Shown piece by piece: positions 1 to 64,000 of a stretch of 64,000 nucleotides of DNA (position 1 is its first letter; each line of letters opens with the position of its first letter). The notes beneath the pieces are model-generated. The model made no database searches and was not told the origin of the DNA. It saw only the letters and a list, made by a program, of their open reading frames with translations. Source of the DNA: Neorhizobium sp. SOG26. GTDB lineage: Bacteria > Pseudomonadota > Alphaproteobacteria > Rhizobiales > Rhizobiaceae. The position numbers and the translations under genes are program-made. The DNA is taken from the NCBI RefSeq assembly GCF_003491345.1, contig NZ_CP025513.1:1-64000 (forward strand), read 5' to 3'.

Positions 1-731
1 GCGCGAGGTCCGAAAAAGCGCTCTAGTGTTCTCTCCGACGGCGTCAGCCCAGCAAGGCTCGCCCGCGCAGCATTGATGCCGTTCTGCACGCCAAGGCCGA
101 CGAACAGGTAGTGGCCGCTAGCGCCTTCCATGCAGGTGTCGCGGAATGGAAAGAGTGCGACGGCTGCGGCATTGCCGATCGCAGACCCGATCAGTTCGGC
201 TCGTTCCGGGTCATCCAGAGCCCGACATAAGAGGTGGGCGGCGGCTACAGCGGCGCCGATACAGCCGAACGTCCCGGTGTCATGAAGAAGCGGCTGCATG
301 CCGCCGAGCGACGCGCCAATTCTCGCCGAAACCTCATAGCCCGCCATCACCGCATCCAGAAAGGAAGACGCTGGCGCTTGCGTCTCCTCGGCAATTGCGA
401 GCGCGGCCGGGAGGACATGGCTCATCGGGTGACCGCGGGCACGCCGGTGCCCGTCCTGCAGTTGCAGCACGGTCATTGCCATACCGTTGACCAAGCCGGC
501 AACAGCCGCGGGAGAACCATCAGGGAAACCGGCAGTCGAAGCGTTGCCGGCACCGCCAGCCGCCACCAGTGTTGCGCGGGCCCGCGCGACGGATGGATGT
601 GCCGCACCCGCCACCATGACCGCCACAGTATCCAGCAGGAAATCGCGATACGCGGTTCGGACATCGCGCGGAACCTGCCCGAAGCGGTTTCGTGCGGCGG
701 CAATTGCAAGGCGGCGGGCGGCGTCGTGCAT
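1..731 (-). CDS. MmgE/PrpD family protein, N-terminal part (cut by window edge)
   Basis: Open frame of 243 codons from an ATG at 731 that runs off the left edge. Members are usually about 450 aa, so roughly the C-terminal half is missing. Seen: the family's first-domain motifs, GHPMSHVLPAALA at residues 100-112 and HDTGTFGCIGAA at 150-161. Known: the family includes 2-methylcitrate dehydratase, cis-aconitate decarboxylase and other hydro-lyases or isomerases of branched tricarboxylic or dicarboxylic acids. The start lies 4 bp after the stop of the upstream racemase-fold gene, with a weak GAGAG ribosome site, so it is co-transcribed as the most distal visible gene of the catabolic operon. Exact reaction unknown; an isomerase or dehydratase acting on the operon's dicarboxylate is an inference. 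Confidence 0.85.
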   Translation of the reverse strand, partial: MHDAARRLAIAAARNRFGQVPRDVRTAYRDFLLDTVAVMVAGAAHPSVARARATLVAAGGAGNASTAGFPDGSPAAVAGLVNGMAMTVLQLQDGHRRARGHPMSHVLPAALAIAEETQAPASSFLDAVMAGYEVSARIGASLGGMQPLLHDTGTFGCIGAAVAAAHLLCRALDDPERAELIGSAIGNAAAVALFPFRDTCMEGASGHYLFVGLGVQNGINAARASLAGLTPSERTLERFFGPR

Positions 732-735
732 GCTC

Positions 736-1512
736 TCAGCCTTTGGCCGCGTTCTCGGCTGCAGCCCCAGCCTTCATCATCGCATGCAGCATGTCGAGCC
801 GCGGCTCGACCGGCGCCGGGTAAACGTCACGTCCGTGGCGAAGGCCGAGCGCCAGGAAGGTTTCCACCAGCTTGTAGGTAAGCGGGCCTGGATTGACGAC
901 AGGAACCGGCAGGTTCGCCGCCAGGTATTCACCCGCCTGGTGCATCGTGGTCGAGCCAAGGCAGATCACTTCCGCCCCATCTTCCTCGATGCAACGCATG
1001 GCGACTTCGCGCATGCGCGGGAATACCTTGTCTTCCTTGCCGCCGAGAAGGTTGGAGAAGTCCGGCGGCTGGTCAAAACTGCGCACCGAAGCGCATTGCC
1101 GGTCAAACCCATATTCGCGGATTGCCTTCCGGTAGCGCGGCAGGGCCGGCTCCCACTGTGCCAGGACCGAGAACTTGCCGCCGAGCGTCAGCGCGTAGAG
1201 CATGGACGCCTTGCCGGCGCCGATGACCGGGATGGGCAGAACCGAGCGCAGCATGACCATGCCGCTGTCCGACATGGTATCGATGCAGACGGCATCGAAA
1301 CCTTCGGCTTCAGCGTTGCAGCCCGCTTCGAAGATCGCCAGATCCATCAGCCCCCAGTCGTGCGGCGACATGAACGAGGTCGGGCCGCAGGTCACCGGAC
1401 GGTAAGTCAGCTCCCAATCGGCCGGCAACGGCACATAGCGAGACTGCGCCTCTCGGTTTCGGACGCCTTCGGCATCCAGGGCGAAAGGAACGATGACAAG
1501 GATTCGGGTCAT
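736..1512 (-). CDS. Asp/Glu/hydantoin racemase-fold protein (copy A)
   Basis: 258 aa, cytoplasmic, no signal peptide. N-terminal strand RILVIVPF, central FDAVCIDTMSDSG (72-84) and ICLGSTTMHQA (183-193) place it in the Asp/Glu/hydantoin racemase superfamily, which also contains maleate cis-trans isomerase and arylmalonate decarboxylase. By eye, the two positions that hold catalytic Cys in classical racemases are Thr79 and Ser187 here, so ordinary two-cysteine racemization is doubtful. It overlaps the adjacent paralogue by 4 bp (ATGA) and has a GGAGGG ribosome site 6 bp before the ATG. Inference: it acts on the operon's dicarboxylate or half-amide, for example as an isomerase; the two copies may form a heteromer. 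Confidence 0.8.
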   Translation of the reverse strand: MTRILVIVPFALDAEGVRNREAQSRYVPLPADWELTYRPVTCGPTSFMSPHDWGLMDLAIFEAGCNAEAEGFDAVCIDTMSDSGMVMLRSVLPIPVIGAGKASMLYALTLGGKFSVLAQWEPALPRYRKAIREYGFDRQCASVRSFDQPPDFSNLLGGKEDKVFPRMREVAMRCIEEDGAEVICLGSTTMHQAGEYLAANLPVPVVNPGPLTYKLVETFLALGLRHGRDVYPAPVEPRLDMLHAMMKAGAAAENAAKG

Positions 1513-2282
1513 TGGTTGCCCTCCAGATATGCAGCGCCGGCAGCGCCAATCGCGCGGATCATGTCATGCTTCGGCACCAGCGGTGTCGGCCAGGTCGCCT
1601 TGCTGTGGGTGAGCTTCAGGTCGAGAGCGATCGATGCCAGCTTGTAGGTCAGCGGACCCGGGTTGATGACCGGCACCCCGATACGTTCTGAAAGCCACGA
1701 ATGCGCTTCATGCATCGTGGTTGATCCGAGGATCAGGACCTGCGCGCCATCCTCCTTCACGCATTTCTGCGCCGCCTCCAGAAGCATTGGGAATACCTGG
1801 TCTTCCTTGCCAGAGAGGAGGCTCTTGTTGTCCGGCGTGACACCGATCGAGCGCATCGAGGCGCATTTGTGCTCCATTCCCAATTCGCCTAGCGTCTTGG
1901 TGTAGAGCATCTTCCATCGATCCCACATCATCAGGATCGAGAACTTGTCGCCGAGCATCTGTGCGATCAGCATCGAATGGCGACCGGGCGCGATGACGGG
2001 GATGGTCAACACGGAGCGCAGCATCGCCATGCCGCTGTCGGACATGGTATCGATGCAGACGGCATCGAAACCCTCTTTCTCCGCATCAAGACCAGCGTCG
2101 ACAATCGAGAAATCCGCGAGCACCATGTCGTGCTGGCTGGAATAGTTCTTCGGGCCGACCCGCACAGGGCGGTAATGGAATTCGATACCTGGGCCGAGAT
2201 CGACCGCCTTCATCTGCGCTTCGCGGCGGGAGAGATCCTCCTTGCCCATCGGAAACGGTACGATGACCATGACCTTCTTCAT
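1509..2282 (-). CDS. Asp/Glu/hydantoin racemase-fold protein (copy B)
   Basis: 257 aa, clearly a tandem paralogue of the next gene: both carry GFDAVCIDTMSDSG at residues 71-84, LGSTTMH near 185-191 and INPGPLTYKL near the C-terminus. As in copy A, Thr79 and Ser187 stand where cysteines are expected in racemases. A strong AGGAGG site lies 5 bp before the ATG. It ends inside the start of copy A (ATGA overlap), which implies translational coupling. Family members include hydantoin racemase, glutamate racemase and maleate isomerase. The conserved non-cysteine pattern suggests a shared, different chemistry, or structural partners in which neither copy is a conventional racemase. Function remains unassigned. 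Confidence 0.8.
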   Translation of the reverse strand: MKKVMVIVPFPMGKEDLSRREAQMKAVDLGPGIEFHYRPVRVGPKNYSSQHDMVLADFSIVDAGLDAEKEGFDAVCIDTMSDSGMAMLRSVLTIPVIAPGRHSMLIAQMLGDKFSILMMWDRWKMLYTKTLGELGMEHKCASMRSIGVTPDNKSLLSGKEDQVFPMLLEAAQKCVKEDGAQVLILGSTTMHEAHSWLSERIGVPVINPGPLTYKLASIALDLKLTHSKATWPTPLVPKHDMIRAIGAAGAAYLEGNQ

Positions 2283-2344
2283 CAGTTCCTCCTGTCGGTC
2301 TGGGTGCGCACCGCTATTCCCAGCGGGGGCGGTGCGTGATGTGG

Positions 2345-3745
2345 TCAGCCTTGGGCGGCTATTCGCGCGGCACTGATCCCGGCCAGTCGACCGAATGTCG
2401 TGGCAGCCAGGAGGCCGTTGCCCGAAAGGTATCCGTAGTTGGAGTCACCCGAGACACCACGGGCAGCGCCACCACCGGCCATCAGGTTTGGCAGCGGCAT
2501 TCCGTCATCCCGCAGCACACGCGCTTCGGCATCAACGACAAGGCCGCCCTGCGTATGGAACAGCGCGCCGTTCACCTTCACCGCGTAGAACGGTGGCTTG
2601 AGCAATTGTTCCTCAGAGAACTGACGGCCGAAGCGGTCCGGCTGGCGGCTGCGTGCAGCTGCCTCAATCGCGTCAAACTCAGCCTTCACCGCGTCGAAAG
2701 GCAGGCCAGTGACGGCTGCAAGCTCCTCCAGAGTGTTGGCTGTCTTGACCGCGCCAAGCTTGCGGATCTCGCGGTAGTCGTAAAAGCCCATGGCCGCTTC
2801 TTCGCCCGCAGCATCGAAAATATCCCACGCCACGTGGCCCGGCTGTGCCGCGACCTCCGAGCCATGCTCGGAATACCCGCGCATCTCGTTGGAAAACCGC
2901 CGGCCCTCGGTGTTCAGAAGGACGCCACCTTTGGTGATGACCGCCCAGGTCAATGGCAGCGAATGAGGATGCGCAACGGATCCATGGCCCTGGTAGGCAC
3001 CCATGTCCGCGACCGCGGCACCGAGTTCGAGACCCCATTTTACGGCATCGCCTGTGTTGGACAGGTGGCCGCAGCACTCCGCATCTGCAATTTCGGGAAT
3101 GTATTGGCGCACCATTTCGGCGTCGCCCGCAAAGCCGCTGCAGGCCAAAACCAGAGACTGGCAACCGAGCGTCTCCAGTGCCCCGTCCGGACGGCAGAAC
3201 CGGACACCAGTCACGCGGCCGGAGCCATCGACATAAAGGTCTTCTACCGAGGCGCCCGTCACGAGGTCGATGCCGGCATTGGACACCGCGGCAAGCAACG
3301 CCTGCTCGAGATCCGCACCAGTGCGGCTCTTCGGGCCGTGCATGCGAAGGCGGGAATGGCCGGGGTAGAGGAAGCCGGTAACGAGTTCGAACTCAATGTT
3401 GTGGGCGTCCATCAACCAGTCGATCATCGGGCCGGCATTGCGCGCCAGCACCAGAGCCTGGTCGTGCGGCGTGTGATCATGTGTCTTCGCCACCAGGTCT
3501 GCCGCGAAGAGTTCCGGGCTATCATCGATGCCCGCTTGCTTCTGCAGGCGTGTGCACGGCGCCGGGATCAGTCCGGCTGACAAGGAGGTGGAGCCGGTCG
3601 GGTTCTCGTCGCGCTCCAGTACGAGCACCTCTTGTCCTTCGTCATGCGCGGCAAGCGCGGCAACAAGCCCGCACGCCCCTGCCCCGATCACGACAACCGG
3701 TACCTCGAAATCAAACTCCACGCCGCTGGCGCTCAAGACTGCCAT
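2345..3745 (-). CDS. FAD-dependent oxidoreductase (fumarate reductase/succinate dehydrogenase flavoprotein-like)
   Basis: 466 aa, soluble. A Rossmann FAD-binding motif GAGACG lies at residues 21-26, with the ribose-binding Glu44 in LVLERD. The C-terminus has the flavin-closing motif YLSGNGLLAATTFGR typical of the FAD-binding-2 family (fumarate reductase, tricarballylate dehydrogenase, 3-ketosteroid dehydrogenase). No Tat or Sec signal, so it works in the cytoplasm. It lies in the catabolic operon between the C-C lyase and the racemase-fold pair. A reasonable inference is desaturation of a substituted succinate to a fumarate or maleate, or the reverse. Substrate not determined. Start chosen at the ATG at 3745, which follows a GGAGAGGG stretch. 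Confidence 0.82.
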   Translation of the reverse strand: MAVLSASGVEFDFEVPVVVIGAGACGLVAALAAHDEGQEVLVLERDENPTGSTSLSAGLIPAPCTRLQKQAGIDDSPELFAADLVAKTHDHTPHDQALVLARNAGPMIDWLMDAHNIEFELVTGFLYPGHSRLRMHGPKSRTGADLEQALLAAVSNAGIDLVTGASVEDLYVDGSGRVTGVRFCRPDGALETLGCQSLVLACSGFAGDAEMVRQYIPEIADAECCGHLSNTGDAVKWGLELGAAVADMGAYQGHGSVAHPHSLPLTWAVITKGGVLLNTEGRRFSNEMRGYSEHGSEVAAQPGHVAWDIFDAAGEEAAMGFYDYREIRKLGAVKTANTLEELAAVTGLPFDAVKAEFDAIEAAARSRQPDRFGRQFSEEQLLKPPFYAVKVNGALFHTQGGLVVDAEARVLRDDGMPLPNLMAGGGAARGVSGDSNYGYLSGNGLLAATTFGRLAGISAARIAAQG

Positions 3746-3773
3746 ATCCCTGACCCTCTCCTCTGACAGTGGC

Positions 3774-3793
3774 GGGCGCCGCTCCCGGCGCCC
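3774..3793 (-). repeat. Intercistronic hairpin
   Basis: Perfect inverted repeat with 8-bp arms (GGGCGCCG / CGGCGCCC) and a 4-nt loop, between the lyase and flavoprotein genes. There is no T-run after it on the minus strand, so it is more likely an RNA-processing or stability element than a terminator. Confidence 0.5.
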
Positions 3794-3803
3794 TGAACCT
3801 CGC

Positions 3804-4697
3804 TCAATAGCTCGTACGATTTTCCTCAGGCGTCCCGTAACGGGCTTCGAGCTCCTGGATCTCGGGCATCCGCGCCATGTCGAAGAACTCCTTGAAGCTC
3901 ATCACGTTTGGCGCGATCGACGCGATCGTCTCTTCGTTCTTCAGCACCTCCAGCGTGCGTCGCGCCGCTTCGCAGGCCGAGAGCAGCAGCCAGTTCGGAT
4001 AGATGATGAGCTTGAAGCCGAGCGCTTCGATTTCCGATCGCTTCAGGAACGGCGTCTTGCCCGACGTGGCCATGTTGTAGAGCAGCGGGATGCCTGGGAA
4101 GCGCGGCGCGATATGCGGGAGGTCATCGGGGCCGGGACTTTCGATGAAGACGACGTCAGCACCCGCTTCGCGGTACATCTCGGCGCGGTCGAAGGCAGCA
4201 TTGCGACCATGTAGCGCCAACGCATCGGTGCGGGCGATGACAACGAAATTCTCGTCAACGCGGGCGTCGACCGCGGCCTTGACCTTGGCAACCATGTCTT
4301 CTGTCGAGATGAGTTGCTTGCCGGCCAGGTGACCGCACCGCTTTGGCAGCACCTGGTCTTCCAGGTGAACTGCAGCGACACCGCCACGCTCATAGAGCTG
4401 GATGGCGCGACGGACGTTGAGCGGCCCGCCGAAGCCGTTGTCGGCGTCAGCGATTAGCGGCACATCGGAAGCATCGGCGATGCGGGTGGCGTTGTCGACC
4501 ATTTCCGTCATGGTCAGAAGACCAACGTCCGGATAACCGAGACGCGTGGCCGAGGTGCCGGCGCCGGTCATATACATAGCCTCGAAACCTGCCTCGGCAA
4601 CGAGACGCGCATACATGGCATCGACGACCCCTGGAGCCATGACGGCCCGTTCGCCTGCGAGCGCCTGCCGCAGACGTTGTGTCCGAGTAAGAGACAT
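3804..4697 (-). CDS. Isocitrate lyase/PEP mutase family C-C lyase (methylisocitrate or 2,3-dimethylmalate lyase-like)
   Basis: 297 aa, TIM-barrel enzyme of the isocitrate lyase/PEP mutase superfamily. The metal-binding acidic cluster ADAD is at 83-86, HLED at 111-114, and the flexible loop KRCGH is at 119-123. The loop cysteine (Cys121) marks the lyase branch (2-methylisocitrate lyase, 2,3-dimethylmalate lyase), unlike PEP mutase or oxaloacetate decarboxylase. Start set at the ATG at 4697 because GGAGAA lies just upstream; an in-frame codon 36 bp earlier lacks one. It is next to an ABC transporter and in the same operon as a LeuCD-type hydratase. Hydration followed by lyase cleavage would give pyruvate plus a short acid. 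Substrate not proven. Confidence 0.85.
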   Translation of the reverse strand: MSLTRTQRLRQALAGERAVMAPGVVDAMYARLVAEAGFEAMYMTGAGTSATRLGYPDVGLLTMTEMVDNATRIADASDVPLIADADNGFGGPLNVRRAIQLYERGGVAAVHLEDQVLPKRCGHLAGKQLISTEDMVAKVKAAVDARVDENFVVIARTDALALHGRNAAFDRAEMYREAGADVVFIESPGPDDLPHIAPRFPGIPLLYNMATSGKTPFLKRSEIEALGFKLIIYPNWLLLSACEAARRTLEVLKNEETIASIAPNVMSFKEFFDMARMPEIQELEARYGTPEENRTSY

Positions 4698-4759
4698 TGT
4701 CTTCTCCGTTTCTCCGTAAATTGGTCCGCCCACACCACATCCAGGCGCGGGCGGATCCG

Positions 4760-5461
4760 TTACATGCCTAGATAGGCTTGGCGTAGCTGGGGATCGGCAA
4801 GCAGACCTGCTGCGTCTCCCTGCATGACGAAACGACCCTGCTCGATCACGTAGGCGCGCTTTGCAACACCCAGTGACTGCATGACATTCTGCTCGACGAG
4901 GAGCACCGCAACGCCATCGGCGTTGATCTTGGTGATGAGCCCGAACATCTCCTCGACCATGATCGGCGAGAGACCAAGCGAGGGCTCATCAAGGATGAGG
5001 AGTTCCGGCTCCGACATCATCCCGCGGCCGATTGCGAGCATCTGCTGCTCACCGCCGGACAAGGTACCGGCAAGCTGACCAAGCCGCTCCCTCAGGCGTG
5101 GAAAGATCGCGCAGATGCGCTCGAAATTCTGCTTGGCATTGCTGCTGGCACGGCGAAAGGCGCCGAGCTTCAGGTTCTCCGCGACCGACAGGTTCGGGAA
5201 GATCTTGCGCCCTTCCGGCACATGGGCGATGCCGAGCGCGACGATGTCGCGGGGCTTCTTGCCCGTGATTGTGACGCCCTTGAAGGAGATCGATCCACCG
5301 CTCGGGCGAATGAAACCGGAGATGACGTTGTTGAGCGTCGTCTTGCCGACACCGTTCGAGCCGAGGAGCGCGACGATCTCGCTTGCCTCGACACGCATGT
5401 CGATGCCCTGCAACACCGACATCGAGCCATAGCCCGCGCGAATACCGGAAATCTCAAGCAT
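4760..5461 (-). CDS. livF: LIV-type ABC transporter ATP-binding protein (LivF-like)
   Basis: 233 aa ATPase. Walker A is GSNGVGKTT (34-42), the signature LSGGEQQ is intact, and a Walker B with LILDEPSLGL follows, as in the LivF branch. Start taken at the ATG at 5461, which has AGGAGG 6 bp upstream and overlaps the livG stop by 8 bp (ATGCTTGA); a longer upstream frame is antisense to nothing but lacks a ribosome site. Partner of LivG, LivH, LivM and the periplasmic binding protein encoded just upstream. The symbol marks the family only: the catabolic context suggests that the cargo is an amide, imide or organic acid, not leucine. Confidence 0.93.
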   Translation of the reverse strand: MLEISGIRAGYGSMSVLQGIDMRVEASEIVALLGSNGVGKTTLNNVISGFIRPSGGSISFKGVTITGKKPRDIVALGIAHVPEGRKIFPNLSVAENLKLGAFRRASSNAKQNFERICAIFPRLRERLGQLAGTLSGGEQQMLAIGRGMMSEPELLILDEPSLGLSPIMVEEMFGLITKINADGVAVLLVEQNVMQSLGVAKRAYVIEQGRFVMQGDAAGLLADPQLRQAYLGM

Positions 5462-6194
5462 GGCTTCCCTCCTGAAGACGGGCGGCGGCGCCATGCCCAA
5501 GATAGGCCTCCACGACGGAGGGATCCTTGACGAGCTCGCGTGGCGGTCCATGCGCGATCATCTTGCCCTGGTTCAGGACGTAAGCTGTTTCGGCAAGACT
5601 CATCACCGCCTGCATGACATGTTCGATCATCAGGAAAGTATGGCCCTCGTCACGGATCTGGCGAATGATGCCGACGATCTCGGTGATCTCCGACGGGATA
5701 AGGCCGGCCATGACCTCGTCCAGCAGCAGAAGCTTGGCGCCGGTGGCGAGAGCACGCGCGAGTTCAAGACGCTTGCGACCAGCGATCGTCAGCGACGAGG
5801 CCGGCCGATCAAGCATCGCGCCCATCCCCAGCCGCTTGCCGACTTCACGGGAGACCGACATCGCATCGCGGCGGTCGTGATGGTGGAGATACGCGCCTAC
5901 GGCGATGTTCTCTTGGACTGTAAGGCCGGCAAACGGTTGCACGATCTGAAACGTGCGGATCATGCCCAGTTCGCAGATCCGGTGCGGCGGCAGGCCGGTG
6001 ATGTCCTGGCCGCGGAAGCGGACCGTTCCGACGTCAGCCTTCGTAAAGCCGGCGATCATCGTGAAGCAGGTCGTCTTGCCGGCGCCGTTCGGACCCAGGA
6101 GCCCGACGATCGACCCTTCGGGAACATCAAGATTGGCATCCGTGACTGCCTTCAGACCCCCGAAGCTCTTGGAGAGATTACGGACCTCAAGCAT
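5454..6194 (-). CDS. livG: LIV-type ABC transporter ATP-binding protein (LivG-like)
   Basis: 246 aa ATPase with Walker A GPNGAGKTT near residues 34-42 and Walker B ending LLLLDEVMAGL. Odd point: the ABC signature reads LTIAGRKRLE where LivG normally has an LSGGQ/LSYGQ-type motif, so the glycine pair is changed. LivF keeps a normal signature, so the heterodimer would have one canonical and one altered ATP site. It overlaps the livM end by 8 bp with the same ATGCTTGA junction seen at the livG-livF boundary. Start is the ATG at 6194. Confidence 0.92.
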   Translation of the reverse strand: MLEVRNLSKSFGGLKAVTDANLDVPEGSIVGLLGPNGAGKTTCFTMIAGFTKADVGTVRFRGQDITGLPPHRICELGMIRTFQIVQPFAGLTVQENIAVGAYLHHHDRRDAMSVSREVGKRLGMGAMLDRPASSLTIAGRKRLELARALATGAKLLLLDEVMAGLIPSEITEIVGIIRQIRDEGHTFLMIEHVMQAVMSLAETAYVLNQGKMIAHGPPRELVKDPSVVEAYLGHGAAARLQEGSHA

Positions 6195-7164
6195 TGTCGT
6201 TCTCCTTCTTCTTGAAGGGGCCGACGCGGCCGGCCAGTCCGACCAAGCCCTGCGGCAGGAAGCGAAGCGCGCAGATCAACACGATCGCGTAGAGCACGAA
6301 GTTCAGGCCCGGCGCGTTCGGGAGAAGGTGCTTTGCGCCTTCGCCGAGGAGATGCAAGCCAAGCGTGCCGAGCAACGGACCCCAGACGGTGCCGGCGCCG
6401 CCGATGATCGGCCCGATCAGCGCCTCGACCGAGACTGCGCTGCCGTAAACAACGGTGCTGTCGATGAAGAGCCAGAGCTGCAGATAAAGGACACCGGCAA
6501 GACCGCCGAATGCGCCGGAGATCGCCATCGCCTGGACCTTGATCTTGTAGGTATCGATGCCGAGCGCACGCGCGGCGTCTTCGTTTTCGCGCACGGCGAT
6601 CAGGTAGGCGCCGAACCGGGAGAACTTGATCAGCGCGGTCAGCGCCATCACGGCAGCAACAACGATCAACAAGGCCGTATAAACGACGGTGCGGTCATTG
6701 ATCTGCAGGTTGCCGATGCCTGGCGCGAGCGTGAGCTGCAAGCCGCTGCCCCCGCCTGTGAACTCGAAGGACGAGGCGCAGATGCGAAGGACCTCGGCAA
6801 AGGCGAGCGTCACAAGAGCGAAATACGAACCGCGCAGGCCATAACGGAATGCAAGTGCACCGATGAAGGCGCCCATGGCAGCCCCGGCGAGAATGCCCGC
6901 GCCAAAGCCGATCCATGCGTTGAGGCCGAATTTGACCTGGAGGATTGCCGACGCATAGGCGCCGGTGCCGTACATGGCGGCATGACCGAAAGAGGAAAGG
7001 CCGCCGAAGCCACCGGTAATGTTCCACGAGAGCGCGATCACGGCCACGATGAGCGCGTTGATCGTGAAGCCCATCCAGACCGGCGAGGAGGCGAAGTATA
7101 CGCCGAGCAGGTAGGCGATGGCGGCAGCCACGAGGGCGATTTGGCCCACAGAATTAAGTCTCAT
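6187..7164 (-). CDS. livM: LIV-type ABC transporter permease (LivM-like)
   Basis: 325 aa, strongly hydrophobic with about eight to ten membrane segments. It contains the permease motif around GGFGGLSSFGHAA (residues 51-63) and the cytoplasmic EAA-like loop RENEDAARALGIDTYK that couples to the ATPases. Start ATG at 7164 overlaps the livH stop by one base (TAATG). Forms the inner-membrane channel with LivH for the substrate of this catabolic operon. Confidence 0.92.
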   Translation of the reverse strand: MRLNSVGQIALVAAAIAYLLGVYFASSPVWMGFTINALIVAVIALSWNITGGFGGLSSFGHAAMYGTGAYASAILQVKFGLNAWIGFGAGILAGAAMGAFIGALAFRYGLRGSYFALVTLAFAEVLRICASSFEFTGGGSGLQLTLAPGIGNLQINDRTVVYTALLIVVAAVMALTALIKFSRFGAYLIAVRENEDAARALGIDTYKIKVQAMAISGAFGGLAGVLYLQLWLFIDSTVVYGSAVSVEALIGPIIGGAGTVWGPLLGTLGLHLLGEGAKHLLPNAPGLNFVLYAIVLICALRFLPQGLVGLAGRVGPFKKKENDNA

Positions 7165-8030
7165 TAGCGCGCCCTCCCCAGAAGCCCGGACGGTTTGAAG
7201 AGAAGGATCAGGATGAAGGCGAGGAAGATACCGATCTGACCAAGGCTTTCGCCCAGGAACAGGCCGCAGAGGGATTCGATAACGCCGAGGAGCAGGCCCG
7301 CAATCAACGCTCCTACAAGGCTACCCATGCCGCCAAGCACGACCGTGGTGAACGCAACCAGCACGAAGGTGTAACCGACCTGTGGGGTGACGTAGAAAGT
7401 CGGCAGCAGCAGGCAGGCGGCGAGCGCGACACAGGCAGTGCCGATGCCAAAGCAGATTGCATAGGTATGGTTGACGTCGATGCCGACGAGTTCGGCGCCG
7501 CGCTTTTCAATCGCAACTGCCCGGATGGCGGAGCCGGTGCGGGTATAGGCCATGAACGCCCAGAGGAGCGGGGCGACCGCAAGTGCTGCGACAAAAGCAA
7601 TGACGCGTCCGAGCGGCAGGTAGGCGCCAAGGATCTCGACCGTATCATAGGCGTAGGCGATGTCGGCCGTGCGGGTGTTCGATGTCCAGAAATAAAGTGC
7701 CAGGTTATCGACAATCATCGATATGGCGAGCGTGATAAGAAGCACGTTCTGCTCCGACCCGCTGCTCATCGGCGCGATCAACCCACGCTGCAGGGCATAG
7801 CCGAGCGCGAAGAACACCGGCAGCACAATCGGGATCGCGAGATAGGGGTCAACGCCGAGATGGTAGTGCAGGAAGTACACTGCATAGAGCGCCAGCATCA
7901 GAAGGCTGCCATGCGCGAAATTGATGATGTGCAGTACGCCGTAGATGAGGGTGAGGCCAAGCGCCACAAGCGCATAGACCGCCCCCATCATGAGGCCGCT
8001 CAGCACGGCAGGTAAGATCAGACTCGACAT
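7164..8030 (-). CDS. livH: LIV-type ABC transporter permease (LivH-like)
   Basis: 288 aa hydrophobic permease of the LivH family. N-terminal GLMMGAVYALVALGLTLIYG followed by HIINFAHGS is the family hallmark (residues about 12-43). Roughly eight membrane helices and a coupling loop near the middle (EKRGAELVGID). Lies 68 bp after the binding-protein gene, from which it is separated by a strong hairpin; coupled to livM by a TAATG junction. Confidence 0.92.
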   Translation of the reverse strand: MSSLILPAVLSGLMMGAVYALVALGLTLIYGVLHIINFAHGSLLMLALYAVYFLHYHLGVDPYLAIPIVLPVFFALGYALQRGLIAPMSSGSEQNVLLITLAISMIVDNLALYFWTSNTRTADIAYAYDTVEILGAYLPLGRVIAFVAALAVAPLLWAFMAYTRTGSAIRAVAIEKRGAELVGIDVNHTYAICFGIGTACVALAACLLLPTFYVTPQVGYTFVLVAFTTVVLGGMGSLVGALIAGLLLGVIESLCGLFLGESLGQIGIFLAFILILLFKPSGLLGRAR

Positions 8031-8060
8031 CAGGCTCGCCTTCGTGGTCTTGCAGAAAAG

Positions 8061-8087
8061 CTCCCGGCAGGCAGAGCCTGCCGGGAG
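8061..8087 (-). terminator. Hairpin between binding-protein and permease genes (attenuator/stabilizer)
   Basis: Perfect 12-bp arms (CTCCCGGCAGGC / GCCTGCCGGGAG) with a 3-nt loop. On the minus strand it is followed by CTTTTC, a short T-run. Position directly after the solute-binding-protein gene fits a partial terminator or RNA-stabilizing stem that raises binding-protein output over the permeases. Confidence 0.6.
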
Positions 8088-8098
8088 GCGCAGAAGGA

Positions 8099-9316
8099 TC
8101 AGTTCTTCGCCGGGATCGGGAAAACGGCTTCAGCGCTCGCATATTCCTTCGGGAACACGAGCTCGATCTTGTCGCCGCGGATCTGGGTGTTGACCGGCTG
8201 CGAGTTGACGTTGTCGCCGTTGACGAACTTGGTCGGGCCGTAAGGCATGATGGAGCCGTCGAAGGTCGAGGCAGCAAGCGCTTCGATCATCTTCTGGCGG
8301 TCGTCGGAGGCGGCACGTTCCAGTGCATCGGCGATGACCTGGATCGTCGCGTAGGACACCATGATATCGTAGGTGAGGTCGAGCTTGGCGTCGGCCACCT
8401 TGGCGGCAAGTGCCTTCGACTCTTCCTTGGTCGGATCGTACCAGTGATTGCAGTCCATGACGTATTGCGCCACTTCCTGGTTTTCACGGACGAACTTGAT
8501 GTTCGAAGCTGCACCGCCGAGGATCGAGTAGATCGCCTTCAGCTCAACGCGCTGCTGATTGAGCGCGCGCGCCATCAGCGTGTATTCGTTGAGGTAGTTC
8601 GACGGGATCAGGATGTCGGCCTTGGAAGCCTTCACGCGCAGCGCAATGTTGGAGAAGTCGCGCTGGGGCGTCGGGTGCGAGATGGTTTCAACGACCTCGA
8701 TGCCCTGCTTCGGCAGCTCTTCCTTCATGATCTTTGCCATGTTGGAGCCGAACGGACCGTCTTCGTGGACGATGGCAGCAGTCTTGACCGAGTTGCCGGA
8801 TCCCTCGTTGAGAAGCTTGAGGTTGGTGAGAGCGACGCTGGTGCACTTGTTGACGCCCGGCGTGAAGCGGAAGACGTTCGGTAAGCCGCGCTGAACGATC
8901 GTCTCAGCAGTACCGATCGAGAACACCTGAGCAAGGTTGTGCTTGGCCGCGGCCTGCGAGGAGGCAAGACCAAGTGCGGACGCGGTGGCGCCCGTGAAGG
9001 CGCAGGCGCCAGCCTGGACCAGCGTATCGACGGCGGAAGCAGCGGCTTCCGGGCGGCTCTGCGCGTCGACCACGACCAATTCGATCTTGGCGCCGCCCAT
9101 GCTCTTGATGCCGCCAGCAGCATTGATGGCGTCGGCGGCAAACTTGGCACCGGCCGCGCTCTGCGTGCCGTTGTAGGCCAGGTTGCCAGTCAGCGGCTCG
9201 ATGACACCGACCTTAACGGTCGCTGCCTGTGCGCGGAGGATGGATGGTGCTGCCAGAGTGGCGGCGATGGCGCCGGACGCCTTCAACAGGTCGCGGCGAT
9301 CAATTTTGAATGTCAT
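8099..9316 (-). CDS. Periplasmic branched-chain-type substrate-binding protein, Tat signal
   Basis: 405 aa LivJ/LivK-type binding protein (Peripla_BP_6 fold). The N-terminus has a twin-arginine pattern, RRDLLKASG (7-15), then a hydrophobic stretch and a likely cleavage near AQA-AT, so export of a folded protein is predicted. The mature part starts VKVGVIEPLTGNLAYNG, the usual ligand-site beginning. It lies between leuD-like and livH genes. The ligand is unknown; these proteins bind amino acids, amides, aromatic acids and dicarboxylates. It is the best protein in the operon for a direct ligand test. Confidence 0.92.
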   Translation of the reverse strand: MTFKIDRRDLLKASGAIAATLAAPSILRAQAATVKVGVIEPLTGNLAYNGTQSAAGAKFAADAINAAGGIKSMGGAKIELVVVDAQSRPEAAASAVDTLVQAGACAFTGATASALGLASSQAAAKHNLAQVFSIGTAETIVQRGLPNVFRFTPGVNKCTSVALTNLKLLNEGSGNSVKTAAIVHEDGPFGSNMAKIMKEELPKQGIEVVETISHPTPQRDFSNIALRVKASKADILIPSNYLNEYTLMARALNQQRVELKAIYSILGGAASNIKFVRENQEVAQYVMDCNHWYDPTKEESKALAAKVADAKLDLTYDIMVSYATIQVIADALERAASDDRQKMIEALAASTFDGSIMPYGPTKFVNGDNVNSQPVNTQIRGDKIELVFPKEYASAEAVFPIPAKN

Positions 9317-9373
9317 CTCAGTTGCTCCCAGTTCTTATTTACGACGGCGAAGTGATACCCGCTGATCCGCCCG

Positions 9374-9988
9374 TCACCGGTCCAGCCAGGAATGAGAAGC
9401 GATCCGGTCCGTTTCGAAGGCCTTGATCTGCTCCATGTAAGTGAAAGTCATCTCGATCTCGTCGAGCCCCTGCAGGATGCACTCCCGCGCAAAGGCGTCG
9501 ATGACGATCGGGTGGGTGCCGAGGTTGCCCGGCAGCGTCACCTTCGACGCCGTCAGGTCAACGGTGACTTCTGCATCGGGGAAACGGGCGAGATGGTCAG
9601 CCAGCGCCTCACAGTCCTCGACGGGCAGCCGGACCGGCACGACACCGTTTTTCAGCGCGTTGTTATAGAAAATGTCGCCGAAGCTTGGACCAATGACGGC
9701 GCGGACGCCATGATCGACCAAGGCATAGACAGCACCCTCGCGCGAGGAACCGCAACCGAAATTGTCTTCGACCAGCAGGATGGTGGCGTTTTCGGCACCC
9801 GGCTGGTTCAGCGGGAAGGACGGGTCAAGCTCGCCCTGCTCGTTGCGACGGATGTCATGGAACAGGAACTGGCCGTAGCCCTGCGCCCGGTCGGCCTTGA
9901 GGAAGCGGCCCGGGATGATCTGGTCGGTGTCGCAGTTGACGCCGGGGATGGCGACGACTTTTGATGTTTCTCGCGTGAAAGCTCTCAT
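9374..9988 (-). CDS. leuD: Isopropylmalate dehydratase-family small subunit (catabolic LeuD paralogue)
   Basis: 204 aa, the swivelling small subunit of an aconitase-family hydro-lyase. The hallmark ENFGCGSSRE appears as EDNFGCGSSRE near residues 73-83, and FGDIFYNNALKNG follows. The GAGGG ribosome site overlaps the large-subunit stop, 9 bp upstream. Known relatives: 3-isopropylmalate isomerase, citramalate/citraconate hydratase and dimethylmaleate hydratase (DmdB). Because it sits in an ABC-linked catabolic operon with a C-C lyase and no other leucine gene, a catabolic hydratase role is preferred over leucine synthesis. The symbol denotes the family. Confidence 0.88.
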   Translation of the reverse strand: MRAFTRETSKVVAIPGVNCDTDQIIPGRFLKADRAQGYGQFLFHDIRRNEQGELDPSFPLNQPGAENATILLVEDNFGCGSSREGAVYALVDHGVRAVIGPSFGDIFYNNALKNGVVPVRLPVEDCEALADHLARFPDAEVTVDLTASKVTLPGNLGTHPIVIDAFARECILQGLDEIEMTFTYMEQIKAFETDRIASHSWLDR

Positions 9989-9997
9989 CGTCGGCCC

Positions 9998-11404
9998 TCA
10001 GATCCGTCTGACATCGGTGAGACAGCCGCTAATGGCGGCCGCAGCGGCCATGGCGGGGCTAACGAGATGCGTACGTGCACCGGGTCCCTGGCGGCCGACA
10101 AAGTTGCGGTTCGAGGTGGATGCACAACGTTCGCCAGGCCCCACGACGTCGCCGTTAATGGCGGCACACATGGAGCAGCCCGATTCACGCCACTCGAAAC
10201 CTGCCTCCTGGAAGGCTTGAGCGATGCCCTCGGCCTCAGCCTGTGCCTTCACCTGCGTGGAGCCAGGCACGACGATCGCGGGGATCACGGCCTTGCGGCC
10301 TTTCAGAACTGAGGCTGCGGCGCGAAGATCTTCGATGCGGCTGTTGGTGCACGAGCCTATGAAGACCTTGTCGAGCTTCAGGCCATCGAGGGCGACCCCT
10401 GGCGTCAGCTCCATATATTCAAGCGACTTGGTGACGGCCTTGCGCTTCTCCGAGCTTTCGAAGGCGGAAGGATCCGGCACGCGCCCGGTAATCGCTACAG
10501 CATCCTCGGGGCTGGTCCCCCAGGTTACCATGGGGGCAATCTCTGAACCGTTTAGCGTGACTTCCCTGTCGAATACCGCTTCATCATCGGTGACGAGTTG
10601 CCGCCAATGCGCAACCGCACGATCCCATTCCTGCTCCGACGGAGCGAATTTGCGACCTCGAACATAGGCAAAGGTAGTCTCGTCCGGCGCCACCATGCCG
10701 AACCGCGCAGCGGCTTCGATCGACATGTTGCACAGCGTCAGCCGCCCTTCGATCGACATGTCGCGCACGACCTGGCCAGCGAACTCGATCGCATGGCCGC
10801 CAGCGCCAGCCGCGCCGATCTTGGCGATCAGCGCCAGCATCACGTCCTTGGCAGTCACGCCCTGTCCGAGAACGCCGTCGATGGTGACGCGCATCGTCTT
10901 CGGCCGCGACTGCCATATAGTCTGGGTAGCAAGCACGTGGGCATTTTCCGACTGCCCGATACCGAAGGCGATAGCGCCGAGCGCGCCTTGCGTGGAGGTA
11001 TGGCTGTCGGAACAGACGATCATAAGGCCCGGCAGCGTGATCCCCTGCTCCGGCGCCATGACATGCACGATGCCCTGCTCGCGGCTGGAGATGCTGAAAT
11101 GGCGCACGCCACCCCATTCCATATTCTCGTCGAACGTATCGATCATCCGGGCAATCGCCGGCGTGGCCGCATCGTTCGATTTGCGGCCGATCGTCGGGAC
11201 GTAGTGGTCAGCAACACCGAAGATCTGCTTCGGGCGACGCGGCTTCAGGCCACGGCGCTTCAGATCGGCAAACGCATGAAAACTGCCCTCGTGGATCATG
11301 TCCCGATCGATATAAAGGAGCGAGGGACCGGACGGATGGCGCAAGATCTCGTGCTCGTCCCAGATCTTGCCCAGCATTGTGCGCGGTGCAGTTGCTTGCG
11401 CCAT
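9998..11404 (-). CDS. leuC: Isopropylmalate dehydratase-family large subunit (catabolic LeuC paralogue)
   Basis: 468 aa, normal LeuC length. [4Fe-4S] cluster ligands are visible: GSCTNSRIEDLRAAA in the C-terminal half and the GCSMC pair nearer the end, followed by GERCASTSNRNFVGRQG. The early VCSDSHTSTQGALGA motif is also present. Would form a heterodimer or heterotetramer with the adjacent small subunit and add or remove water at a C=C of a branched dicarboxylate. Candidate substrates, by family knowledge, are isopropylmalate, citraconate and dimethylmaleate. Context favours a hydratase feeding the KRCGH lyase encoded downstream. Confidence 0.9.
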   Translation of the reverse strand: MAQATAPRTMLGKIWDEHEILRHPSGPSLLYIDRDMIHEGSFHAFADLKRRGLKPRRPKQIFGVADHYVPTIGRKSNDAATPAIARMIDTFDENMEWGGVRHFSISSREQGIVHVMAPEQGITLPGLMIVCSDSHTSTQGALGAIAFGIGQSENAHVLATQTIWQSRPKTMRVTIDGVLGQGVTAKDVMLALIAKIGAAGAGGHAIEFAGQVVRDMSIEGRLTLCNMSIEAAARFGMVAPDETTFAYVRGRKFAPSEQEWDRAVAHWRQLVTDDEAVFDREVTLNGSEIAPMVTWGTSPEDAVAITGRVPDPSAFESSEKRKAVTKSLEYMELTPGVALDGLKLDKVFIGSCTNSRIEDLRAAASVLKGRKAVIPAIVVPGSTQVKAQAEAEGIAQAFQEAGFEWRESGCSMCAAINGDVVGPGERCASTSNRNFVGRQGPGARTHLVSPAMAAAAAISGCLTDVRRI

Positions 11405-11477
11405 GGCGATGACTTCCTATTGCTTCCTTGCGCCTTTCGGCGGCCAGCGCCCCAAAAGGACGCCGGCGTGGCGAGCC

Positions 11478-12401
11478 TCAGCCCGCAGAGCGGAATGCCG
11501 CGCAGATTTCGCCTGCCGGCGCGTTCCAGACGCCCTCGTGCGACAGGATGTAGTCGAGCGCCTCGCGCAGATATTCGACGCGATAGGGCATGCCCGAGAC
11601 CCAGCTGTGCAGCGGCAGGCTCATGACGCGACCGCCGTATTCGGCGCTCTCACGGTAAAGCACGTCGAAACGATCTTTGACCTGCTGGACCCAGTCCGCT
11701 TCCGACTGGAAATACTCGTCGGCGACGACGCGATCATCCGTCTCGTAGGCCATCGGCATCGCCACGATCGGACCTACCTTCGTACGCATCTCGTACGGCA
11801 GGTCATCGTTTGCCCAGTCCAGGCTGTAGGTGACGCCATTCTTTGCCAGCAGGTCCGGTGTGTTGAAGCCCTGGGCGCGGCCCGGAGAAAGCCACCCTTC
11901 CACCTTCTGGCCGCTCGTTTCACGCAGCAGGCGCAGCGCCTCGGCGATGATGCGATTTTCCTCGTCTTCCGAGAGACCGGAATGGTGCACCTTGCCCATG
12001 TCGAGACCATGCGCGACGATCTCGTGCCCGCCCTCAACGACCGCCTGCACCAGCGCCGGATAACGGTCGGCGATGATGCCGTTGATCGCGAAGCTCGTCT
12101 TCAACTGCTTTTCGGCAAGAAGCCGAAGAACACGGTAAATGCCAACGCGATTGCCGTAGTCGCGATTGGTGTAATAGCGGAAGTCTGGATAGGGCATCGA
12201 CAAGGCGCCAGGGGCCTTGAAGGGCTTGGATGGCATGTCGAGCGGGAAATGCTGGACATGCGTCACGATCGACAGCGCGATCCGTGCGCCGTTCGACCAT
12301 GCGATCGGCTTGCGCTTGAACAGGTCGGACCACTCGTAGCGGTCGTGATCCATGCCGTAACGGCGTGCGGGATATTCAAGGTAGTTATCGGGCATCGACA
12401 T
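11478..12401 (-). CDS. Polysaccharide-deacetylase-fold hydrolase, PuuE/cyclic imidase-like (copy 2)
   Basis: 307 aa, no signal peptide, so a cytoplasmic small-molecule hydrolase and not a cell-wall deacetylase. Early TNRDYGNRVGIYR (near 78-90) and GGHEIVAHGLDMGKVHH (near 123-139) match the PuuE-type allantoinase / cyclic imide hydrolase branch of the NodB-fold family. GWLSPGRAQGFNTPDLLA resembles the corresponding region of its neighbour. The gene starts at the stop of copy 1 (TGATG). Known relatives hydrolyse cyclic amides (allantoin, cyclic imides) to half-amides. Specific substrate is inferred only. Confidence 0.8.
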   Translation of the reverse strand: MSMPDNYLEYPARRYGMDHDRYEWSDLFKRKPIAWSNGARIALSIVTHVQHFPLDMPSKPFKAPGALSMPYPDFRYYTNRDYGNRVGIYRVLRLLAEKQLKTSFAINGIIADRYPALVQAVVEGGHEIVAHGLDMGKVHHSGLSEDEENRIIAEALRLLRETSGQKVEGWLSPGRAQGFNTPDLLAKNGVTYSLDWANDDLPYEMRTKVGPIVAMPMAYETDDRVVADEYFQSEADWVQQVKDRFDVLYRESAEYGGRVMSLPLHSWVSGMPYRVEYLREALDYILSHEGVWNAPAGEICAAFRSAG

Positions 12402-13360
12402 CAGCGGATCCCCTTCTCGGTAGCATTGGCGGCATTGTGCGCTGACATGGCAGCATTCATGGCGTCGTAGGCGCCGCTGGCATGATAGGCTTCGGCAATC
12501 TCACGTCCCGTTGTTTGCCACACCCCGTCATGGCTCGCGATGTACTCGATAGCCTCGGCAAAGGCATCGATGCGGTGCGGCTGCCCCACGAGGTACGGGT
12601 GGAGCGGGATGCACATCACCGTGCCGCTTTCGTCGCCTTCCTTGTAGAGCTGGTCGAACTGCCGCTTGATGATCTCGCCGTAGTGGCGGGGCGTCACCTT
12701 CTGCGTATTGTAGACGATGACGTCGTTCATCTCGAGCGAATACGGCATCGAGATGAGCTTGCCGGACTTCACCTTGACCGGCATCGGCTGGTCGTCATGG
12801 AACATGTCGCAGGTGTACTGGATGCCCGCTTCCGCCAGGATATCCATGGTCCAGAAGTTGTTGGACAACGCGGGTGAAAGCCAGCCCGCCAGTTCCTGGC
12901 CGGTATGCTTGCGCACAGTCTCGAACGCATCGCGGATGATGGCGCGTTCCTGCTCGATGTCGAGGTTATAGACATAACGCGTGTTGTAGATGCCGTGCGA
13001 GAAGAACTCCCAGCCCCGATCAGCGCATGCCTTGATGATTTCCGGGTGGTGGTCACAAAGCGCGACGTTGAGCGATACGGAACCGCGGAAGCCGGCGCGG
13101 TCCATGGCCGCCATCATGCGTTGCCAGCCGGCACGGTTGCCGTAATCGCGGTGGGAATACTGCAGCACGTCCGGGTTCGGACGTGCCCAGGGCGTGCGCG
13201 TCGGGTTGTTCGGGGGATCGTATTCGTAGAACTCGATGTTCGGCGCGATCCAGACGGCGATCTTCTTGTTGCCGGGCCAGACGATCTTGGGGCGGTTCGG
13301 CCAGGGCAGGTAGTCGTAGAGCCCCAGATCCGAACGCATTGGGTTCGCTTCGGCAGCCAT
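12401..13360 (-). CDS. Polysaccharide-deacetylase-fold hydrolase, PuuE/cyclic imidase-like (copy 1)
   Basis: 319 aa from an ATG at 13360, chosen because GGAGG lies about 10 bp upstream; longer in-frame starts overlap the previous gene and lack a site. Shares with copy 2 the SHRDYGNRAGWQR and EFFSHGIYNTR motifs and GWLSPALSNNFWT, so they are tandem paralogues of the PuuE-like branch. It starts 2 bp after the isochorismatase-fold gene stop and ends in the start of copy 2 (TGATG), so a coupled trio of hydrolases opens the operon. Either a heteromeric imidase or two enzymes with different ring substrates. Confidence 0.82.
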   Translation of the reverse strand: MAAEANPMRSDLGLYDYLPWPNRPKIVWPGNKKIAVWIAPNIEFYEYDPPNNPTRTPWARPNPDVLQYSHRDYGNRAGWQRMMAAMDRAGFRGSVSLNVALCDHHPEIIKACADRGWEFFSHGIYNTRYVYNLDIEQERAIIRDAFETVRKHTGQELAGWLSPALSNNFWTMDILAEAGIQYTCDMFHDDQPMPVKVKSGKLISMPYSLEMNDVIVYNTQKVTPRHYGEIIKRQFDQLYKEGDESGTVMCIPLHPYLVGQPHRIDAFAEAIEYIASHDGVWQTTGREIAEAYHASGAYDAMNAAMSAHNAANATEKGIR

Positions 13361-13361
13361 C

Positions 13362-14039
13362 TCAGCGGGCCTCCGGCTGGTAGGCCTCGTACCAGGCAAT
13401 CGCATCGGCAACCGGGATCACGTCGCCGTACTTGACGGAGATGTCATAGAGGTTGGCGAAGTGCGGGCTCTCATGCTTGTCCGCCACGCATTCTTCCGGA
13501 ACGATGACGCGGTAACCACGCGAAATTGCATCCACGACGCAGGCGCGTACGCAGCCCGACGTCGAGCCGCCGGTGAGTACTACCGTGTCGCATTGATGCC
13601 AGACCATCAGCGACTGCAGGTTCGTTTCGTGGAATGGCGACGCCATTCGCTTGTTGATGATGATGTCTTTGACGCGGTCGATATCAAGCCGCGGATCGAA
13701 CTCGGCGCGGCGCGACCCAACCTTGATGTTCTGCAGCGAATCCGGCGTGTCAGTGCGGGTGCCCCAAACGCCGCAGTCTTCGCCCGACTCCATGTAGGCC
13801 ACATAGGTCCAGGTGATCGGTAGACCCTTCGCACGGGCAAGCCCGGCCAGCGTATTTACGTAATCCAGCTGTTTGGGATCGGTCTCGTAGGACGTCGCGA
13901 ATTCACCGACGCGGGTGTAGGCGCACTGCAGATCGATATTGATCAGCATCGGCTTGCGGCCAAAACCGAACCGCTTGCGGGTCGGGTTCGCCTTGGCTTG
14001 CTCGTAGAGCTGGCGCGCGGTGAGCGATGACATTTCCAT
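13362..14039 (-). CDS. Isochorismatase-fold cysteine amidohydrolase (N-carbamoylsarcosine amidase/maleamate amidase-like)
   Basis: 225 aa. The cysteine-hydrolase triad is visible as Asp36 (NIDLQ), Lys130 (INKRMASPF) and Cys163 (TSGCVRACVVDA). The sequence around Cys163 and the N-terminal FGFGRKP resemble N-carbamoylsarcosine amidohydrolase; maleamate amidase NicF is in the same fold family. It would convert a half-amide to a dicarboxylate plus ammonia, or remove a carbamoyl group. AGGAGG lies 6 bp before the ATG. It is the first gene of the 14-kb minus-strand operon and is followed at once by the two imidase-like genes, which supports a ring-opening then deamidation order. Confidence 0.88.
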   Translation of the reverse strand: MEMSSLTARQLYEQAKANPTRKRFGFGRKPMLINIDLQCAYTRVGEFATSYETDPKQLDYVNTLAGLARAKGLPITWTYVAYMESGEDCGVWGTRTDTPDSLQNIKVGSRRAEFDPRLDIDRVKDIIINKRMASPFHETNLQSLMVWHQCDTVVLTGGSTSGCVRACVVDAISRGYRVIVPEECVADKHESPHFANLYDISVKYGDVIPVADAIAWYEAYQPEAR

Positions 14040-14253
14040 GAAAGACCTCCTGTGTATCGCCGCCCCCTCCGCAAATGCCTTTCCCGAGGCTGCCTCTCCG
14101 CGCGGAAGCGGGGTGTCGTATTTTTCCTATTGTTATCACTTTATATCATTTGTAAAGCCACTTTCGAAACGCGCTGACGGGTTTTCAGCAAGTGCTTTCC
14201 AGCGGTCAGATTGACGCGTAATTGGGCGGAGTGTTGCACAAAAGGAGGAATTG
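14040..14253. promoter_or_regulatory. Divergent control region of the catabolic operon
   Basis: 214 bp between the minus-strand operon and the plus-strand carboxymuconolactone-decarboxylase-like gene. An AT-rich core (about 14119-14157) contrasts with the GC-rich surroundings and contains two direct copies of TATCAYTT at 14134-14141 and 14144-14151, exactly one helical turn apart. A TTTACA hexamer on the minus strand (14156-14151) could be a -35 element, but no convincing -10 was found. No regulator gene lies beside it. Confidence 0.4.
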
Positions 14254-14790
14254 ATGATGGAGTCACCCTGCCCGCCGATCTCCGATGCGGAGTGGCCGGA
14301 GAGCATTGCCGACATGCGCGATGGCTTCGCCGGCCAGCTCAATGTCTACCGCACCATGGCCCATCATCCGGCGCTTTTGCGCAGTTGGGCGCCGCTACGG
14401 CAACATCTGGTGAAGGACAGTGCGCTCGGCCCGGATCGCTCCGAGGTTGTGATCCTCAGGACCGGACATCGCCTGGGCTCCCGCTACGAGTGGGCGCACC
14501 ACGTCCAAAGGGCGCGCGCACTGGGCTTTCCGGATGAACGGATTCGCGCCATCACGGCTATGCCGGAGGGAGAAGATGGGCTGATCGTGCGCGCGGTCGA
14601 CGCACTGTTCGACCATCATCGCATTTCGCCGGAACTGGAGGCACAACTTGCGAGCGCGATCGGTCGCGAGGCGATTTTCGACCTGATTGCGACCGTAGGC
14701 TTCTATTCGGTCCTCGGCGGGATCCTGCTGACCTATGACACGCCGGTCGACAGAGATATCGCCGACGCTCTGGACGCGCGCCCTCTATAG
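14254..14790 (+). CDS. Carboxymuconolactone decarboxylase-like (AhpD-fold) protein
   Basis: 178 aa, all-helical AhpD/CMD fold. The core RYEWAHHVQRARALGFPDERI near residues 73-93 matches carboxymuconolactone decarboxylases. The CxxC of AhpD peroxidases is absent, so a redox role is unlikely. Start is one of two ATGs (14254 or 14257) after an AAAGGAGG site; 14254 has 5-bp spacing. Divergent from the catabolic operon and sharing its control region, it may act in the same pathway, but this is inferred from position alone. It converges with emrA, 13 bp away. Confidence 0.75.
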   Translation: MMESPCPPISDAEWPESIADMRDGFAGQLNVYRTMAHHPALLRSWAPLRQHLVKDSALGPDRSEVVILRTGHRLGSRYEWAHHVQRARALGFPDERIRAITAMPEGEDGLIVRAVDALFDHHRISPELEAQLASAIGREAIFDLIATVGFYSVLGGILLTYDTPVDRDIADALDARPL

Positions 14791-14803
14791 GATTTCGGAT
14801 GAC

Positions 14804-15874
14804 TCAGGGGTGGCCTAACGCCACCCGCTGGTCTCCTCGCTGCGCCACGTCGACATTCGCAACAACCGACATTCCGGGCACGAGCCTGTCCATCAACGGT
14901 TGTTCCGGCTGGATGGAGATCCGCACCGGGATTCGCTGCGCAATCTTCGTGAAGTTGCCCGTGGCATTGTCGGCCTTGATGACAGAAAATTCCGAGCCCG
15001 TCGCTGGCGCGAATCGTTCGATCGTGCCGGTAAACGGCTGATCGCCGAGCGCATCGACCGTGAATTTGACCTGCTGCCCCGGCCTCATGTCCCGTAGCTG
15101 GGTTTCCTTGAAGTTCGCGACAACCCAGACGTTTTCCGGCACGACCGAGGCGATCTGCGTTCCCACGGAAACATACTGACCAAGCCGGGCAGTCACCTCA
15201 CCCAGCGTCCCGTCCTGCGGCGCAACGATGCGGGTGTTGGCGAGATCAATCTCCGCCAGTTTGACAGCGGCCATGGCGCTTTCGACATTGGCCTCAAGCG
15301 TGCGGCGGCTGACGATCGTGGTATTGAGATCCTGCTCCGCCACCTTCAGCGCCGCCTCCGCCTGATGGACGGCGGCCGTCGCCTGATCCAACGCTGCACG
15401 GTTTTTCTCCGCCTCGCTTTCGGAAGCAATGTTCTTCTCCAGCAGTGTCTCTGTGCGCCTGTAGGAGGCCTTTGCTGCCGTCAGCGTGGCCTGGGCACTT
15501 TCGCGGGCTGCCTTCGCCGACTCGATCTTGGCTTCATCGGACCGGCGCGTTTGCTCGGAATTGGCCAAGGCCGCTTCTGCCGAGGCGAGCGTTGCCCGGG
15601 CTTGCTCGAGCCGCTGCGCGTAGATCCGGTCATCGATCTTGGCGATGAGGTCTCCCTTGTGGACCTTCTGATAGTCCTGAACCGGAACATCCGTCAGGTA
15701 TCCCGCAAGTTGCGGGCTGAGCAGCGTCACCTGGCCCCGCACATAGGCATCATTGGTGGTTTCGATCGAGCCGTGGAACGGCGGCAGGTTCCAGGTGTAG
15801 AGCACGAGGACGACACCGGCGGCGCCGACGAGAAGGGCGACATATGTCGCTATGGATCTGAAAATGTTCGACAT
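14804..15874 (-). CDS. emrA: HlyD/EmrA-family periplasmic adaptor of a multidrug efflux pump
   Basis: 356 aa. One N-terminal membrane helix (residues about 9-27), then a biotinyl-lipoyl-like barrel (SIETTNDAYVRGQVTLLSPQ), a long Ala-, Glu- and Lys-rich coiled-coil hairpin (about 95-205) and a second beta domain. This is the EmrA architecture: it links the inner-membrane EmrB to an outer-membrane channel. No outer-membrane factor gene is next to it. The start at 15874 fits the family N-terminus; a longer frame would overlap emrB. Only a weak ribosome site is seen, 32 bp after the emrB stop, which suggests coupling. Confidence 0.9.
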   Translation of the reverse strand: MSNIFRSIATYVALLVGAAGVVLVLYTWNLPPFHGSIETTNDAYVRGQVTLLSPQLAGYLTDVPVQDYQKVHKGDLIAKIDDRIYAQRLEQARATLASAEAALANSEQTRRSDEAKIESAKAARESAQATLTAAKASYRRTETLLEKNIASESEAEKNRAALDQATAAVHQAEAALKVAEQDLNTTIVSRRTLEANVESAMAAVKLAEIDLANTRIVAPQDGTLGEVTARLGQYVSVGTQIASVVPENVWVVANFKETQLRDMRPGQQVKFTVDALGDQPFTGTIERFAPATGSEFSVIKADNATGNFTKIAQRIPVRISIQPEQPLMDRLVPGMSVVANVDVAQRGDQRVALGHP

Positions 15875-15906
15875 CTTTTTGTTCTGCTCAAATAATGGAT
15901 ATGAGA

Positions 15907-17622
15907 TCAGGCTGCCTCGGCGGCTTGCCTGAACAGTGTAAAGCGGACACGGTGGCGCCAAGCCACGTGGATCAACAGGCACGCCAGTGCGACGAGCGCC
16001 AGGTAGGTCGTCAGCAGGAACGAGTCGTTATACGCCAGGGCGTAAGCCTGCTGTTGCACCTGGCGGGCAAGGAGCGCGGCTCCCTGCGTTGTCTGTTGCG
16101 TTGGATCGGTCAGTACCCGTGCGTAGGCGCCTCCGAGCTGCCTCAGCCGCTGCGCAACCTGCGGATCGGTCGAGGCGAGATCAGACACAAGCCGCACCGA
16201 ATGGAACTGCTCGCGCCATGTGACGAACGTGCCGTAGAGCGCGCTGCCGAGGTAACCGCCGACCTTCTGCGTCACCAGAAAGACGATGAGGAAGGAGAGG
16301 ATGTAGCTCGGTCCGCGCTTCAGTGCCGCTCCCATGCCGATGGCAAGGGCCGGCGGCAGGAAAAGGCCGCTCGCGAAGCTAACAAGCAACTGGCTCGCAT
16401 ACATCTGTTCCGGACGCGTCAGGATCGTTGATTGGCTGTCCATGTAGGCGCCAACCGCAAGCAGAAGCAGCGCGACGGCATGGATCATCGGCTCTCGGCC
16501 GGGCTTCATGATCAGGGCGCAAAGAGCGCCGGAAATCACAGCGCCAATGATCATGACCCAATAAAGGCCCGCGATCTGTTCGTTGAGCATCCCGAGATTA
16601 CGCAGGAACGCGACCGCACCGCTCGATTGCTCAGAAAGTGCCACCCGAAACACTAGGAGCGCACCGGTGAAATGAAGAATTTCTCGCGACGTTACCCACC
16701 GGATGTCAACCAGATGTGTCTTCCGATTGAGCTCGATGACCGCGAAGATCAGCGAGGAGACGATGCCGGTGATGATCAGCCAGGCAAGCCAATCGGCATT
16801 CCTCCACCAGTAGATCCGCCCGACCGTCAAAGCGACCGCGAAGGACCCGAGGCCAACGGCGAGGAACAGGTAGCTCACGATATCGAGGCCGCTGATAACT
16901 TTCGCCCGAGGCACCGAGTTCAACGGCAGCAGATAAACCAGCGCCAGGGAAATCATCGCCACACCCATCTCGACGAGGTAGAGGGCGTGGTAGTCTCCCA
17001 GATCAAGAAGCGAGGGCGAGATCAGGCCTGTGACCGGCGTGGGCAGGGCAAGTGCCGTCAAGGCGATGCAAAGCCCGACATTCAATTTCTTCTGAGGCGG
17101 AATTGGCTCCAGGATATAAAGGAAGGCGAGCGACGAGATAGGCGCTGCCGCGGCACCTGCAACAAAACGCATTGCGAGGTTGCTGTTGAAGTCGCCCACC
17201 CACAAGTGCCCGACACAGACCAGGACGTAAACGGCAATTGCCGCTTCGGCGAAGTTGCGCAGCCCATATTGGGCGCGAACCTTGAACAGCAGCAGCGTCA
17301 GGCTGGCGTTCGGAAACAGGTAGGCTGCCATCAGCCAGGTCGCTTCCGTCTGCGTCAGGTCCATCGGACCGGCAATCTGCTGCAGGTTCGTGGAGATGAA
17401 GCTGAGGCCGAGCCCCTGCGTCAGCGCCAGGAGCACACCAGTCATGATGTAGACAAGCGTCAGCATCGCAGACTTCGGCACAAATGCAGGCGGTGCTGCG
17501 GGTGCCGGAGGTGGAGGAGCAATCGCCGGCTCGCGCACCTCCTCGAGTGCGGGTGGCGGGGAAATCTCCTTCCGCTCGCTCCAGCTTACCGGTTCTCTCA
17601 GAGCAGCTTCATTTGGTGACAC
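15907..17622 (-). CDS. emrB: DHA2-family (EmrB/QacA) major facilitator drug:H+ antiporter
   Basis: 571 aa with about 14 membrane helices, the DHA2 pattern. A 50-residue cytoplasmic N-terminal tail is unusually rich in Pro and Ala. The first helices hold the TLQQIAGPMDLTQTEATWL-type segment seen in EmrB. Start is GTG at 17622 with GGAG 8 bp upstream; it overlaps the marR stop by 14 bp. Forms the pump with EmrA and is most likely repressed by the upstream MarR protein. Cargo unknown. Confidence 0.9.
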   Translation of the reverse strand: MSPNEAALREPVSWSERKEISPPPALEEVREPAIAPPPPAPAAPPAFVPKSAMLTLVYIMTGVLLALTQGLGLSFISTNLQQIAGPMDLTQTEATWLMAAYLFPNASLTLLLFKVRAQYGLRNFAEAAIAVYVLVCVGHLWVGDFNSNLAMRFVAGAAAAPISSLAFLYILEPIPPQKKLNVGLCIALTALALPTPVTGLISPSLLDLGDYHALYLVEMGVAMISLALVYLLPLNSVPRAKVISGLDIVSYLFLAVGLGSFAVALTVGRIYWWRNADWLAWLIITGIVSSLIFAVIELNRKTHLVDIRWVTSREILHFTGALLVFRVALSEQSSGAVAFLRNLGMLNEQIAGLYWVMIIGAVISGALCALIMKPGREPMIHAVALLLLAVGAYMDSQSTILTRPEQMYASQLLVSFASGLFLPPALAIGMGAALKRGPSYILSFLIVFLVTQKVGGYLGSALYGTFVTWREQFHSVRLVSDLASTDPQVAQRLRQLGGAYARVLTDPTQQTTQGAALLARQVQQQAYALAYNDSFLLTTYLALVALACLLIHVAWRHRVRFTLFRQAAEAA

Positions 17623-18064
17623 TGTCGCCGCTCCAATCTCCCAGACGTGCCGAGACCTTCTCCAGAAGATCGATCGCCGACTGCAGTTCCTGGGTGTCGA
17701 TGTCGGAGAACAGATGCATGCGCAGTTGCAAACCGATCGATTTCACAAGCTCGGCCTGCTCCTTGCCGTGCTCGGTGAAGGCAATCAGCTTTACGCGCCG
17801 GTCGTTCGGGTCCGCACGCCGCTCGATCAGGCCGTTCTCTTCCATCCGGTCGAGCAGGCGCACGATCGTCGCCTGCTCGAGCTCCAGCTCACAGGCGAGT
17901 TCCGTCTGCGTCACGTTCTGTTTCTTTGCCAGCCGCAGCAGGGTGCGGGCACGCGGATAGGTCAAGCCGTGAGCTGTCACACCCTGGTTGAAGGCGGTGC
18001 GGATCTTGCGGCTCGCCTTGTTCAGCGATTCCAGCAGTTCCGAGCTGATGGCGTCATTTTTCAT
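17609..18064 (-). CDS. MarR-family transcriptional regulator of the efflux operon
   Basis: 151 aa winged-helix regulator. The recognition-helix region TQTELACELELEQATIVRLLDRMEENGLI and the wing RRADPNDRRVKLIAFT (about 52-97) are typical MarR. First gene of the marR-emrB-emrA operon, overlapping emrB by 14 bp. An inverted repeat 11 bp upstream of its start (18075-18097) is the probable autoregulatory operator. Inference: a ligand-relieved repressor of the pump. Confidence 0.92.
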   Translation of the reverse strand: MKNDAISSELLESLNKASRKIRTAFNQGVTAHGLTYPRARTLLRLAKKQNVTQTELACELELEQATIVRLLDRMEENGLIERRADPNDRRVKLIAFTEHGKEQAELVKSIGLQLRMHLFSDIDTQELQSAIDLLEKVSARLGDWSGDSVTK

Positions 18065-18074
18065 GGCTCACCTA

Positions 18075-18097
18075 CTATTAGTGTGCTAACTAAATAG
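18075..18097. promoter_or_regulatory. Probable MarR operator
   Basis: TTAGT-N6-ACTAA inverted repeat (18078-18082 / 18089-18093), with the flanks extending it to an imperfect CTATT...AATAG palindrome. It begins 11 bp upstream of the marR start and overlaps where the ribosome-site/promoter edge should be, as expected for MarR autoregulation. Confidence 0.55.
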
Positions 18098-18195
18098 GTG
18101 GCCCTGAGGCGTGTTCAAGGCTTGGTAACCACGAGGTGAACAGCGGGTTCACCCCAGCTTAGCGCTGGTGGTGTACGGAGATAAGACGGGCCGGC

Positions 18196-18642
18196 TCAGC
18201 CGGCCGGCGGCATGTCCGACAAATTCTGCGCCACCGTCTGCAGGATCTTGTCGAGTTCCTGGATCTGTTTGTCACTCAGGTCGCGCTTCGACATGGCGTC
18301 GAACTGCTCGGCAAACGGGATCAGCTGTGCGGCGACCTCACGCCCGCGCGGCGTAATGTCGATCTGCACAATGCGGCCGTTCTCGGAAGTCCGTTCACGT
18401 GTCACAAGGTCCAACCGCGTCATCGTGGTGATTTGTCGCGACAGCGTCGACGGATCGACCTCAAGCGATCTCGAAATGGTGTTCAACGTGTGCGGTCCGG
18501 GATTCCTGACCAGGATGACCAGCACGCGATACATGGGCAGAGTAATGCCAAAGGGTGTAAGCCGGAGCGCGAACTGCGCTTCGATCTCGTCGCCGAGCCG
18601 GATCAGCTTGTGGATCAGCATGCCGGCGAAAGGGTACTGCAT
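18196..18642 (-). CDS. MarR-family transcriptional regulator (second)
   Basis: 148 aa. The winged-helix core is NTISRSLEVDPSTLSRQITTMTRLDLVTRER with a wing RIVQIDITPRGREV. It is not a close copy of the first MarR protein. ATG at 18642 has GAGGA 6 bp upstream; an in-frame TTG two codons earlier is an alternative. Its stop lies 131 bp upstream of the marR1 start on the same strand, so it may be transcribed into the efflux operon or alone. Target unknown; regulation of the adjacent pump is possible. Confidence 0.87.
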   Translation of the reverse strand: MQYPFAGMLIHKLIRLGDEIEAQFALRLTPFGITLPMYRVLVILVRNPGPHTLNTISRSLEVDPSTLSRQITTMTRLDLVTRERTSENGRIVQIDITPRGREVAAQLIPFAEQFDAMSKRDLSDKQIQELDKILQTVAQNLSDMPPAG

Positions 18643-18740
18643 GAACAATCCTCGATCCGTGGAACTTGAACCGGACCTATCCGGCTTGCTCCGCTTACGT
18701 CAAGCGGGGCCGTGGGTTTGCCCGTGAAACCGGTGGGCAG

Positions 18741-19586
18741 TCAGGTCTTCACGAAGACGGTGTTGGCGACCTGCCGAACAGGCAGGTTCATTCCGGCGAT
18801 CGATTCCGAGTGCCCGATGAACAGGTAGCCTCCCGTCAGGAGACAGTCGCACAGGCGGGATAGAACTGCCTGTTGCGTCGGCTTGTCGAAGTAGATCAGC
18901 ACGTTGCGACAGAAGATCATGTGCATGGGATCGCCCACTGCATAGGCATGATCCATCAAGTTCAGCCGGCCAAACCCGACGCGACTGCGCAGCTTCGGGC
19001 TGATCCGCCGATCGATACGGTGCCGATCCAGGGGCTGCATCACATATTTCGCAGCAAGATGGGGCGGCACGGGTGCGAGGAAGGGCGCGTCGTAAACGGC
19101 GCGCTGCGCCTGTTGAAGGATCTCGGTGCTGAGATCCGTCGCGAGAATCGTGTAGTTATCCACCTGGCGCGCCGCGACTGCCTCTTCAAGCAGCATGGCG
19201 ATCGTATAGGGCTCCGCCCCTGATGAGCAGGCGGAGCTCCAGATCCTCAGGTTGCTATAGCCTTGGGCTACCAGATTCGGGATGACGTCATTCTGCATCA
19301 CCTCGAAATGCCTTGGTTCGCGGAAGAAGTCGGTCTTGTTGGTTGTGACCGCGTCGATGAAATAGACGTGCTCGCGTTCCGCCCCCTCGCCGAAAAGGTA
19401 GTCGCAGTAGTCCCGGAAGCTTTTCATCCCCGTAGCCCGGAGGCGCCGACGCAGGCGCCCCTCGAGCATGGTGATCTTGTTCGACGGCATCTTGATGCCG
19501 CTGTAACGATAGATGAACTCCGCCATACGGTTGAAGGTGGCGAGGTCCAGGGCTTCTGGTTCGAACGTGTGGGCGGTTCCGGGCAT
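18741..19586 (-). CDS. cheR: Chemotaxis protein methyltransferase CheR
   Basis: 281 aa. N-terminal helical domain and a SAM-binding domain: WSSACSSGAEPYTIAM (near 116-131), ILATDLSTEIL and HMIFCRNVLIYFD (near 223-235) are diagnostic for CheR. It would methylate glutamates of the receptor encoded two genes upstream. Last gene of the chemosensory operon. No CheB methylesterase gene is present, so demethylation must come from elsewhere or be absent. Confidence 0.95.
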   Translation of the reverse strand: MPGTAHTFEPEALDLATFNRMAEFIYRYSGIKMPSNKITMLEGRLRRRLRATGMKSFRDYCDYLFGEGAEREHVYFIDAVTTNKTDFFREPRHFEVMQNDVIPNLVAQGYSNLRIWSSACSSGAEPYTIAMLLEEAVAARQVDNYTILATDLSTEILQQAQRAVYDAPFLAPVPPHLAAKYVMQPLDRHRIDRRISPKLRSRVGFGRLNLMDHAYAVGDPMHMIFCRNVLIYFDKPTQQAVLSRLCDCLLTGGYLFIGHSESIAGMNLPVRQVANTVFVKT

Positions 19587-19596
19587 GACTGTTCTC

Positions 19597-20088
19597 TCAA
19601 GCGACGAGGTCGATGGGTGATGTGATGACCGCGTCGCGTTCGACCTGCGTGAACAGCCGGGCGAGATCGACGATCACCACGAAGCCCTGCTCTTTCAGGA
19701 TCACCCCGGCGATGTAATCCGACGGCCAGCTGACGCCGACTTCCGGCGGTGGACCGATGGTGGAGAGATCGAAGGTGGCGACCTCGAACACCTTGTCGGC
19801 GACGAGGCCGAGGGGGAGCGAGCGCTCCCCGAGCGGCACGTCGAGCACGAGGATGCGGGTATCCTGCGTCCTCACTGTCGGTTCCATGCCGAGCTTCAGC
19901 CGCAGGTCGATCACCGGAACCCCCTGGCCACGCACGTCCTTCAAGCCGAGAAGGAAGTTCGGACCCTGGGGAAGCCGGGCCGGCTCGTCGTGGTCAAGGA
20001 TTTCCCTGACCACGCCGACCGGCACCGCAAACACCTGGCGGTCGAGGCTGAAGGTGACGAACTGACCTTCACCTGTGAGCGCTGACAT
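19597..20088 (-). CDS. cheW: Chemotaxis coupling protein CheW (second copy)
   Basis: 163 aa single CheW domain. VPVGVVREILDHDEPARLP, a FLLGLKDVRGQGVPVIDL core and a GLVADKVFEV segment are typical. Its ATG directly follows the receptor stop codon (TAAATG), so translation is coupled. It links the receptor to CheA. Differs clearly from the other CheW in the operon. Confidence 0.93.
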   Translation of the reverse strand: MSALTGEGQFVTFSLDRQVFAVPVGVVREILDHDEPARLPQGPNFLLGLKDVRGQGVPVIDLRLKLGMEPTVRTQDTRILVLDVPLGERSLPLGLVADKVFEVATFDLSTIGPPPEVGVSWPSDYIAGVILKEQGFVVIVDLARLFTQVERDAVITSPIDLVA

Positions 20089-21783
20089 TTATGCGCTCTC
20101 CCGGAAGTCACGATCTTCACCATCGGGTCCACCCATGGACAGATCAAGCGCAAAGCCCTTGGCGCGCGCCTGCTGGGCGGCAACCGTGCTGGCAGGTGCC
20201 TGGGAACGCGGGGCGGCGCGAACCGGTGCAGCGGTTGGCGCCGCGCGGGCTGCCTTGGCACGCGGGGCAGCAACTGCCTTGGTTTGCTGGCCGCCATTGA
20301 TGCGGAAGAAGGAGATCGATGCCTGCAGTTCTTCGGCCTGGGCTGCAAGTTCTTCCGAGGTTGCCGACATCTCTTCGGATGCACCGGCATTCTGCTGGGT
20401 CACCTTGTCGAGCTGCTGGATGGCTTCGTTGATCTGGCTGGCGCCGATGTCCTGCTCGCGGCAGGCGGCCGAGATCTCGGAGACAAGTTCGGCCGTCTTG
20501 CGGATATCAGGAACGAGGCGGCTCAGCATGTCGCCGGCATCTGCGGCCGCCTTGACGGTATCGCCGGACATCTGGCTGATCTCGGCTGCAGCCGACTGGC
20601 TGCGTTCGGCAAGCTTGCGGACTTCGGAAGCAACGACTGCAAAGCCCTTGCCGTGTTCACCGGCACGTGCAGCTTCAACAGCAGCATTGAGGGCGAGCAG
20701 GTCGGTCTGGCGGGCGATCTCCTGGACGATCGAGATCTTGTCAGCGATGATGCGCATGGCTTCAACGGCACGGCCAACGGCATCGCCGGAATTCTCGGCA
20801 TCCTTTGCCGATTCACGGGCGATCTTCTCGGTCTGTGCGGCGTTGTCAGCATTCTGCTTGATGTTGGCGGCCATCTCTTCCATCGAAGCGGAGGCTTCCT
20901 CGGCGGCAGAGGCCTGTTCGGTCGCACCCTGGCTGACCTGTTCGGAAGCAGACGACAACTGCTGGCTGCCTGCAGAGACATTGGAAGAGGCGGTCAGTGC
21001 GTCACCGACCACACCGCGCAGGCGCTCGATCATCTCGTTGACATGACCCAATAGCTCGCCGATCTCGTCACGGGTGGTGATCTTGACGCTTTCGGTCAGA
21101 TTGCCTTCGGCCACACGGCGCACGGCAGACACAGCCTGACCCAGACCGCGGCTCACCGAGATCGACAGCCAGGTCGCAGCGACAATGGCAATGACCAGCG
21201 CAATAGCGGCCGCAGAGATAAAAAGCGTGCGGGTTTCGTTGTACTGGGTCGTGCCCTGCTCAACCGCAAGATTGACGTTGTTCTGGGCGAATTCCTGCAT
21301 CTCAACGATCAGAGTACGGATTTCCGGACCGAGCTGGAGCAGCGGACCATTAGAGATTTCGATCGCCCGCATCTTGTTGCCCTGCGTATGGGCAGTAATC
21401 ATTTCCTGCGAATGTTGCTTGAACGTACCGGCAACATCCAGGAGCTTCTGCCACTGCGGCTTGATGCCTTCCGGAGCGGTTGCAACACCCTCCTTGATCC
21501 GCTCTTCCATCTTGGCGAAGCGTTCTTCCCCAGACTTATAGTAGTTCGTCGCAGCCGTAAGATCGTCGGCGAGAAGCGCGTTCTTCTGGGCCCGAACCAC
21601 TTCAGCCTGGTCAGCATTGATATCCTTGGCCAGCATCAAGCGCATGTTGGGTCCCTGAAGCATGTCCTGGAAGGCGTTGTTCAGGTTGCCGAGGCTGAGG
21701 ATGCCGTAGAAGGCGATCCCCACGAGGAGGAGGAGTACGGCCGCGAATGATGCGGCGAGTTTGAGTTTGATCGTCATACGCAC
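20089..21783 (-). CDS. Methyl-accepting chemotaxis protein, four-helix-bundle sensor type
   Basis: 564 aa. Membrane helices at about 10-30 and 190-210 flank a periplasmic four-helix (4HB_MCP) sensor. A HAMP domain (about 211-265) and a signalling domain follow; the hairpin tip is [22 protein letters not shown]. The tail is Ala/Pro-rich and ends in a short FRESA sequence, without the NWETF pentapeptide that binds CheR in enteric receptors. GTG at 21783 is kept as the start because GGAT sits 7 bp upstream; an ATG two codons later is possible. Ligand unknown. Confidence 0.94.
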
Positions 21784-21819
21784 GATTGGGATCCTTTGTT
21801 TGGAAAGTGTTTGGCAGGC

Positions 21820-22314
21820 TCAGCTGCGGGTATCGTTTGAAGCGAAGATCGCCTGGAGGTCGGGAACGATGATGAACTCACCGTTGCGCTTCACGAGGCA
21901 GTGGATGTAGTCGGGGCGCCAGCGCATGCCGACGCTGGGCGGCGGCTCGCTGGCCGCCCGCATCAGGTTGGTCACCTCGTGGACGCGGTCGGTCATCAGC
22001 CCGACCAGCACCTCCTCGCCATGGAGGGTGAGCGCGATGACGACGATGCGGCTGTCGATCGTCGGCTCGCGTGGCTCCATGCCGAACGGCAGGCGGATAT
22101 CGGCAAGCGGGATGACCCGGCCGCGGAAGTTGATGATGCGGCCGGCAAAGGCCGGTGCACCGGGCACGACGGTGGCCGGCACGAGGTCGAGGATCTCGCT
22201 CACCACGGCGGCCTCGAGCGCAAAGATCTCGCCATTGAGGTCGAAGGTGAGGACTTCGAGTTGCTCGCGGTTTTGCCACGGCGTCTCGATGGGAAGCTGT
22301 TGTACCGTTTGCAT
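21820..22314 (-). CDS. cheW: Chemotaxis coupling protein CheW (first copy)
   Basis: 164 aa CheW domain. FALEAAVVSEILDL, a GRIINFRGRVIPLADIR core and VGLMTDRVHEV are visible. The ATG at 22314 overlaps the cheA stop by one base (TGATG); an in-frame TTG one codon earlier exists. Two CheW proteins in one operon with one receptor and one CheA suggest an array with mixed couplers. Confidence 0.93.
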   Translation of the reverse strand: MQTVQQLPIETPWQNREQLEVLTFDLNGEIFALEAAVVSEILDLVPATVVPGAPAFAGRIINFRGRVIPLADIRLPFGMEPREPTIDSRIVVIALTLHGEEVLVGLMTDRVHEVTNLMRAASEPPPSVGMRWRPDYIHCLVKRNGEFIIVPDLQAIFASNDTRS

Positions 22315-24383
22315 CAAACTGCGGCGCGAAGACGCGCCTCCTCCTGTTGGCCAAGCGTGACGAGGTGGACGACATCCAGGATGAGCGCGAGATTGCCGTC
22401 GCCCAGGATCGTGGCGCCCGAGAAGCTGTCGATGTCGTGGTGAAGCGGCGACATCGACTTGATCACCGTCTGGTGGTCGCCGATGATCTGGTCGACCACC
22501 AGGCCGACCCGTTCTGCTCCGGTGGAGACCACCACCACCTTCTGGTGCAGCTCCGGCTGGGTGCCGGTGTCAAAGATCTCCCGCAGGCGGATGAAAGGCA
22601 CCAGGCTGTCGCGCAGCGAGATGAAGCTGCGGCCCCGCGAGCGCAGGTCCTCGTCGAGCGAAAGTTCAAGACATTCCTCGACCGATGACAGCGGAATGAC
22701 GTAGCGGCCGCTGCCGACCCGCACCAGCAGGCCATCGATGATTGCCAGTGTGAGCGGAATGCGCAGCGCGATGGTCGAACCCTTGCCGTCCTCGCTCTGC
22801 ACGTCGATGCTGCCGCGCAGCGCCTCGACCGACTTCTTCACCACATCCATGCCGACACCGCGGCCGGACAGGTTGGTGATCTTGGCCGCCGTCGAGAAGC
22901 CGGGCTGGAAGATCAGTTGCAGCAGTTCCTGGTCACTCAAGGCTTCACCGGGATGAATGAGGCCGCTGGATTCCCCCTTCGCCCGCACCCTTTGTCGATC
23001 GATGCCGCGGCCATCGTCGCGGATCATGATGATCACCTCGCCACCCGCCTGCTGGGCTGACAGCGTGATGCGGCCGGCTTCCGGCTTGCCAAGCGCGCGA
23101 CGATCTTCCGGCCGTTCCAGCCCGTGATCAACCGAGTTGCGCACCAGGTGGACGAGCGGATCGGCCAGCCGCTCGATCACCGTCTTGTCGACTTCCGTGG
23201 TTTCCCCTTCGGTGACGAGATCGATCACCTTGCCGGTCTCGCGTGACAGGTCGTGGATGAGGCGGCGGAAGCGGCCGAACAGCTGGGTGATCGGCACCAT
23301 GCGCAACATCATCATCGTGTCGCGCAATTCGTTCGACAGCCGCTCGATGTCTTCGGACACGGATCGAAGCGGGATGTCGGCCGAGGATGAAGCAAGCTGC
23401 GACAGCCGCGACTGGGCGATCACCAGTTCACCGACACGATCCATCAGCTCATCGAGACGTTCTGCCGGAACCCGGACATTCTCGCTCGGCTTGGTGTCGT
23501 GGATGCGTGATACTTTCTCGACAGGTGTCGCCTCGGCCTCATCAGGCTGGTGCTTGGGGTTGGGCTTGACCGCAGGAGCGGCACCGGCGGTTGTCGCGGA
23601 TGTGACAACCTCTGCAGCCTCAACCGCATCAGCCGCGGTCTCTGCAACGACGGTCCTGGCAACCTCGGTGACCTCCAGTTCCATCTCGTCGAGTACGAAG
23701 ATGAAGACGTCATCGATCGCCTGACGTGTTTGCCTTGTCGTCAGTTCCACCGTCCAGCCGATGTAAAGCTGGTCGGCCTCGATCTGGTCGAGCGGCGGCA
23801 CCAGCGACAGGTCGGCTGCAATGACGGCAGGCCCAAGCTCGCGCAGCTCGTTCAGCAACCCGACCGGGTTGGTGCCATTGACCATGGCATTGGCCGGCAA
23901 CCGGAAGGTCAGCTTGAAGGTGGTCTCGACAGGACCGCGCGGCTTTGCCGGCGGCGTTGCTTGTGACTGCGCCAGCGATAACGCTGCGCCATCCGGCTGG
24001 TTGCCTCCAGCGCCATCAACGGCCGCGTTCAACTGCGCCAGCAGACGCTCGCCGGTCACGTCGTCCTTGCCGGATGGATCATCCACCAGCGCCCGCATAT
24101 GGTCGCGGGCATCGAGGACGGCCGACACCAGCGCATTGGTGGCCGGGACCTCGCCCTTGCGGACACGGTCAAAGGCGGTCTCGCAATGGTGGGTAAAGGC
24201 GGCAAGCGCATCAAAACCGAACATTGCGCCCGAACCCTTGAGCGTATGCAGGCCGCGGAACACCGCGTTGATCAGGTTCTTGTCGTCAAGGTCGTTCAAC
24301 AGGTCGAGCAGGCCGTTCTCGATCTGCTCGAGCAGTTCCCCCGCTTCCACACGAAAGACCTGGACTGGATCAGGAGTACTCAT
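22314..24383 (-). CDS. cheA: Chemotaxis histidine kinase CheA
   Basis: 689 aa, full CheA layout. N-terminal Hpt domain with the phosphorylated His46 in LHTLKGSGAMFGF. A linker with the P2-like region about 130-250 follows. The dimerization helices contain ELVIAQSRLSQLA, then the ATP-binding domain with VHLVRNSVDHGLE (N box), RDDGRGID (G1) and GRGVGMDVVKKSVE (G2), and a C-terminal CheW-like domain. Start overlaps the cheY stop by 4 bp (ATGA). Phosphorylates CheY and probably the response regulator-HD-GYP protein of the same operon. Confidence 0.96.
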   Translation of the reverse strand: MSTPDPVQVFRVEAGELLEQIENGLLDLLNDLDDKNLINAVFRGLHTLKGSGAMFGFDALAAFTHHCETAFDRVRKGEVPATNALVSAVLDARDHMRALVDDPSGKDDVTGERLLAQLNAAVDGAGGNQPDGAALSLAQSQATPPAKPRGPVETTFKLTFRLPANAMVNGTNPVGLLNELRELGPAVIAADLSLVPPLDQIEADQLYIGWTVELTTRQTRQAIDDVFIFVLDEMELEVTEVARTVVAETAADAVEAAEVVTSATTAGAAPAVKPNPKHQPDEAEATPVEKVSRIHDTKPSENVRVPAERLDELMDRVGELVIAQSRLSQLASSSADIPLRSVSEDIERLSNELRDTMMMLRMVPITQLFGRFRRLIHDLSRETGKVIDLVTEGETTEVDKTVIERLADPLVHLVRNSVDHGLERPEDRRALGKPEAGRITLSAQQAGGEVIIMIRDDGRGIDRQRVRAKGESSGLIHPGEALSDQELLQLIFQPGFSTAAKITNLSGRGVGMDVVKKSVEALRGSIDVQSEDGKGSTIALRIPLTLAIIDGLLVRVGSGRYVIPLSSVEECLELSLDEDLRSRGRSFISLRDSLVPFIRLREIFDTGTQPELHQKVVVVSTGAERVGLVVDQIIGDHQTVIKSMSPLHHDIDSFSGATILGDGNLALILDVVHLVTLGQQEEARLRAAV

Positions 24384-24748
24384 TTGCCCAATACCTTCCG
24401 TACGATTGTCACCAGCCGCTCCGGATCGAAGGGCTTGGTCATCCAGCCGGTGGCACCGGCCTGTTTGGCGCGCGCCTTCAAGGCGCCGTCGGATTCAGTG
24501 GTCAGGAAGATCATCGGCAGGCCCGCCTGCGACGGGAGCTTGCGCACTGCCTCGATCATCTCCAGTCCGTTCATGTTCGGCATGTTGAGGTCGGTGACCA
24601 CGAGGTCGAAGGCGCCGTTGCAGATCTTGTTCAGTCCGTCCTGGCCATCGACTGCCTCGGTCACCTGGTAACCGGCATTGGACAGGGCAATGGTCGTCGT
24701 CATCCGCACGCTGGCGGAATCATCAACCGCAAGGATACGGGCGCTCAT
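24380..24748 (-). CDS. cheY: CheY-type single-domain response regulator
   Basis: 122 aa receiver domain. Acidic pair Asp9-Asp10, phospho-acceptor Asp53 (VVTDLNMP), Thr83 and Lys105 (MTKPF) are all present. Start set at the ATG at 24748, which overlaps the STAS-gene stop (ATGA). Output partner unknown: flagellar motor switch or another effector of this pathway. Confidence 0.93.
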   Translation of the reverse strand: MSARILAVDDSASVRMTTTIALSNAGYQVTEAVDGQDGLNKICNGAFDLVVTDLNMPNMNGLEMIEAVRKLPSQAGLPMIFLTTESDGALKARAKQAGATGWMTKPFDPERLVTIVRKVLGK

Positions 24749-25053
24749 GGCTGGGTCGCCTCGCATCGCCAGAAGGCTTGCGCCTCCGGACCCAGACCCG
24801 CCGCCTGCACCAGGCCCAGCAGGTCGTCATCGGCCGGTTCTGCAAGCGACAGCGTCCGACCATTGCGGGCCGCGTAAATCCGCGCTGCCTCAACCAGTTG
24901 CACGAAGCTTAGGTCGACATTTACGGCCTTTGGCAGCCGCAGCGACAGCGAGGCATGCTGCTGCAGTGCCTCCAGGATCATCTGCTTCAGGGCAGGCGCC
25001 TGGCGGATCGTCAACGGTGGAGGAATATCAAGGTCTGCAGGGGCAGAAGACAT
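24745..25053 (-). CDS. STAS-domain protein of the chemosensory operon
   Basis: 102 aa. Beta-alpha pattern of a STAS/anti-sigma-antagonist-like domain: LTIRQAPALKQMILEAL, VNVDLSFVQLVEAARIYA and a C-terminal LLGLVQAAGL helix. The position where SpoIIAA-type proteins carry the phosphorylated Ser is DLSFVQL here. Start at 25053 chosen for the domain boundary, with AGAAGAG upstream; a longer in-frame extension has no support. Its overlap with cheY makes it a genuine operon member. Possibly a phosphorylatable or scaffold output of the array. Confidence 0.78.
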   Translation of the reverse strand: MSSAPADLDIPPPLTIRQAPALKQMILEALQQHASLSLRLPKAVNVDLSFVQLVEAARIYAARNGRTLSLAEPADDDLLGLVQAAGLGPEAQAFWRCEATQP

Positions 25054-25075
25054 GGTTGTTTCTCTTCTCATGGGT

Positions 25076-26143
25076 CTAGGCGGCCGCGCTGCCAAGCGCT
25101 GGCCCGTTGAAACTCGCCGCAACCGGCAAAAAACGCTCCGCAATCGCACACCAACAACGAAGGAAAGCGGCAACACAGCTTGGGTCGAACAGCGTTCCGG
25201 CGCCGGCAAGGATCTCGTCCCTCGCCTCTTCCAGTGGCCATGCGGGTTTGTAAGGTCGCTCGGCACAGAGTGCCTCGAAGACATCGGCGACCGCGGCGAT
25301 GCGCGCTTCGAGCGGAATGGCAACGCCAGCCAGGCCGGCCGGATATCCGGAACCATCCCAGCGTTCGTGGTGACCGCGCGCGATGATCTCCGCGGTGCGC
25401 AGTGGCTCATTGTCGGCGTTTTCCAGGATCTTGACGCCGATCTCCACGTGGCGCTGCATCAGCGCGTATTCTTCTTGCGTCAGGCGGCCCGGCTTTGACA
25501 GGATTGCATCGGGAATTCCAATCTTGCCGACGTCATGGAGCGGCGCCGCAAGGTAGATCGTGCGGCAAGTCTCCGGCGGCAGGCCAAGTTCCTGCGCGAT
25601 CAGGAAACAGATCATCGCCATGCGGGACATATGTTCGCCGGTCTTGCCGTCGCGGGCATCAACCGCGCGCGCAAGGCGCCAGAGCATCTCCTCTTCCCGC
25701 TGCTCGAGCGCCAGGTTGGCGAGCGAAACGGCGCCATCGAGCATCTGGGCGCGTTCGCAGATTTCCAGATGGGCGCGACGCAAGGCAAGCAGGTTCCGGA
25801 CGCGGGCGAGCAACTCAATGGCATCAATCGGCTTGCGCAGGAAATCGGTAACACCCGCTTCAATCGCGCGGCGGTGGATATCGGCGTGACCGTTGGCGGT
25901 GATCATCACTAGGGGCACGGCTGCGTAGGCCGGCATCTCCCGAAGACGGCGGATGACGTTGATCCCGTCCAGGTCCGGCATCAGGTAATCGCAGATGACA
26001 AGATCGAATTCGATTGCGGTCGCATCGACCAGCGCGTCCCAGCCGGACTGGTATGCGTGTAGATCAACATCATCGAGCAACCGCAGATGGCCTTGCAGGG
26101 CAACGAGTGCCGAATGGCTGTCATCGATGAGGGCAATACGCAT
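25076..26143 (-). CDS. Response regulator with HD-GYP c-di-GMP phosphodiesterase output
   Basis: 355 aa. Receiver domain 1-120 with Asp7-Asp8, phospho-acceptor Asp52 (ICDYLMPD) and Lys104. A helical linker leads to an HD-GYP domain: His171, HDVGK (203-207), GHHERWDGSGYP (257-268), so the catalytic set for c-di-GMP hydrolysis is complete. First gene of the chemosensory operon; ATG at 26143 fits the domain start. Inference: CheA phosphorylation controls c-di-GMP breakdown, tying this pathway to a sessile/motile or EPS decision. Confidence 0.92.
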   Translation of the reverse strand: MRIALIDDSHSALVALQGHLRLLDDVDLHAYQSGWDALVDATAIEFDLVICDYLMPDLDGINVIRRLREMPAYAAVPLVMITANGHADIHRRAIEAGVTDFLRKPIDAIELLARVRNLLALRRAHLEICERAQMLDGAVSLANLALEQREEEMLWRLARAVDARDGKTGEHMSRMAMICFLIAQELGLPPETCRTIYLAAPLHDVGKIGIPDAILSKPGRLTQEEYALMQRHVEIGVKILENADNEPLRTAEIIARGHHERWDGSGYPAGLAGVAIPLEARIAAVADVFEALCAERPYKPAWPLEEARDEILAGAGTLFDPSCVAAFLRCWCAIAERFLPVAASFNGPALGSAAA

Positions 26144-26385
26144 GAGGTTCTCGGGACGCGGCGGAAACAGGCGGTCAGTGAGAGACGCATCATGCGGCTT
26201 CAACAATTGCAGAGACAACAATTGCTGGAACAGCTTTTGCGCCTCAAATATTACCAGAAGGTTTAAACGCCACTGTCGGGTATCTCCCTTGGAGTTGTAG
26301 TTAACCGTGAGTTGCGCGCTTCAGCGCGGCTGTCTCACGTCGCAGAAACTAAAGCTGGTGCCCTGTCGAAAATTCCGCTTGCATA
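26144..26385. promoter_or_regulatory. Divergent intergenic region, chemosensory operon / ribitol operon
   Basis: About 240 bp before the long palindrome. It should carry the chemosensory-operon promoter on the minus strand and the lacI-gene promoter on the plus strand. A short CGCGC-ttca-GCGCG inverted repeat is at about 26316-26329. No clear sigma-70 hexamer pair or sigma-54 element was found. Confidence 0.35.
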
Positions 26386-26440
26386 ACCGCGTCCACCTGT
26401 TAAACGTTTTACTGTAAAACGTTTAACAGGTGGACGCGGT
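26386..26440. promoter_or_regulatory. 55-bp perfect palindrome: LacI-type operators plus ribosome-site stem
   Basis: Arms of 27 bp (26386-26412 and 26414-26440) are exact reverse complements about a single central T at 26413. Each arm contains an AAACGTTT-like core with the central CG (26405-26406 and 26420-26421) typical of LacI-family operators, 15 bp apart. The outer right arm includes the AGGTGG ribosome site and the first two bases of the GTG start codon of the regulator gene, so in mRNA the ribosome site could pair with the CCACCT of the left arm. Confidence 0.8.
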
Positions 26441-27524
26441 GACACGAAGAAGGGCGACGCTGAAGGATGTTGCCGATCGGGCAGGAGTTTCGATCGCCAC
26501 CGTCTCCAATGTGTTTACCGGGCGCAAAGCGGTAAATGACGAGCTGCGCATGCGTGTCGAACGGGCTGCCAAAGAGCTCTCTTTCCAGATCGACCGCGCC
26601 GCCTCCCAGCTGAAATCGGGCAAGGCGCGCGTGGTTGGCGTTCTTGTTCCAGATCTCGATGATACCTTCTTCACCTCCCTCATCTCCCGCATCGAACTGA
26701 TGGCGCTCGAGGAAGGTTATGACGTCATCGTCGCAAGTTCACGCGATGACCGGCAGTTGGAAGAGTCCCGGTTGCATACCCTGCTCGGCTGGCGTCCGTC
26801 CGGCATCATAGCCGTCCCCTGTTCCGACACCGTTCCGACGATCCTGGCGCGTGAAGTGGCCCGGCTGCCGACGGTGCTTGTCGACCGTGTCGTTCCCGAG
26901 GCTGCGACCGCCGATACCGTGACAATCGACAATTTCGAAGCCGGTCAGATTGCCGGTCGATATCTTGTGGAGATGGGCCATTCAGACATCGCGTTGGCCG
27001 CCTCGCATCTCGACATCGCACCGATCCGCGAGCGCGTCCGCGGCGCGGTCTCGATCGTCCAGGAACTGACGGGCAAGGAGCCCGTCGCTGTCGCATTGGG
27101 ATCCAACGCCGAGCGTGGGGCCGACATCTTTGCGCATTGGTTGGAGCGGCATCCGCTTCCCTCTGCCGTCTTCGCGCTGACCAACGTGACGACGCTTGCT
27201 GTTCTGACGGCACTTGCGCGGCAAAGGATCGACATCCCCGATCAGGTCTCGCTCATCGCATTCGACGATTATACCTGGATGAGCGCGCGTAAAACGGCAT
27301 TGACCGCCATCCGGCAGCCGGTTGACGACATAGCGCGCCTCGCGTGGGAGCGGCTGCAACTGCGCATGGAGGGCGACGCCTCCCAGCCGAGGCCAAGCAT
27401 CCTCAGCACAACGCTGCAAGTGAGAGATTCCACGCGCCGGATTGCGCGCGCAGGCGACGAGGAGCCTGCCGTTGCAGAACAAGGATCGGCTGCCGCGGGA
27501 GAACGGCAAAACAGCATCCACTAG
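26439..27524 (+). CDS. LacI-family transcriptional regulator of the ribitol operon
   Basis: 361 aa. N-terminal helix-turn-helix and hinge: ATLKDVADRAGVSIATVSNVF (6-26) then the sugar-binding domain with RVVGVLVPDLDDTFF. GTG at 26439 is preferred because AGGTGG lies 5 bp upstream; a GTG three codons earlier sits inside that site. The C-terminus has an extra charged tail of about 25 residues. It lies inside its own candidate operator (26386-26440), so autoregulation together with the downstream transport genes is likely. Effector presumably the pentitol or pentulose. Confidence 0.9.
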   Translation: MTRRRATLKDVADRAGVSIATVSNVFTGRKAVNDELRMRVERAAKELSFQIDRAASQLKSGKARVVGVLVPDLDDTFFTSLISRIELMALEEGYDVIVASSRDDRQLEESRLHTLLGWRPSGIIAVPCSDTVPTILAREVARLPTVLVDRVVPEAATADTVTIDNFEAGQIAGRYLVEMGHSDIALAASHLDIAPIRERVRGAVSIVQELTGKEPVAVALGSNAERGADIFAHWLERHPLPSAVFALTNVTTLAVLTALARQRIDIPDQVSLIAFDDYTWMSARKTALTAIRQPVDDIARLAWERLQLRMEGDASQPRPSILSTTLQVRDSTRRIARAGDEEPAVAEQGSAAAGERQNSIH

Positions 27525-27570
27525 CCAGCCTAGTGGCGACACATGAAATGCCCTTCTGGGAGGAAGTAGT

Positions 27571-28446
27571 TTGCGTTTGAACAAGATCACCGAAGCGATA
27601 CCGTTTCTGGCGCCGGTACAGATACTGATCCTCAGTGTCATCGTCATACCGTCGCTGTACGTTATCTGGCTTAGCCTCAATGCCTCGAGCTTCGGACAAT
27701 CGGCGACCTTCGTTGGCCTCGATAACTATATCCAGGTACTCAGCGATCCGGCCTTCCTCCGGGCGCTTGGCAACACGGTAATGATCGTCATCTTCGCCGT
27801 GCATCTCGAACTGGCGCTGGGCCTCGGCATGGCGCTGCTGTTTGCAAGCGGACTGCCGGGCCGCCGTGTCCTGCTCGTCGCGGTACTTGCACCCTATGCG
27901 GTGAGCGAAGTGATTGCGGTCGCCATGTGGCGGTTTCTCTTCGACCCGGATGTCGGCCCTGTCACAGCCATGCTGTCTTGGCTTGGCCTGCCGATGCTAG
28001 ACTGGTCTTTCGAGCCGTCGCACGCGCTGATCATGATCGGCTTGCTCACCATTTGGCTCCACCTGCCCTTCACCTTCATCATCCTTTACGCTGCGCGCCT
28101 GGCCATTCCCAAGGATCTCTATGAGGCGGCCCGCATTGATGGCGCGACACCGTTTGACGCGTTCAAAAAGGTGACGATGCCGCTTCTTGGACCAGCAATC
28201 GTAGTCGCTCTCCTGTTCCGTTACATCTTTGCTTTCCGCATCTTCTCAGAAGTCTGGCTGATGACGCAGGGCGGGCCGGCCCGCTCGACCGAGGTGGTGG
28301 CCGTCTACCTTTACCAGGAAGCCTTCAGCTACAACGCCTTTGGTACCGCGGCCGCGACCGCTTGGATCATGGTGCTCGCGTCGCTGCTTCTCGCAACCGG
28401 TTATGTTTTCCTTCTCCGCAAGCAGGTGGCCGGCAATGCGCACTAA
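27571..28446 (+). CDS. Sugar ABC transporter permease (MalF-type)
   Basis: 291 aa, six membrane helices. The EAA coupling loop reads YEAARIDGATPFDAFKKVTMP (near 178-198). TTG start at 27571 with GGGAGG 7 bp upstream. Overlaps the second permease gene by 11 bp. Inner-membrane channel half of the CUT1-type importer of this operon. Confidence 0.92.
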   Translation: MRLNKITEAIPFLAPVQILILSVIVIPSLYVIWLSLNASSFGQSATFVGLDNYIQVLSDPAFLRALGNTVMIVIFAVHLELALGLGMALLFASGLPGRRVLLVAVLAPYAVSEVIAVAMWRFLFDPDVGPVTAMLSWLGLPMLDWSFEPSHALIMIGLLTIWLHLPFTFIILYAARLAIPKDLYEAARIDGATPFDAFKKVTMPLLGPAIVVALLFRYIFAFRIFSEVWLMTQGGPARSTEVVAVYLYQEAFSYNAFGTAAATAWIMVLASLLLATGYVFLLRKQVAGNAH

Positions 28447-29269
28447 AAAGCTCGCCATCGGTATCGGAAAAGCCATCGCTGTCGTCGCCATCCTGGTATG
28501 GTCGCTGTTCCCGATCGGCTTCATCGTAATGTCTTCGCTGAAACCGGGCCAGGATATCTTCGCGGTGCCGCCGAAGTTCGTCTTCTCGCCCACGCTGCAG
28601 CACTACGTGCAGCTTTGGAACGGCTGGGGTGTGTTCTTCGGCGGGTTGTTGAACAGCACCATCATCACCGCTGGGGCGACCATCATTGCGATCACTGCCA
28701 GCACGGCCGCCGGTTATGTTTACTCACGCTACAGCAGCCGAATGCTGAACGCGAGCGTGATGTTCCTGATCATCGTGCGCCTCATCCCGCCGATCGTCGT
28801 GACCTTGCCGCTCTTCCCGATCATCAACGCGATCGGCCTCAACGACACCCATATCGTGCTGATGGTGCTCTACGCGACGTTCTTCGTGTCGCTCGGCACG
28901 GTGCTGATGCGCACCTTCATTGACCAGATCCCGCGCGAACTGGACGAAGCAGCTCAGATCGACGGTGCCGGCCGCATGACGATCTTGCGCCGGGTCATCG
29001 TGCCGCTCGCCGCACCGGGCATCCTGGCCGTTGCCGTCTTCGTTGTTGTCTTTGCCTGGAACGAGTTCCTGTTCGCCTTCATCTTCACCGGCACCAACGC
29101 AAAGACTGCGCCGCTGGTGATCTCCGAGATGATCGGCTCGATCGATGGGGTGGACTGGGGCGTCCTTTTCGCAGCCTCGACGGTCCAGCTTATCCCCGTG
29201 CTGCTCTTCGTCATCTTCATGAACCGTTATCTCGTCGCCGGCCTGACGGCAGGCGCGACCAAGGGGTGA
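28436..29269 (+). CDS. Sugar ABC transporter permease (MalG-type)
   Basis: 277 aa, six membrane helices; EAA loop is ELDEAAQIDGAGRMTILRRVI and a PLAAPGI segment follows, the MalG pattern. ATG at 28436 within the end of the first permease gene. Second channel half of the importer. Confidence 0.92.
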   Translation: MRTKKLAIGIGKAIAVVAILVWSLFPIGFIVMSSLKPGQDIFAVPPKFVFSPTLQHYVQLWNGWGVFFGGLLNSTIITAGATIIAITASTAAGYVYSRYSSRMLNASVMFLIIVRLIPPIVVTLPLFPIINAIGLNDTHIVLMVLYATFFVSLGTVLMRTFIDQIPRELDEAAQIDGAGRMTILRRVIVPLAAPGILAVAVFVVVFAWNEFLFAFIFTGTNAKTAPLVISEMIGSIDGVDWGVLFAASTVQLIPVLLFVIFMNRYLVAGLTAGATKG

Positions 29270-29301
29270 TGCCACAAATGTCTGAAAAGGGAGGAAAACA
29301 C

Positions 29302-30591
29302 ATGTCAGACAAGCTACTGAACCTTACGCGACGCAGCTTTCTCGGAACTGCCATGGGCGGCGCGGCAGCGCTCGCCGCAGGCCAGTCCTTTGCGGCTGGC
29401 AAGACGCTCAATGTCCTGAGCCATAAAGTGCACCAGACGGTGCTCGGCACAGGCGATGGTGACCTTCTGAAGGACTGGAAGTCTGCCAACGACGCTGACG
29501 TGTCCTGGACGACGTTTGATTCAAACCCGTTGCAGGACCGACTGTTCCGCGAGGCGAGCCTCAGTTCAACCGACTTCAACGTCGGCTACATGGTCGACAA
29601 CCGCCCGACGAAGCAGATCGCTGCCATGTTCGAGCCGCTCGATGCGTATCTGCAGAAGGACGGGATCGAAGATTTTGAGGACATCGCACCAGGTCTCGTG
29701 CAGGGCATGACGGTCGATGGCAAGCTGATTGGCATCCCCGTGCGTCATGCCACGCAGGGCCTGTTCTACAACGAGGCATTACTTGAAGAGCAGGGTATCA
29801 GCGCCCCGCCAACCACGTTGGAAGAACTGGCTGAGCAGGCCCAGAAGCTGACCTTCACCTCAAAGGCTGGCACGCCCGTCGCGGGCATGGTGCTGGCGAG
29901 CGACCTTGCTGTGTTCCCGGTCATGTTCGCCCGCGCCTTCGGTGGTGATTTCATCAACGCGAAGTTCGAGTTGCTGCCGAACCCGGAGGCGATGGAGAAG
30001 GGCCTTTCTGTCCTTCGCAAGATGTTCGAGACTGGCGCCCTTCCCCGCAGCTATGCGACCACCAAGAACGACGACCAGGTGACCTGGCTGCAACAGGGCC
30101 GCGCCGCCTTCACGGTCTTGCCGTTTGCTCGCTTCGCGCAGTTGAACAACAAGGAACAGAGCAAGTTCCCTGGCAAGATCAAGGCGATCGAGTTCCCGAT
30201 CTCAGCGGACCTCAAGGGCAAGATGCCGATGTCTTCGATCGTCGAAGCCTGGGGCATGGTGATCCCGGCGAACTCCAAGGACAAGGACCTCTCCTGGAAG
30301 TTTATCAAGGAGGTCTCGAGCAAGAGCGCGACGCTCGGTATGGCGAAGAACGGCAACGGCCCGGTTCGCGTGTCGACCTATGCCGACCCGGCGATGTCGA
30401 GCAACCCTGTCGCCGCCGTCGAGGCAGCTGTGCTGAAGAACGCCCGCGGCGCATTCCCGCCCTTCCCTGAAGCCGCACGTGCACAGTCGATCTTCCTTGA
30501 GGAAGTGCAGCTTGCCGTGCTTGGCCGCAAGGAGGTCAAGGAAGCCGTGGCGTCCATCGCCACCCGCGTGAAGCCGCTGCTGCAGGCTTGA
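29302..30591 (+). CDS. Sugar ABC transporter substrate-binding protein, Tat signal
   Basis: 429 aa, SBP_bac_1 (MalE-type) fold. Twin-arginine signal TRRSFLGTAMGG (8-19) with cleavage near SFA-AG. ATG at 29302 has GGGAGGAAA upstream; the preceding in-frame ATGs at the permease end have none. A hairpin follows the gene. Ligand predicted to be a pentitol such as ribitol from the downstream catabolic genes. Confidence 0.92.
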   Translation: MSDKLLNLTRRSFLGTAMGGAAALAAGQSFAAGKTLNVLSHKVHQTVLGTGDGDLLKDWKSANDADVSWTTFDSNPLQDRLFREASLSSTDFNVGYMVDNRPTKQIAAMFEPLDAYLQKDGIEDFEDIAPGLVQGMTVDGKLIGIPVRHATQGLFYNEALLEEQGISAPPTTLEELAEQAQKLTFTSKAGTPVAGMVLASDLAVFPVMFARAFGGDFINAKFELLPNPEAMEKGLSVLRKMFETGALPRSYATTKNDDQVTWLQQGRAAFTVLPFARFAQLNNKEQSKFPGKIKAIEFPISADLKGKMPMSSIVEAWGMVIPANSKDKDLSWKFIKEVSSKSATLGMAKNGNGPVRVSTYADPAMSSNPVAAVEAAVLKNARGAFPPFPEAARAQSIFLEEVQLAVLGRKEVKEAVASIATRVKPLLQA

Positions 30592-30603
30592 GACGTCTGA
30601 ACA

Positions 30604-30629
30604 CCGTCCGGGCGGACGCGCCCGGACGG
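30604..30629 (+). repeat. Hairpin after the binding-protein gene
   Basis: Perfect 11-bp arms (CCGTCCGGGCG / CGCCCGGACGG) with a 4-nt loop, 12 bp after the binding-protein stop. No T-run, so a 3'-end stabilizer is more likely than a terminator. Confidence 0.55.
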
Positions 30630-30690
30630 ACGAAATGCCATTGGCGGAACGACAGGGGCTCGTAAGCCCACCACGAAAGAGATCAGGACT

Positions 30691-32124
30691 ATGCTGAACA
30701 CCACCAACCGATCCATCCAGGAGCCTGCGCGGGCGACACCCGTCACGGCCGAATATGACGTGCTCGTCATCGGCGGCGGCCCTTCAGGGCTCACTTCGGC
30801 GCTCGCAGCCGCAGAGGATGGCCTGCGCGTCGGTCTCATCGAAAGCCGTAGCTTCGTCGGCGGCAATATGACGATCGGCCTGCCGGTGCTGGGCTTCCTC
30901 GGGCAGAAGGGCAACCAGATCATCGAAGGACTGCCGCAGAAGTTTATCGACCGGCTTAAGGCCCGCCACGGCGCCAGCGAACACCGCCCCTGCCCCTTGC
31001 ACATGGGCATCACATTGGTTGAACCGGAAGCTGTCAAGACGGTCGCGCTCGAAATGCTGACCGAGGCAGGCGTTGAAGTCCTGTTCTACACCTTCTGCGC
31101 CGGCGTTGTTATGGACGGCGACACGATCCGCGGCGTCATTACCGAGAGCAAGAGCGGCCGCGGCGCGATCCTGGGTAAGGTCGTCATCGACTGCACCGGC
31201 GACGCCGACGTAGCCTACCGCGCTGGTGTGCCTTGCGAGAAAGGCAACGAGCATGGGGGCATGCAGCCTCCGACACTGATGTTCTGCCTCGCGGGCGTCG
31301 ACACCGAGAAACTGCGTCTCAGCATCGCCAACCAGCCGCCGCAGGCGCGGACCTACCTTACCGACTTCATTCCCGCAGAGTATTTCGGCCAGAACAACCA
31401 GTTCATCATCGTCGGCCTGCGCGAACTGATTGCCAAGGCTCAGAACGAGATGGGACTGGCGATCCCCAACGAGCGAACGATCATCATCACCGGCCTTAAG
31501 GCAGGCGAAGTCTGGATCAACATGACGCGCGTCAAGGGCGTCGATGGCACCGAGGCCGCGAGCCTGACCATGGGCGAGATCGAAGCGCGCGCGCAGATCG
31601 ACGACATCGTCACCTATCTCATCAACTACGTGCCGGGCTTCGAGAAGGCCTACTTCACCAAGACCGCCCCCTTCCTCGGCATCCGCGAAACCCGCCGCAT
31701 CATCGGCGAATATGTGATGACCCAGGAAGACGTTCTTGGTTGCCGACATTTCGATGATTCCATTGCGGTGGCAAGCTACCCGATCGACATCCACCGCCCG
31801 TCTGACGACGGCTGTACGCTGATCTGGTGCGGGGACTGCTACGACATCCCCTACCGCTCACTGATCCCGACGAAGGTGCGCAACCTGATCGTCGCAGGCC
31901 GTGCAATCTCCACCACCCATGAAGCGATGGGCGCGATCCGCGTCATGGCCACCTGCATGGCGATGGGCGAAGCGGCAGGGCGCGCGGCCAAGATCTCCGT
32001 GCGGGGTAATCGCGCGCCGCATGAGATCGACGTCAAGGAACTCCGCCGCCAGTTGATTGCCAAGGGCGCCTACCTGCGCACCAAGGACAGCGCCGAACGA
32101 GCACGCGAACTGGAAGACGCCTGA
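30691..32124 (+). CDS. FAD-dependent oxidoreductase (FAD_oxidored family)
   Basis: 477 aa, no signal peptide. FAD-binding GGGPSG at 30-35 in a VLVIGGGPSGLTSA strand-loop-helix, followed by LIESRSFVGGNMT. The VIDCTGDADVAYRAG motif (near 168-182) and a C-terminal NLIVAGRAISTTHEAMGAIR mark the FAD_oxidored family, often found beside ABC sugar transporters. Its place between the binding protein and the ATPase of a pentitol operon is unexpected, because pentitol oxidation is assigned to the NAD-dependent enzyme downstream. It may use another polyol or an acid derivative. Substrate unknown. Confidence 0.82.
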   Translation: MLNTTNRSIQEPARATPVTAEYDVLVIGGGPSGLTSALAAAEDGLRVGLIESRSFVGGNMTIGLPVLGFLGQKGNQIIEGLPQKFIDRLKARHGASEHRPCPLHMGITLVEPEAVKTVALEMLTEAGVEVLFYTFCAGVVMDGDTIRGVITESKSGRGAILGKVVIDCTGDADVAYRAGVPCEKGNEHGGMQPPTLMFCLAGVDTEKLRLSIANQPPQARTYLTDFIPAEYFGQNNQFIIVGLRELIAKAQNEMGLAIPNERTIIITGLKAGEVWINMTRVKGVDGTEAASLTMGEIEARAQIDDIVTYLINYVPGFEKAYFTKTAPFLGIRETRRIIGEYVMTQEDVLGCRHFDDSIAVASYPIDIHRPSDDGCTLIWCGDCYDIPYRSLIPTKVRNLIVAGRAISTTHEAMGAIRVMATCMAMGEAAGRAAKISVRGNRAPHEIDVKELRRQLIAKGAYLRTKDSAERARELEDA

Positions 32125-32127
32125 GGG

Positions 32128-32160
32128 TTGCGGGGCATTCTCAAAACGATTGCCCCGCAA
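32128..32160 (+). repeat. Intercistronic hairpin
   Basis: 10-bp perfect arms (TTGCGGGGCA / TGCCCCGCAA) around a 13-nt loop, between the flavoprotein stop and the ABC ATPase start. It is followed by a run of A, not T; on the opposite strand it would resemble a terminator, but no gene there needs one. Confidence 0.5.
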
Positions 32161-32189
32161 AAACCTACGGCTCGGGAGAAGGTAAGAAG

Positions 32190-33251
32190 ATGGCTAGTTT
32201 AAGCTTGGCCGGGCTCAAAAAGAGCTTTGGCGCCGTCGACGTCATCAAGGGTGTCGATCTAGAGGTGAAGGACGGGGAATTTGTCGTGTTCGTCGGCCCG
32301 TCCGGCTGCGGCAAATCCACGTTGTTGCGGATGATTGCAGGTCTGGAAGAGATATCGGGCGGCGAACTCCATATCGGCGGGCGGCTCTGCAACGACCTTG
32401 AGCCGCGCGAACGTGAAATCGCCATGGTGTTCCAGTCCTACGCGCTCTACCCCCACATGACCGTCTACGACAACATGGGCTTCGGCCTGTCGCTCAACAA
32501 GACACCCAAGACGGAACTGGATGCTCGTGTTCGCGAAGCGGCCCGTATCCTGAAGATGGAGCATCTCCTGGAGCGCAAGCCGAGCCAGTTGTCCGGCGGC
32601 CAGCGTCAGCGCGTCGCGATCGGCCGCGCCATTGTCCGCAAGCCCGGTGTCTTCCTGTTCGACGAGCCACTGTCCAACCTCGATGCGGCGCTACGCGTCG
32701 ACATGCGGATGGAATTGGCGAAGCTGCACCGCGAACTTGGCGCAACGATGATCTACGTCACCCACGACCAGATCGAGGCGATGACGCTCGCTGACAAGAT
32801 CGTCGTGCTCGATGGCGGCCTCGTCCAGCAGGTGGGCTCACCGATGGAGCTCTATAAGAACCCGGTGAACAAGTTCGTCGCCGGCTTTATCGGTGCGCCC
32901 AAGATGAACTTCCTGCCGGTCAAGGTTCAGTCGGTTCAAGGGGACATGGCAAGCGTCGCATCCGAGGCGATGGGCCCGATCCTCGTCCGCAGCAGGGGCT
33001 TCAAGAGTGGCGACAGCGCCCTTCTTGGGATCCGGCCGCAATATCTGAAACCCGGCAAGGCGGCAGAAGGAGAAGGCAGCATCGGTGGGAAGATCGTGCT
33101 GGTCGAAAGGCTTGGGACGGAAACGATCATCGCCATAGATACGCCCGCGAACGAGCGCGTCGTGGCATCCGTGCCGGTCGATATGGAACTGTCATTCGGC
33201 GGCACAGCCGAATTCCAGTTTGCCCCGGCATCCGCACATCTCTTCCACTGA
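32190..33251 (+). CDS. Sugar ABC transporter ATP-binding protein (UgpC/MsmK type)
   Basis: 353 aa. Walker [10 protein letters not shown] (37-45), Q-loop [13 protein letters not shown], signature [14 protein letters not shown], Walker [13 protein letters not shown] and H-loop YVTHD are intact. The C-terminal TOBE/OB regulatory domain is present. Energises the two permeases encoded upstream; members of this family are often shared among several sugar importers. Confidence 0.94.
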
Positions 33252-33318
33252 TCGCTACCTAGCGATCACGTCAAACTCATTGCACGCCCGGCGTGGCAGA
33301 CACCAAGCAAGGAATAAC

Positions 33319-34047
33319 ATGAAACAGGACCTTTCCGGAAAGATCGCCGCAGTCACCGGTGCCGCATCTGGCATCGGCCTTGAATGCGCACGATCCCTGT
33401 TACAGGAAGGCGCCAAAGTCGCCCTTGTCGACCGGGCAGCGGACAGTTTGAAGTCGCTCTGCGATGAGCTTGGCCCGAACGCTTTCCCTGTCCAGGTCGA
33501 TCTTACTAACCCCGCAAGCGTCGGCACGATGATGCCGAAGATCCTCGACCGCTTCGGCCACCTGGATATCTTCCATGCCAATGCTGGCGCCTACATTGGC
33601 GGCGAGGTGGTTGACGGCGACCCCGATGCCTGGGACCGGATGCTCAATCTGAACATCAATGCGGCTTTCCGATCGGTCCAGGCCGTCCTGCCGCACATGG
33701 TCGAGCGCAAGACGGGGGACATCATCATGACGAGTTCCATCGCCGGTCTCGTGCCGGTGGTGTGGGAGCCCATCTACACGGCGTCCAAGCATGCCGTGCA
33801 GGCCTTCGTACACACGGTGCGAAGGCAGGTCGCCCAGCATGGAATCCGCGTCGGCGCGGTTGCACCCGGTCCGGTGATCACTGCCCTGATCAGCGATTGG
33901 CCACAGGCGAAGCTTGACGAGGCGATTGCCGCTGGCGGCCTGATGGAAGCCAGTGAGGTCGCTGATGCGGTCATCTTCATGTTGAACCGGCCGCGCAACA
34001 TCACCATTCGCGATCTCGTCATCCTGCCACTCAGCACGGATCTTTGA
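33319..34047 (+). CDS. rbtD: Ribitol 2-dehydrogenase (short-chain dehydrogenase)
   Basis: 242 aa SDR. NAD-binding TGAASGIG at 13-20, NAG at 88-90, catalytic Ser140, Tyr153 and Lys157 (YTASK). The ARx[20 protein letters not shown] and [14 protein letters not shown] segments recalled from Klebsiella ribitol dehydrogenase are nearly identical, so the assignment is firmer than usual for an SDR. Reaction: ribitol + NAD+ to D-ribulose + NADH. Start at 33319 with AAGGAA upstream. It lies 3 bp before the kinase that would phosphorylate the product. Confidence 0.85.
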
Positions 34048-34050
34048 AGC

Positions 34051-35682
34051 ATGGCACCCATCTTCATCGGCGTCGACGTGGGGACCGGCAGCGCCCGTGC
34101 GGGCCTATTCGACGAGCATGGCCGCCTGCTGGCTTCAGCCAAGCGTCCGATCACGATTTGGCATGAGCCCGGTCACGTCGTTGAACAGTCGAGCGCGCAG
34201 ATCTGGCAGGCCATCTGCGAGAGCGTTAGAGAAGCAGTCGATACCGCAGGCACTGATCCGTCCGGGGTTGCAGGCATTGGCTTCGACGCGACCTGCTCGC
34301 TCGTCGCGATCGCTGAGGATGGTGCTCCGGTCACCGTCAGCCCGACCGGCGACGCTGAACGCAACATCATCGTCTGGATGGACCACCGCGCGACTGGCGA
34401 AGCCGCCGAGATCAACGCCGGGAAGCATGACGTGTTGCGTTATGTCGGCGGCGTCATATCGCCCGAGATGGAGACGCCGAAGCTCCTCTGGTTGAAACGC
34501 AACCTGCCTCAGTCGTTCTCCAAAGCCGAACATTTCTTCGACCTCGCCGATTATCTGACGTGGCGGGCGACCGGCTCACTTAGCCGCTCCGCCTGTACGG
34601 TCACATGCAAATGGACGTATCTCGCGCATGAGAAGCGCTGGGACGCCGCATATTTTCGGGCCATCGGTCTCGGCCAACTTGCGGACGAAGGGTTCAAGCG
34701 GATCGGCACCGAGATTGTCGACCCCGGCACGGCCCTTGAGCAGGGCCTGACCGAACAAGCAGCTGCCGATCTCGGCCTCCTCGCCGGAACTCCGGTGGGA
34801 GCGAGCCTGATCGATGCCCATGCTGGCGGGATCGGCACGCTTGGCGGCCTCGACAGACAAGCCGAAGCGAGAGCGCAAAATCGTCTGGCCTATATCTTCG
34901 GAACCTCGGCCTGTTCGATGGCGTCGAGTGATCAGCCGGTCTTCGTTGATGGGGTCTGGGGACCGTACTATTCCGCAATGATCCCGGGGTTGTGGCTGAC
35001 TGAAGGCGGTCAATCTGCGGCGGGTGCTGCCATAGATCACCTTGTCACGCTGCATCCTGCAGCCCCGAAAGCGCAGCAAGATGCCGCAGCAGAGGGCCTG
35101 TCACTTGTCTCCTGGCTTGATCGGGAAGTGCAGCGCAGGTGTGCGGACGCCAGCGAAGCTGTCAGACTTGCTCGCGATCTGCATGTTGTACCGGAATTTC
35201 TCGGGAACCGATCACCTCACGCAGATCCGAGCGCGCGCGCGATCATCTCCGGGCTCGCGCTGGACACTGACCTCGACAGCCTTGTCGCGCTTTATGTCGC
35301 TGGGCTTTGCGGACTTGGCTACGGTCTGCGGCAGCTACTGGATACGCTCGCTCGCAACGGAATGACCCTTGACCTTATCGTTGCAAGCGGTGGAGCGGCA
35401 CAGAGCCCGCTCGTCCGCCAGGTCCTGGCAGACACAACGGGCCTACCGGTTGCGGTCGCCGAAACAGAGGAGCCTGTTCTTCTTGGCGCTGCGATGCTCG
35501 GCGCAACGGCCTCCGCACGTTACGCGGCGCTGACGGACGCGATGAGGGCGATGTCCCGGCTGTCGGCTTTCTACCAGCCTGCAGCGGACGATATCAAAGC
35601 GCTGCACGCTCTTCGTTATCGCGCCTTTAGCAGGCTGCAAGGGGTGCAACGGGAGATCCGGTTCCAAGGCGATTTTCCTTGA
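34051..35682 (+). CDS. rbtK: FGGY-family pentulose kinase (probable D-ribulokinase)
   Basis: 543 aa. N-terminal ATPase-fold strand GVDVGTGSARAGLFD (6-20), WMDHRA near 110, DAHAGGIGTLGG mid-protein and a C-terminal IVASGGAAQSPLVRQ motif are all FGGY signatures of the ribulokinase-like branch. Predicted reaction: D-ribulose + ATP to D-ribulose 5-phosphate, entering the pentose phosphate pathway. It follows the dehydrogenase with a 3-bp gap and ends the operon, 25 bp from a convergent small gene. Confidence 0.85.
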   Translation: MAPIFIGVDVGTGSARAGLFDEHGRLLASAKRPITIWHEPGHVVEQSSAQIWQAICESVREAVDTAGTDPSGVAGIGFDATCSLVAIAEDGAPVTVSPTGDAERNIIVWMDHRATGEAAEINAGKHDVLRYVGGVISPEMETPKLLWLKRNLPQSFSKAEHFFDLADYLTWRATGSLSRSACTVTCKWTYLAHEKRWDAAYFRAIGLGQLADEGFKRIGTEIVDPGTALEQGLTEQAAADLGLLAGTPVGASLIDAHAGGIGTLGGLDRQAEARAQNRLAYIFGTSACSMASSDQPVFVDGVWGPYYSAMIPGLWLTEGGQSAAGAAIDHLVTLHPAAPKAQQDAAAEGLSLVSWLDREVQRRCADASEAVRLARDLHVVPEFLGNRSPHADPSARAIISGLALDTDLDSLVALYVAGLCGLGYGLRQLLDTLARNGMTLDLIVASGGAAQSPLVRQVLADTTGLPVAVAETEEPVLLGAAMLGATASARYAALTDAMRAMSRLSAFYQPAADDIKALHALRYRAFSRLQGVQREIRFQGDFP

Positions 35683-35707
35683 CGGTCTCCATCGCCATTC
35701 GGGCCGC

Positions 35708-35872
35708 TCAACGGTGGCCTTGCCGGGTTTCCAGCCAGTGCCAGATGCCGGCGGCCAGAGCCCCTGCGGCAATGCAGATCGCGATGCCGATGCCGGTATT
35801 GCCTCCCGCGTAACCAAGGGCGGTACCAAGCACCACACCGAACAAAATCCCCCAGATCAGCTTGCTGGTCAT
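35708..35872 (-). CDS. Small two-helix membrane protein (54 aa)
   Basis: Open frame MTSKLIWGILFGVVLG... of 54 aa. Two hydrophobic helices (about 5-22 and 27-44) are separated by YAGGNTG, with Gly/Ala-rich faces; the tail WHWLETRQGHR is charged. GAGGAG lies 6 bp before the ATG at 35872, which supports real translation. It is convergent with the kinase gene. No family recognised; probably an inner-membrane protein. Confidence 0.65.
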   Translation of the reverse strand: MTSKLIWGILFGVVLGTALGYAGGNTGIGIAICIAAGALAAGIWHWLETRQGHR

Positions 35873-36014
35873 GATCACTCCTCTGCGGTTTGGAGACGAG
35901 ACCCGTGGTCCTTGACTGAGCAGCGCCGGACGAATCTGGGTCTTTTCGCTGCCAGATCAACCACAGACGGATGATTGGTGAAGGATCACCCGTTTTCTCC
36001 CTGTGGTCGGTTCC

Positions 36015-38084
36015 CTAGCCGTTCAGGTCTTCCAACAATCGGCTGTGCCGGCGGACTTCTGCCAGAACATCGTCGAAACGTTCGATCCCGCGCGAAGCCA
36101 GGATCGCCTTCAGCCGCAAGAAGGCCTCGGCGGTAGCGACCGCGTCACCCATCGCTGTGTGGCGATCCTGATCCCGAAGCGGCACGGAAAGTCGCTCGGC
36201 CAGCGCATCGAGCGTGTGGTTCTCACTGGTGCCAAAGACAACGGCGGAGAGAAGCACAGTGTCCAGTACCGGATTGACAAAGCGAATGCCGAGCTCGCGC
36301 TCGCGTCGTCGCAGGAATTCCATGTCGAATGGCGCGTTGTGAGCGACGAGCACCGCTCCTTCGGCAAAATTGTGAAACTGCGCAATCGCTATCGATACGT
36401 CAGGCGCATCGGCGACCATGGCATCGGTCACGCCATGAATAGCAGATGCCGAAGGCGGGATCGGACGCCCGGGATTGACCAATGTCTCAAAGACCTCGCC
36501 CTTTATCCGTTTGCCATTGACGAGGCGGACGGCTGCAATCTGCACGATCTCGTCGCCGCGCTCAGGGAAGAGCCCCGTCGTCTCGGTATCAAAGACAACA
36601 TAGGTCAGATTATCGAGGCTCGCATCCGCCACCCTGTCGTAGTGGATGCTCGACAAGAGGTCGAAATCGTAGACTACAGCATGGGTATTCTCGTCCGATA
36701 CCAGTCGCAGCGGCTGTGCGGGCCCTAGCCTAAGGCTGATGACGGTGCCGCCCTCCTGCTCCTCGACTTCGAACTCCGCGGCATGCGCGTCGAGGATAGA
36801 ATGACCTGTCTTGCCATCAGGGGTTTCAGCAAGGGGTCCGTTGAGAAGAATCGTTACCTCGTCTGCCGTCAACGATCTCCCGCGATGCGCGATCTGGATC
36901 TGTACGCCGTCGCCGCGCCTCCTGATCGTCAAGGTGATGCTGTCGCCTCCCTTCGCGTCAAGCCCCTGGTTCACCACCTGTCGCAGCAGTGCTGTGATCT
37001 CCGCGGCGTCGCAATGCATGACCAGCGGCACAACATCCATGTCCAACTCAACGCCTAGAGGCGCGAGTGCCTTCCGCAGCCCGTGTGCGAAATGCCGGGA
37101 ATCCATTGCCACCATCGGCCAGCTATTGGTGCGAAGCGTGTCGAAGCGCGCTTCAAGACCCGTCAGTGTGGACGAGAGCCTTTGGAGATCATGCTGGAGC
37201 CTGCCGCCCGGCAGACTTCCCGCGCCACCGTCGAGAGCCTGCAACTGCTCGTGCAGGCTGCTGAGGACCGGTTTGGCGCCTGTAAAGATCTCGGTCAGCA
37301 AGGCGTCGCGCCGTGAGCAGGAAAGGAACTCGCCCGTCATGTCCCGCAAAGTCATCACATAGGCGCCGGTGTCGCCGTCATTGTCGCGCGCAAGCCGCAT
37401 CCGGCCAACCAACCGACGTCCACCAACGCGCGCCTTGGAGAGGAATTCGACGACGCCATCCGGGACCTCGGCCTCAATCAGCTCCCGGTGCGCCTGGCGG
37501 ATCGGGTCGTCATGGATGTAGTCGAAGACGCTTCGCCCGAGCCAGACGGAAACATCGGGGCCGGAGAGGATGTGCTGTGCCACACTGTTGTAGAAGACCA
37601 GGCAGTGCCGTCCAGTGCATAGCAGAACCGCCGGAGGCACGTCGCCCAGCAGGTGCTCCAGCTTGCTCTTGTCGGATACCAGTTGTGCCGTTTCGCGCGC
37701 CACGGCATGGGCAAGCGACGTCCGGGCGTCGCTGAGCCGCGCGGTCGCGAATGAGGCGGCAGCCGCCAGATCACCGAGGTAAGACGCGTTTGGTGAATTG
37801 ATTTCCTCGGAAACGTCCGCGCTGGCGCGAACCCGAATGGCCGAAGCGATTGCGTCAATAGGTCGAGCAACCCTGGTGTCAACGATGAACCATATCCACG
37901 CCGTCAGCGTGAGGATCCCAAGGGCGGCGACCGTTCCACCCTGTATCAAGGCGTTCAAGATTTCGGTACTCGTCTGCCGATGGTACGCGAACCAGACTCC
38001 TGTGCCGATCGAGACGACGGCGCCGAGCCCGATGGCGGCAAAAAGCAACAGGATGCGGGCGCGCAGGCTCATTCCGCGTTTCAA
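36015..38084 (-). CDS. Membrane sensor-like protein fused to a DnaQ-type 3'-5' exonuclease
   Basis: 689 aa. Two N-terminal membrane helices (about 8-30 and 48-68), a HAMP-like segment, a PAS domain (about 145-255), a helical region like a histidine-kinase dimerization domain but with no recognisable phospho-His motif, and a weak GHKL-like part (about 330-450). The C-terminus (492-689) is a DEDDh exonuclease: Asp499/Glu501 (FDTETTG), Asp587 (NAPFD), His642 and Asp647 (HTAMGD). Start codon is TTG at 38084 with GGAG 10 bp upstream; an ATG at 38072 is possible. Last gene of the symporter operon. Probably a sensory exonuclease acting on RNA or a nucleotide signal. Confidence 0.85.
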   Translation of the reverse strand: MKRGMSLRARILLLFAAIGLGAVVSIGTGVWFAYHRQTSTEILNALIQGGTVAALGILTLTAWIWFIVDTRVARPIDAIASAIRVRASADVSEEINSPNASYLGDLAAAASFATARLSDARTSLAHAVARETAQLVSDKSKLEHLLGDVPPAVLLCTGRHCLVFYNSVAQHILSGPDVSVWLGRSVFDYIHDDPIRQAHRELIEAEVPDGVVEFLSKARVGGRRLVGRMRLARDNDGDTGAYVMTLRDMTGEFLSCSRRDALLTEIFTGAKPVLSSLHEQLQALDGGAGSLPGGRLQHDLQRLSSTLTGLEARFDTLRTNSWPMVAMDSRHFAHGLRKALAPLGVELDMDVVPLVMHCDAAEITALLRQVVNQGLDAKGGDSITLTIRRRGDGVQIQIAHRGRSLTADEVTILLNGPLAETPDGKTGHSILDAHAAEFEVEEQEGGTVISLRLGPAQPLRLVSDENTHAVVYDFDLLSSIHYDRVADASLDNLTYVVFDTETTGLFPERGDEIVQIAAVRLVNGKRIKGEVFETLVNPGRPIPPSASAIHGVTDAMVADAPDVSIAIAQFHNFAEGAVLVAHNAPFDMEFLRRRERELGIRFVNPVLDTVLLSAVVFGTSENHTLDALAERLSVPLRDQDRHTAMGDAVATAEAFLRLKAILASRGIERFDDVLAEVRRHSRLLEDLNG

Positions 38085-38090
38085 GAGGCA

Positions 38091-38615
38091 TCAACTCCGC
38101 TTGCAGGACGCCACCAAGGCCGGATTATCTTCCGCGACGTCGATCCATTTTGCACCCACGATGCTTCCGTCCTGTGCGATCGAGATGCTGCTGCCGACGA
38201 GATCAGCACGCTGGTGTCTTTTACAATCGAACGCGACCTTGATGCGAGCCGGCTGCTCCCACCGCGCCATCAGCATCACGTCGATCATCACGTGGTCCGG
38301 GAAGTTTTCGTGGCGCTGGGTGGTGGCTTGTTCGACGGCCGAGAAGCGCGTGACAACCGGGCTGAGATAGGACCAGGGCCGCAGGGGCGAACGGCTCTCA
38401 TTCTTCCAGACCACGACGGCATTGTTGGGCAAAGTGCCCGAGATACGATCGAACCAGCTGTATTCGCTCCAGATCGCAAAGGCCAACATGCTGATGCCGG
38501 CACCTGCAGGCACGATCCATTTCGGAAGGCGCCCGCGGCTCATCCATCGCAGGCTCATCGCGATGCCGGCGACGGCAATACCCGAGATAAGGGCGGCAAA
38601 TAACTCAAACAGCAT
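38091..38615 (-). CDS. Hypothetical membrane protein
   Basis: 174 aa. Two hydrophobic segments near the N-terminus (about 5-23 and 35-50), then a soluble domain with two cysteines (CKRH and the C-terminal ASCKRS) that probably faces the periplasm. No family recognised. It sits 15 bp after the cNMP-CBS-DUF294 gene and 6 bp before the sensor-exonuclease gene, so it is a member of that operon. Confidence 0.75.
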   Translation of the reverse strand: MLFELFAALISGIAVAGIAMSLRWMSRGRLPKWIVPAGAGISMLAFAIWSEYSWFDRISGTLPNNAVVVWKNESRSPLRPWSYLSPVVTRFSAVEQATTQRHENFPDHVMIDVMLMARWEQPARIKVAFDCKRHQRADLVGSSISIAQDGSIVGAKWIDVAEDNPALVASCKRS

Positions 38616-38630
38616 TTTGTTCTACTTTCT

Positions 38631-40457
38631 TCATACCGGGGTATTGCCGCTATTGACCAAGGCGGACTGCATCGTGCGCACGACGACAAAGGCATCTCGC
38701 AGATGCGATCGCTCGAAGTCTCCGAAGTCGTACGGGGCCAGGAAATTATCGGGCTTGCGCCCGGCCTTCACTGCCTCGGCTTGGCTGCGAAGCCTCATGT
38801 CGGCGATCAGGTCGTAGGCTGCAATCAGATCTCGTGCGCCACCGGCGGAGATAATGCCGGCATCCTCCGCAGCTTCCAACCTCGCCCTCGTGTTGACCAT
38901 CGGGATCCGCCCCTTCAGCGCGTAGACCCTGCCCAGATCGACAACCGGCACCACGCCGTTGTGCTTCATGTCGATCTGGTTGCGGTGCTCTCCATTGCGG
39001 ATAGTTGCGAAACCGCGCAAAAGGCCGAGAGGCGGCGCGTGCTTCAGCGAATTGCCAATCATGTGCGCAACAAAGATGGAGTTCCGGCTTGCGCGCTCCA
39101 GAACATCGGTCCGAATCTGTTCAAACAGCGAGAACTGGCCCGCGATCGGCCGCAGGTCGAACATGACGCTGGCAAGCATCTGTGCCTTCGGCACGGGATT
39201 GTCTATCCAACTATCGAAGTAACGCCGCCATTCCCGCGACGGCTGGCACCATTCCGGATTGCTGGCCATCATGTCGCCCGGACAAAACACACAACCGCAC
39301 GCATCCAGACCGTGGGTAACAAATCGGGCAAGGCGCTCGAACCAAGACCTCTGTGCTTCAGTGAAGCTGTCGTCGATGACGATGCAGTTGTCCTGGTCGG
39401 TCACGCCGGTCTGCTCCTGGCGACCCTGGCTTCCGCAGGCGAGCCAAAGATATGGCACGGGCGGCGGACCAAGCTTTGTTTCTGCAAGCACGATCAGGCG
39501 TCGGGTGATTGCGTCGGTGATATCCGTGATCTGCCGCGTCACGACGTCGTGCGCGTTGTTGCCGCCCACAAGCTGGACCAACAGTTGAGGGATGCGTGCG
39601 GCAATTCGGACGAGATCGGCAGGAGCCTCGGCCTCCGCGATCTGTCGGATCATCGACGCCGCGGAGATGGCCTGGAACCGGGTGAGGTCGGTTTGGGTCA
39701 CCATGCCCACGAGTTTTTCGCCACGCACGACCGGAAGATGCGCGATGCCGCTTTCCAGCATACGGTTCAGCACGTCCGTTCCGAGGGCGTCGTCAGGCAG
39801 CACGATCGGATCGGCTGTCATCACGGTTTCGACTGTCGTCGCGACTGGATCTCGGCCTTGGGCCAAAACGCGGGACGCGAGATCCCGGGTGGTGAGGATG
39901 CCGACAAGACGCTCGCCGTCTACGACGCAAAGGCTGGAGACCTTGCGGTCGCGCATAAGTTCCGCTGCTTCACGGACACTCTGTCCCGGAGAACAGGTGA
40001 TCGGCGGCCTCGACATCAACTCCCCTACCTTGCGCAGCGCGTAGTCACCGCGCTTCGCTTCGCGGGCGGGTCCGCGGGAAAAGAAACGACGGAAGACCGC
40101 CTGCTCAGACATCAACCGCCTGAACTCGGCGACCGGCAGCACAAGAAGCAGAGTGTCGGTGAGTGCGTAGGAATTGGTGACGGCAAGACCATCGGCCAGC
40201 AACCCGCGTTCGCCAAACGAGTTGCGGGGCATCAGCCGCGAAATGACAACGCCAGAATGGTCTCTGATCTCGACTTCACCGTCCATGATCAGGAGAAGAC
40301 CGGCCAGCGGTTCGCCACGACTGTAGATCGCGCGGCCGGCAGTGGCCCGCTGAAGGTAAAATTGTTTGGAAACCCGCTCCAGTTCGTCGGCCGGCAGGCT
40401 ATCGTAAGGATGAACGGTTTCCAGGAACTTGCGGATATCAGGGGTGACTGTTTTCAT
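38631..40457 (-). CDS. cNMP-binding / CBS-pair / DUF294 putative nucleotidyltransferase
   Basis: 608 aa from the ATG at 40457 (GGGGGCAGC upstream). Cyclic-nucleotide-binding domain about 15-125, two CBS motifs about 147-262, then the DUF294 nucleotidyltransferase-like domain with GSQGRQE (342-348) and the acidic pair Asp354/Asp356, and a helical DUF294_C end. It resembles the GlnD-type uridylyl/nucleotidyl-transferase active site, so a regulatory nucleotidylation role is possible but unproven. Next to the symporter, it is a candidate regulator of transport activity. Confidence 0.9.
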   Translation of the reverse strand: MKTVTPDIRKFLETVHPYDSLPADELERVSKQFYLQRATAGRAIYSRGEPLAGLLLIMDGEVEIRDHSGVVISRLMPRNSFGERGLLADGLAVTNSYALTDTLLLVLPVAEFRRLMSEQAVFRRFFSRGPAREAKRGDYALRKVGELMSRPPITCSPGQSVREAAELMRDRKVSSLCVVDGERLVGILTTRDLASRVLAQGRDPVATTVETVMTADPIVLPDDALGTDVLNRMLESGIAHLPVVRGEKLVGMVTQTDLTRFQAISAASMIRQIAEAEAPADLVRIAARIPQLLVQLVGGNNAHDVVTRQITDITDAITRRLIVLAETKLGPPPVPYLWLACGSQGRQEQTGVTDQDNCIVIDDSFTEAQRSWFERLARFVTHGLDACGCVFCPGDMMASNPEWCQPSREWRRYFDSWIDNPVPKAQMLASVMFDLRPIAGQFSLFEQIRTDVLERASRNSIFVAHMIGNSLKHAPPLGLLRGFATIRNGEHRNQIDMKHNGVVPVVDLGRVYALKGRIPMVNTRARLEAAEDAGIISAGGARDLIAAYDLIADMRLRSQAEAVKAGRKPDNFLAPYDFGDFERSHLRDAFVVVRTMQSALVNSGNTPV

Positions 40458-40507
40458 GCTGCCCCCAACCAGGCAATGCAATGTTGCACTGCCGCCAAAG
40501 GAAGTAA

Positions 40508-40527
40508 CGGGCGGCCGAAGCCGCCCG
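40508..40527 (-). repeat. Intercistronic UUCG-type hairpin
   Basis: On the minus strand, 8-bp arms CGGGCGGC / GCCGCCCG close a TTCG tetraloop, 15 nt after the symporter stop. Very stable; no T-run follows. It may set different transcript levels for the symporter and the gene behind it. Confidence 0.55.
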
Positions 40528-40541
40528 CTTGATTGCGCATA

Positions 40542-42308
40542 TCAGTGATGGGTTGCAGAGCCTGCACCGCGCGGAACGCGGATCGACTCCACAAGATCCT
40601 GCACGTGCTGCGGCGGAGCCTGGGTGACCATCGAAACGATGTAGGCCGTCGCGAAGTTCAGGAGGGCGCCGATCGGTCCGAAGGATGCCGGAGCAATGCC
40701 GAACAGGTGGTTGGCAGGAATGTTCTCCAGCGTGTTCGTACCCGGGACGAAGAACCATCCGAGGTAGGTGAACAGGTAGACGCAGGTGGAGATGAGACCC
40801 ACCAGCATACCAGCCGTTGCACCGAGCGAGTTGATGCGCTTGGAGAAGATGCCCATCATCAGGACCGGGAAGATACTTGCCGCAGCCAGGCCGAAGGCAA
40901 GTGCCACCGTCTGGGCCGCAAAGCCCGGCGGGTTGAGGCCAAGCAGGGTCGCGACCAGGATCGCACCGGCCATGGCAATACGCGCTGCCATCAGCTCTCC
41001 CTTTTCGGAGATATCCGGCTTCAGGTAATCCTTGATCAAGTCGTGGCTGATGGCCGACGAGATGGCAAGCAACAAGCCCGCAGCAGTCGAAAGAGCGGCT
41101 GCGAGACCACCGGCTGCAATGAGGCCAATGACCCAGCCCGGAAGCTGTGCGATTTCCGGATTAGCAAGAACGAGGATGTCGTTGTTGATGTCGAGTTCGT
41201 TGCCCTGCCAACCACGCTGCGCGGCGGTTTCTGCGAAACCAGCGGCCTTGTCGTTGTAGTACTGGATACGACCATCGCCGTTCTTGTCCTCAAACTTCAG
41301 GAGACCGGTGGTTTCCCAGGTCCGCATCCAGTCCGGACGCTCGTCATAGAGAACCGCCTGTTCCTGCGGGCCGCTCGGGAAGATCGTGTCGATGATGTTC
41401 AAACGCGCCATCGCACCAACGGCGGGAGCCGTGAGGTAGAGAAGCGCGATGAAGATCAGCGCCCAACCCGCAGACCAGCGTGCGTCGGCAACCTTCGGCA
41501 CGGTGAAAAAGCGGATGATGACGTGCGGCAGGCCGGCCGTACCGATCATCAGGGAGAGCGTGAACAGGAACATGTTCAACATGTCGCCCTGTGCCGTATA
41601 TGCGGTGAAGCCGAGATCAGTAACGACCTGGTCGAGCTTCTGCAGCAGTGGCATGCTGGATTCGGTATGGGTGGAAAACAGGCCGAGCCATGGAAGTGGG
41701 TTGCCGGTGAGGTTCAGCGAAATGAAGATCGCCGGGATCGAGTAAGCGATGATCAGGACGAGATACTGGGCAACCTGCGTGTAGGTGATGCCCTTCATGC
41801 CGCCGAGAACCGCGTAGACGAAAACCACCGCTGCCGCGATCCAGAGCCCGGTGGACACTTCGACTTCCAGGAAGCGCGAGAAGGCGACGCCGGCACCAGT
41901 CATCTGCCCGATAACGTAGGTCACCGAGATGATGATGAGGCAGACAACTGCGACAAGCCGAGCCGTCTGGCTATAGAAGCGGTCGCCGATGAACTGCGGA
42001 ACGGTGTATTTGCCGAATTTGCGCAGATAAGGCGCAAGCAGCAGCGCGAGCAGGACGTAGCCGCCGGTCCAGCCCATGAGGTAGGTCGAGTTACCGTACC
42101 CGACGCCTGCAATGAGGCCGGCCATGGAGATGAAGGAAGCAGCCGACATCCAGTCCGCCGCAGTTGCCATGCCGTTCATCACCGGATTGACGCCGCGGTT
42201 CGCAGCGTAGAACTCGGCTGTAGACCCTGCGCGGGCCCAGATCGCGATACCGACGTAGAGCGCAAACGACGCCCCCACGATCAGCAGGTTAAGCGTATAC
42301 TGATCCAT
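40542..42308 (-). CDS. Sodium:solute symporter (ActP/VC2705-like subfamily)
   Basis: 588 aa, about 13 membrane helices. Early segments ATAADWMSAASFISMAG (48-64) and IISVTYVIGQMTGAG are typical of acetate/monocarboxylate symporters of the SSS family. An extra outer loop of about 90 residues (300-390) contains an EF-hand-like motif DKNGDGRI (341-348). It lies 13 bp after a DUF4212 gene, the usual small partner of this subfamily. Substrate likely a short organic acid. Confidence 0.92.
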   Translation of the reverse strand: MDQYTLNLLIVGASFALYVGIAIWARAGSTAEFYAANRGVNPVMNGMATAADWMSAASFISMAGLIAGVGYGNSTYLMGWTGGYVLLALLLAPYLRKFGKYTVPQFIGDRFYSQTARLVAVVCLIIISVTYVIGQMTGAGVAFSRFLEVEVSTGLWIAAAVVFVYAVLGGMKGITYTQVAQYLVLIIAYSIPAIFISLNLTGNPLPWLGLFSTHTESSMPLLQKLDQVVTDLGFTAYTAQGDMLNMFLFTLSLMIGTAGLPHVIIRFFTVPKVADARWSAGWALIFIALLYLTAPAVGAMARLNIIDTIFPSGPQEQAVLYDERPDWMRTWETTGLLKFEDKNGDGRIQYYNDKAAGFAETAAQRGWQGNELDINNDILVLANPEIAQLPGWVIGLIAAGGLAAALSTAAGLLLAISSAISHDLIKDYLKPDISEKGELMAARIAMAGAILVATLLGLNPPGFAAQTVALAFGLAAASIFPVLMMGIFSKRINSLGATAGMLVGLISTCVYLFTYLGWFFVPGTNTLENIPANHLFGIAPASFGPIGALLNFATAYIVSMVTQAPPQHVQDLVESIRVPRGAGSATHH

Positions 42309-42321
42309 TGTTCCCCGTCCC

Positions 42322-42582
42322 TTACTGCTCGTCCACGCCGTGCTCGCGATCGAGCCGGTTCATGTAAGTCGCGTAATAAAAAATGAGCGCTATGAAGACG
42401 ATGATCGAACCCTGCTGGGCGAACCAGAAGCCAAGGTCCGTTCCGCCTACAGGGATCCCGGAAAGCAATGGCCTCAACAGGATGCCGAAGCCGTATGAGA
42501 CGATCGCCCAGATAATAAGGCAGATAGTAATGATGCGAATATTCGCGGCCCAATAGGCATTGGACGACGATTTGTCTGACAT
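42322..42582 (-). CDS. DUF4212 small membrane subunit of the symporter
   Basis: 86 aa with two membrane helices (about 15-35 and 55-72) and a charged C-terminal tail. ATG at 42582 with GGAGGG about 8 bp upstream. Genes of this family nearly always precede VC2705-type sodium:solute symporters, as here. Probably a stability or gating subunit. Confidence 0.85.
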   Translation of the reverse strand: MSDKSSSNAYWAANIRIITICLIIWAIVSYGFGILLRPLLSGIPVGGTDLGFWFAQQGSIIVFIALIFYYATYMNRLDREHGVDEQ

Positions 42583-42938
42583 GAAAAGCCCTCCGCTTTT
42601 TCCAAAGCGCGCGCCGTTCGGCACGCCCCTCCTTGCACTCCGTCGATAAAGTTCGGGATACTCCTCCCCGATCACTGCGCACGTGACGCAGAGTCGCCAG
42701 CGTAGTTGTGCCAAGCTAAGCGCCAACCCCGCGAATGGTCGTAATACTAAAGTCAAAGTGAGAACCAGTACGATCGGCAAGCCTCCGCGCAGGGCGCCAT
42801 CGCTTCGGCGACGAGCGTGGCTTGTGATGGTCTTCCGCCTGTTGTAGCACCGGCTCACAGAACCTAAGGGCGCAGGGGAACCGCCCGCCACATTTGCCGG
42901 ACGCACGAATCCGGCAGCAGTACTTTTGGAGCAAGCAC
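42583..42938. promoter_or_regulatory. Divergent intergenic region, symporter operon / BASS transporter
   Basis: 356 bp without a gene. It must carry promoters for the minus-strand symporter operon and the plus-strand BASS gene. Only a short CGC-TTCG-GCG hairpin near 42804-42813 was seen; no clear promoter hexamers or operator-sized repeats. Confidence 0.4.
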
Positions 42939-43883
42939 GTGAAAGCACTGGCATCCCTTTCGGCATTTGTCGGGAAGACCTTTGCCGCCTGGGTCATTCT
43001 ATTTGCAGTCCTTGGTTTCTTTTTCCCCGATACGTTCAAGCAGTTCGGCCCATGGATCGTTACGCTGCTGGCGATCATCATGTTCGGCATGGGCCTGACG
43101 CTGTCGATCGAAGACTTTCGCGAAGTGGTAAAGCGCCCCTTCGACGTTGCAATCGGTGTCATCGGGCAGTTCCTGATCATGCCCCTGCTGGCAGTACTGC
43201 TGACGCAGATCATCCCGATGCCGGCGGAAGTTGCAGCCGGGGTGATCCTGGTTGGCTGTTGCCCCGGCGGCACCTCGTCCAATGTCATGACATACCTGTC
43301 GAAGGGTGACATCGCGCTTTCGGTTGCCTGCACCTCCGTCACCACCCTTGCAGCTCCCATCATCACGCCGTTTCTCGTCTGGATGTTTGCAAGTCAGTAT
43401 CTTCCGGTCGACGGCTGGGCGATGTTCCTGAGCATCGTCAAGGTCGTGCTCGTGCCGCTGGCCCTCGGCGCGCTCCTGCAGAAGCTCCTGCCGGGCGTGG
43501 TCAAGGCCGCGGTCCCTGCCCTGCCGCTCGTCAGCGTCATCGGCATCGTTCTCATCGTTGCCGCAGTCGTCGGCGCCTCTAAGGCTTCGATCGTGCAGTC
43601 CGGCCTGATGATTTTCGCCGTTGTCGTCCTTCACAACGGGCTCGGCTACGTGCTCGGCTTCTTTGCCGCGAAGGCCACGGGCCTTTCGCTGGCCAAGCGC
43701 AAGGCCATCGCCATAGAGGTCGGCATGCAGAACTCCGGCCTGGGTGCAGCACTGGCGACGGCCTATTTCTCGCCGCTTGCCGCGGTACCGAGCGCCATCT
43801 TCAGCGTCTGGCACAACATTTCCGGTGCCCTGCTGGCAAACTGGTTTGCCGGTCGCACCGAGGATGAGGCGATCCAGCCCTGA
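42939..43883 (+). CDS. Bile acid:sodium symporter (BASS) family transporter
   Basis: 314 aa, about 10 membrane helices. The family motif GCCPGGTSSNVMTYLSKGD (near 105-123) and EVGMQNSGLGAALA near 265-278 are present. GTG at 42939 has GGAG 7 bp upstream; a longer in-frame ATG reaches into the control region without a site. Relatives carry pantoate, 2-oxoacids or steroid acids with Na+. Substrate unknown. A terminator follows. Confidence 0.9.
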   Translation: MKALASLSAFVGKTFAAWVILFAVLGFFFPDTFKQFGPWIVTLLAIIMFGMGLTLSIEDFREVVKRPFDVAIGVIGQFLIMPLLAVLLTQIIPMPAEVAAGVILVGCCPGGTSSNVMTYLSKGDIALSVACTSVTTLAAPIITPFLVWMFASQYLPVDGWAMFLSIVKVVLVPLALGALLQKLLPGVVKAAVPALPLVSVIGIVLIVAAVVGASKASIVQSGLMIFAVVVLHNGLGYVLGFFAAKATGLSLAKRKAIAIEVGMQNSGLGAALATAYFSPLAAVPSAIFSVWHNISGALLANWFAGRTEDEAIQP

Positions 43884-43943
43884 CGAAACAAACGTGAGGT
43901 TGCGGTTTTGCACCCCACGTGCCACCATCCGGCTACCGGAACG

Positions 43944-43969
43944 ACCAGGTGCTTCGGTGCCTGGTTTTT
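43944..43969 (+). terminator. Rho-independent terminator of the BASS gene
   Basis: 9-bp stem (two G-U wobbles) with a TTCG tetraloop, followed by a five-T run counting the last stem base. Located 60 bp after the BASS stop and 38 bp before the next gene. Confidence 0.7.
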
Positions 43970-44007
43970 GACGTGATGCATGAGCATTCCTGCGGGAGGG
44001 GACTACC

Positions 44008-45420
44008 GTGACCGTTCTCAATGCCGTCATTGACTTCCTGAACACGATCTTCTGGGGTTACGTCCTCATCTACGGGCTGATCGCCGTCGGCATCTTTTTC
44101 ACCCTGCGCCTCGGCTTCATCCAGATTCGGCACTTCCCGGAGCTGTTCCGCTCGGTGATGCGCACACCAGAAAATGACACGAGCGGGATCACGCCGTTTC
44201 AGGCGCTCTGCACCAGCCTCGCTTCACGTGTGGGCACGGGCAATCTCGCGGGCGTTGCCGTGGCGCTTTCTTTGGGTGGCCCCGGAGCGCTGTTCTGGAT
44301 GTGGGTTGTTGCTGCGGTCGGCATGGCGACAGCTTATTCCGAAAGCGCGCTGGCGCAGCTTTACAAGGTCACCGACCACAACGGTCAATATCGCGGCGGA
44401 CCCGCCTTCTACATTTCGCGTGGCCTCAGGGCACCATGGGCGGGCGTCATCTTCTCGATCTGCCTCATCATCACCTTCGGCCTCGTCTTCAACGCCGTAC
44501 AGGCGAACTCGATTGCCGATGCTATGCAGGGTGCTTTCGGCGTCGAAAAGCTCTGGGTGGGGGTCGCGCTTGCGATACTGACCGGCATCGTGATCTTCGG
44601 CGGTATTCGGCAGATCGCCCAGGTTGCGGAATATGTCGTGCCGTTCATGGCGGTCGCTTATCTCGGCATGGCGCTTTACGTGGTCATTGCCAATATCACC
44701 GCGGTCCCGGGCGTAATCGCCCTCATCGTCAAGAGCGCCTTCGGCTTCGAGCAGGCCGCGGGCGGCGTCGCCGGGGCCATGCTGAACGGCATCAAGCGCG
44801 GACTGTTTTCCAATGAAGCCGGCATGGGGTCTGCCCCAAATATCGCCGCAGTAGCGACACCCTCGCCGCACCATCCGTCGAGCCAGGGCTTCGTGCAGGC
44901 CCTCGGTGTTTTCATCGACACGTTGCTGATCTGCACCGCGACCGGCATCCTGATCCTTCTCTCTGGCGTCATGACGACCGGTACTGAGCTCACGGGAACG
45001 CCGCTGACGCAGGAGGCAATGGTCGCGCATATCGGCGAGGCAGGCCGGTATTTTATTGCGGTTGCGATTTTCTTCTTCGCATTCACCTCGATCATCGGCA
45101 ACTACGCTTATTCGGAAAACGCGATGGTGTTCCTGAAGCTGGACAACAAGGGCAGCATCGGCGTGCTGCGGGCGCTGGTCCTGTTGATGGTGATCTGGGG
45201 CGCCTACACAACGGTTGCAGTCGTGTTCAACTTGGCAGACGCCACGATGGGACTGATGGCGTCCGTCAACCTCGTCGCCATCGTGTTGCTCTCAGGAACG
45301 GTTGCCAAGCTGACAAAAGACTATTTCGAACAGCGAAAGACGGGCGAGCCGCGGTTCAATCCTGAAGCCTATCCGGAACTGAAGGGGAAGATCGAACAGG
45401 CGATCTGGTCGGAAAAGTAA
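44008..45420 (+). CDS. Amino acid carrier, AGCS family (Na+:alanine/glycine symporter)
   Basis: 470 aa, about 11 membrane helices. Signature LASRVGTGNLAGVAVALSLGGPGALFW (split near 70-96) and the FSNEAGMGSAPNIAA motif (about 268-282) are diagnostic of AlsT/DagA proteins. GTG start at 44008 with GGGAGGGG upstream. Stands alone behind a terminator; convergent with the DUF930 gene. Confidence 0.94.
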   Translation: MTVLNAVIDFLNTIFWGYVLIYGLIAVGIFFTLRLGFIQIRHFPELFRSVMRTPENDTSGITPFQALCTSLASRVGTGNLAGVAVALSLGGPGALFWMWVVAAVGMATAYSESALAQLYKVTDHNGQYRGGPAFYISRGLRAPWAGVIFSICLIITFGLVFNAVQANSIADAMQGAFGVEKLWVGVALAILTGIVIFGGIRQIAQVAEYVVPFMAVAYLGMALYVVIANITAVPGVIALIVKSAFGFEQAAGGVAGAMLNGIKRGLFSNEAGMGSAPNIAAVATPSPHHPSSQGFVQALGVFIDTLLICTATGILILLSGVMTTGTELTGTPLTQEAMVAHIGEAGRYFIAVAIFFFAFTSIIGNYAYSENAMVFLKLDNKGSIGVLRALVLLMVIWGAYTTVAVVFNLADATMGLMASVNLVAIVLLSGTVAKLTKDYFEQRKTGEPRFNPEAYPELKGKIEQAIWSEK

Positions 45421-45447
45421 GCCGCGGCGCGCTTCGAGTAATTCGGC

Positions 45448-45849
45448 TCAGTCGTAGAGGTAGTACTGCGTCCACTCTTCGCGCGGGATCACCGGACCAA
45501 TCTTGTACTGGAGCTTGTGCGCATCGAGGTGCCTCGGCCCCGTCTCGCACAGGAAGGACAGGCGGTACCAGTTGCCATGGCTCCGGAGCACGGCACCTGG
45601 CGCCCTGATCAGGTTGTCGCTGACTGTCGGCTCGCTCAGCGAGTAAGCGATGACCTTGTCGACCTTGAAGTCCTTGTTCTCCTCGTTGATCCTCATCATG
45701 ACTTCAGTGTCACAGGTTTGTTCGAGCCGAGTCGCAGGATCAAGTTTCAGCAGCTGGCCGTTGAGTTTGTCATCCGTCAATGCCGTAGCGGCCTGCTCTG
45801 AACAGGCAATGGCAAGACCCGCGATGACAATGAGTTTTTTAAGCCTCAT
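45448..45849 (-). CDS. DUF930-family secreted protein
   Basis: 133 aa. Signal peptide at the N-terminus (about 1-23, cleavage near ATA-LT). The domain holds LDPATRLEQTCDTEVMMRI, a DKVIAYSL strand and two further cysteines expected to pair in the periplasm. DUF930 is a largely rhizobial family of unknown function. ATG at 45849. Confidence 0.78.
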   Translation of the reverse strand: MRLKKLIVIAGLAIACSEQAATALTDDKLNGQLLKLDPATRLEQTCDTEVMMRINEENKDFKVDKVIAYSLSEPTVSDNLIRAPGAVLRSHGNWYRLSFLCETGPRHLDAHKLQYKIGPVIPREEWTQYYLYD

Positions 45850-45992
45850 TGGTCGATCTCCAGATTCTTATGTGAGCTCAGCGTGGAACAAGGGTTCTAT
45901 GGCCGCGGGGGCGTGACCGTGTCAACCGCGTGAGAGTGTTCCCGGATGCCGATTGCGTTACCACAGGAATAGAGACCAACAAGTGCCGCAAG

Positions 45993-47042
45993 TTAGGGCG
46001 CCGGTTGACCGGAAACGACAGGATTGACCGGCAGCCGCCGACGCTTGACGAAACGCTGGATCGGCTTCTCGACCATCTCATAGGCCACAACGCCCACGAA
46101 AACGCCTGCGAATGTTCCGACCGCTACGATGACCACGGGTGGAACGCCGAGGTGGAGCCCAGCCTTGACCACGACGGCCAGCGCCAGCGTATGCCAGAGG
46201 TAGATCGAGTAGGAGGCGTCGCCGAGATAGGTCAGGATCGGCAGGCTGGGTAGCCAACCTGCTTTCTCCAGCGCCAGCACCCCTGCCAACAGAAGAGCAG
46301 CGAGCGGGCCGCAACTCCACGCGTCGAATCCAAGGCGCAAGATCTCGATGGCCGCGAAGCCACCGATCGCGATAACGATCATCGTCACGCCGATGACTTT
46401 GGGTGGGAGCATGCCCTTCAGCCACAGTTGCGCAAGGCAGGCTCCGGCGGCAAACTCAAGGACCAGCGGGTTTGTGTAGAAGCGCACCAGCGGGTTTGGG
46501 TCCGCGGCAAAACTATCGATTGCGACCAGGAGGAGCAGCGAGCCTGTGAGCAACGGCAGTTGCTGCCTCGCAGGGGCCAACAGGACTGCTGCAAACACAA
46601 GATAGAAGAAGATCTCGTAGTTCAGGGTCCACCCCTGCACCAGAACAGGCCAAAGGTGACCACCGTTTGGAGACGACACTGGGATAAAGAGAAACGAGCC
46701 GATGGCGTGCAGCGGTTCGATGATGAGGTTCGGAAAAAGGCCAACGGCTGCGCCCGCAATCATGATCATCGTGACAAGCCAGTAGCTCGGCGCGATGCGG
46801 AGCAACCTGTCGCGCAGGAAAGACAGCGGTTTCACCGGTCGCCGGGCGCTCATCACCATCATGATGAAGCCGCTGACAACGAAGAAGACGTCGACGCCCG
46901 CGGCACCGATGTTGAAATGCAGCCCGGTGCGTTCCGCGGCATGGAAAACGACGACTGCGGTTGCCGCGAAGGCGCGCAAATACTGGATGCCGTAGAGCGT
47001 CTTCATCGGCCGATTGTTTTGCTGAGGCTGTGGCGAAGACAT
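45993..47042 (-). CDS. exoZ: ExoZ, succinoglycan O-acetyltransferase
   Basis: 349 aa acyltransferase-3 family membrane protein with about 10 helices. The N-terminal LYGIQYLRAFAATAVVVFHA carries the family His; FFVVSGFIM and a late YLGDASYSIYLWH are typical. By family and position it adds acetyl groups to the succinoglycan octasaccharide in the inner membrane. ATG at 47042, 4 bp after the exoQ stop. Last gene of the exoY-F-Q-Z run. Confidence 0.88.
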   Translation of the reverse strand: MSSPQPQQNNRPMKTLYGIQYLRAFAATAVVVFHAAERTGLHFNIGAAGVDVFFVVSGFIMMVMSARRPVKPLSFLRDRLLRIAPSYWLVTMIMIAGAAVGLFPNLIIEPLHAIGSFLFIPVSSPNGGHLWPVLVQGWTLNYEIFFYLVFAAVLLAPARQQLPLLTGSLLLLVAIDSFAADPNPLVRFYTNPLVLEFAAGACLAQLWLKGMLPPKVIGVTMIVIAIGGFAAIEILRLGFDAWSCGPLAALLLAGVLALEKAGWLPSLPILTYLGDASYSIYLWHTLALAVVVKAGLHLGVPPVVIVAVGTFAGVFVGVVAYEMVEKPIQRFVKRRRLPVNPVVSGQPAP

Positions 47043-47046
47043 CAGA

Positions 47047-48327
47047 TCACCCAAGGCCGATACGGATCTGGCCGAGCTTTGGCTTTGCGAGTTCGCGTGC
47101 GGGAACCGGCTCCTGCTGTCTTTGCCGAAGCGTCAATCGGCCCGCGGCGAAATAGAGCAGGAAGGAGCCGACATGGTAAGGGTGCATCACATCGATCTCG
47201 ACAAAGGATCGGACAATCAGCAGGGCGGTCAGGAGGAAGAGGAGAGAGGCACCCTGGCTGCGGTCTAGGACCAGCAGTTGTCGAAAATGGCCCGCTGCGG
47301 TGCGCAACAGGACAAAGACCAGGAAAAGGGTGCCAATCAGCCCCGTCTCCACCATCGTCTCGATATAGGTGTTGTGGAAATGGAAGCCGCTTCGCGAGGC
47401 AATGAAGAAGTCGTCCCAGAGGCGCTCGGCATCCGGAAAACCCGGAACCCAGTAGCCTTGATAGCCTACTCCGACCCAGGGAGAAGCTCCAATTGCCTCG
47501 ATCCCCTGCTGCCATAGATAGGTGCGGCCGGTCAGCGTCGAATCCTTGCCGAAGATCCCCAGCACGGCATCCATCCCCCCCGCCTGAAGCGCAAAGGCGA
47601 TGCCACCGATGGCAAAGATCGTGCCGGCTAGAATGAGAAGTCGCCGCTGCCGCGGAGACACCTGGCCGATCATCTGCATGCCGATGCCCAGGCCGATGAT
47701 CGCAGCGGTGGTGATGACGGAGGTTGCGGATTGGGATGCCAGAAGTGAGTAGGCGGAAATGAGGCCAACGCTTCCGGAGAGCGCCAGCCAGATGCCACGG
47801 GCCCGGAAGACGAAACAGGTCGCGAAGGTGAACAACACGCCGAGCGAGGCATAAAGACCAAGCTGGTTCTTCGATGAGAAGGCACCGACGAAGCTGTAGG
47901 TACCGTCAAGCGGATCGTAGTGATAGCTCCCGACCAGCAGCGAATACATCAGCACCACGGCGCAGCCGAGCATGGCGCCGCGCGACAGCGTCTGTGGGGC
48001 AAGTACCTGCACCGCAATCAGGGCGCAAACGATGTGGGTCAGGTACTGGATCGACGCGCGTAGCGAGATCGACGGCGCGGCCGACCAGAAACTCGACAGG
48101 AAACAGATCACCGCGAAGGCGAAGATCCAGCCATACCGGGCGTACGGGCCGAGCACCCTCCTGTAATCCACCAGCACCAGTGGAAACCAGAGCGCGTAAT
48201 ATAGAAGGATGGATACCGGGCCGAACCGGGTGGAATAGGCGAAGACGAAAAGCGACAGCGCGACGGCGCCAAGCCCAAAGGCCTGGTTACGATCCGGATT
48301 GACGAGTATCGCTTTGGCAATCTTCAT
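47047..48327 (-). CDS. exoQ: ExoQ, succinoglycan polymerase (Wzy/O-antigen ligase family)
   Basis: 426 aa, about 11 membrane helices, with the large periplasmic loop and Wzy_C features: GAFSSKNQLGLYASLG, a LTGRTYLW segment and FHFHNTYIETMVETGLIG (near 325-342). Polymerises lipid-linked octasaccharide repeat units into high-molecular-weight succinoglycan. Starts 7 bp after the exoF stop. Order exoY-F-Q-Z equals that of S. meliloti. Confidence 0.92.
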   Translation of the reverse strand: MKIAKAILVNPDRNQAFGLGAVALSLFVFAYSTRFGPVSILLYYALWFPLVLVDYRRVLGPYARYGWIFAFAVICFLSSFWSAAPSISLRASIQYLTHIVCALIAVQVLAPQTLSRGAMLGCAVVLMYSLLVGSYHYDPLDGTYSFVGAFSSKNQLGLYASLGVLFTFATCFVFRARGIWLALSGSVGLISAYSLLASQSATSVITTAAIIGLGIGMQMIGQVSPRQRRLLILAGTIFAIGGIAFALQAGGMDAVLGIFGKDSTLTGRTYLWQQGIEAIGASPWVGVGYQGYWVPGFPDAERLWDDFFIASRSGFHFHNTYIETMVETGLIGTLFLVFVLLRTAAGHFRQLLVLDRSQGASLLFLLTALLIVRSFVEIDVMHPYHVGSFLLYFAAGRLTLRQRQQEPVPARELAKPKLGQIRIGLG

Positions 48328-48334
48328 GCGCGTC

Positions 48335-49588
48335 TCACTGCATCAGCAGTTCGGAGGCGACCTTGACCACGTCTCCGGGCTTAAGAGGCGTCGTTTCCTC
48401 CACCGGCACTTCCTTCGGTCCTTCGCCTTTATCGCGAACCACGACGTATTTGATGGTCGCCTTGGTGGCGTCGAACTTCAGCGCTTCCGCCGATTGCGCC
48501 AGCGCCTCGGACATCAACTGCCTGCTGGTGTTGAGTTCCAGCTCCAGCCTTTCGAGTTCCGCCTCGGTGTCCTGCAACTCCTTGGCGCGCTGCGCCTCCC
48601 AGTCGTTGCGCAGGTTGATCTCGTCTTGGTTCGCCTTGCTGATATCCTGCTTGGCGCGCAGCGACGCCGTGTCGATGTCGAGCAGCGTCGATTCCACCTC
48701 GGCTGTCCGTTCTTCGATCGAAAGGCGCCGCTGGCTTGTCGCCAGCCCCTGCTCGCTGAGGCGAGAGATCCGCTCGCGGTCCTTCTGGACCATGGCCAGT
48801 TGTTCCTTCTGCGTCTCCGCCTTCTGGCTAAGCGACTTCACCTCGCTCTCGAGCAGCTCACGAAGATCCGAGAGCGCCTTCAGTTGCAGTTCGTAACGCT
48901 GGCGTCGTGACTTCATCAGCGAGGTCTCGCTCGCCAGCAGCGCCTGCGCATTCGGCACCTTTTCCAGCGCCGCTGGCATGGCGATTTCTTCGGCGCCGTC
49001 GACCTCGGCAAGAAGTCGCGCCTTTCGCGCAAGCAGCCGGCCGCGTTCGCTGCCGTAAACGGCGGATTTGCCGCTGGCGTTGATGAAGTCACGCGCAAAG
49101 CGCTGGCCGGCGTCCGAGCGGCGAAGACCACCGGCAAGGCTCACCGCCTTGAGCACGGTCATGCCGGGCACATAGGCATATTCTCCAGGCGTCGTGACGT
49201 CTCCGGTCAGATAGACAGGCCGGAACTTGGCGATTTCGACAGAGGCCGATGGCTCGGTTCGAAGAGCGAACTGCGCCTGTAGCCGCTGGCCGATTTCCTT
49301 GGCAACCTCCGCCGTCGTCTTGCCGGCCACCTGAAGCTCACCGATGAAGGGTATGGCGATTGCGCCGCCGGGACCAACGGCATAATCGCCACCGATGACG
49401 CCCCAGTCCCTGACAGTACCTTCGGCTGCCTTCCACTCAGCGACGCGGATTCTCACCTGATCCATGACGCCGAGATGATAGACGTTATCCTCGGCATGCA
49501 CGGGGGAAAGCGACGTGAGGGCCAATCCGGCAACCATGACACCGATGAAGGCCATGGTTCGACGCGATGCAGGCGTCTTTGTGCGCAT
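48335..49588 (-). CDS. exoF: ExoF, outer-membrane polysaccharide export protein
   Basis: 417 aa. Signal peptide about 1-32 (cleavage near VHA-ED). Wza-type poly-export domain with YHLGVMDQVRIRVAEW and a second SLBB-like part, then a long coiled coil (about 190-350) rich in Glu, Leu and Arg. ATG at 49588 chosen for the AGGAAA site and signal peptide. Forms, with ExoP, the export channel for succinoglycan. Length matches S. meliloti ExoF (421 aa by recall). Confidence 0.92.
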   Translation of the reverse strand: MRTKTPASRRTMAFIGVMVAGLALTSLSPVHAEDNVYHLGVMDQVRIRVAEWKAAEGTVRDWGVIGGDYAVGPGGAIAIPFIGELQVAGKTTAEVAKEIGQRLQAQFALRTEPSASVEIAKFRPVYLTGDVTTPGEYAYVPGMTVLKAVSLAGGLRRSDAGQRFARDFINASGKSAVYGSERGRLLARKARLLAEVDGAEEIAMPAALEKVPNAQALLASETSLMKSRRQRYELQLKALSDLRELLESEVKSLSQKAETQKEQLAMVQKDRERISRLSEQGLATSQRRLSIEERTAEVESTLLDIDTASLRAKQDISKANQDEINLRNDWEAQRAKELQDTEAELERLELELNTSRQLMSEALAQSAEALKFDATKATIKYVVVRDKGEGPKEVPVEETTPLKPGDVVKVASELLMQ

Positions 49589-49679
49589 CTTGTTTCCTAG
49601 CCTCTTATCTTGCGAGACAAGGCGGGATGACGTCATCTCCGCCGAAGAACTGCGGCTCGGGGCGAGCCGTCTTACTGCC

Positions 49680-50360
49680 TCAGTAGCTTCCGCGTGACAG
49701 GCACACGGCGGGGATAGTCTTGGCGATGATCAGGAGGTCCTGAACAAGCGACCAATTTTGTACGTACTGCGTGTCGAACGCGATGCGGCTCTCGTAGGAG
49801 ACATCGTTGCGCCCACTGATCTGCCAAAGCCCGGTCAAACCAGGACGGGTGCTGAGATAGTAGATTGCGTCTGCGTCATAGATGTTGAGCTCCTCATCCA
49901 CCACGGGACGCGGCCCAACGACGCTCATGTCGCCACGCAGGATGTTGATGAGCTGTGGTAGTTCATCCAGGCTCAGCTTGCGCAACACAGCACCAACCGC
50001 GGTCACCCGCGGATCATCCCGCAGTTTGCGGGTCTTTCGCCACTCCTCGGCGGCCGATGGATTGGCCTTGAGGTAAGCGCGCAGCACTTCGTCGCCGTTC
50101 ATCACCATGGTGCGGAACTTGAGGCAATGGAAGTACCGGCCGTTGTGGCCCACCCTGCGGTGCCCATAGAAGATCGAACCTCCGTCCGAAAACTTCACGA
50201 GCGCCATGATCAGAAGAAAGATCGGGCTGAATATGATCAACGCTGCCAGCGCAGCGGTGATGTCAAAGCTGCGTTTTGCAACTCCTCCGGTGGCAAGGCT
50301 TAAAGAAGCCTCCCCGGCGTCCATGAACGGCAATCCGGCCGAACGTGTCGCTAACTTCAT
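49680..50360 (-). CDS. exoY: ExoY, undecaprenyl-phosphate galactose phosphotransferase
   Basis: 226 aa, the length recalled for S. meliloti ExoY. One membrane helix (about 35-55), [50 protein letters not shown] (split) and the C-terminus [12 protein letters not shown] agree with that protein. Transfers galactose-1-phosphate to the lipid carrier, the first step of the repeat unit, and is the target of ExoX inhibition. The 690-bp region upstream should hold its promoter. Confidence 0.96.
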
Positions 50361-51050
50361 AGAATGACTCCATGCTACGGGTGCGATTGTGTCGGTTGCC
50401 TTGCGGCGGTTCGTTCGTGTCAGAGGGAATGATAAGTCTGTGGTCGCAATTTGGTAGGACTGTGAATTTTTCGAAACAGCGCCGGCGTCGCGAATTTTGC
50501 GGCATGAGAGCGTGGCCGCGATAGCAGTTGCAAGTGCAGCACCCGTGGCTGTCGCCTAGGAACCAAGTCAGGCGTCAGGACAGTTCACTTGAGCTCGTAT
50601 GAATTGATGCTCGTCTTTCCTCGCAATACGCTGGGAGACTTACGCCCCCTCTCATGTCTAGAGCCATTTCGTCTTCGGGCGCTCATGCGAGAAGCACGCT
50701 TTACAATCCGCTGCATGATCTTTGTGCAGTGCAATACATTGCTGCGCCGCGATAGTTGCGGCTACACCCGCTACCCCTTGGAAACAAAAGTTGATCAGCA
50801 CGTTCCGGATTGGGTCAATCCGGGCCCGCCTCGGCTACCGGATTGGGCGGAATTGTGGCACAGATGGGGCATAACATGCGCTCACAGCCTCTCCAGGGTG
50901 GCCCCGGATAACGTGAAACTTACCAAAGTTTCATCAGTTGGAGGCATAATCGGCTGCTGAACCTGTGTACCTATTGAGCTCGATATGTTTCAATAAGTGA
51001 AGAGGAGCCAACAGACGATCCAAGATCTGCGTCTCCGGGAGGACGAATCT
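50361..51050. promoter_or_regulatory. exoY-exoX divergent control region
   Basis: 690 bp with no convincing gene. In the studied rhizobia the exoY and exoX genes are controlled from this interval. A 20-bp palindrome TGAAACTT-ACCA-AAGTTTCA lies at 50914-50933, and GCAAT-ac-ATTGC at about 50731-50742. The short reading frame over 50589-50960 has no ribosome site and no family. Bound factor unknown. Confidence 0.55.
50914..50933. promoter_or_regulatory. Operator-like palindrome upstream of exoX
   Basis: Perfect 8-bp arms (TGAAACTT / AAGTTTCA) with a 4-bp spacer, about 118 bp before the exoX start. Size and symmetry fit a dimeric regulator site. Not recognised as a known MucR, ChvI or ExpR box. 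Confidence 0.45.
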
Positions 51051-51320
51051 ATGTATGCGCCGCGCGTCTTTCTTAGCATGATCTGTGTCTTGCTGGTGTT
51101 CGCCGTGGCAGCTTACTGGCAGAGCGGCTCCCTCTCGGCCACGTTGCTTGGAACAATTGTCTGCGCAATCCTGCTCCAGGTGGGATACTTTATCGGGATC
51201 GTCTATCTGGTTCGCCAGGAGAAGCGGCAACGCCATCACACGGCTGATTCGCCTCTCGCCCAGCGGACGGGAGATGCGCCGGCTGCCGATGATCTCCCGG
51301 CCGACATCGCGCGCCATTAA
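51051..51320 (+). CDS. exoX: ExoX, small membrane repressor of succinoglycan synthesis
   Basis: 89 aa. Two membrane helices (about 7-24 and 31-50, with QVGYFIGIVYLVRQEKR at the end) and a hydrophilic tail. Starts MYAPRVF like S. meliloti ExoX. ATG at 51051 with GGAGG 8 bp upstream; the longer frame to 50997 lacks a site. ExoX lowers succinoglycan output by acting on ExoY after translation. Faces exoY across the control region and precedes exoU. Confidence 0.9.
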   Translation: MYAPRVFLSMICVLLVFAVAAYWQSGSLSATLLGTIVCAILLQVGYFIGIVYLVRQEKRQRHHTADSPLAQRTGDAPAADDLPADIARH

Positions 51321-51415
51321 ACGGCAAAGATCGCGCTCAAAATAGCCTCCTTCCACATCGAGGTCATGTTCCTAGCTTCTAGTGATGTCGCAAGACATCC
51401 TGAGAGAGGGCAGAA

Positions 51416-52417
51416 ATGGCCGAACATGATCCCAATGCAATCTGCGTCATCATCGCTGCGAAGAACGCCGCGTCCACGATAACGACAGCGATCCATTCTG
51501 CGCTTGCCCAGCCTGGCGTAGCGGAGGTGGTTGTGGTGGATGATGCTTCAACGGATAAAACGGCCACCGTCGCGGAAGCAGCCAACGATGATCAGAACCG
51601 CGTCCGGGTGATCTCGTTGCCAGTCAACCGGGGGCCAGCCGCGGCCCGCAACATCGCGATTGCAAACTCGAGCGCGCCGTTGATTGCGATCCTGGATGCC
51701 GACGATTTCTTCTTTCCCGGCCGCTTTGAGGCCATGCTGCAACACCGGGACTGGGATCTGATCGCTGACAATATCGCCTTCACCAGAAACGCAAAACCGC
51801 CGCGCAGCCCGCAGGCCTTCCAGCCGCGGGCGCGTTCCCTCTCTACGCTTGAATTCATCGAAGGAAATATCAGCCAGCCAGGCGTGCGGCGCGGCGAGAT
51901 AGGGTTCCTGAAGCCGGTCATGCGCCGAAGCTTTCTGGAAAAACGTCAGCTCGGCTACAACGAGAACCTTCGGCTTGGTGAAGATTACGACCTTTATCTA
52001 CGCGCGCTGGTGAAGGGGGCGCGCTACACGGTGATCGAACACGTTGGATATGGCGCCGTCGTGCGGGCAGATTCGCTAAGCGGCCAGCACAGGACGGAAG
52101 ACCTCCAGCGTCTCTATCAGGTTGATGCCGACGTGCGTGCGACACCCGGACTGCCGTCCGAAGTTGCCTCCGCGCTTAAGCGCCATGAGCAACACATTCG
52201 CGGGCGCTACAATCTGCGCGCTTTCCTCGACAGCAAAAAACGGGGCGGCATGACGGAGGCGCTAGCTTTCGCTATCAAGCATCCATTTGCCATGCCTTCC
52301 ATCGCAGCAGGAATCTTACGCGACAAGACGCAGCGCTACCGCCCGAAGCCGCCAGATGCAGCTCCGGAAACCGGCTTCAGATACTTGATGATCGGCGTTG
52401 CCGCGGCTCAGAAATAG
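51416..52417 (+). CDS. exoU: ExoU, family-2 glucosyltransferase of succinoglycan synthesis
   Basis: 333 aa GT-A enzyme. CVIIAAKNAASTI near 10-22, the VVVVDDASTD donor-site motif (38-47), DADDFFFPGRFEAM (94-107, DxD) and LGEDYDLYLR near 182-191 are visible. By position and family it adds a side-chain glucose (the ExoU step). RBS AGAGAGGG. Its last 10 bp overlap the convergent exoV end. Confidence 0.9.
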   Translation: MAEHDPNAICVIIAAKNAASTITTAIHSALAQPGVAEVVVVDDASTDKTATVAEAANDDQNRVRVISLPVNRGPAAARNIAIANSSAPLIAILDADDFFFPGRFEAMLQHRDWDLIADNIAFTRNAKPPRSPQAFQPRARSLSTLEFIEGNISQPGVRRGEIGFLKPVMRRSFLEKRQLGYNENLRLGEDYDLYLRALVKGARYTVIEHVGYGAVVRADSLSGQHRTEDLQRLYQVDADVRATPGLPSEVASALKRHEQHIRGRYNLRAFLDSKKRGGMTEALAFAIKHPFAMPSIAAGILRDKTQRYRPKPPDAAPETGFRYLMIGVAAAQK

Positions 52418-53343
52418 TCCTTGCGCACACCAACCAGAACGTCGCGGAAACGCACTTTAAGGGACGCGAGGACATCGTCCCTGCTCAACTGAGGTTCCTG
52501 CCGGCCTGCCTGCCACAGCGATAGTATCGAGGGGGCAGCGAGCATCTGCTTGGCCGCTCCACGTAAACCACCTTGCGACGGTCTCGGGCGTGCAAGAACA
52601 TCCGAATGGGACGCGTCGCTTGAGGCCATCTGCTCGCGTTCAAAGTTGATGCCCCAGAAGCGTGTCTTCTTCGCAACCGCTTCGGCGCGGGTCGACACGG
52701 GCACGAAGCGCGGGCGGTACTGGACGCCGACACTGCTGGCCCAGTCGTTCCACTTGAAGTCGTTGATCGATGGCGACGTGGTGACGGCAACCCATGGCAC
52801 CCGGAATGCATCCGCAAGAATGGCGCCGTGCATGGATTCCGCGACGATCATCTCAGACTGGGCGATGTGGCGAATCACGGCCTTCGCTTCACCGCGCGGA
52901 TCGAGATACGTGAGGCCTGCCGGTTCGCATACCGACTTCCAGATGCCGAATTCTGCCGACTCCCAGTGCGGCACGAAGGTCTTCTTATGCACCTTCGGAA
53001 GGTTCCGAAACTCTTCCATGTCGCTGATCATTACAGCGGGGTCGACGATACCCATCTCAGGTGGAAGACCAAGTCGTTCCGCTGTTTTTGGGCCGCGGAC
53101 GCAGCGCACATCCCATTCCCGTGGATCACTGATGTCGGGCGGGCTGCCGTAGCCATATCCGCTGCCAATGACGAGCTTGTGGACGCCGCTCGGAAGAAGC
53201 GTGGGGTTCAGCACGGTGCCGACGCCGACCAGCAGGGTCTCCTCCCGCACCTCCCGCAGTCCGGGCAGCAGAGCGTCCCACAGCCAGAGGTTCAGGTCAT
53301 CGCCGAAATTGCCGTGGTGTGAGGGCCAGTGATACGGCTTCAT
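52408..53343 (-). CDS. exoV: ExoV, succinoglycan pyruvyl (ketal) transferase
   Basis: 311 aa polysaccharide-pyruvyltransferase family. MKPYHWPSHHGNFGDDLNLWLW start, LVIGSGYGYGS, VRGPKTAERLGLP and ESMHGAILADAFRVPW (near 203-218) are family marks. Transfers pyruvate from PEP to the terminal glucose. ATG at 53343 overlaps the exoW stop (ATGA); the longer upstream frame lies inside exoW. Convergent with exoU, sharing 10 bp. Confidence 0.92.
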   Translation of the reverse strand: MKPYHWPSHHGNFGDDLNLWLWDALLPGLREVREETLLVGVGTVLNPTLLPSGVHKLVIGSGYGYGSPPDISDPREWDVRCVRGPKTAERLGLPPEMGIVDPAVMISDMEEFRNLPKVHKKTFVPHWESAEFGIWKSVCEPAGLTYLDPRGEAKAVIRHIAQSEMIVAESMHGAILADAFRVPWVAVTTSPSINDFKWNDWASSVGVQYRPRFVPVSTRAEAVAKKTRFWGINFEREQMASSDASHSDVLARPRPSQGGLRGAAKQMLAAPSILSLWQAGRQEPQLSRDDVLASLKVRFRDVLVGVRKDYF

Positions 53344-54326
53344 TGCTGTTCTCCCTGTGATTGACGGCGACGGGTGAGCTTCCCGGTCCCGAGTTCGACG
53401 AGCGTGCGCAGGATTGCCGGGTCGCGCCACGCCCAGCGGGCAAGCAGGCGAACTTCTGGCGCGCTGCGCCGACGCACCCTGCCCGCCTGGCTCCACAGTG
53501 CCTGCTGGCGCGCTGTGTTCTTGTAGCTGGTGATGGAGGCAACATCCTTCGGTCGGCGCGCGAAACGCTTTTGCAGCCTGTCCAGCGCTTCCCATGTGTT
53601 GAACTGCTGCTGCAGGAACTGCGGTGACTGGTTGTCGATGCTGTGGAAGATATTGAGCCCCATTCCCCTCGCCGCGCCTGCCTCATCGCACAGAAGGTTG
53701 CGGCGCGAGGCGAGGATGCAGTCGCAGAAGAACAGGACGTCTTCGGCGGCCAGCCGCAGCGCGGCATCAAAGCGAACTGTCTCGAAGAGGTTTCTGCCCA
53801 GCACCATGCAGGACAGGTGCAGGAAGCTCCAATTCTTCAACATGATGCTGGCGAGGTCGGGCACCTCGATAACAAGCGGGTCGTCGGACAGGCGCTGGCC
53901 GCCCTCACGCGCTTCCAGCTCAGCCATCCCGAAATGGTAGTAAAATTCATCGCTCGCCTGCATGGAGGCCCAGTAGCAATCGCCGTCGAAGCGCGTCATG
54001 CAGTCATGGGCGTTCTTCAGGTGGTCCGGCAGCCAGACGTCGTCTGAATCGAGGAAGGCAACGAAGCGCGTGGATGCCGGCACATTGTCGAGCCCGGTGT
54101 TGCGCGCGCCGCCGGGCCCTGCATTGGCCTGACGGATGACAGTGATCCGCTTTCGGGCCTCCGGGTCGATTTCCTGCAACTCGGTCCCGGCCGGCAAGGG
54201 TGATTCATCATCGACAACCAGAACATCGAAATCCTGGAAGCTTTGGCCAAATACCGACGCCAAGGCGCGGCTCAGAATCCCGGCCTCGCGTTGATAGAAC
54301 GGGATCACTACTGTGAATGTCGCCAT
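53340..54326 (-). CDS. exoW: ExoW, family-2 glucosyltransferase of succinoglycan synthesis
   Basis: 328 aa. TFTVVIPFYQREAGILSRALAS at the start, DVLVVDDESP, FLDSDDVWLPDHLK (DxD-type) and a late AAEDVLFFCDCI motif. By gene order it adds the last side-chain glucose before pyruvylation by ExoV, with which it is translationally coupled. Divergent from exoT across 94 bp. Confidence 0.9.
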   Translation of the reverse strand: MATFTVVIPFYQREAGILSRALASVFGQSFQDFDVLVVDDESPLPAGTELQEIDPEARKRITVIRQANAGPGGARNTGLDNVPASTRFVAFLDSDDVWLPDHLKNAHDCMTRFDGDCYWASMQASDEFYYHFGMAELEAREGGQRLSDDPLVIEVPDLASIMLKNWSFLHLSCMVLGRNLFETVRFDAALRLAAEDVLFFCDCILASRRNLLCDEAGAARGMGLNIFHSIDNQSPQFLQQQFNTWEALDRLQKRFARRPKDVASITSYKNTARQQALWSQAGRVRRRSAPEVRLLARWAWRDPAILRTLVELGTGKLTRRRQSQGEQQ

Positions 54327-54420
54327 CTTTTCGCCCCTGCTGTCCCTGATGGAATGAAAGTTCGCTGGTGAGAGGCCGTTCCAGGCTCGCGCCGAACAAC
54401 CCAGCTACAGGATCTGATTT

Positions 54421-55887
54421 ATGGCTCCAGTTCATGGCGTGAAGACGATCACCACAAATGTCGGATGGAGCGTCCTTTCAAAGACAGCCACATTCGGGCT
54501 GAAGTTTGTCACGGTGCCTATCCTCGCCCGGTTGCTGTCTCCTGACGAGTTCGGCGTGGTGGCTGTTGCACTGACAGTGGTGCAGTTTCTGGCCATGATC
54601 GGCGGCGCCGGACTGACGGCCGCTCTCGTTATGCAACAGGATGCCGACGAGGAGACGGTCCACAGCGTTTTCTGGGCCAATCTGGCCATGGCCGTGCTGA
54701 TGTCGCTCTGCCTTTACGTCTGGGCTGCACCGCTTGGAAGCGTGATGGGTGCGGTGGAAAGCGCCTCGCTGTTGCAGGTCATGGCCTTGCTGATTCCGAT
54801 CCAGCTTGCAGGAGATGTCGCCTACACCCTTCTCGCCAAGCGAATGAACTTCAGCAAGGACGCGATGTGGAGCACGATTTCAGAATCGGCCGCGGCGATC
54901 ATTGCCGTGGGCATGGCCTATCTCGGCTTCGGTGTCTGGGCTCTCGTGACCCAGCTGTTTTCTTCAGCCTTGATAAGGTTGATTGGGCTTTATTCCGCGG
55001 CAGGTTATTTTCCCAGGCTTGTGATGCGGCCCCGCAAGCTTAAGCCATTGCTCGCCTTCAGCTCCGGCGTCATGGGGTCGGAGATCGCCAACTTCGCGAC
55101 ATTCCAGTCGCCGATGATCATCATTGCCCGCATGCTCGGCCTCGCAGACGCCGGCGCATATTCTGTCGCGAACCGGTTCGCCAGCATTCCCAATCAGGTG
55201 GTGCTGACAGCCGTCATGGGGGTGTTGTTTCCGGCGTTCAGCCTGATGGGAAATGACCGCAAACGCCGTTCGGACGCCTTGATGCTCAGCACCCAGGTGA
55301 CAACAGTGGTGCTGGCGCCCGCCATGTTCGGACTTTGGGCGGTCGCCGAGCCCGCAATGGCGGTGATCTTCGGACCGGGTTGGGCGCACGCGTGGCCGGT
55401 GCTCGGGCTGCTTGCCTTGTCGAAGGGCATCATCACCCCGTGCAGCACCTTCATCCCCTACCTGAAGGGAACGGGTCACGGCCGGGCCCTCTTCTGGTCA
55501 GCGGTCATCCGAGCGGTCGTGACCACCGCTGCGGTCGCTCTCGCCGCGCACTTTGGCACCTTGGTAGACGCGATGATCGCGCTATGCATCGTCAACGCCG
55601 CCACGCTGCTCGGTTATTCCTGGGCCGTCTTCCGCGTTGACGACATCCCGTTCGCCAGCGGTCTGCTCACCAGCAGCCGCTCGATGATCAACGCGATGAT
55701 CATGGCCGTGTGCGTGCGCGCTGCTCTGCCGCCTCTGCAGGCCCGGCTCGACAACGATTATCTCGAGTTGGTCGCCGGTGCGGCGATTGGCGTCCTCATC
55801 TATGGCGCGCTCCTTCTCGCCACTGAACGGGTCCTGCTGCGCAAGCTGCTTCAACTGGTGCGCACGCGAAGCACTGTTGCCGTTTAG
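54421..55887 (+). CDS. exoT: ExoT, Wzx-type repeat-unit flippase
   Basis: 488 aa, about 12-14 membrane helices of the polysaccharide flippase/MATE-like fold. VPILARLLSPDEFGVVAVALTVVQF near 32-56 is the usual first signature. Moves the finished lipid-linked octasaccharide to the periplasmic face for ExoQ. A terminator lies about 60 bp after the stop. Confidence 0.92.
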   Translation: MAPVHGVKTITTNVGWSVLSKTATFGLKFVTVPILARLLSPDEFGVVAVALTVVQFLAMIGGAGLTAALVMQQDADEETVHSVFWANLAMAVLMSLCLYVWAAPLGSVMGAVESASLLQVMALLIPIQLAGDVAYTLLAKRMNFSKDAMWSTISESAAAIIAVGMAYLGFGVWALVTQLFSSALIRLIGLYSAAGYFPRLVMRPRKLKPLLAFSSGVMGSEIANFATFQSPMIIIARMLGLADAGAYSVANRFASIPNQVVLTAVMGVLFPAFSLMGNDRKRRSDALMLSTQVTTVVLAPAMFGLWAVAEPAMAVIFGPGWAHAWPVLGLLALSKGIITPCSTFIPYLKGTGHGRALFWSAVIRAVVTTAAVALAAHFGTLVDAMIALCIVNAATLLGYSWAVFRVDDIPFASGLLTSSRSMINAMIMAVCVRAALPPLQARLDNDYLELVAGAAIGVLIYGALLLATERVLLRKLLQLVRTRSTVAV

Positions 55888-55906
55888 CTGCCCGATTGCC
55901 GCCACA

Positions 55907-55930
55907 ATGCAACGTATCGATGCGTTGCAT
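55907..55930. repeat. 24-bp near-perfect palindrome after exoT
   Basis: 12-bp arms ATGCAACGTATC / GATGCGTTGCAT with one mismatch pair and no spacer, 19 bp after the exoT stop. In RNA the mismatch would be a wobble. Could be an operator or a 3'-end stem. Confidence 0.5.
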
Positions 55931-55948
55931 CGGATAACCACCCGCTCA

Positions 55949-55990
55949 CGTTGCCGTTATCACTGTAAATGTGGTGCCGGTAACGTTTTT
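55949..55990 (+). terminator. Probable exoT terminator
   Basis: Stem CGTTGCCG / CGGTAACG (one wobble) around a 21-nt loop that can pair further (CAC/GTG), directly followed by TTTTT. Ends the exoT transcript before the exoH operon. Confidence 0.6.
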
Positions 55991-56004
55991 GAGAGGAGGC
56001 TAAC

Positions 56005-56067
56005 ATGCCTTGCGTAACCGGCGGTTGGCGCCGCGTCTCCGGTCACCTCAGTGGTCACTCAACCTGA
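56005..56067 (+). CDS. Possible 20-aa leader peptide upstream of exoH
   Basis: ATG frame of 20 codons (starts MPCVTGGWRRV, ends in TGA at 56067). GAGAGGAGG lies 5 bp before the ATG, a better ribosome site than that of exoH. No long regulatory amino-acid run. It may be a leader that couples translation to exoH expression; a chance frame cannot be excluded. Confidence 0.3.
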   Translation: MPCVTGGWRRVSGHLSGHST

Positions 56068-56198
56068 TTGACCTTCCGATTTTGCTGCAGTGCCACATTT
56101 TTCTCTCATCCGGAGCCGATGGTTTCGGAACGCGGGCGCCAGTCTGCTTTGACTGAACCGGTGGCGAGGGAGGCGCTGCCCAAATAGAGGTGACTCTT

Positions 56199-57347
56199 TT
56201 GGCGGTCGATCGGAACCTTTCTTCCCGCATCAACCTGATGCGCATTCTTCTGATCTGCGGCATCGTGTTTGTGCACGTGCCTTTTGATCCTCAGACAAGC
56301 CCGTTCCTCGGTCGGTTCGGGCTGTTCGATTGGCTCAGGGTGTTCCTCGGGGACAGTCTGTTCCGGATCGGCGTTCCCTGCTTGAGCGCCGTCTCTGGCT
56401 ATCTCCTGTTCCGTCGGGGGCTGGCGAACTTCAAGTTTGCGCCCGTTGTGCGGTCCAAGCTCAAGACGGTCCTCCTGCCGTTCCTGCTGTGGAACCTCGG
56501 GCTGCTGATGGCCGTCCTTCTGATCCAGAAAGTGGGTGTCGGCATCGGTTACTTCCCGGACCTCTGGAACAGCAAGGCTGTTGAGATGGCCAACTACTCG
56601 GTCGCCCTTTTCGGGTTTCCGATCAACCTGCCGCTCTACTTCCTGCGGGACCTGCTGGTATGCATCCTGCTGTCGCCGGTACTGGCCGCTCTTGTCGCGC
56701 GGGTGCCGTGGGTGACGTGCTGCGGCCTGTTTTTCCTGGCGATCCTGCCTGATGTGACCATCGGTGTGGTGCTCAAGAAGTCGATCCTGTTCAGCTTCAC
56801 TTTCGGGATCGCGCTGGCAGTCCACGGGATCAACACCAAGGCACTTGATCGTTACGCGCCACTCGGCGTCATTGCGACCTTGCTCGCCGCGGTCGTGCTC
56901 GCGTCAGCCCTTTACGCAACCGGTCCTGACTTTCCTTTCTGGCTGGAACTCGCGCGCAACACGCTGTCGATCGTCGGAGCGCTGGGCTTCTGGCTGCTGT
57001 CAGCTCTGCTCATCCGCACTATGATCGGACAGAAACTGGCAGGAACGGGAAGCCTGAGCTTCTGGGTCTTCTGTGGCCACTACCCGTTACTCGTCGTCGC
57101 GTGGATGGTGTGGAATCGAGCCGCGGGAGATGCTGCTTACCCATTCTTCTACGTGCTGGCGATCCTAGTCACCTTCACAATCCTGATAGCATCGAATGCC
57201 ATCATCGGCCGATCGCTGCCGACCGCCTACCAGATCCTGACCGGAAGTCGAGGCCGCAGCCAACGCGTTGTTGCCGCTTCCCGTCCTGTTGATGACGCTG
57301 ACGCCACCGCCCTTGGCGGCGCCGCGTTTAGCCAAGATCGGAGATAA
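56199..57347 (+). CDS. exoH: ExoH, succinoglycan succinyltransferase
   Basis: 382 aa acyltransferase-3 membrane protein, about 10 helices. RNLSSRINLMRILLI followed by IVFVHVPF holds the conserved His. Adds succinyl groups, which in S. meliloti are needed for symbiotically active low-molecular-weight succinoglycan. The start is either the TTG at 56199 (AGGTGA 5 bp upstream) or the GTG at 56190, which lacks a site; the TTG is preferred. Starts the exoH-K-L-A-M-O run and has a 3-bp gap to exoK. Confidence 0.88.
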   Translation: MAVDRNLSSRINLMRILLICGIVFVHVPFDPQTSPFLGRFGLFDWLRVFLGDSLFRIGVPCLSAVSGYLLFRRGLANFKFAPVVRSKLKTVLLPFLLWNLGLLMAVLLIQKVGVGIGYFPDLWNSKAVEMANYSVALFGFPINLPLYFLRDLLVCILLSPVLAALVARVPWVTCCGLFFLAILPDVTIGVVLKKSILFSFTFGIALAVHGINTKALDRYAPLGVIATLLAAVVLASALYATGPDFPFWLELARNTLSIVGALGFWLLSALLIRTMIGQKLAGTGSLSFWVFCGHYPLLVVAWMVWNRAAGDAAYPFFYVLAILVTFTILIASNAIIGRSLPTAYQILTGSRGRSQRVVAASRPVDDADATALGGAAFSQDRR

Positions 57348-57350
57348 AAC

Positions 57351-58148
57351 ATGTCGAAAAACTCCTTCGCCAGGAGCGGCTCCGTGCTGCTCGCCGCAAT
57401 TGCGCTTGCAGCAAACGTCTCCAGTTCTCAAGCCGTTGCTCAGGACAAACCCGCCGGTGCCTCTTTTGTAGAGGAATTCGACAGGCTGGACACGTCCCGC
57501 TGGTATGTTTCCGATGGCTGGAGCAACGGCGCTCACCAGAACTGCGCATGGTCAAAGAAACAGGTACGCGTTGACGGCGGCAAGCTTCAGCTCGGGTTCG
57601 AGGCTGCCGCGGCCGCTGACAGGAAGTTCGCCTGTGGCGAGATCCAGACGCGCGCCCGATTCGGCCATGGCACCTATGAGGTGCGGATGAAGGCCGCCGA
57701 GGGCTCCGGTTTCAACTCAGCCTTCTTCACCTATATCGGCCCGACCGACAAGAAGCCGCACGACGAGATTGACTTCGAAGTTCTAGGCAAGAACCCGCGC
57801 CAGGTGCAGGTGAACCAGTATGTTGGCGCCAAGGGCGGTAACGAGAAACTGGTCGACCTCGACAAGAAGGCCGACGCGGCCTTCAACGACTTTGCCTTCA
57901 TCTGGGAAGAAGGCCGGCTGCGCTACTTCGTAAATAGCAAGCTCGTCCATGAAGTCACGGACCCCAGGAAAATCCCGTCCAACCCCCAGAAGATTTTCCT
58001 GAGCTTCTGGGGCTCCGACACGCTCAAGGACTGGATGGGCGCGTTCTCCTATCAGGGTCCACGCACGATGGAGGTCGAACGCGTTGCCTTCACAGCCCAA
58101 GGCGACGACTGCCAGTTCCCGAAATCGGTTGCTTGCAAGCTTGACTGA
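57351..58148 (+). CDS. exoK: ExoK, secreted GH16 endo-beta-glucanase
   Basis: 265 aa. Signal peptide 1-30 (cleavage near AVA-QD). Glycoside hydrolase 16 active site DEIDFEVLG: nucleophile Glu139 and acid/base Glu143, with Asp141 between. Cuts nascent succinoglycan to produce the low-molecular-weight form. GGAGATAA precedes the ATG. Confidence 0.94.
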   Translation: MSKNSFARSGSVLLAAIALAANVSSSQAVAQDKPAGASFVEEFDRLDTSRWYVSDGWSNGAHQNCAWSKKQVRVDGGKLQLGFEAAAAADRKFACGEIQTRARFGHGTYEVRMKAAEGSGFNSAFFTYIGPTDKKPHDEIDFEVLGKNPRQVQVNQYVGAKGGNEKLVDLDKKADAAFNDFAFIWEEGRLRYFVNSKLVHEVTDPRKIPSNPQKIFLSFWGSDTLKDWMGAFSYQGPRTMEVERVAFTAQGDDCQFPKSVACKLD

Positions 58149-58188
58149 AGAGTTCGCAGACCCAACGCAGCAAGGGAAGCAGGCATCA

Positions 58189-59388
58189 ATGACAGAGATT
58201 CTGTATCTTGCGCATGACCTGAGCGACGCGGCGGTACGCCGACGGGTGCTGATGCTGAAGACCGGCGGCGCCCGCGTCACCGTGGCAGGCTTTCAGCGCG
58301 CGGGTAATGTTCTTGCCGATGACCCGGATGTGCCGATCGTGGTTCTCGGACGGACGGCTGATGCCAAGATGGGCCAGCGGATGGCCGCCGTGCTGGGCGC
58401 CTCGTTTGCGCTCAAGCAGAAGCTCGCTCATGTGCGCAAGCCCGACGTCATCGTGGCGCGTAATCTTGAGATGCTGGCCCTTGCAGGACGTGCCTCGCGC
58501 TTGTTCGGCGGCGAAATTCCGGTCGCCTATGAGTGTCTCGACATCCACCGGCTGCTTCTTGATGAGGGCGCTAAGGGATACATGCTGCGATTGGCTGAAG
58601 GGCATTTTGGCCGCAACGCCAGCCTTCTTTTGACAAGCTCTCCGGCATTCATCGAGAACTATTTCAAGCAGCGTTCGCGGTTGGATCTTCCGACGCTGCT
58701 TGTTGAGAACAAGGTACTGGACATCGAGGGCGACCTCGCGACGGCATGGCGTCGACCGCCGGCTCCGGCTGTTGGTCAGCCGTGGCGGATTGGCTGGTTC
58801 GGAGCGCTTCGTTGTCGCAAGTCCCTGCAGATCTTGACGGACCTCGCGGCGCGGCTGGAAGGGCGCGTCGAAATCGTGTTGCGAGGCCGGCCCGCCCATA
58901 CCGAATTTGATGACTTCGACGGACAGGTCGGGCAGGCGCCGCATGTCGAGTTTCATGGGCCTTACCGCAATCCGGAGGATCTCGGCGACATCTACGGGGA
59001 CATCCACTTCGCCTGGGCGATAGACTTTTTCGAAGAGGGCCTGAACTCGCGATGGCTGCTCCCGAACCGGCTCTATGAAAGCTCGCTCTACGGGGCGGTG
59101 CCGATCGCTTTGGCTTCCACCGAAACGGGCCGTTTTCTCCAACGTAGATCGGTCGGCCTGACAGTTGAAGCTGCGACGTCGGACCAATTGGTCAACCTGT
59201 TCAACGGGATGGATCGCGAGCGCTACAACGATCTCGTCGGCACCATCGCGGCTAGCGACAGGAAATCCTGGATCACCGGGCCAGAGGAATGTCGTGCACT
59301 GGTGCGGCACCTGGCAGATCTTCCGCGTCACGCTGACGCGAAAGTCGTCTCCCTTTCATCCCCCCTGCACTCCGGAGGCACGTCATGA
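58189..59388 (+). CDS. exoL: ExoL, glucosyltransferase of succinoglycan synthesis
   Basis: 399 aa, cytoplasmic GT-B-like protein. RKPDVIVARNLEML near 80-93, a GWFGALRCRKSLQIL motif near 196-210 and a later LPNRLYESSLYGAVPIAL are seen. By gene order and length it is ExoL, which adds the third sugar (glucose). ATG at 58189 overlaps nothing and fits the family; its last 4 bp overlap exoA (ATGA). Confidence 0.9.
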   Translation: MTEILYLAHDLSDAAVRRRVLMLKTGGARVTVAGFQRAGNVLADDPDVPIVVLGRTADAKMGQRMAAVLGASFALKQKLAHVRKPDVIVARNLEMLALAGRASRLFGGEIPVAYECLDIHRLLLDEGAKGYMLRLAEGHFGRNASLLLTSSPAFIENYFKQRSRLDLPTLLVENKVLDIEGDLATAWRRPPAPAVGQPWRIGWFGALRCRKSLQILTDLAARLEGRVEIVLRGRPAHTEFDDFDGQVGQAPHVEFHGPYRNPEDLGDIYGDIHFAWAIDFFEEGLNSRWLLPNRLYESSLYGAVPIALASTETGRFLQRRSVGLTVEAATSDQLVNLFNGMDRERYNDLVGTIAASDRKSWITGPEECRALVRHLADLPRHADAKVVSLSSPLHSGGTS

Positions 59389-60386
59389 TGACGGATACGA
59401 ACACCAGTCAGACGGCAGCACTGATCGTGATCCCCTGCCTCAACGAGGAGGCGAACATCGAGCGGCTGTTACGCCAACTCGTCCAGGAACGCGGTGATCA
59501 GTGCATGCCGATCGTTGTGGTCGACGGAGGCAGCACCGACAGTACCCGCGGCATCGTTCAGGCACTGAGGGCGGAGGTTGCAGACCTCTACCTCCTCGAC
59601 AATCCGAAGCGGCTGCAGGCGCCAGGGATCAATCTTGCGGTCGAACGGTTCGGTGACGATTGCGAATTTCTCATCCGGATCGATGCCCACGGCGACTATC
59701 CGTCAGACTATTGCCAGGTTCTGTTGCGAGAAGCGGTCGATCGACAGGCTGACTCCGTTGTCGTCGGCATGAAGACCGTCGGGTTCGGCTTTTTCCAGAA
59801 GGCAACCGCGGTTGCCCAGAACTCAAAACTCGGAAACGGCGGGTCGAAACATCGCGACGGCGGCGGCGGCCAGTGGGTCGATCATGGCCACCATGCATTG
59901 ATGCGGATCGCCGCCTTCCGCGCCGTCGGTGGTTATGACGAGAGCTTCAGCCACAACGAAGATGCTGAACTCGATCACCGCCTGCGTACTGCGGGCTTCC
60001 GCATCTGGATGACCAGCGAGACTTACATGACCTACTATCCACGTTCCTCCGCATGGTCCCTTTACCGCCAGTATTTCGGTTACGGCCGGGGACGGGCGCG
60101 GAACATGATGAAGCACCGGATGCTGCCCAAGCTCCGTCAGGCGCTTCCCTTAGCTGTGGTTCCGGTCTTTGCCGGGGCGCTTCTCGCGTTCCTGTACTGG
60201 ATTGTCGCGGTTCCCTTTATCCTTTGGGCCGGCCTCTGTGTTGCCTATGGTTTCTGGATTGCCGTTTCGCAGAAGAACCCCTACGGGGCGGCCGCGGCCG
60301 TGTCGGCGATGATCATGCACTTTGCCTGGTCGGCCGGGTTTTGGGCGGAACTGCTGACACCTCGAAAACGGAGGGCCGTGCAGTGA
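59385..60386 (+). CDS. exoA: ExoA, beta-1,3-glucosyltransferase
   Basis: 333 aa GT2 protein. LIVIPCLNEEANIERLL, VVVDGGSTDSTRGIV, the DAHGDYP acceptor-site segment and HNEDAELDHRLR near 192-203, then two C-terminal membrane helices (about 255-300). Adds the second sugar (glucose) to the lipid-linked galactose. Ends in the GTG of exoM (GTGA). Confidence 0.92.
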   Translation: MMTDTNTSQTAALIVIPCLNEEANIERLLRQLVQERGDQCMPIVVVDGGSTDSTRGIVQALRAEVADLYLLDNPKRLQAPGINLAVERFGDDCEFLIRIDAHGDYPSDYCQVLLREAVDRQADSVVVGMKTVGFGFFQKATAVAQNSKLGNGGSKHRDGGGGQWVDHGHHALMRIAAFRAVGGYDESFSHNEDAELDHRLRTAGFRIWMTSETYMTYYPRSSAWSLYRQYFGYGRGRARNMMKHRMLPKLRQALPLAVVPVFAGALLAFLYWIVAVPFILWAGLCVAYGFWIAVSQKNPYGAAAAVSAMIMHFAWSAGFWAELLTPRKRRAVQ

Positions 60387-61315
60387 CCCATTCCCCACAA
60401 ACTAGGGCATCTATCAACATCGCCGTGTGCACCTACCGCCGCCCGGCGCTACGCAAGACGCTGTCATCGCTTTTCGCGCTGCAGGTTCCGGAGGAGTTCG
60501 AGGTGCGGATCATCGTGGCAGACAATGATGCAGAGCCAAGCGCACACGCGCTGGTCCACGAGATGCGGGCCGCCTCGCCGTTCGAGATCGAATATGTGCA
60601 TTGCCCGAAATCGAACATCTCGATCGCGCGCAACGCTTGCCTCGACGCCAGCAAGAGCGATTACCTCGCTTTCATCGATGACGACGAAGTGGCGTCCCCG
60701 GAATGGCTGCAGGAGTTGCTCGAAACAATACGCGCAACCGGCTCCGATGCCGTCCTTGGACCCGTCCGCGCGATATATGACGATGACGCGCCGGGATGGA
60801 TGCGACGCGGCGACGTGCATTCCACCTTCCCCGTCTGTGTCTCCGGCGCGATCAGGACCGGATATACCTGCAACGTGATCCTCGACATGCGCTCACCCCA
60901 TGTCGCTGGCCGGCGCTTTCATCTGGGTCTCGGGCAAAGCGGGGGCGAGGATACGCAGTTCTTCTCGGCGATGACCGAGAGCGGCGGGCGGATCGAGTTC
61001 GCCCCTGCGGCCCTCGTCACGGAACCGGTTCCGGACAGCCGCGCCAGCCTTTCCTGGCTCTGCAAGCGTCGCTTCCGGTCCGGACAGACGCATGGACGGA
61101 TCCTGGCAAGCAAATACGCGAGCAACAGTCGGCTCCTGCAGGTCGGCCTCGCTGCGGCGAAGGCCAGCTACTGCATGCTGGCCGCACTACTGACGGCCGC
61201 GGCCACGGTTCGCCGCAATCAATTCATCCTGCGCGGCGTGCTCCATGCCGGTGTCGTTTCGGGCCTCGTCGGGATGCAGGAAATTCGTCAATACGGATTG
61301 GTGGAAATATCATGA
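60383..61315 (+). CDS. exoM: ExoM, beta-1,4-glucosyltransferase
   Basis: 310 aa GT2 protein: NIAVCTYRRPALRKTLSSL at the start, NISIARNACLDASKSDYLAFIDDDE (split; 78-102) and GGEDTQFFSAM near 187-197. GTG start at 60383 with GGAGGG 7 bp upstream, overlapping the exoA stop. Adds the fourth sugar. Coupled to exoO by ATGA. Confidence 0.92.
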   Translation: MTHSPQTRASINIAVCTYRRPALRKTLSSLFALQVPEEFEVRIIVADNDAEPSAHALVHEMRAASPFEIEYVHCPKSNISIARNACLDASKSDYLAFIDDDEVASPEWLQELLETIRATGSDAVLGPVRAIYDDDAPGWMRRGDVHSTFPVCVSGAIRTGYTCNVILDMRSPHVAGRRFHLGLGQSGGEDTQFFSAMTESGGRIEFAPAALVTEPVPDSRASLSWLCKRRFRSGQTHGRILASKYASNSRLLQVGLAAAKASYCMLAALLTAAATVRRNQFILRGVLHAGVVSGLVGMQEIRQYGLVEIS

Positions 61316-62310
61316 GTGAGCCGTCACAACAGCCGGACGTCAGCTTCGTCATCGCTGCCTACAATGCGGAGGATACCCTCGCTCCCGCGATACAGAGCGC
61401 GCTGGAGCAGGTGTCCGTTTCCGTGGAAGTCGTTGTGGTCGATGACTGCTCCACGGATAGCACCTTAGAGATTGTTCGTTCGTTCGATGATCCACGGGTC
61501 AAGCCAATCCGCCAACCGGAAAACGGCGGGCCGGGCAAGGCGCGCAACACGGGAATTGCCTCGGCAACTGGTCGCTGGATCGCGGTTCTGGATTCAGACG
61601 ACACGGTTCTCCCGGAGCGGACCGCCGCAATGATTACACGTGCCGATGACATGGGTGCCGAAGTGGTCGTCGACAACCTCGAGATTGTACCGATGGACGG
61701 CTCGCCGACCTACCGGATGTTCGACGCTGGCGAACTGGCGAAGCGGAAGACCATTTCGCTTGCGGACTACATCGGCTCGAACGTGATCTTCAGCGAGACC
61801 TTCAACTTCGGCTACATGAAGCCGATGTTTTCGCGCGCGTTTCTTATCGAGCACGGCCTCGGCTACGGCGAAGACCTGCGCATCGGTGAGGACTACATCA
61901 TGATGGCATCGGCTCTGGCAAGCGGTGCTTTGTGCGCCATTGAACCGTCCGCCGGTTACGTCTACCATTTGCGGCAGGACTCCATCTCACGAGTCCTGAA
62001 CCTCGGCCATGTCGATGACATGCTGAGGACCGACCAAGCCTTCAACGCACGTTTCCCGCTGACGGGCAGCGCGCTTGCGGCACAGCTGCGCCGCACCCGC
62101 AGCCTCCTCGATGCCAGGGCCTTCCTGACGCTTGTTGATGCGATCAAGACACGCTCACCCGGCGCGGCCATCGGAACGGCAATCGCAAATCCTTCGGCGC
62201 TACGTCACCTGCGCATGCCGATTACCAAGCGGGTTCAACGCGTTTTTGCGCGCTGGTCGGTCAATCGCAACAAGCCGAAGCCCCCGAAGCGCATGCAGGA
62301 AGCGGGTTGA
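61312..62310 (+). CDS. exoO: ExoO, beta-1,6-glucosyltransferase
   Basis: 332 aa GT2 protein. SFVIAAYNAEDTLAPAIQSAL, VVVVDDCSTDSTLEIV, GPGKARNTGIASATGRWIAVLDSDD and GEDLRIGEDYIMMA are present. It adds the fifth sugar, the first side-chain glucose, by homology to S. meliloti ExoO. Paralogous to ExoU. In S. meliloti exoN follows here; in this window it does not. Confidence 0.92.
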   Translation: MSEPSQQPDVSFVIAAYNAEDTLAPAIQSALEQVSVSVEVVVVDDCSTDSTLEIVRSFDDPRVKPIRQPENGGPGKARNTGIASATGRWIAVLDSDDTVLPERTAAMITRADDMGAEVVVDNLEIVPMDGSPTYRMFDAGELAKRKTISLADYIGSNVIFSETFNFGYMKPMFSRAFLIEHGLGYGEDLRIGEDYIMMASALASGALCAIEPSAGYVYHLRQDSISRVLNLGHVDDMLRTDQAFNARFPLTGSALAAQLRRTRSLLDARAFLTLVDAIKTRSPGAAIGTAIANPSALRHLRMPITKRVQRVFARWSVNRNKPKPPKRMQEAG

Positions 62311-62427
62311 TCCGCCGCGGCGCCCGTTGTCGTGGCGGCCGCCAACAAGTTCATGGCGATCCGGCTGGAGAACTGCACCGGGCCGCAGAAACAAATGGCG
62401 CACCAGCGCCGAACCTGAGGTAGCCGC

Positions 62428-64000
62428 ATGGATCAGATGAACTTTCGATCGCGGTCGATGTTTCGAAACAGCGAGCCGAACAGCGACGGCTTCATTGACC
62501 TGGACAAACTCTGGTCTGCCGTCGTGCGTCGGCTGGGCATCATTATCGCCTGCGTGCTTGTCTCGATGGTGCTGGCGGCGATCTACCTGTTTGCCGCAAC
62601 ACCGACCTACACCGCCGCGACGCAGATACTCATCGACGACAACCTCTCGCGCTACGCGGAGGAGCAGGAAGAGATCAAGAGCGCGCAGCAGATCGACAAC
62701 CGCATGTCAAGCGCCGTCGAAATCCTGAAATCGAAGGCGCTCGCCCTGCGCGTGGTGGATGAGGCGCAGCTGGCGGACAATCCACTGGTCACCGATCCCC
62801 CGCGCTCGCCGGTCGATTTTCTCAAGAGCACGGTCAAGAGCGTCGTTTTCGCCCTGACGCCAGCATCTACGCCAGCATCTGAAGACGCCGTGCGGAATGG
62901 ACGACGGGAGAAGGCTGCGGCGGTGCTTCAGCAATCGCTGACCGTCAACAGGATCGGCCGCAGCTCGGTCATCGCGCTTGCCGTCGGCTCGCCGGATCCG
63001 GTTCTCTCCACCAAGATCGCCAAGACCTATGCCGATGCCTATATCGAGGAGCAGTTGAACGCCAACTTCGACGCGAGCGAGAAAGCGTCTGTCTGGCTGC
63101 AAGAGCGGCTCAACGACCTGAACAAGCGCTCGCAGGAAGCCTCACTTGCCGTCGAGAAATACAAGCGCGAGCATGGCCTCGTTTCTCCACGCGGCGAACT
63201 GCTTTCTTCCCAGCAACTGTCGGATCTCAACAGCCAGCTGATTGTGGCGCAGGCCGATGCCGCGACCGCCTCCGCACGCTACCATCAGTACAAGGCGATC
63301 ATCGACAAGGGTCCCGAGGCGGCGGTGAACAACGCCGTCGTGTCCACTCGCGAAACCGATAATTCCATCCTCCAGGACCTAAGGAAGCGCTACCTCACCG
63401 CCAACGAACGCGAGCAGGCGATCGTCCAGCAGTTCGGCGCCGATCACCCGCAGGCCGTTGCGCTTGCCTCCGAAAAGGGGGACCTGTCACAGCAGATCTA
63501 TCGAGAACTGGAGCAACTGACCGGCAGCTTCCGAAACGAGTTCGAGGTGGCGAGTTCACGCGAGAAGTCGCTGCGGGAGAGTATCGAAAAGGTTGCCGGC
63601 ACCAATTCCGAGGCCAATGTCTCGCTGGTGCAACTGGCCGAACTTGAACAAAAGGCGGCAGCGCTGAAGACGCTCTACCAGTCTTATCTCACCAGGTTCG
63701 AGCAGGCATCGCAGCAGCAGTCCTTCCCAATTGCCAAAGCGCGGGTGATCTCCGAAGCAGGCGTTCCGACCGCTCCGTCCAGCCCCAGAAAAACACTCAC
63801 CATGGCCCTATCCGTCGTGCTGGGGCTGATGGCGGGCGGCGTCTCCGCTGGTTTCCTCGAAATGCGCGAACGCTTCTTCCGCACCGGTGACGAGATCCAG
63901 GACAAGTTGGGGCTGCGGTTCCTTGGCTACCTTCCGCATATCACTGGCAAGAAACTCGGCGCAGAACCGCCTGCCGCCGAGGAGCCGAAGCCACTATCGG
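62428..64000 (+). CDS. exoP: ExoP, Wzz-type chain-length/BY-kinase protein, N-terminal part (cut by window edge)
   Basis: Open to the right edge (524 codons visible; S. meliloti ExoP is 786 aa by recall). First membrane helix about 37-57 (the VRRLGIIIACVLVSM segment), periplasmic Wzz domain with long coiled coils to about 440, a Pro-rich PSSPRK stretch and the second helix (about 453-470), then the cytoplasmic linker. The tyrosine-kinase Walker motifs would lie beyond the window. AGGT precedes the ATG. Controls polymerization and export of succinoglycan with ExoQ and ExoF. Confidence 0.93.
   Translation, partial: MDQMNFRSRSMFRNSEPNSDGFIDLDKLWSAVVRRLGIIIACVLVSMVLAAIYLFAATPTYTAATQILIDDNLSRYAEEQEEIKSAQQIDNRMSSAVEILKSKALALRVVDEAQLADNPLVTDPPRSPVDFLKSTVKSVVFALTPASTPASEDAVRNGRREKAAAVLQQSLTVNRIGRSSVIALAVGSPDPVLSTKIAKTYADAYIEEQLNANFDASEKASVWLQERLNDLNKRSQEASLAVEKYKREHGLVSPRGELLSSQQLSDLNSQLIVAQADAATASARYHQYKAIIDKGPEAAVNNAVVSTRETDNSILQDLRKRYLTANEREQAIVQQFGADHPQAVALASEKGDLSQQIYRELEQLTGSFRNEFEVASSREKSLRESIEKVAGTNSEANVSLVQLAELEQKAAALKTLYQSYLTRFEQASQQQSFPIAKARVISEAGVPTAPSSPRKTLTMALSVVLGLMAGGVSAGFLEMRERFFRTGDEIQDKLGLRFLGYLPHITGKKLGAEPPAAEEPKPLS

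Follow-up and report, generated by a model that had tools for sequence, protein, structure and literature searches.

An operon of Neorhizobium sp. SOG26 probably devoted to the import and degradation of a small cyclic imide

Introduction

Which compound is taken up and degraded by the 15 minus-strand genes at the start of contig NZ_CP025513.1 (C3) of Neorhizobium sp. SOG26? The window, i.e., the whole stretch of 64,000 nucleotides analyzed, contains this operon from position 14039 down to its own start. An earlier note had proposed a route from an imide via half-amide, dicarboxylate and hydroxy-acid to pyruvate plus a short acid. This order of steps is supported by recurrence of the gene set, two LeuCD lineages and an exchange of the ring-opening genes, whereas details of the enzyme roles had to be corrected. 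The operon probably imports and degrades a small cyclic imide, the best candidate being an alkyl-substituted maleimide or succinimide, and gene content speaks for the imide-to-keto-acid route proposed here. A tetrapyrrole-derived methyl- or dimethylmaleimide, the example given in the note, is one possible substrate, but the genes and motifs analyzed yielded no substrate-specific marker.

Operon organization and replicon

Gene families of the 15 operon genes were assigned by Pfam and NCBIfam profile scans (Table 1). All genes named earlier, including those of a LIV transporter (SBP, LivH, LivM, LivG and LivF) that would import the ring, were recovered at their positions on the minus strand. The widest intergenic gap is 73 bp (ORF coordinates), in agreement with the "uninterrupted" run described before, a term to be qualified by the hairpin with T-rich tail at 8087-8061. 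Positions 1-15000 contain 12 terminator-like sites, compared with 10.0 expected from shuffles, and this possible partial terminator has the longest stem of them. Judging from the overlap with LivG, the real start of LivF is probably an internal ATG near 5461.

Position 1 marks where the record begins and nothing more: the MmgE/PrpD gene runs on at C3:1171501-1172176, and since its parts join across the record ends, C3 (1,172,176 bp) reads as circular. Beyond this gene lie a convergent GntR-UTRA gene (C3:1170724-1171494; domain assignment taken from its counterpart in R. rhizoryzae) and a 3-hydroxyacyl-CoA-dehydrogenase-family gene; R. rhizoryzae has an equivalent arrangement.

Table 1. Features of the operon and its divergent neighbour
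Feature	Position	Strand	Profile match or remark
MmgE/PrpD-family protein	1..731, cut by record start	-	PF03972 4.9e-37; 468 aa across C3 origin
AGR2, AGR1 paralogue (52% identical)	736-1512	-	PF01177; same two motifs as AGR1
AGR1, Asp/Glu/hydantoin-racemase fold	1509-2282	-	PF01177; motifs CIDTMSDSG, LGSTTM
FAD2 flavoprotein, fumarate-reductase/ketosteroid-dehydrogenase fold	2345-3745	-	PF00890
ICL/PEP-mutase-family lyase, KRCGH motif	3804-4733	-	PF13714
LivF ATPase	4760-5551	-	PF00005
LivG ATPase	5454-6194	-	PF00005 + PF12399
LivM permease	6187-7164	-	PF02653
LivH permease	7164-8030	-	PF02653
12-bp G+C-rich hairpin with T-rich tail	8061..8087	-	behind SBP gene
SBP, LIV-type periplasmic binding protein	8099-9316	-	PF13458 1.2e-51
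LeuD-type small subunit	9374-9988	-	PF00694; PRK01641 225.4 bits
LeuC-type large subunit, aconitase-family hydratase	9998-11404	-	PF00330 8e-156; PRK12466 708.9 bits
PuuE2, PuuE1 paralogue	11478-12401	-	PF01522 40.5 bits
PuuE1, polysaccharide-deacetylase/PuuE fold	12401-13411	-	PF01522 28.7 bits
Iso, isochorismatase-family amidase	13362-14039	-	PF00857 3.6e-25, 89.5 bits
Carboxymuconolactone-decarboxylase/AhpD-family gene	14251..14790	+	PF02627 3.9e-08; divergent from operon

Ring opening and release of ammonia

Iso, PuuE1 and PuuE2 form a trio. Iso, a predicted half-amide amidohydrolase, has N-carbamoylsarcosine amidohydrolase (26st) and the hydrolase 4l07 as closest solved structures and combines the PF00857 score with the Asp-Lys-Cys triad of isochorismatase-family cysteine amidases; all three residues of the triad recognized earlier (D36, K130, C163) belong to the positions with 97 % or higher conservation across 85 sequences. 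PuuE1 and PuuE2, both above the PF01522 cut-off (23.1 bits), had been regarded as two imidases. This view is retained for PuuE1, the predicted catalytic cyclic-imide hydrolase, whose putative active site (N58, E60, H139, N143, H271) is kept in 82 of 82 sequences, but not for PuuE2 (32–33 % identical to PuuE1), where the matching positions vary among 81 sequences. PuuE2 is predicted to be a partner subunit, although three of the 80 loci, each from a Bacteroidota MAG, have PuuE1 with no PuuE2 next to it, which counts against an obligate partnership. Going by family and by the replacement with HyuAB described below, PuuE1, probably with the degenerate PuuE2, would hydrolyse the imide to the half-amide, from which Iso would release ammonia to yield an alkyl-maleate-type dicarboxylate.

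A role as metal-dependent polysaccharide deacetylase was rejected for PuuE1, which has no complete Asp-His-His site (N58/E60, H139, N143; motif reading, not structure); likewise, motif reading over 81 sequences gave no complete site for PuuE2, the positions being variable. HpPgdA is described with Asp12, Asp14 and His247 as site residues. It also has two zinc-binding His.

The same families could form a hydantoin/ureide route, in which the ring would be a substituted hydantoin or a relative of allantoin, the opener yields a carbamoyl compound, Iso acts as carbamoylase and AGR1/AGR2 are relatives of hydantoin racemases. The top solved relatives fit, i.e., N-carbamoylsarcosine amidohydrolase for Iso, PuuE allantoinase (3cl6, 1z7a) for PuuE1, and allantoin and hydantoin racemases for AGR1 (best, allantoin racemase 5lfd, 52.5 bits), as does HyuAB as alternative opener. 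We nevertheless consider this route unlikely. Against the cut-off of 424.6 bits for PuuE allantoinase (TIGR03212), PuuE1 and PuuE2 reach 127.0 and 126.6 bits. The control PuuE proteins score 516–547 in 19 of 20 cases (342.8 in the remaining one), and none of the 20 allantoinase-type control loci has LeuC, lyase or flavoprotein nearby. Hydantoin and Asp/Glu racemases use two catalytic Cys; in AGR1/AGR2 both are replaced, by Thr and Ser, as in 21 of 24 rows including these two (3 marine rows retain one Cys), so that of the "racemase-fold" label only the fold (PF01177) stands. Moreover, a hydantoin/ureide route would yield an amino acid, but the Pfam scan found neither ammonia lyase nor aminotransferase among the 15 genes, which instead include a hydratase and a hydroxy-acid lyase.

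Hydration and cleavage

On the cyclic-imide reading, the LeuCD-type hydratase would add water to the dicarboxylate, forming an alkylmalate. The aconitase-family large and small subunits proposed earlier were confirmed (PF00330, PF00694), with Cys of LeuC at 352, 410 and 413. Scores exceed the 3-isopropylmalate dehydratase cut-offs (TIGR00170, 639.0 vs 560.25 bits; TIGR00171, 172.5 vs 116.25 bits); this need not mean that they serve in leucine synthesis, since contig C1 of the same genome encodes a second LeuC. The operon LeuC resembles its operon counterparts in Alcaligenaceae and Microvirga brassicacearum (65–71 %, L053-L056) more than this second copy (53 %).

The ICL-family lyase, a predicted 2-alkylmalate lyase, would split the alkylmalate, one product being pyruvate (or a different 2-oxo acid), the other a short carboxylate. 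Its best solved relative is 2,3-dimethylmalate lyase 3fa3 (209 bits, vs 195 for 2-methylisocitrate lyase). In the K-[KR]-C-G-H loop, Lys and Cys occur in 41 of 41 rows and Arg in 39 (KRCGH in the window). The catalytic Cys121 named earlier is C133 in the GTG-started frame and keeps its number if translation starts at the ATG 12 codons inward. A PrpB-type Arg, which we take to bind an extra carboxylate (no statement on this role was found in the literature searched), is present in 18 of 41 rows; the window has Leu. Since the lyase subtypes differ in this way, substrates may differ between clusters.

Such a difference could suggest a tricarboxylate route, with a carboxylated side chain and a 2-methylisocitrate homologue cleaved to pyruvate and a dicarboxylate. 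The rows with Arg, the presence of MmgE/PrpD and the top NCBIfam score of the lyase (PrpB, TIGR02317) are in its favour; yet this score (275.2 bits) stays below the cut-off of 354.4, by which PrpB itself was rejected, and the presumed carboxylate-binding position holds Leu in the window and Gly in 3fa3. For the window, a tricarboxylate route appears quite improbable.

Flavoprotein and MmgE/PrpD

In the cyclic-imide route, FAD2 would desaturate or reduce the neutral ring. Its description as fumarate-reductase-like holds for the fold (1d4c, 191.8 bits) but not for the residues that we take to be the catalytic and second carboxylate-binding Arg of fumarate reductase: the former position is Tyr in 28 of 28 rows, and the latter stretch has no Arg in any aligned row with letters there. 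Flavocytochrome c/fumarate reductase (TIGR01813) was rejected as assignment (257.2 vs 285.45 bits), and the predicted substrate is one without the two carboxylates of succinate. The MmgE/PrpD protein at the operon end was confirmed (PF03972); its 243-aa in-window part scores 24.2 bits with the PrpD model NF042438 (cut-off 950 bits). AGR1/AGR2 and MmgE recur and may serve in isomer handling.

Conservation of the gene set

In the genome search suggested in the earlier note, the three genes of the trio were direct neighbours in 75 out of 80 homologous loci, and 43 of the 80 have at least one of LeuC, ICL and FAD2 near (LeuC 36, ICL 37, both 31). Among 32 distant loci with more than 8 kb on both sides, 19 have any of the three (LeuC 15, ICL 17, both 13) and 13 none. 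The neighbouring LeuC belongs to two subfamilies, long LeuC (28/80) and short HacA/DmdB-type (8/80). Twelve genes, from amidase to flavoprotein, have the same order in Rhizobium, Agrobacterium, Paracoccus and Microvirga brassicacearum. In freshwater Comamonadaceae the trio is accompanied by additional PuuE copies as well as a second amidase, tautomerase, PhyH, AGR and MmgE, mostly with no LeuCD or ICL within the viewed sequence. Loci of these two kinds imply that the trio also serves other routes or that the remaining genes lie elsewhere. Five of 88 loci (L030, L038, L041, L045, L051) have a divergent homologue of the AhpD-family gene (74–83 % over 173–178 aa) next to the trio, with two pieces in L044 and a weak match in L039; this gene possibly belongs to the system.

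That independent catabolic genes were merely assembled by co-transfer is highly improbable, for although distribution is patchy (of 56 other genomes of the genus, 5 have a close PuuE1) and the loci are located on plasmids or a secondary replicon, the set recurs in distant lineages with altered order and strand and with two LeuCD subfamilies, its control loci lack the partners, and the ring-opening genes are exchanged in place between conserved flanks.

Exchange of the ring-opening genes

This in-place cassette swap is the strongest piece of evidence. Other Alphaproteobacteria (Azospirillum, Neorhizobium, Roseomonas and two Sulfitobacter) carry HyuAB and another isochorismatase-type hydrolase (IsoH) in the trio's slot within the same flanking set: LivF-LeuC-LeuD-ICL-[Iso-PuuE1-PuuE2]-FAD2 in L059 and L150 corresponds to LivF-LeuC-LeuD-ICL-[HyuB-HyuA-IsoH]-FAD2 in L156, L167, L168 and L203-L205. 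Flanking proteins are 52–74 % identical across the two versions, compared with 60–78 % (L059 vs L150) and 57–64 % (L167 vs L203) within them. Besides the window's own, 385 genomes yielded 55 flavoprotein loci. Of the 40 read, 12 have the HyuAB version, all with lyase and second amidase and 11 with LeuC; 26 have neither ring opener, including L181, which ends inside HyuA, while L146 has LeuCD, lyase, GntR and tautomerase with no ring opener within 20 kb. L074 and L033 hold both openers. Operon partners are near HyuA in 4 of 4 loci at 61–65 %, and LeuC, lyase or flavoprotein in none of 16 more distant HyuAB loci. Since lactam opening leaves no amide, the amidase beside the opener in both versions points to an imide. 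Azospirillum HyuA scores 515 bits (CapA cut-off 1000).

Comparison with known pathways

In nicotinate fermentation by Eubacterium barkeri, dimethylmaleate hydratase and then 2,3-dimethylmalate lyase yield pyruvate and a short acid. The window shares this sequence of aconitase-family hydratase and ICL-family lyase, but its LeuCD is of the long LeuC type, the short HacA/DmdB type being seen only in other loci; to our knowledge, the E. barkeri route involves neither imide nor amidase. The creatinine route resembles the swapped operons in pairing a HyuAB-type opener (N-methylhydantoinase) with an isochorismatase-family hydrolase (N-carbamoylsarcosine amidohydrolase), and ends in sarcosine with no hydratase or lyase. 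Cyclic-imide metabolism of Blastobacter sp. A17p-4 reportedly includes a half-amidase step.

This metabolism and maleimide hydrolase/imidase (EC 3.5.2.16, listed in PMC1940265) share with the proposed route of the operon the logic imide to half-amide to dicarboxylate; among the imidase studies in the references of PMC9863593, one title calls the enzyme dihydropyrimidinase-like. The window's opener is unlike such an imidase in having a polysaccharide-deacetylase fold, being paired and lying in one operon with LeuCD and a lyase. HxnM/HxnN of Aspergillus nidulans are an imidase followed by an amidase; HxnM and the Pseudomonas putida cyclic imide hydrolase homologue AAY98498 are HpPgdA/PuuE-related and open imides, but the HxnM/HxnN route belongs to a nicotinate pathway ending in hydroxyglutarate (PMC9304392). 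HyuAB-type enzymes (ATP-dependent lactamase/hydantoinase family, including the caprolactamase CapAB) act on cyclic amides (PMC8453981); this family fills the ring-opening slot in sister operons and is absent from the window's operon.

Implications

2-Ethyl-3-methylmaleimide has been reported from Spirulina and, as cited in the same article, from Vallisneria extract fractions (PMC9227131); on these reports, alkyl-maleimides of this kind exist in aquatic habitats. One may speculate, tentatively, that an undescribed, widespread route recycles alkyl-maleimides from chlorophyll, bilin and haem decay in soil, plant-associated, freshwater and marine bacteria, with PuuE1/PuuE2 and HyuAB interchangeable and the lyase subtypes matching two product classes. 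Within this speculative reading as a whole, an Arg-less lyase as in the window would serve neutral rings, e.g., 2-ethyl-3-methylmaleimide to pyruvate and butyrate, and an Arg-bearing lyase carboxylated rings, e.g., haematinic acid to pyruvate and glutarate.

The annotated plasmid records examined name these genes in scattered fashion, for example as "polysaccharide deacetylase", "isopropylmalate dehydratase" or "racemase". If the cyclic-imide reading is true, the exchange of two openers from different families would reveal the step that these genes perform, and the operon would represent a genetic route from cyclic imides to central metabolism in several bacterial lineages as well as a genomic handle for natural and man-made imides.

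Operon layout and genomic context

The operon comprises 15 minus-strand genes from the amidase gene at 14039 to the MmgE/PrpD-family gene (MmgE) at 731, with all gaps ≤73 bp, in agreement with the uninterrupted minus-strand run described in the earlier note. The MmgE reading frame resumes at the opposite end of contig C3 (1,172,176 bp, with the window covering its first 64 kb, within a genome of 4.56 Mb), giving a protein of 468 aa (63 % identity to that of R. rhizoryzae). Beyond it lie a convergent GntR-UTRA gene and then a 3-hydroxyacyl-CoA-dehydrogenase-family gene, an arrangement also found in R. rhizoryzae. Owing to this join and the shared arrangement across its ends, C3 reads as circular, position 1 being merely the start of the record. 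For this region, the nearest named relative found is plasmid NZ_CP049249 of R. rhizoryzae DSM 29514 (current taxonomy name, Affinirhizobium rhizoryzae), with a PuuE1 protein of 94.9 % identity and 80.4 % nucleotide identity to positions 3804-14164 of the window. A hairpin with a T-rich tail (8061-8087) is located immediately 3' of the binding-protein gene, as if the permease genes would be expressed less. The divergent AhpD-family gene in front of the operon is retained by 5 of 88 loci; in one more locus (L044) it seems to be disrupted.

Features upstream of the operon in the window
Feature	Position	Strand	Remark
Carboxymuconolactone-decarboxylase/AhpD-family gene	14251-14790	+	divergent, between operon and efflux cluster
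HlyD-type adaptor, MFS-type pump, two MarR regulators	14804-18648	-	upstream of operon
Chemotaxis gene cluster (incl. CheR)	about 18735-23484		relatives on Shinella and Rhizobium plasmids

Conservation of the amidase-PuuE1-PuuE2 trio

The search of genomes for the same gene set, called for in the earlier note, was run by querying the genome collection with nine sequences of PuuE1. It returned at least 550 relatives, the best 80 of which were taken as loci (15 of these being close relatives with PuuE1 identity ≥85 %). The genes for the isochorismatase-family amidase and the two PuuE-fold paralogues PuuE1 and PuuE2 are adjacent on one strand in 75 of these best 80 loci; L076 and L108 fail the amidase-distance test only, and three Bacteroidota MAG loci (L084, L098, L115) are devoid of PuuE2. 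Counted over the retrieved stretches, many of which are short, the aconitase-family hydratase subunit LeuC is encoded in 36/80 loci, the isocitrate-lyase-family lyase (ICL) in 37/80 and both together in 31/80, while the flavoprotein (FAD2) is present in 24/80, binding protein and permease of the branched-chain-type (LIV) transporter in 33/80, the Asp/Glu-racemase-fold proteins (AGR) in 19/80 and MmgE in 14/80. Among 32 distant loci with >8 kb on both sides, 15 contain LeuC, 17 ICL and 13 both, and 13 are without LeuC, ICL and FAD2 alike. Gene order and strand differ from lineage to lineage, so that the association does not represent a single inherited block. Within the genus the distribution of PuuE1 is patchy, close homologues (≥90 %) occurring in 5 of 56 genomes besides that of the window. 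Comamonadaceae loci (L083, L090, L076, L096 and similar) represent a freshwater variant with extra PuuE-fold genes, a second isochorismatase, AGR, PhyH, SnoaL and a divergent MmgE, several having a tautomerase-like ORF behind PuuE2.

As control served 20 places encoding proteins with 27-35 % identity to PuuE1, hand-picked from the lower part of the match list (18 in the genus of the window); PuuE matches of intermediate identity (about 33-54 %, e.g. G013, G076, G043) lie outside this set. Within about 9 kb around these 20 places neither LeuC, ICL, FAD2, AGR, MmgE and the LIV set nor either amidase was found, a narrow control since these places possibly all derive from a single inherited locus with little change. 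The allantoinase cut-off was passed by 19 of the 20 control proteins.

Exchange of the trio for HyuAB

Plasmid searches in which flavoprotein and lyase were the queries first revealed stretches which contain the common accessory genes, with HyuB-HyuA (HyuAB, an ATP-dependent alternative opener) and a different isochorismatase-family hydrolase (second amidase) instead of the trio. This version is accompanied by GntR, LIV, lyase, flavoprotein and LeuCD in Azospirillum oryzae and A. ramasamyi, by the same set plus an AGR pair and MmgE in Neorhizobium petrolearium, and by LIV, lyase, flavoprotein and MmgE in Roseomonas haemaphysalidis, where GntR and LeuCD are absent from the stretch. Two Sulfitobacter versions possess GntR, LeuCD, lyase, flavoprotein and a tautomerase, with TRAP genes replacing those for LIV. 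Tistrella has GntR, LIV, lyase, tautomerase, flavoproteins, an AGR pair and MmgE, with no opener of either type and no LeuCD in view.

A flavoprotein search of 385 genomes of the class yielded matches (E ≤1e-100) in 41 genomes, that of the window included, and 55 places outside the window, of which 40 from 34 genomes were fetched and 15 left unfetched. Twelve of the 40 encode HyuA and HyuB, two the PuuE trio, none both and 26 neither; among the latter, L181 runs into a contig end and carries HyuA together with the second amidase, and L146 has LeuCD, lyase, GntR and tautomerase without an opener. The 12 HyuAB loci all contain lyase and second amidase, and LeuC is present in 11. An identical order around the exchanged block (LeuC-LeuD-ICL before it, FAD2 after it) is shared by L059 and L150, which have the PuuE version, and by L156, L167, L168, L203, L204 and L205, which have HyuAB. 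The flanking proteins are 52-74 % identical across the two versions, as compared to 60-78 % (L059 vs. L150) and 57-64 % (L167 vs. L203, HyuA included) within them. Both openers occur together in L074 alone among the best 80 PuuE loci, and also in the Salipiger plasmid locus L033, which is devoid of LeuCD and ICL.

After the exchange had been seen, it was checked in other genomes by HyuA matches from 41 genomes of the family. As predicted, all four matches at 61-65 % identity are accompanied by LeuC, ICL, FAD2 and the second amidase, and none of 16 matches at 37-48 %, hand-picked from those below 61 %, has any of the four.

Residues at the predicted active sites

The folds were already settled by profile matches. 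In PuuE1, N58, E60, H139, N143 and H271 are kept in all 82 sequences; N58, E60 and both histidines match a PuuE-like protein encoded on contig C1 of the same genome (three-sequence alignment). In 81 PuuE2 sequences, the corresponding positions vary: H48 (His 18, Ala 39), Q50 (Glu 48, Gln 33), H131 (His 44, Asn 29), M135 (Met 79) and H265 (His 68). Since the former site is invariant and the latter varying, PuuE1 likely performs the catalysis, with PuuE2 as a partner whose site is relaxed, so that only one of the two imidases previously proposed would retain this role. In the literature, HxnM and its P. putida relative demonstrate that a PuuE1-type fold is able to open imides (PMC9304392), and HpPgdA is reported to be closest to PuuE allantoinase (PMC3084791).

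The Asp-Lys-Cys triad noticed earlier in the amidase is conserved among its relatives. LeuC beside the trio falls into two subfamilies (long, 28/80; short, 8/80 of the best loci), and a second LeuC encoded on C1 is 53 % identical to that of the operon. In the lyase the superfamily loop is intact; its subtype (YPNWLLL) has Leu at the presumable substrate-binding position occupied by Arg in PrpB and 18 of 41 rows and by Gly in dimethylmalate lyase.

The fumarate-reductase-like fold of the flavoprotein stands, but in 28/28 rows Tyr takes the place of the Arg that is catalytic in fumarate reductase, and a second Arg is likewise absent. The substrate therefore probably lacks the two carboxylates, and we infer it to be the ring itself. 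Likewise, AGR1 and AGR2 have the racemase fold but Thr and Ser in place of the presumably catalytic Cys pair and are hence not classical racemases. The second Cys is retained (LGCTCM) in the marine AGR2 relatives L109, L117 and L103 and lost in the others. For MmgE, the assignment goes no further than the family.

Proposed pathway

Both operon versions combine a ring opener and an amidase with a subsequent hydratase and hydroxy-acid lyase. Opening of a lactam yields no amide, and that of a hydantoin a carbamoyl amino acid, which the downstream enzymes would not directly use; an imide thus fits both versions. Creatinine degradation and the half-amidase of Blastobacter serve as comparison systems, as does the route of Eubacterium barkeri for hydratase and lyase.

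CaiB and HMG-CoA-lyase genes adjoin the trio in L034 and L035 (Sphingomonas JE1, Acidiphilium), which suggests a CoA-dependent ending of the citramalyl-CoA type as a possible substitute for the lyase; it is a lead only, since HMG-CoA lyase is found in 1/80 best loci (L053) and 2/8 plasmid loci. Origin from a pyridine or nicotinate ring could be indicated by a 6-hydroxynicotinate-reductase-like gene near the HyuAB version of Sulfitobacter S190, which is found in none of five other annotated HyuAB stretches. The S190 stretch (L142, 757-7826) also contains xanthine-dehydrogenase-type genes, UPF0280 and two 'amino acid synthesis family' genes. A molybdenum hydroxylase as missing first step, with adjoining genes in R. 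rhizoryzae, L038, L043, L045 and L050, was rejected, as the large subunit of L038 (the single one scanned) is a PaoC aldehyde oxidoreductase (1366 bits vs. cut-off 1180) and the genome of the window has only 39 % relatives, located elsewhere. Some marine loci also have genes that by eye resemble GlnB/GlnA; these were regarded as incidental.

In the literature, maleimide hydrolase is known (EC 3.5.2.16; PMC1940265), cyclic amides are described as substrates of HyuAB-type enzymes (PMC8453981), and 2-ethyl-3-methylmaleimide is reported from Spirulina and, by citation there, from Vallisneria (PMC9227131). Literature searches, in which subscription journals are thinly covered, retrieved no paper combining four of hydantoinase, isochorismatase, 3-isopropylmalate dehydratase, MmgE and isocitrate lyase, and nothing on this gene set under cyclic imide hydrolase, imidases, hydratases/lyases, N-methylhydantoin or lyase residues; the same holds for maleimide with haematinic acid and for alkyl-maleimides among the matches listed (20 of 216 and 25 of 287, respectively).

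Returning to the imide, the class of chemistry in the route proposed earlier (imide via half-amide, dicarboxylate and hydroxy-acid to pyruvate and a short acid) is supported by gene content, with PuuE2, the flavoprotein and the AGR pair corrected. An alkyl-maleate is suggested by the family of the hydratase and by 2,3-dimethylmalate lyase, the solved protein most similar to the lyase. The ring would hence be an alkyl-maleimide or, if the flavoprotein were to act first, an alkyl-succinimide.
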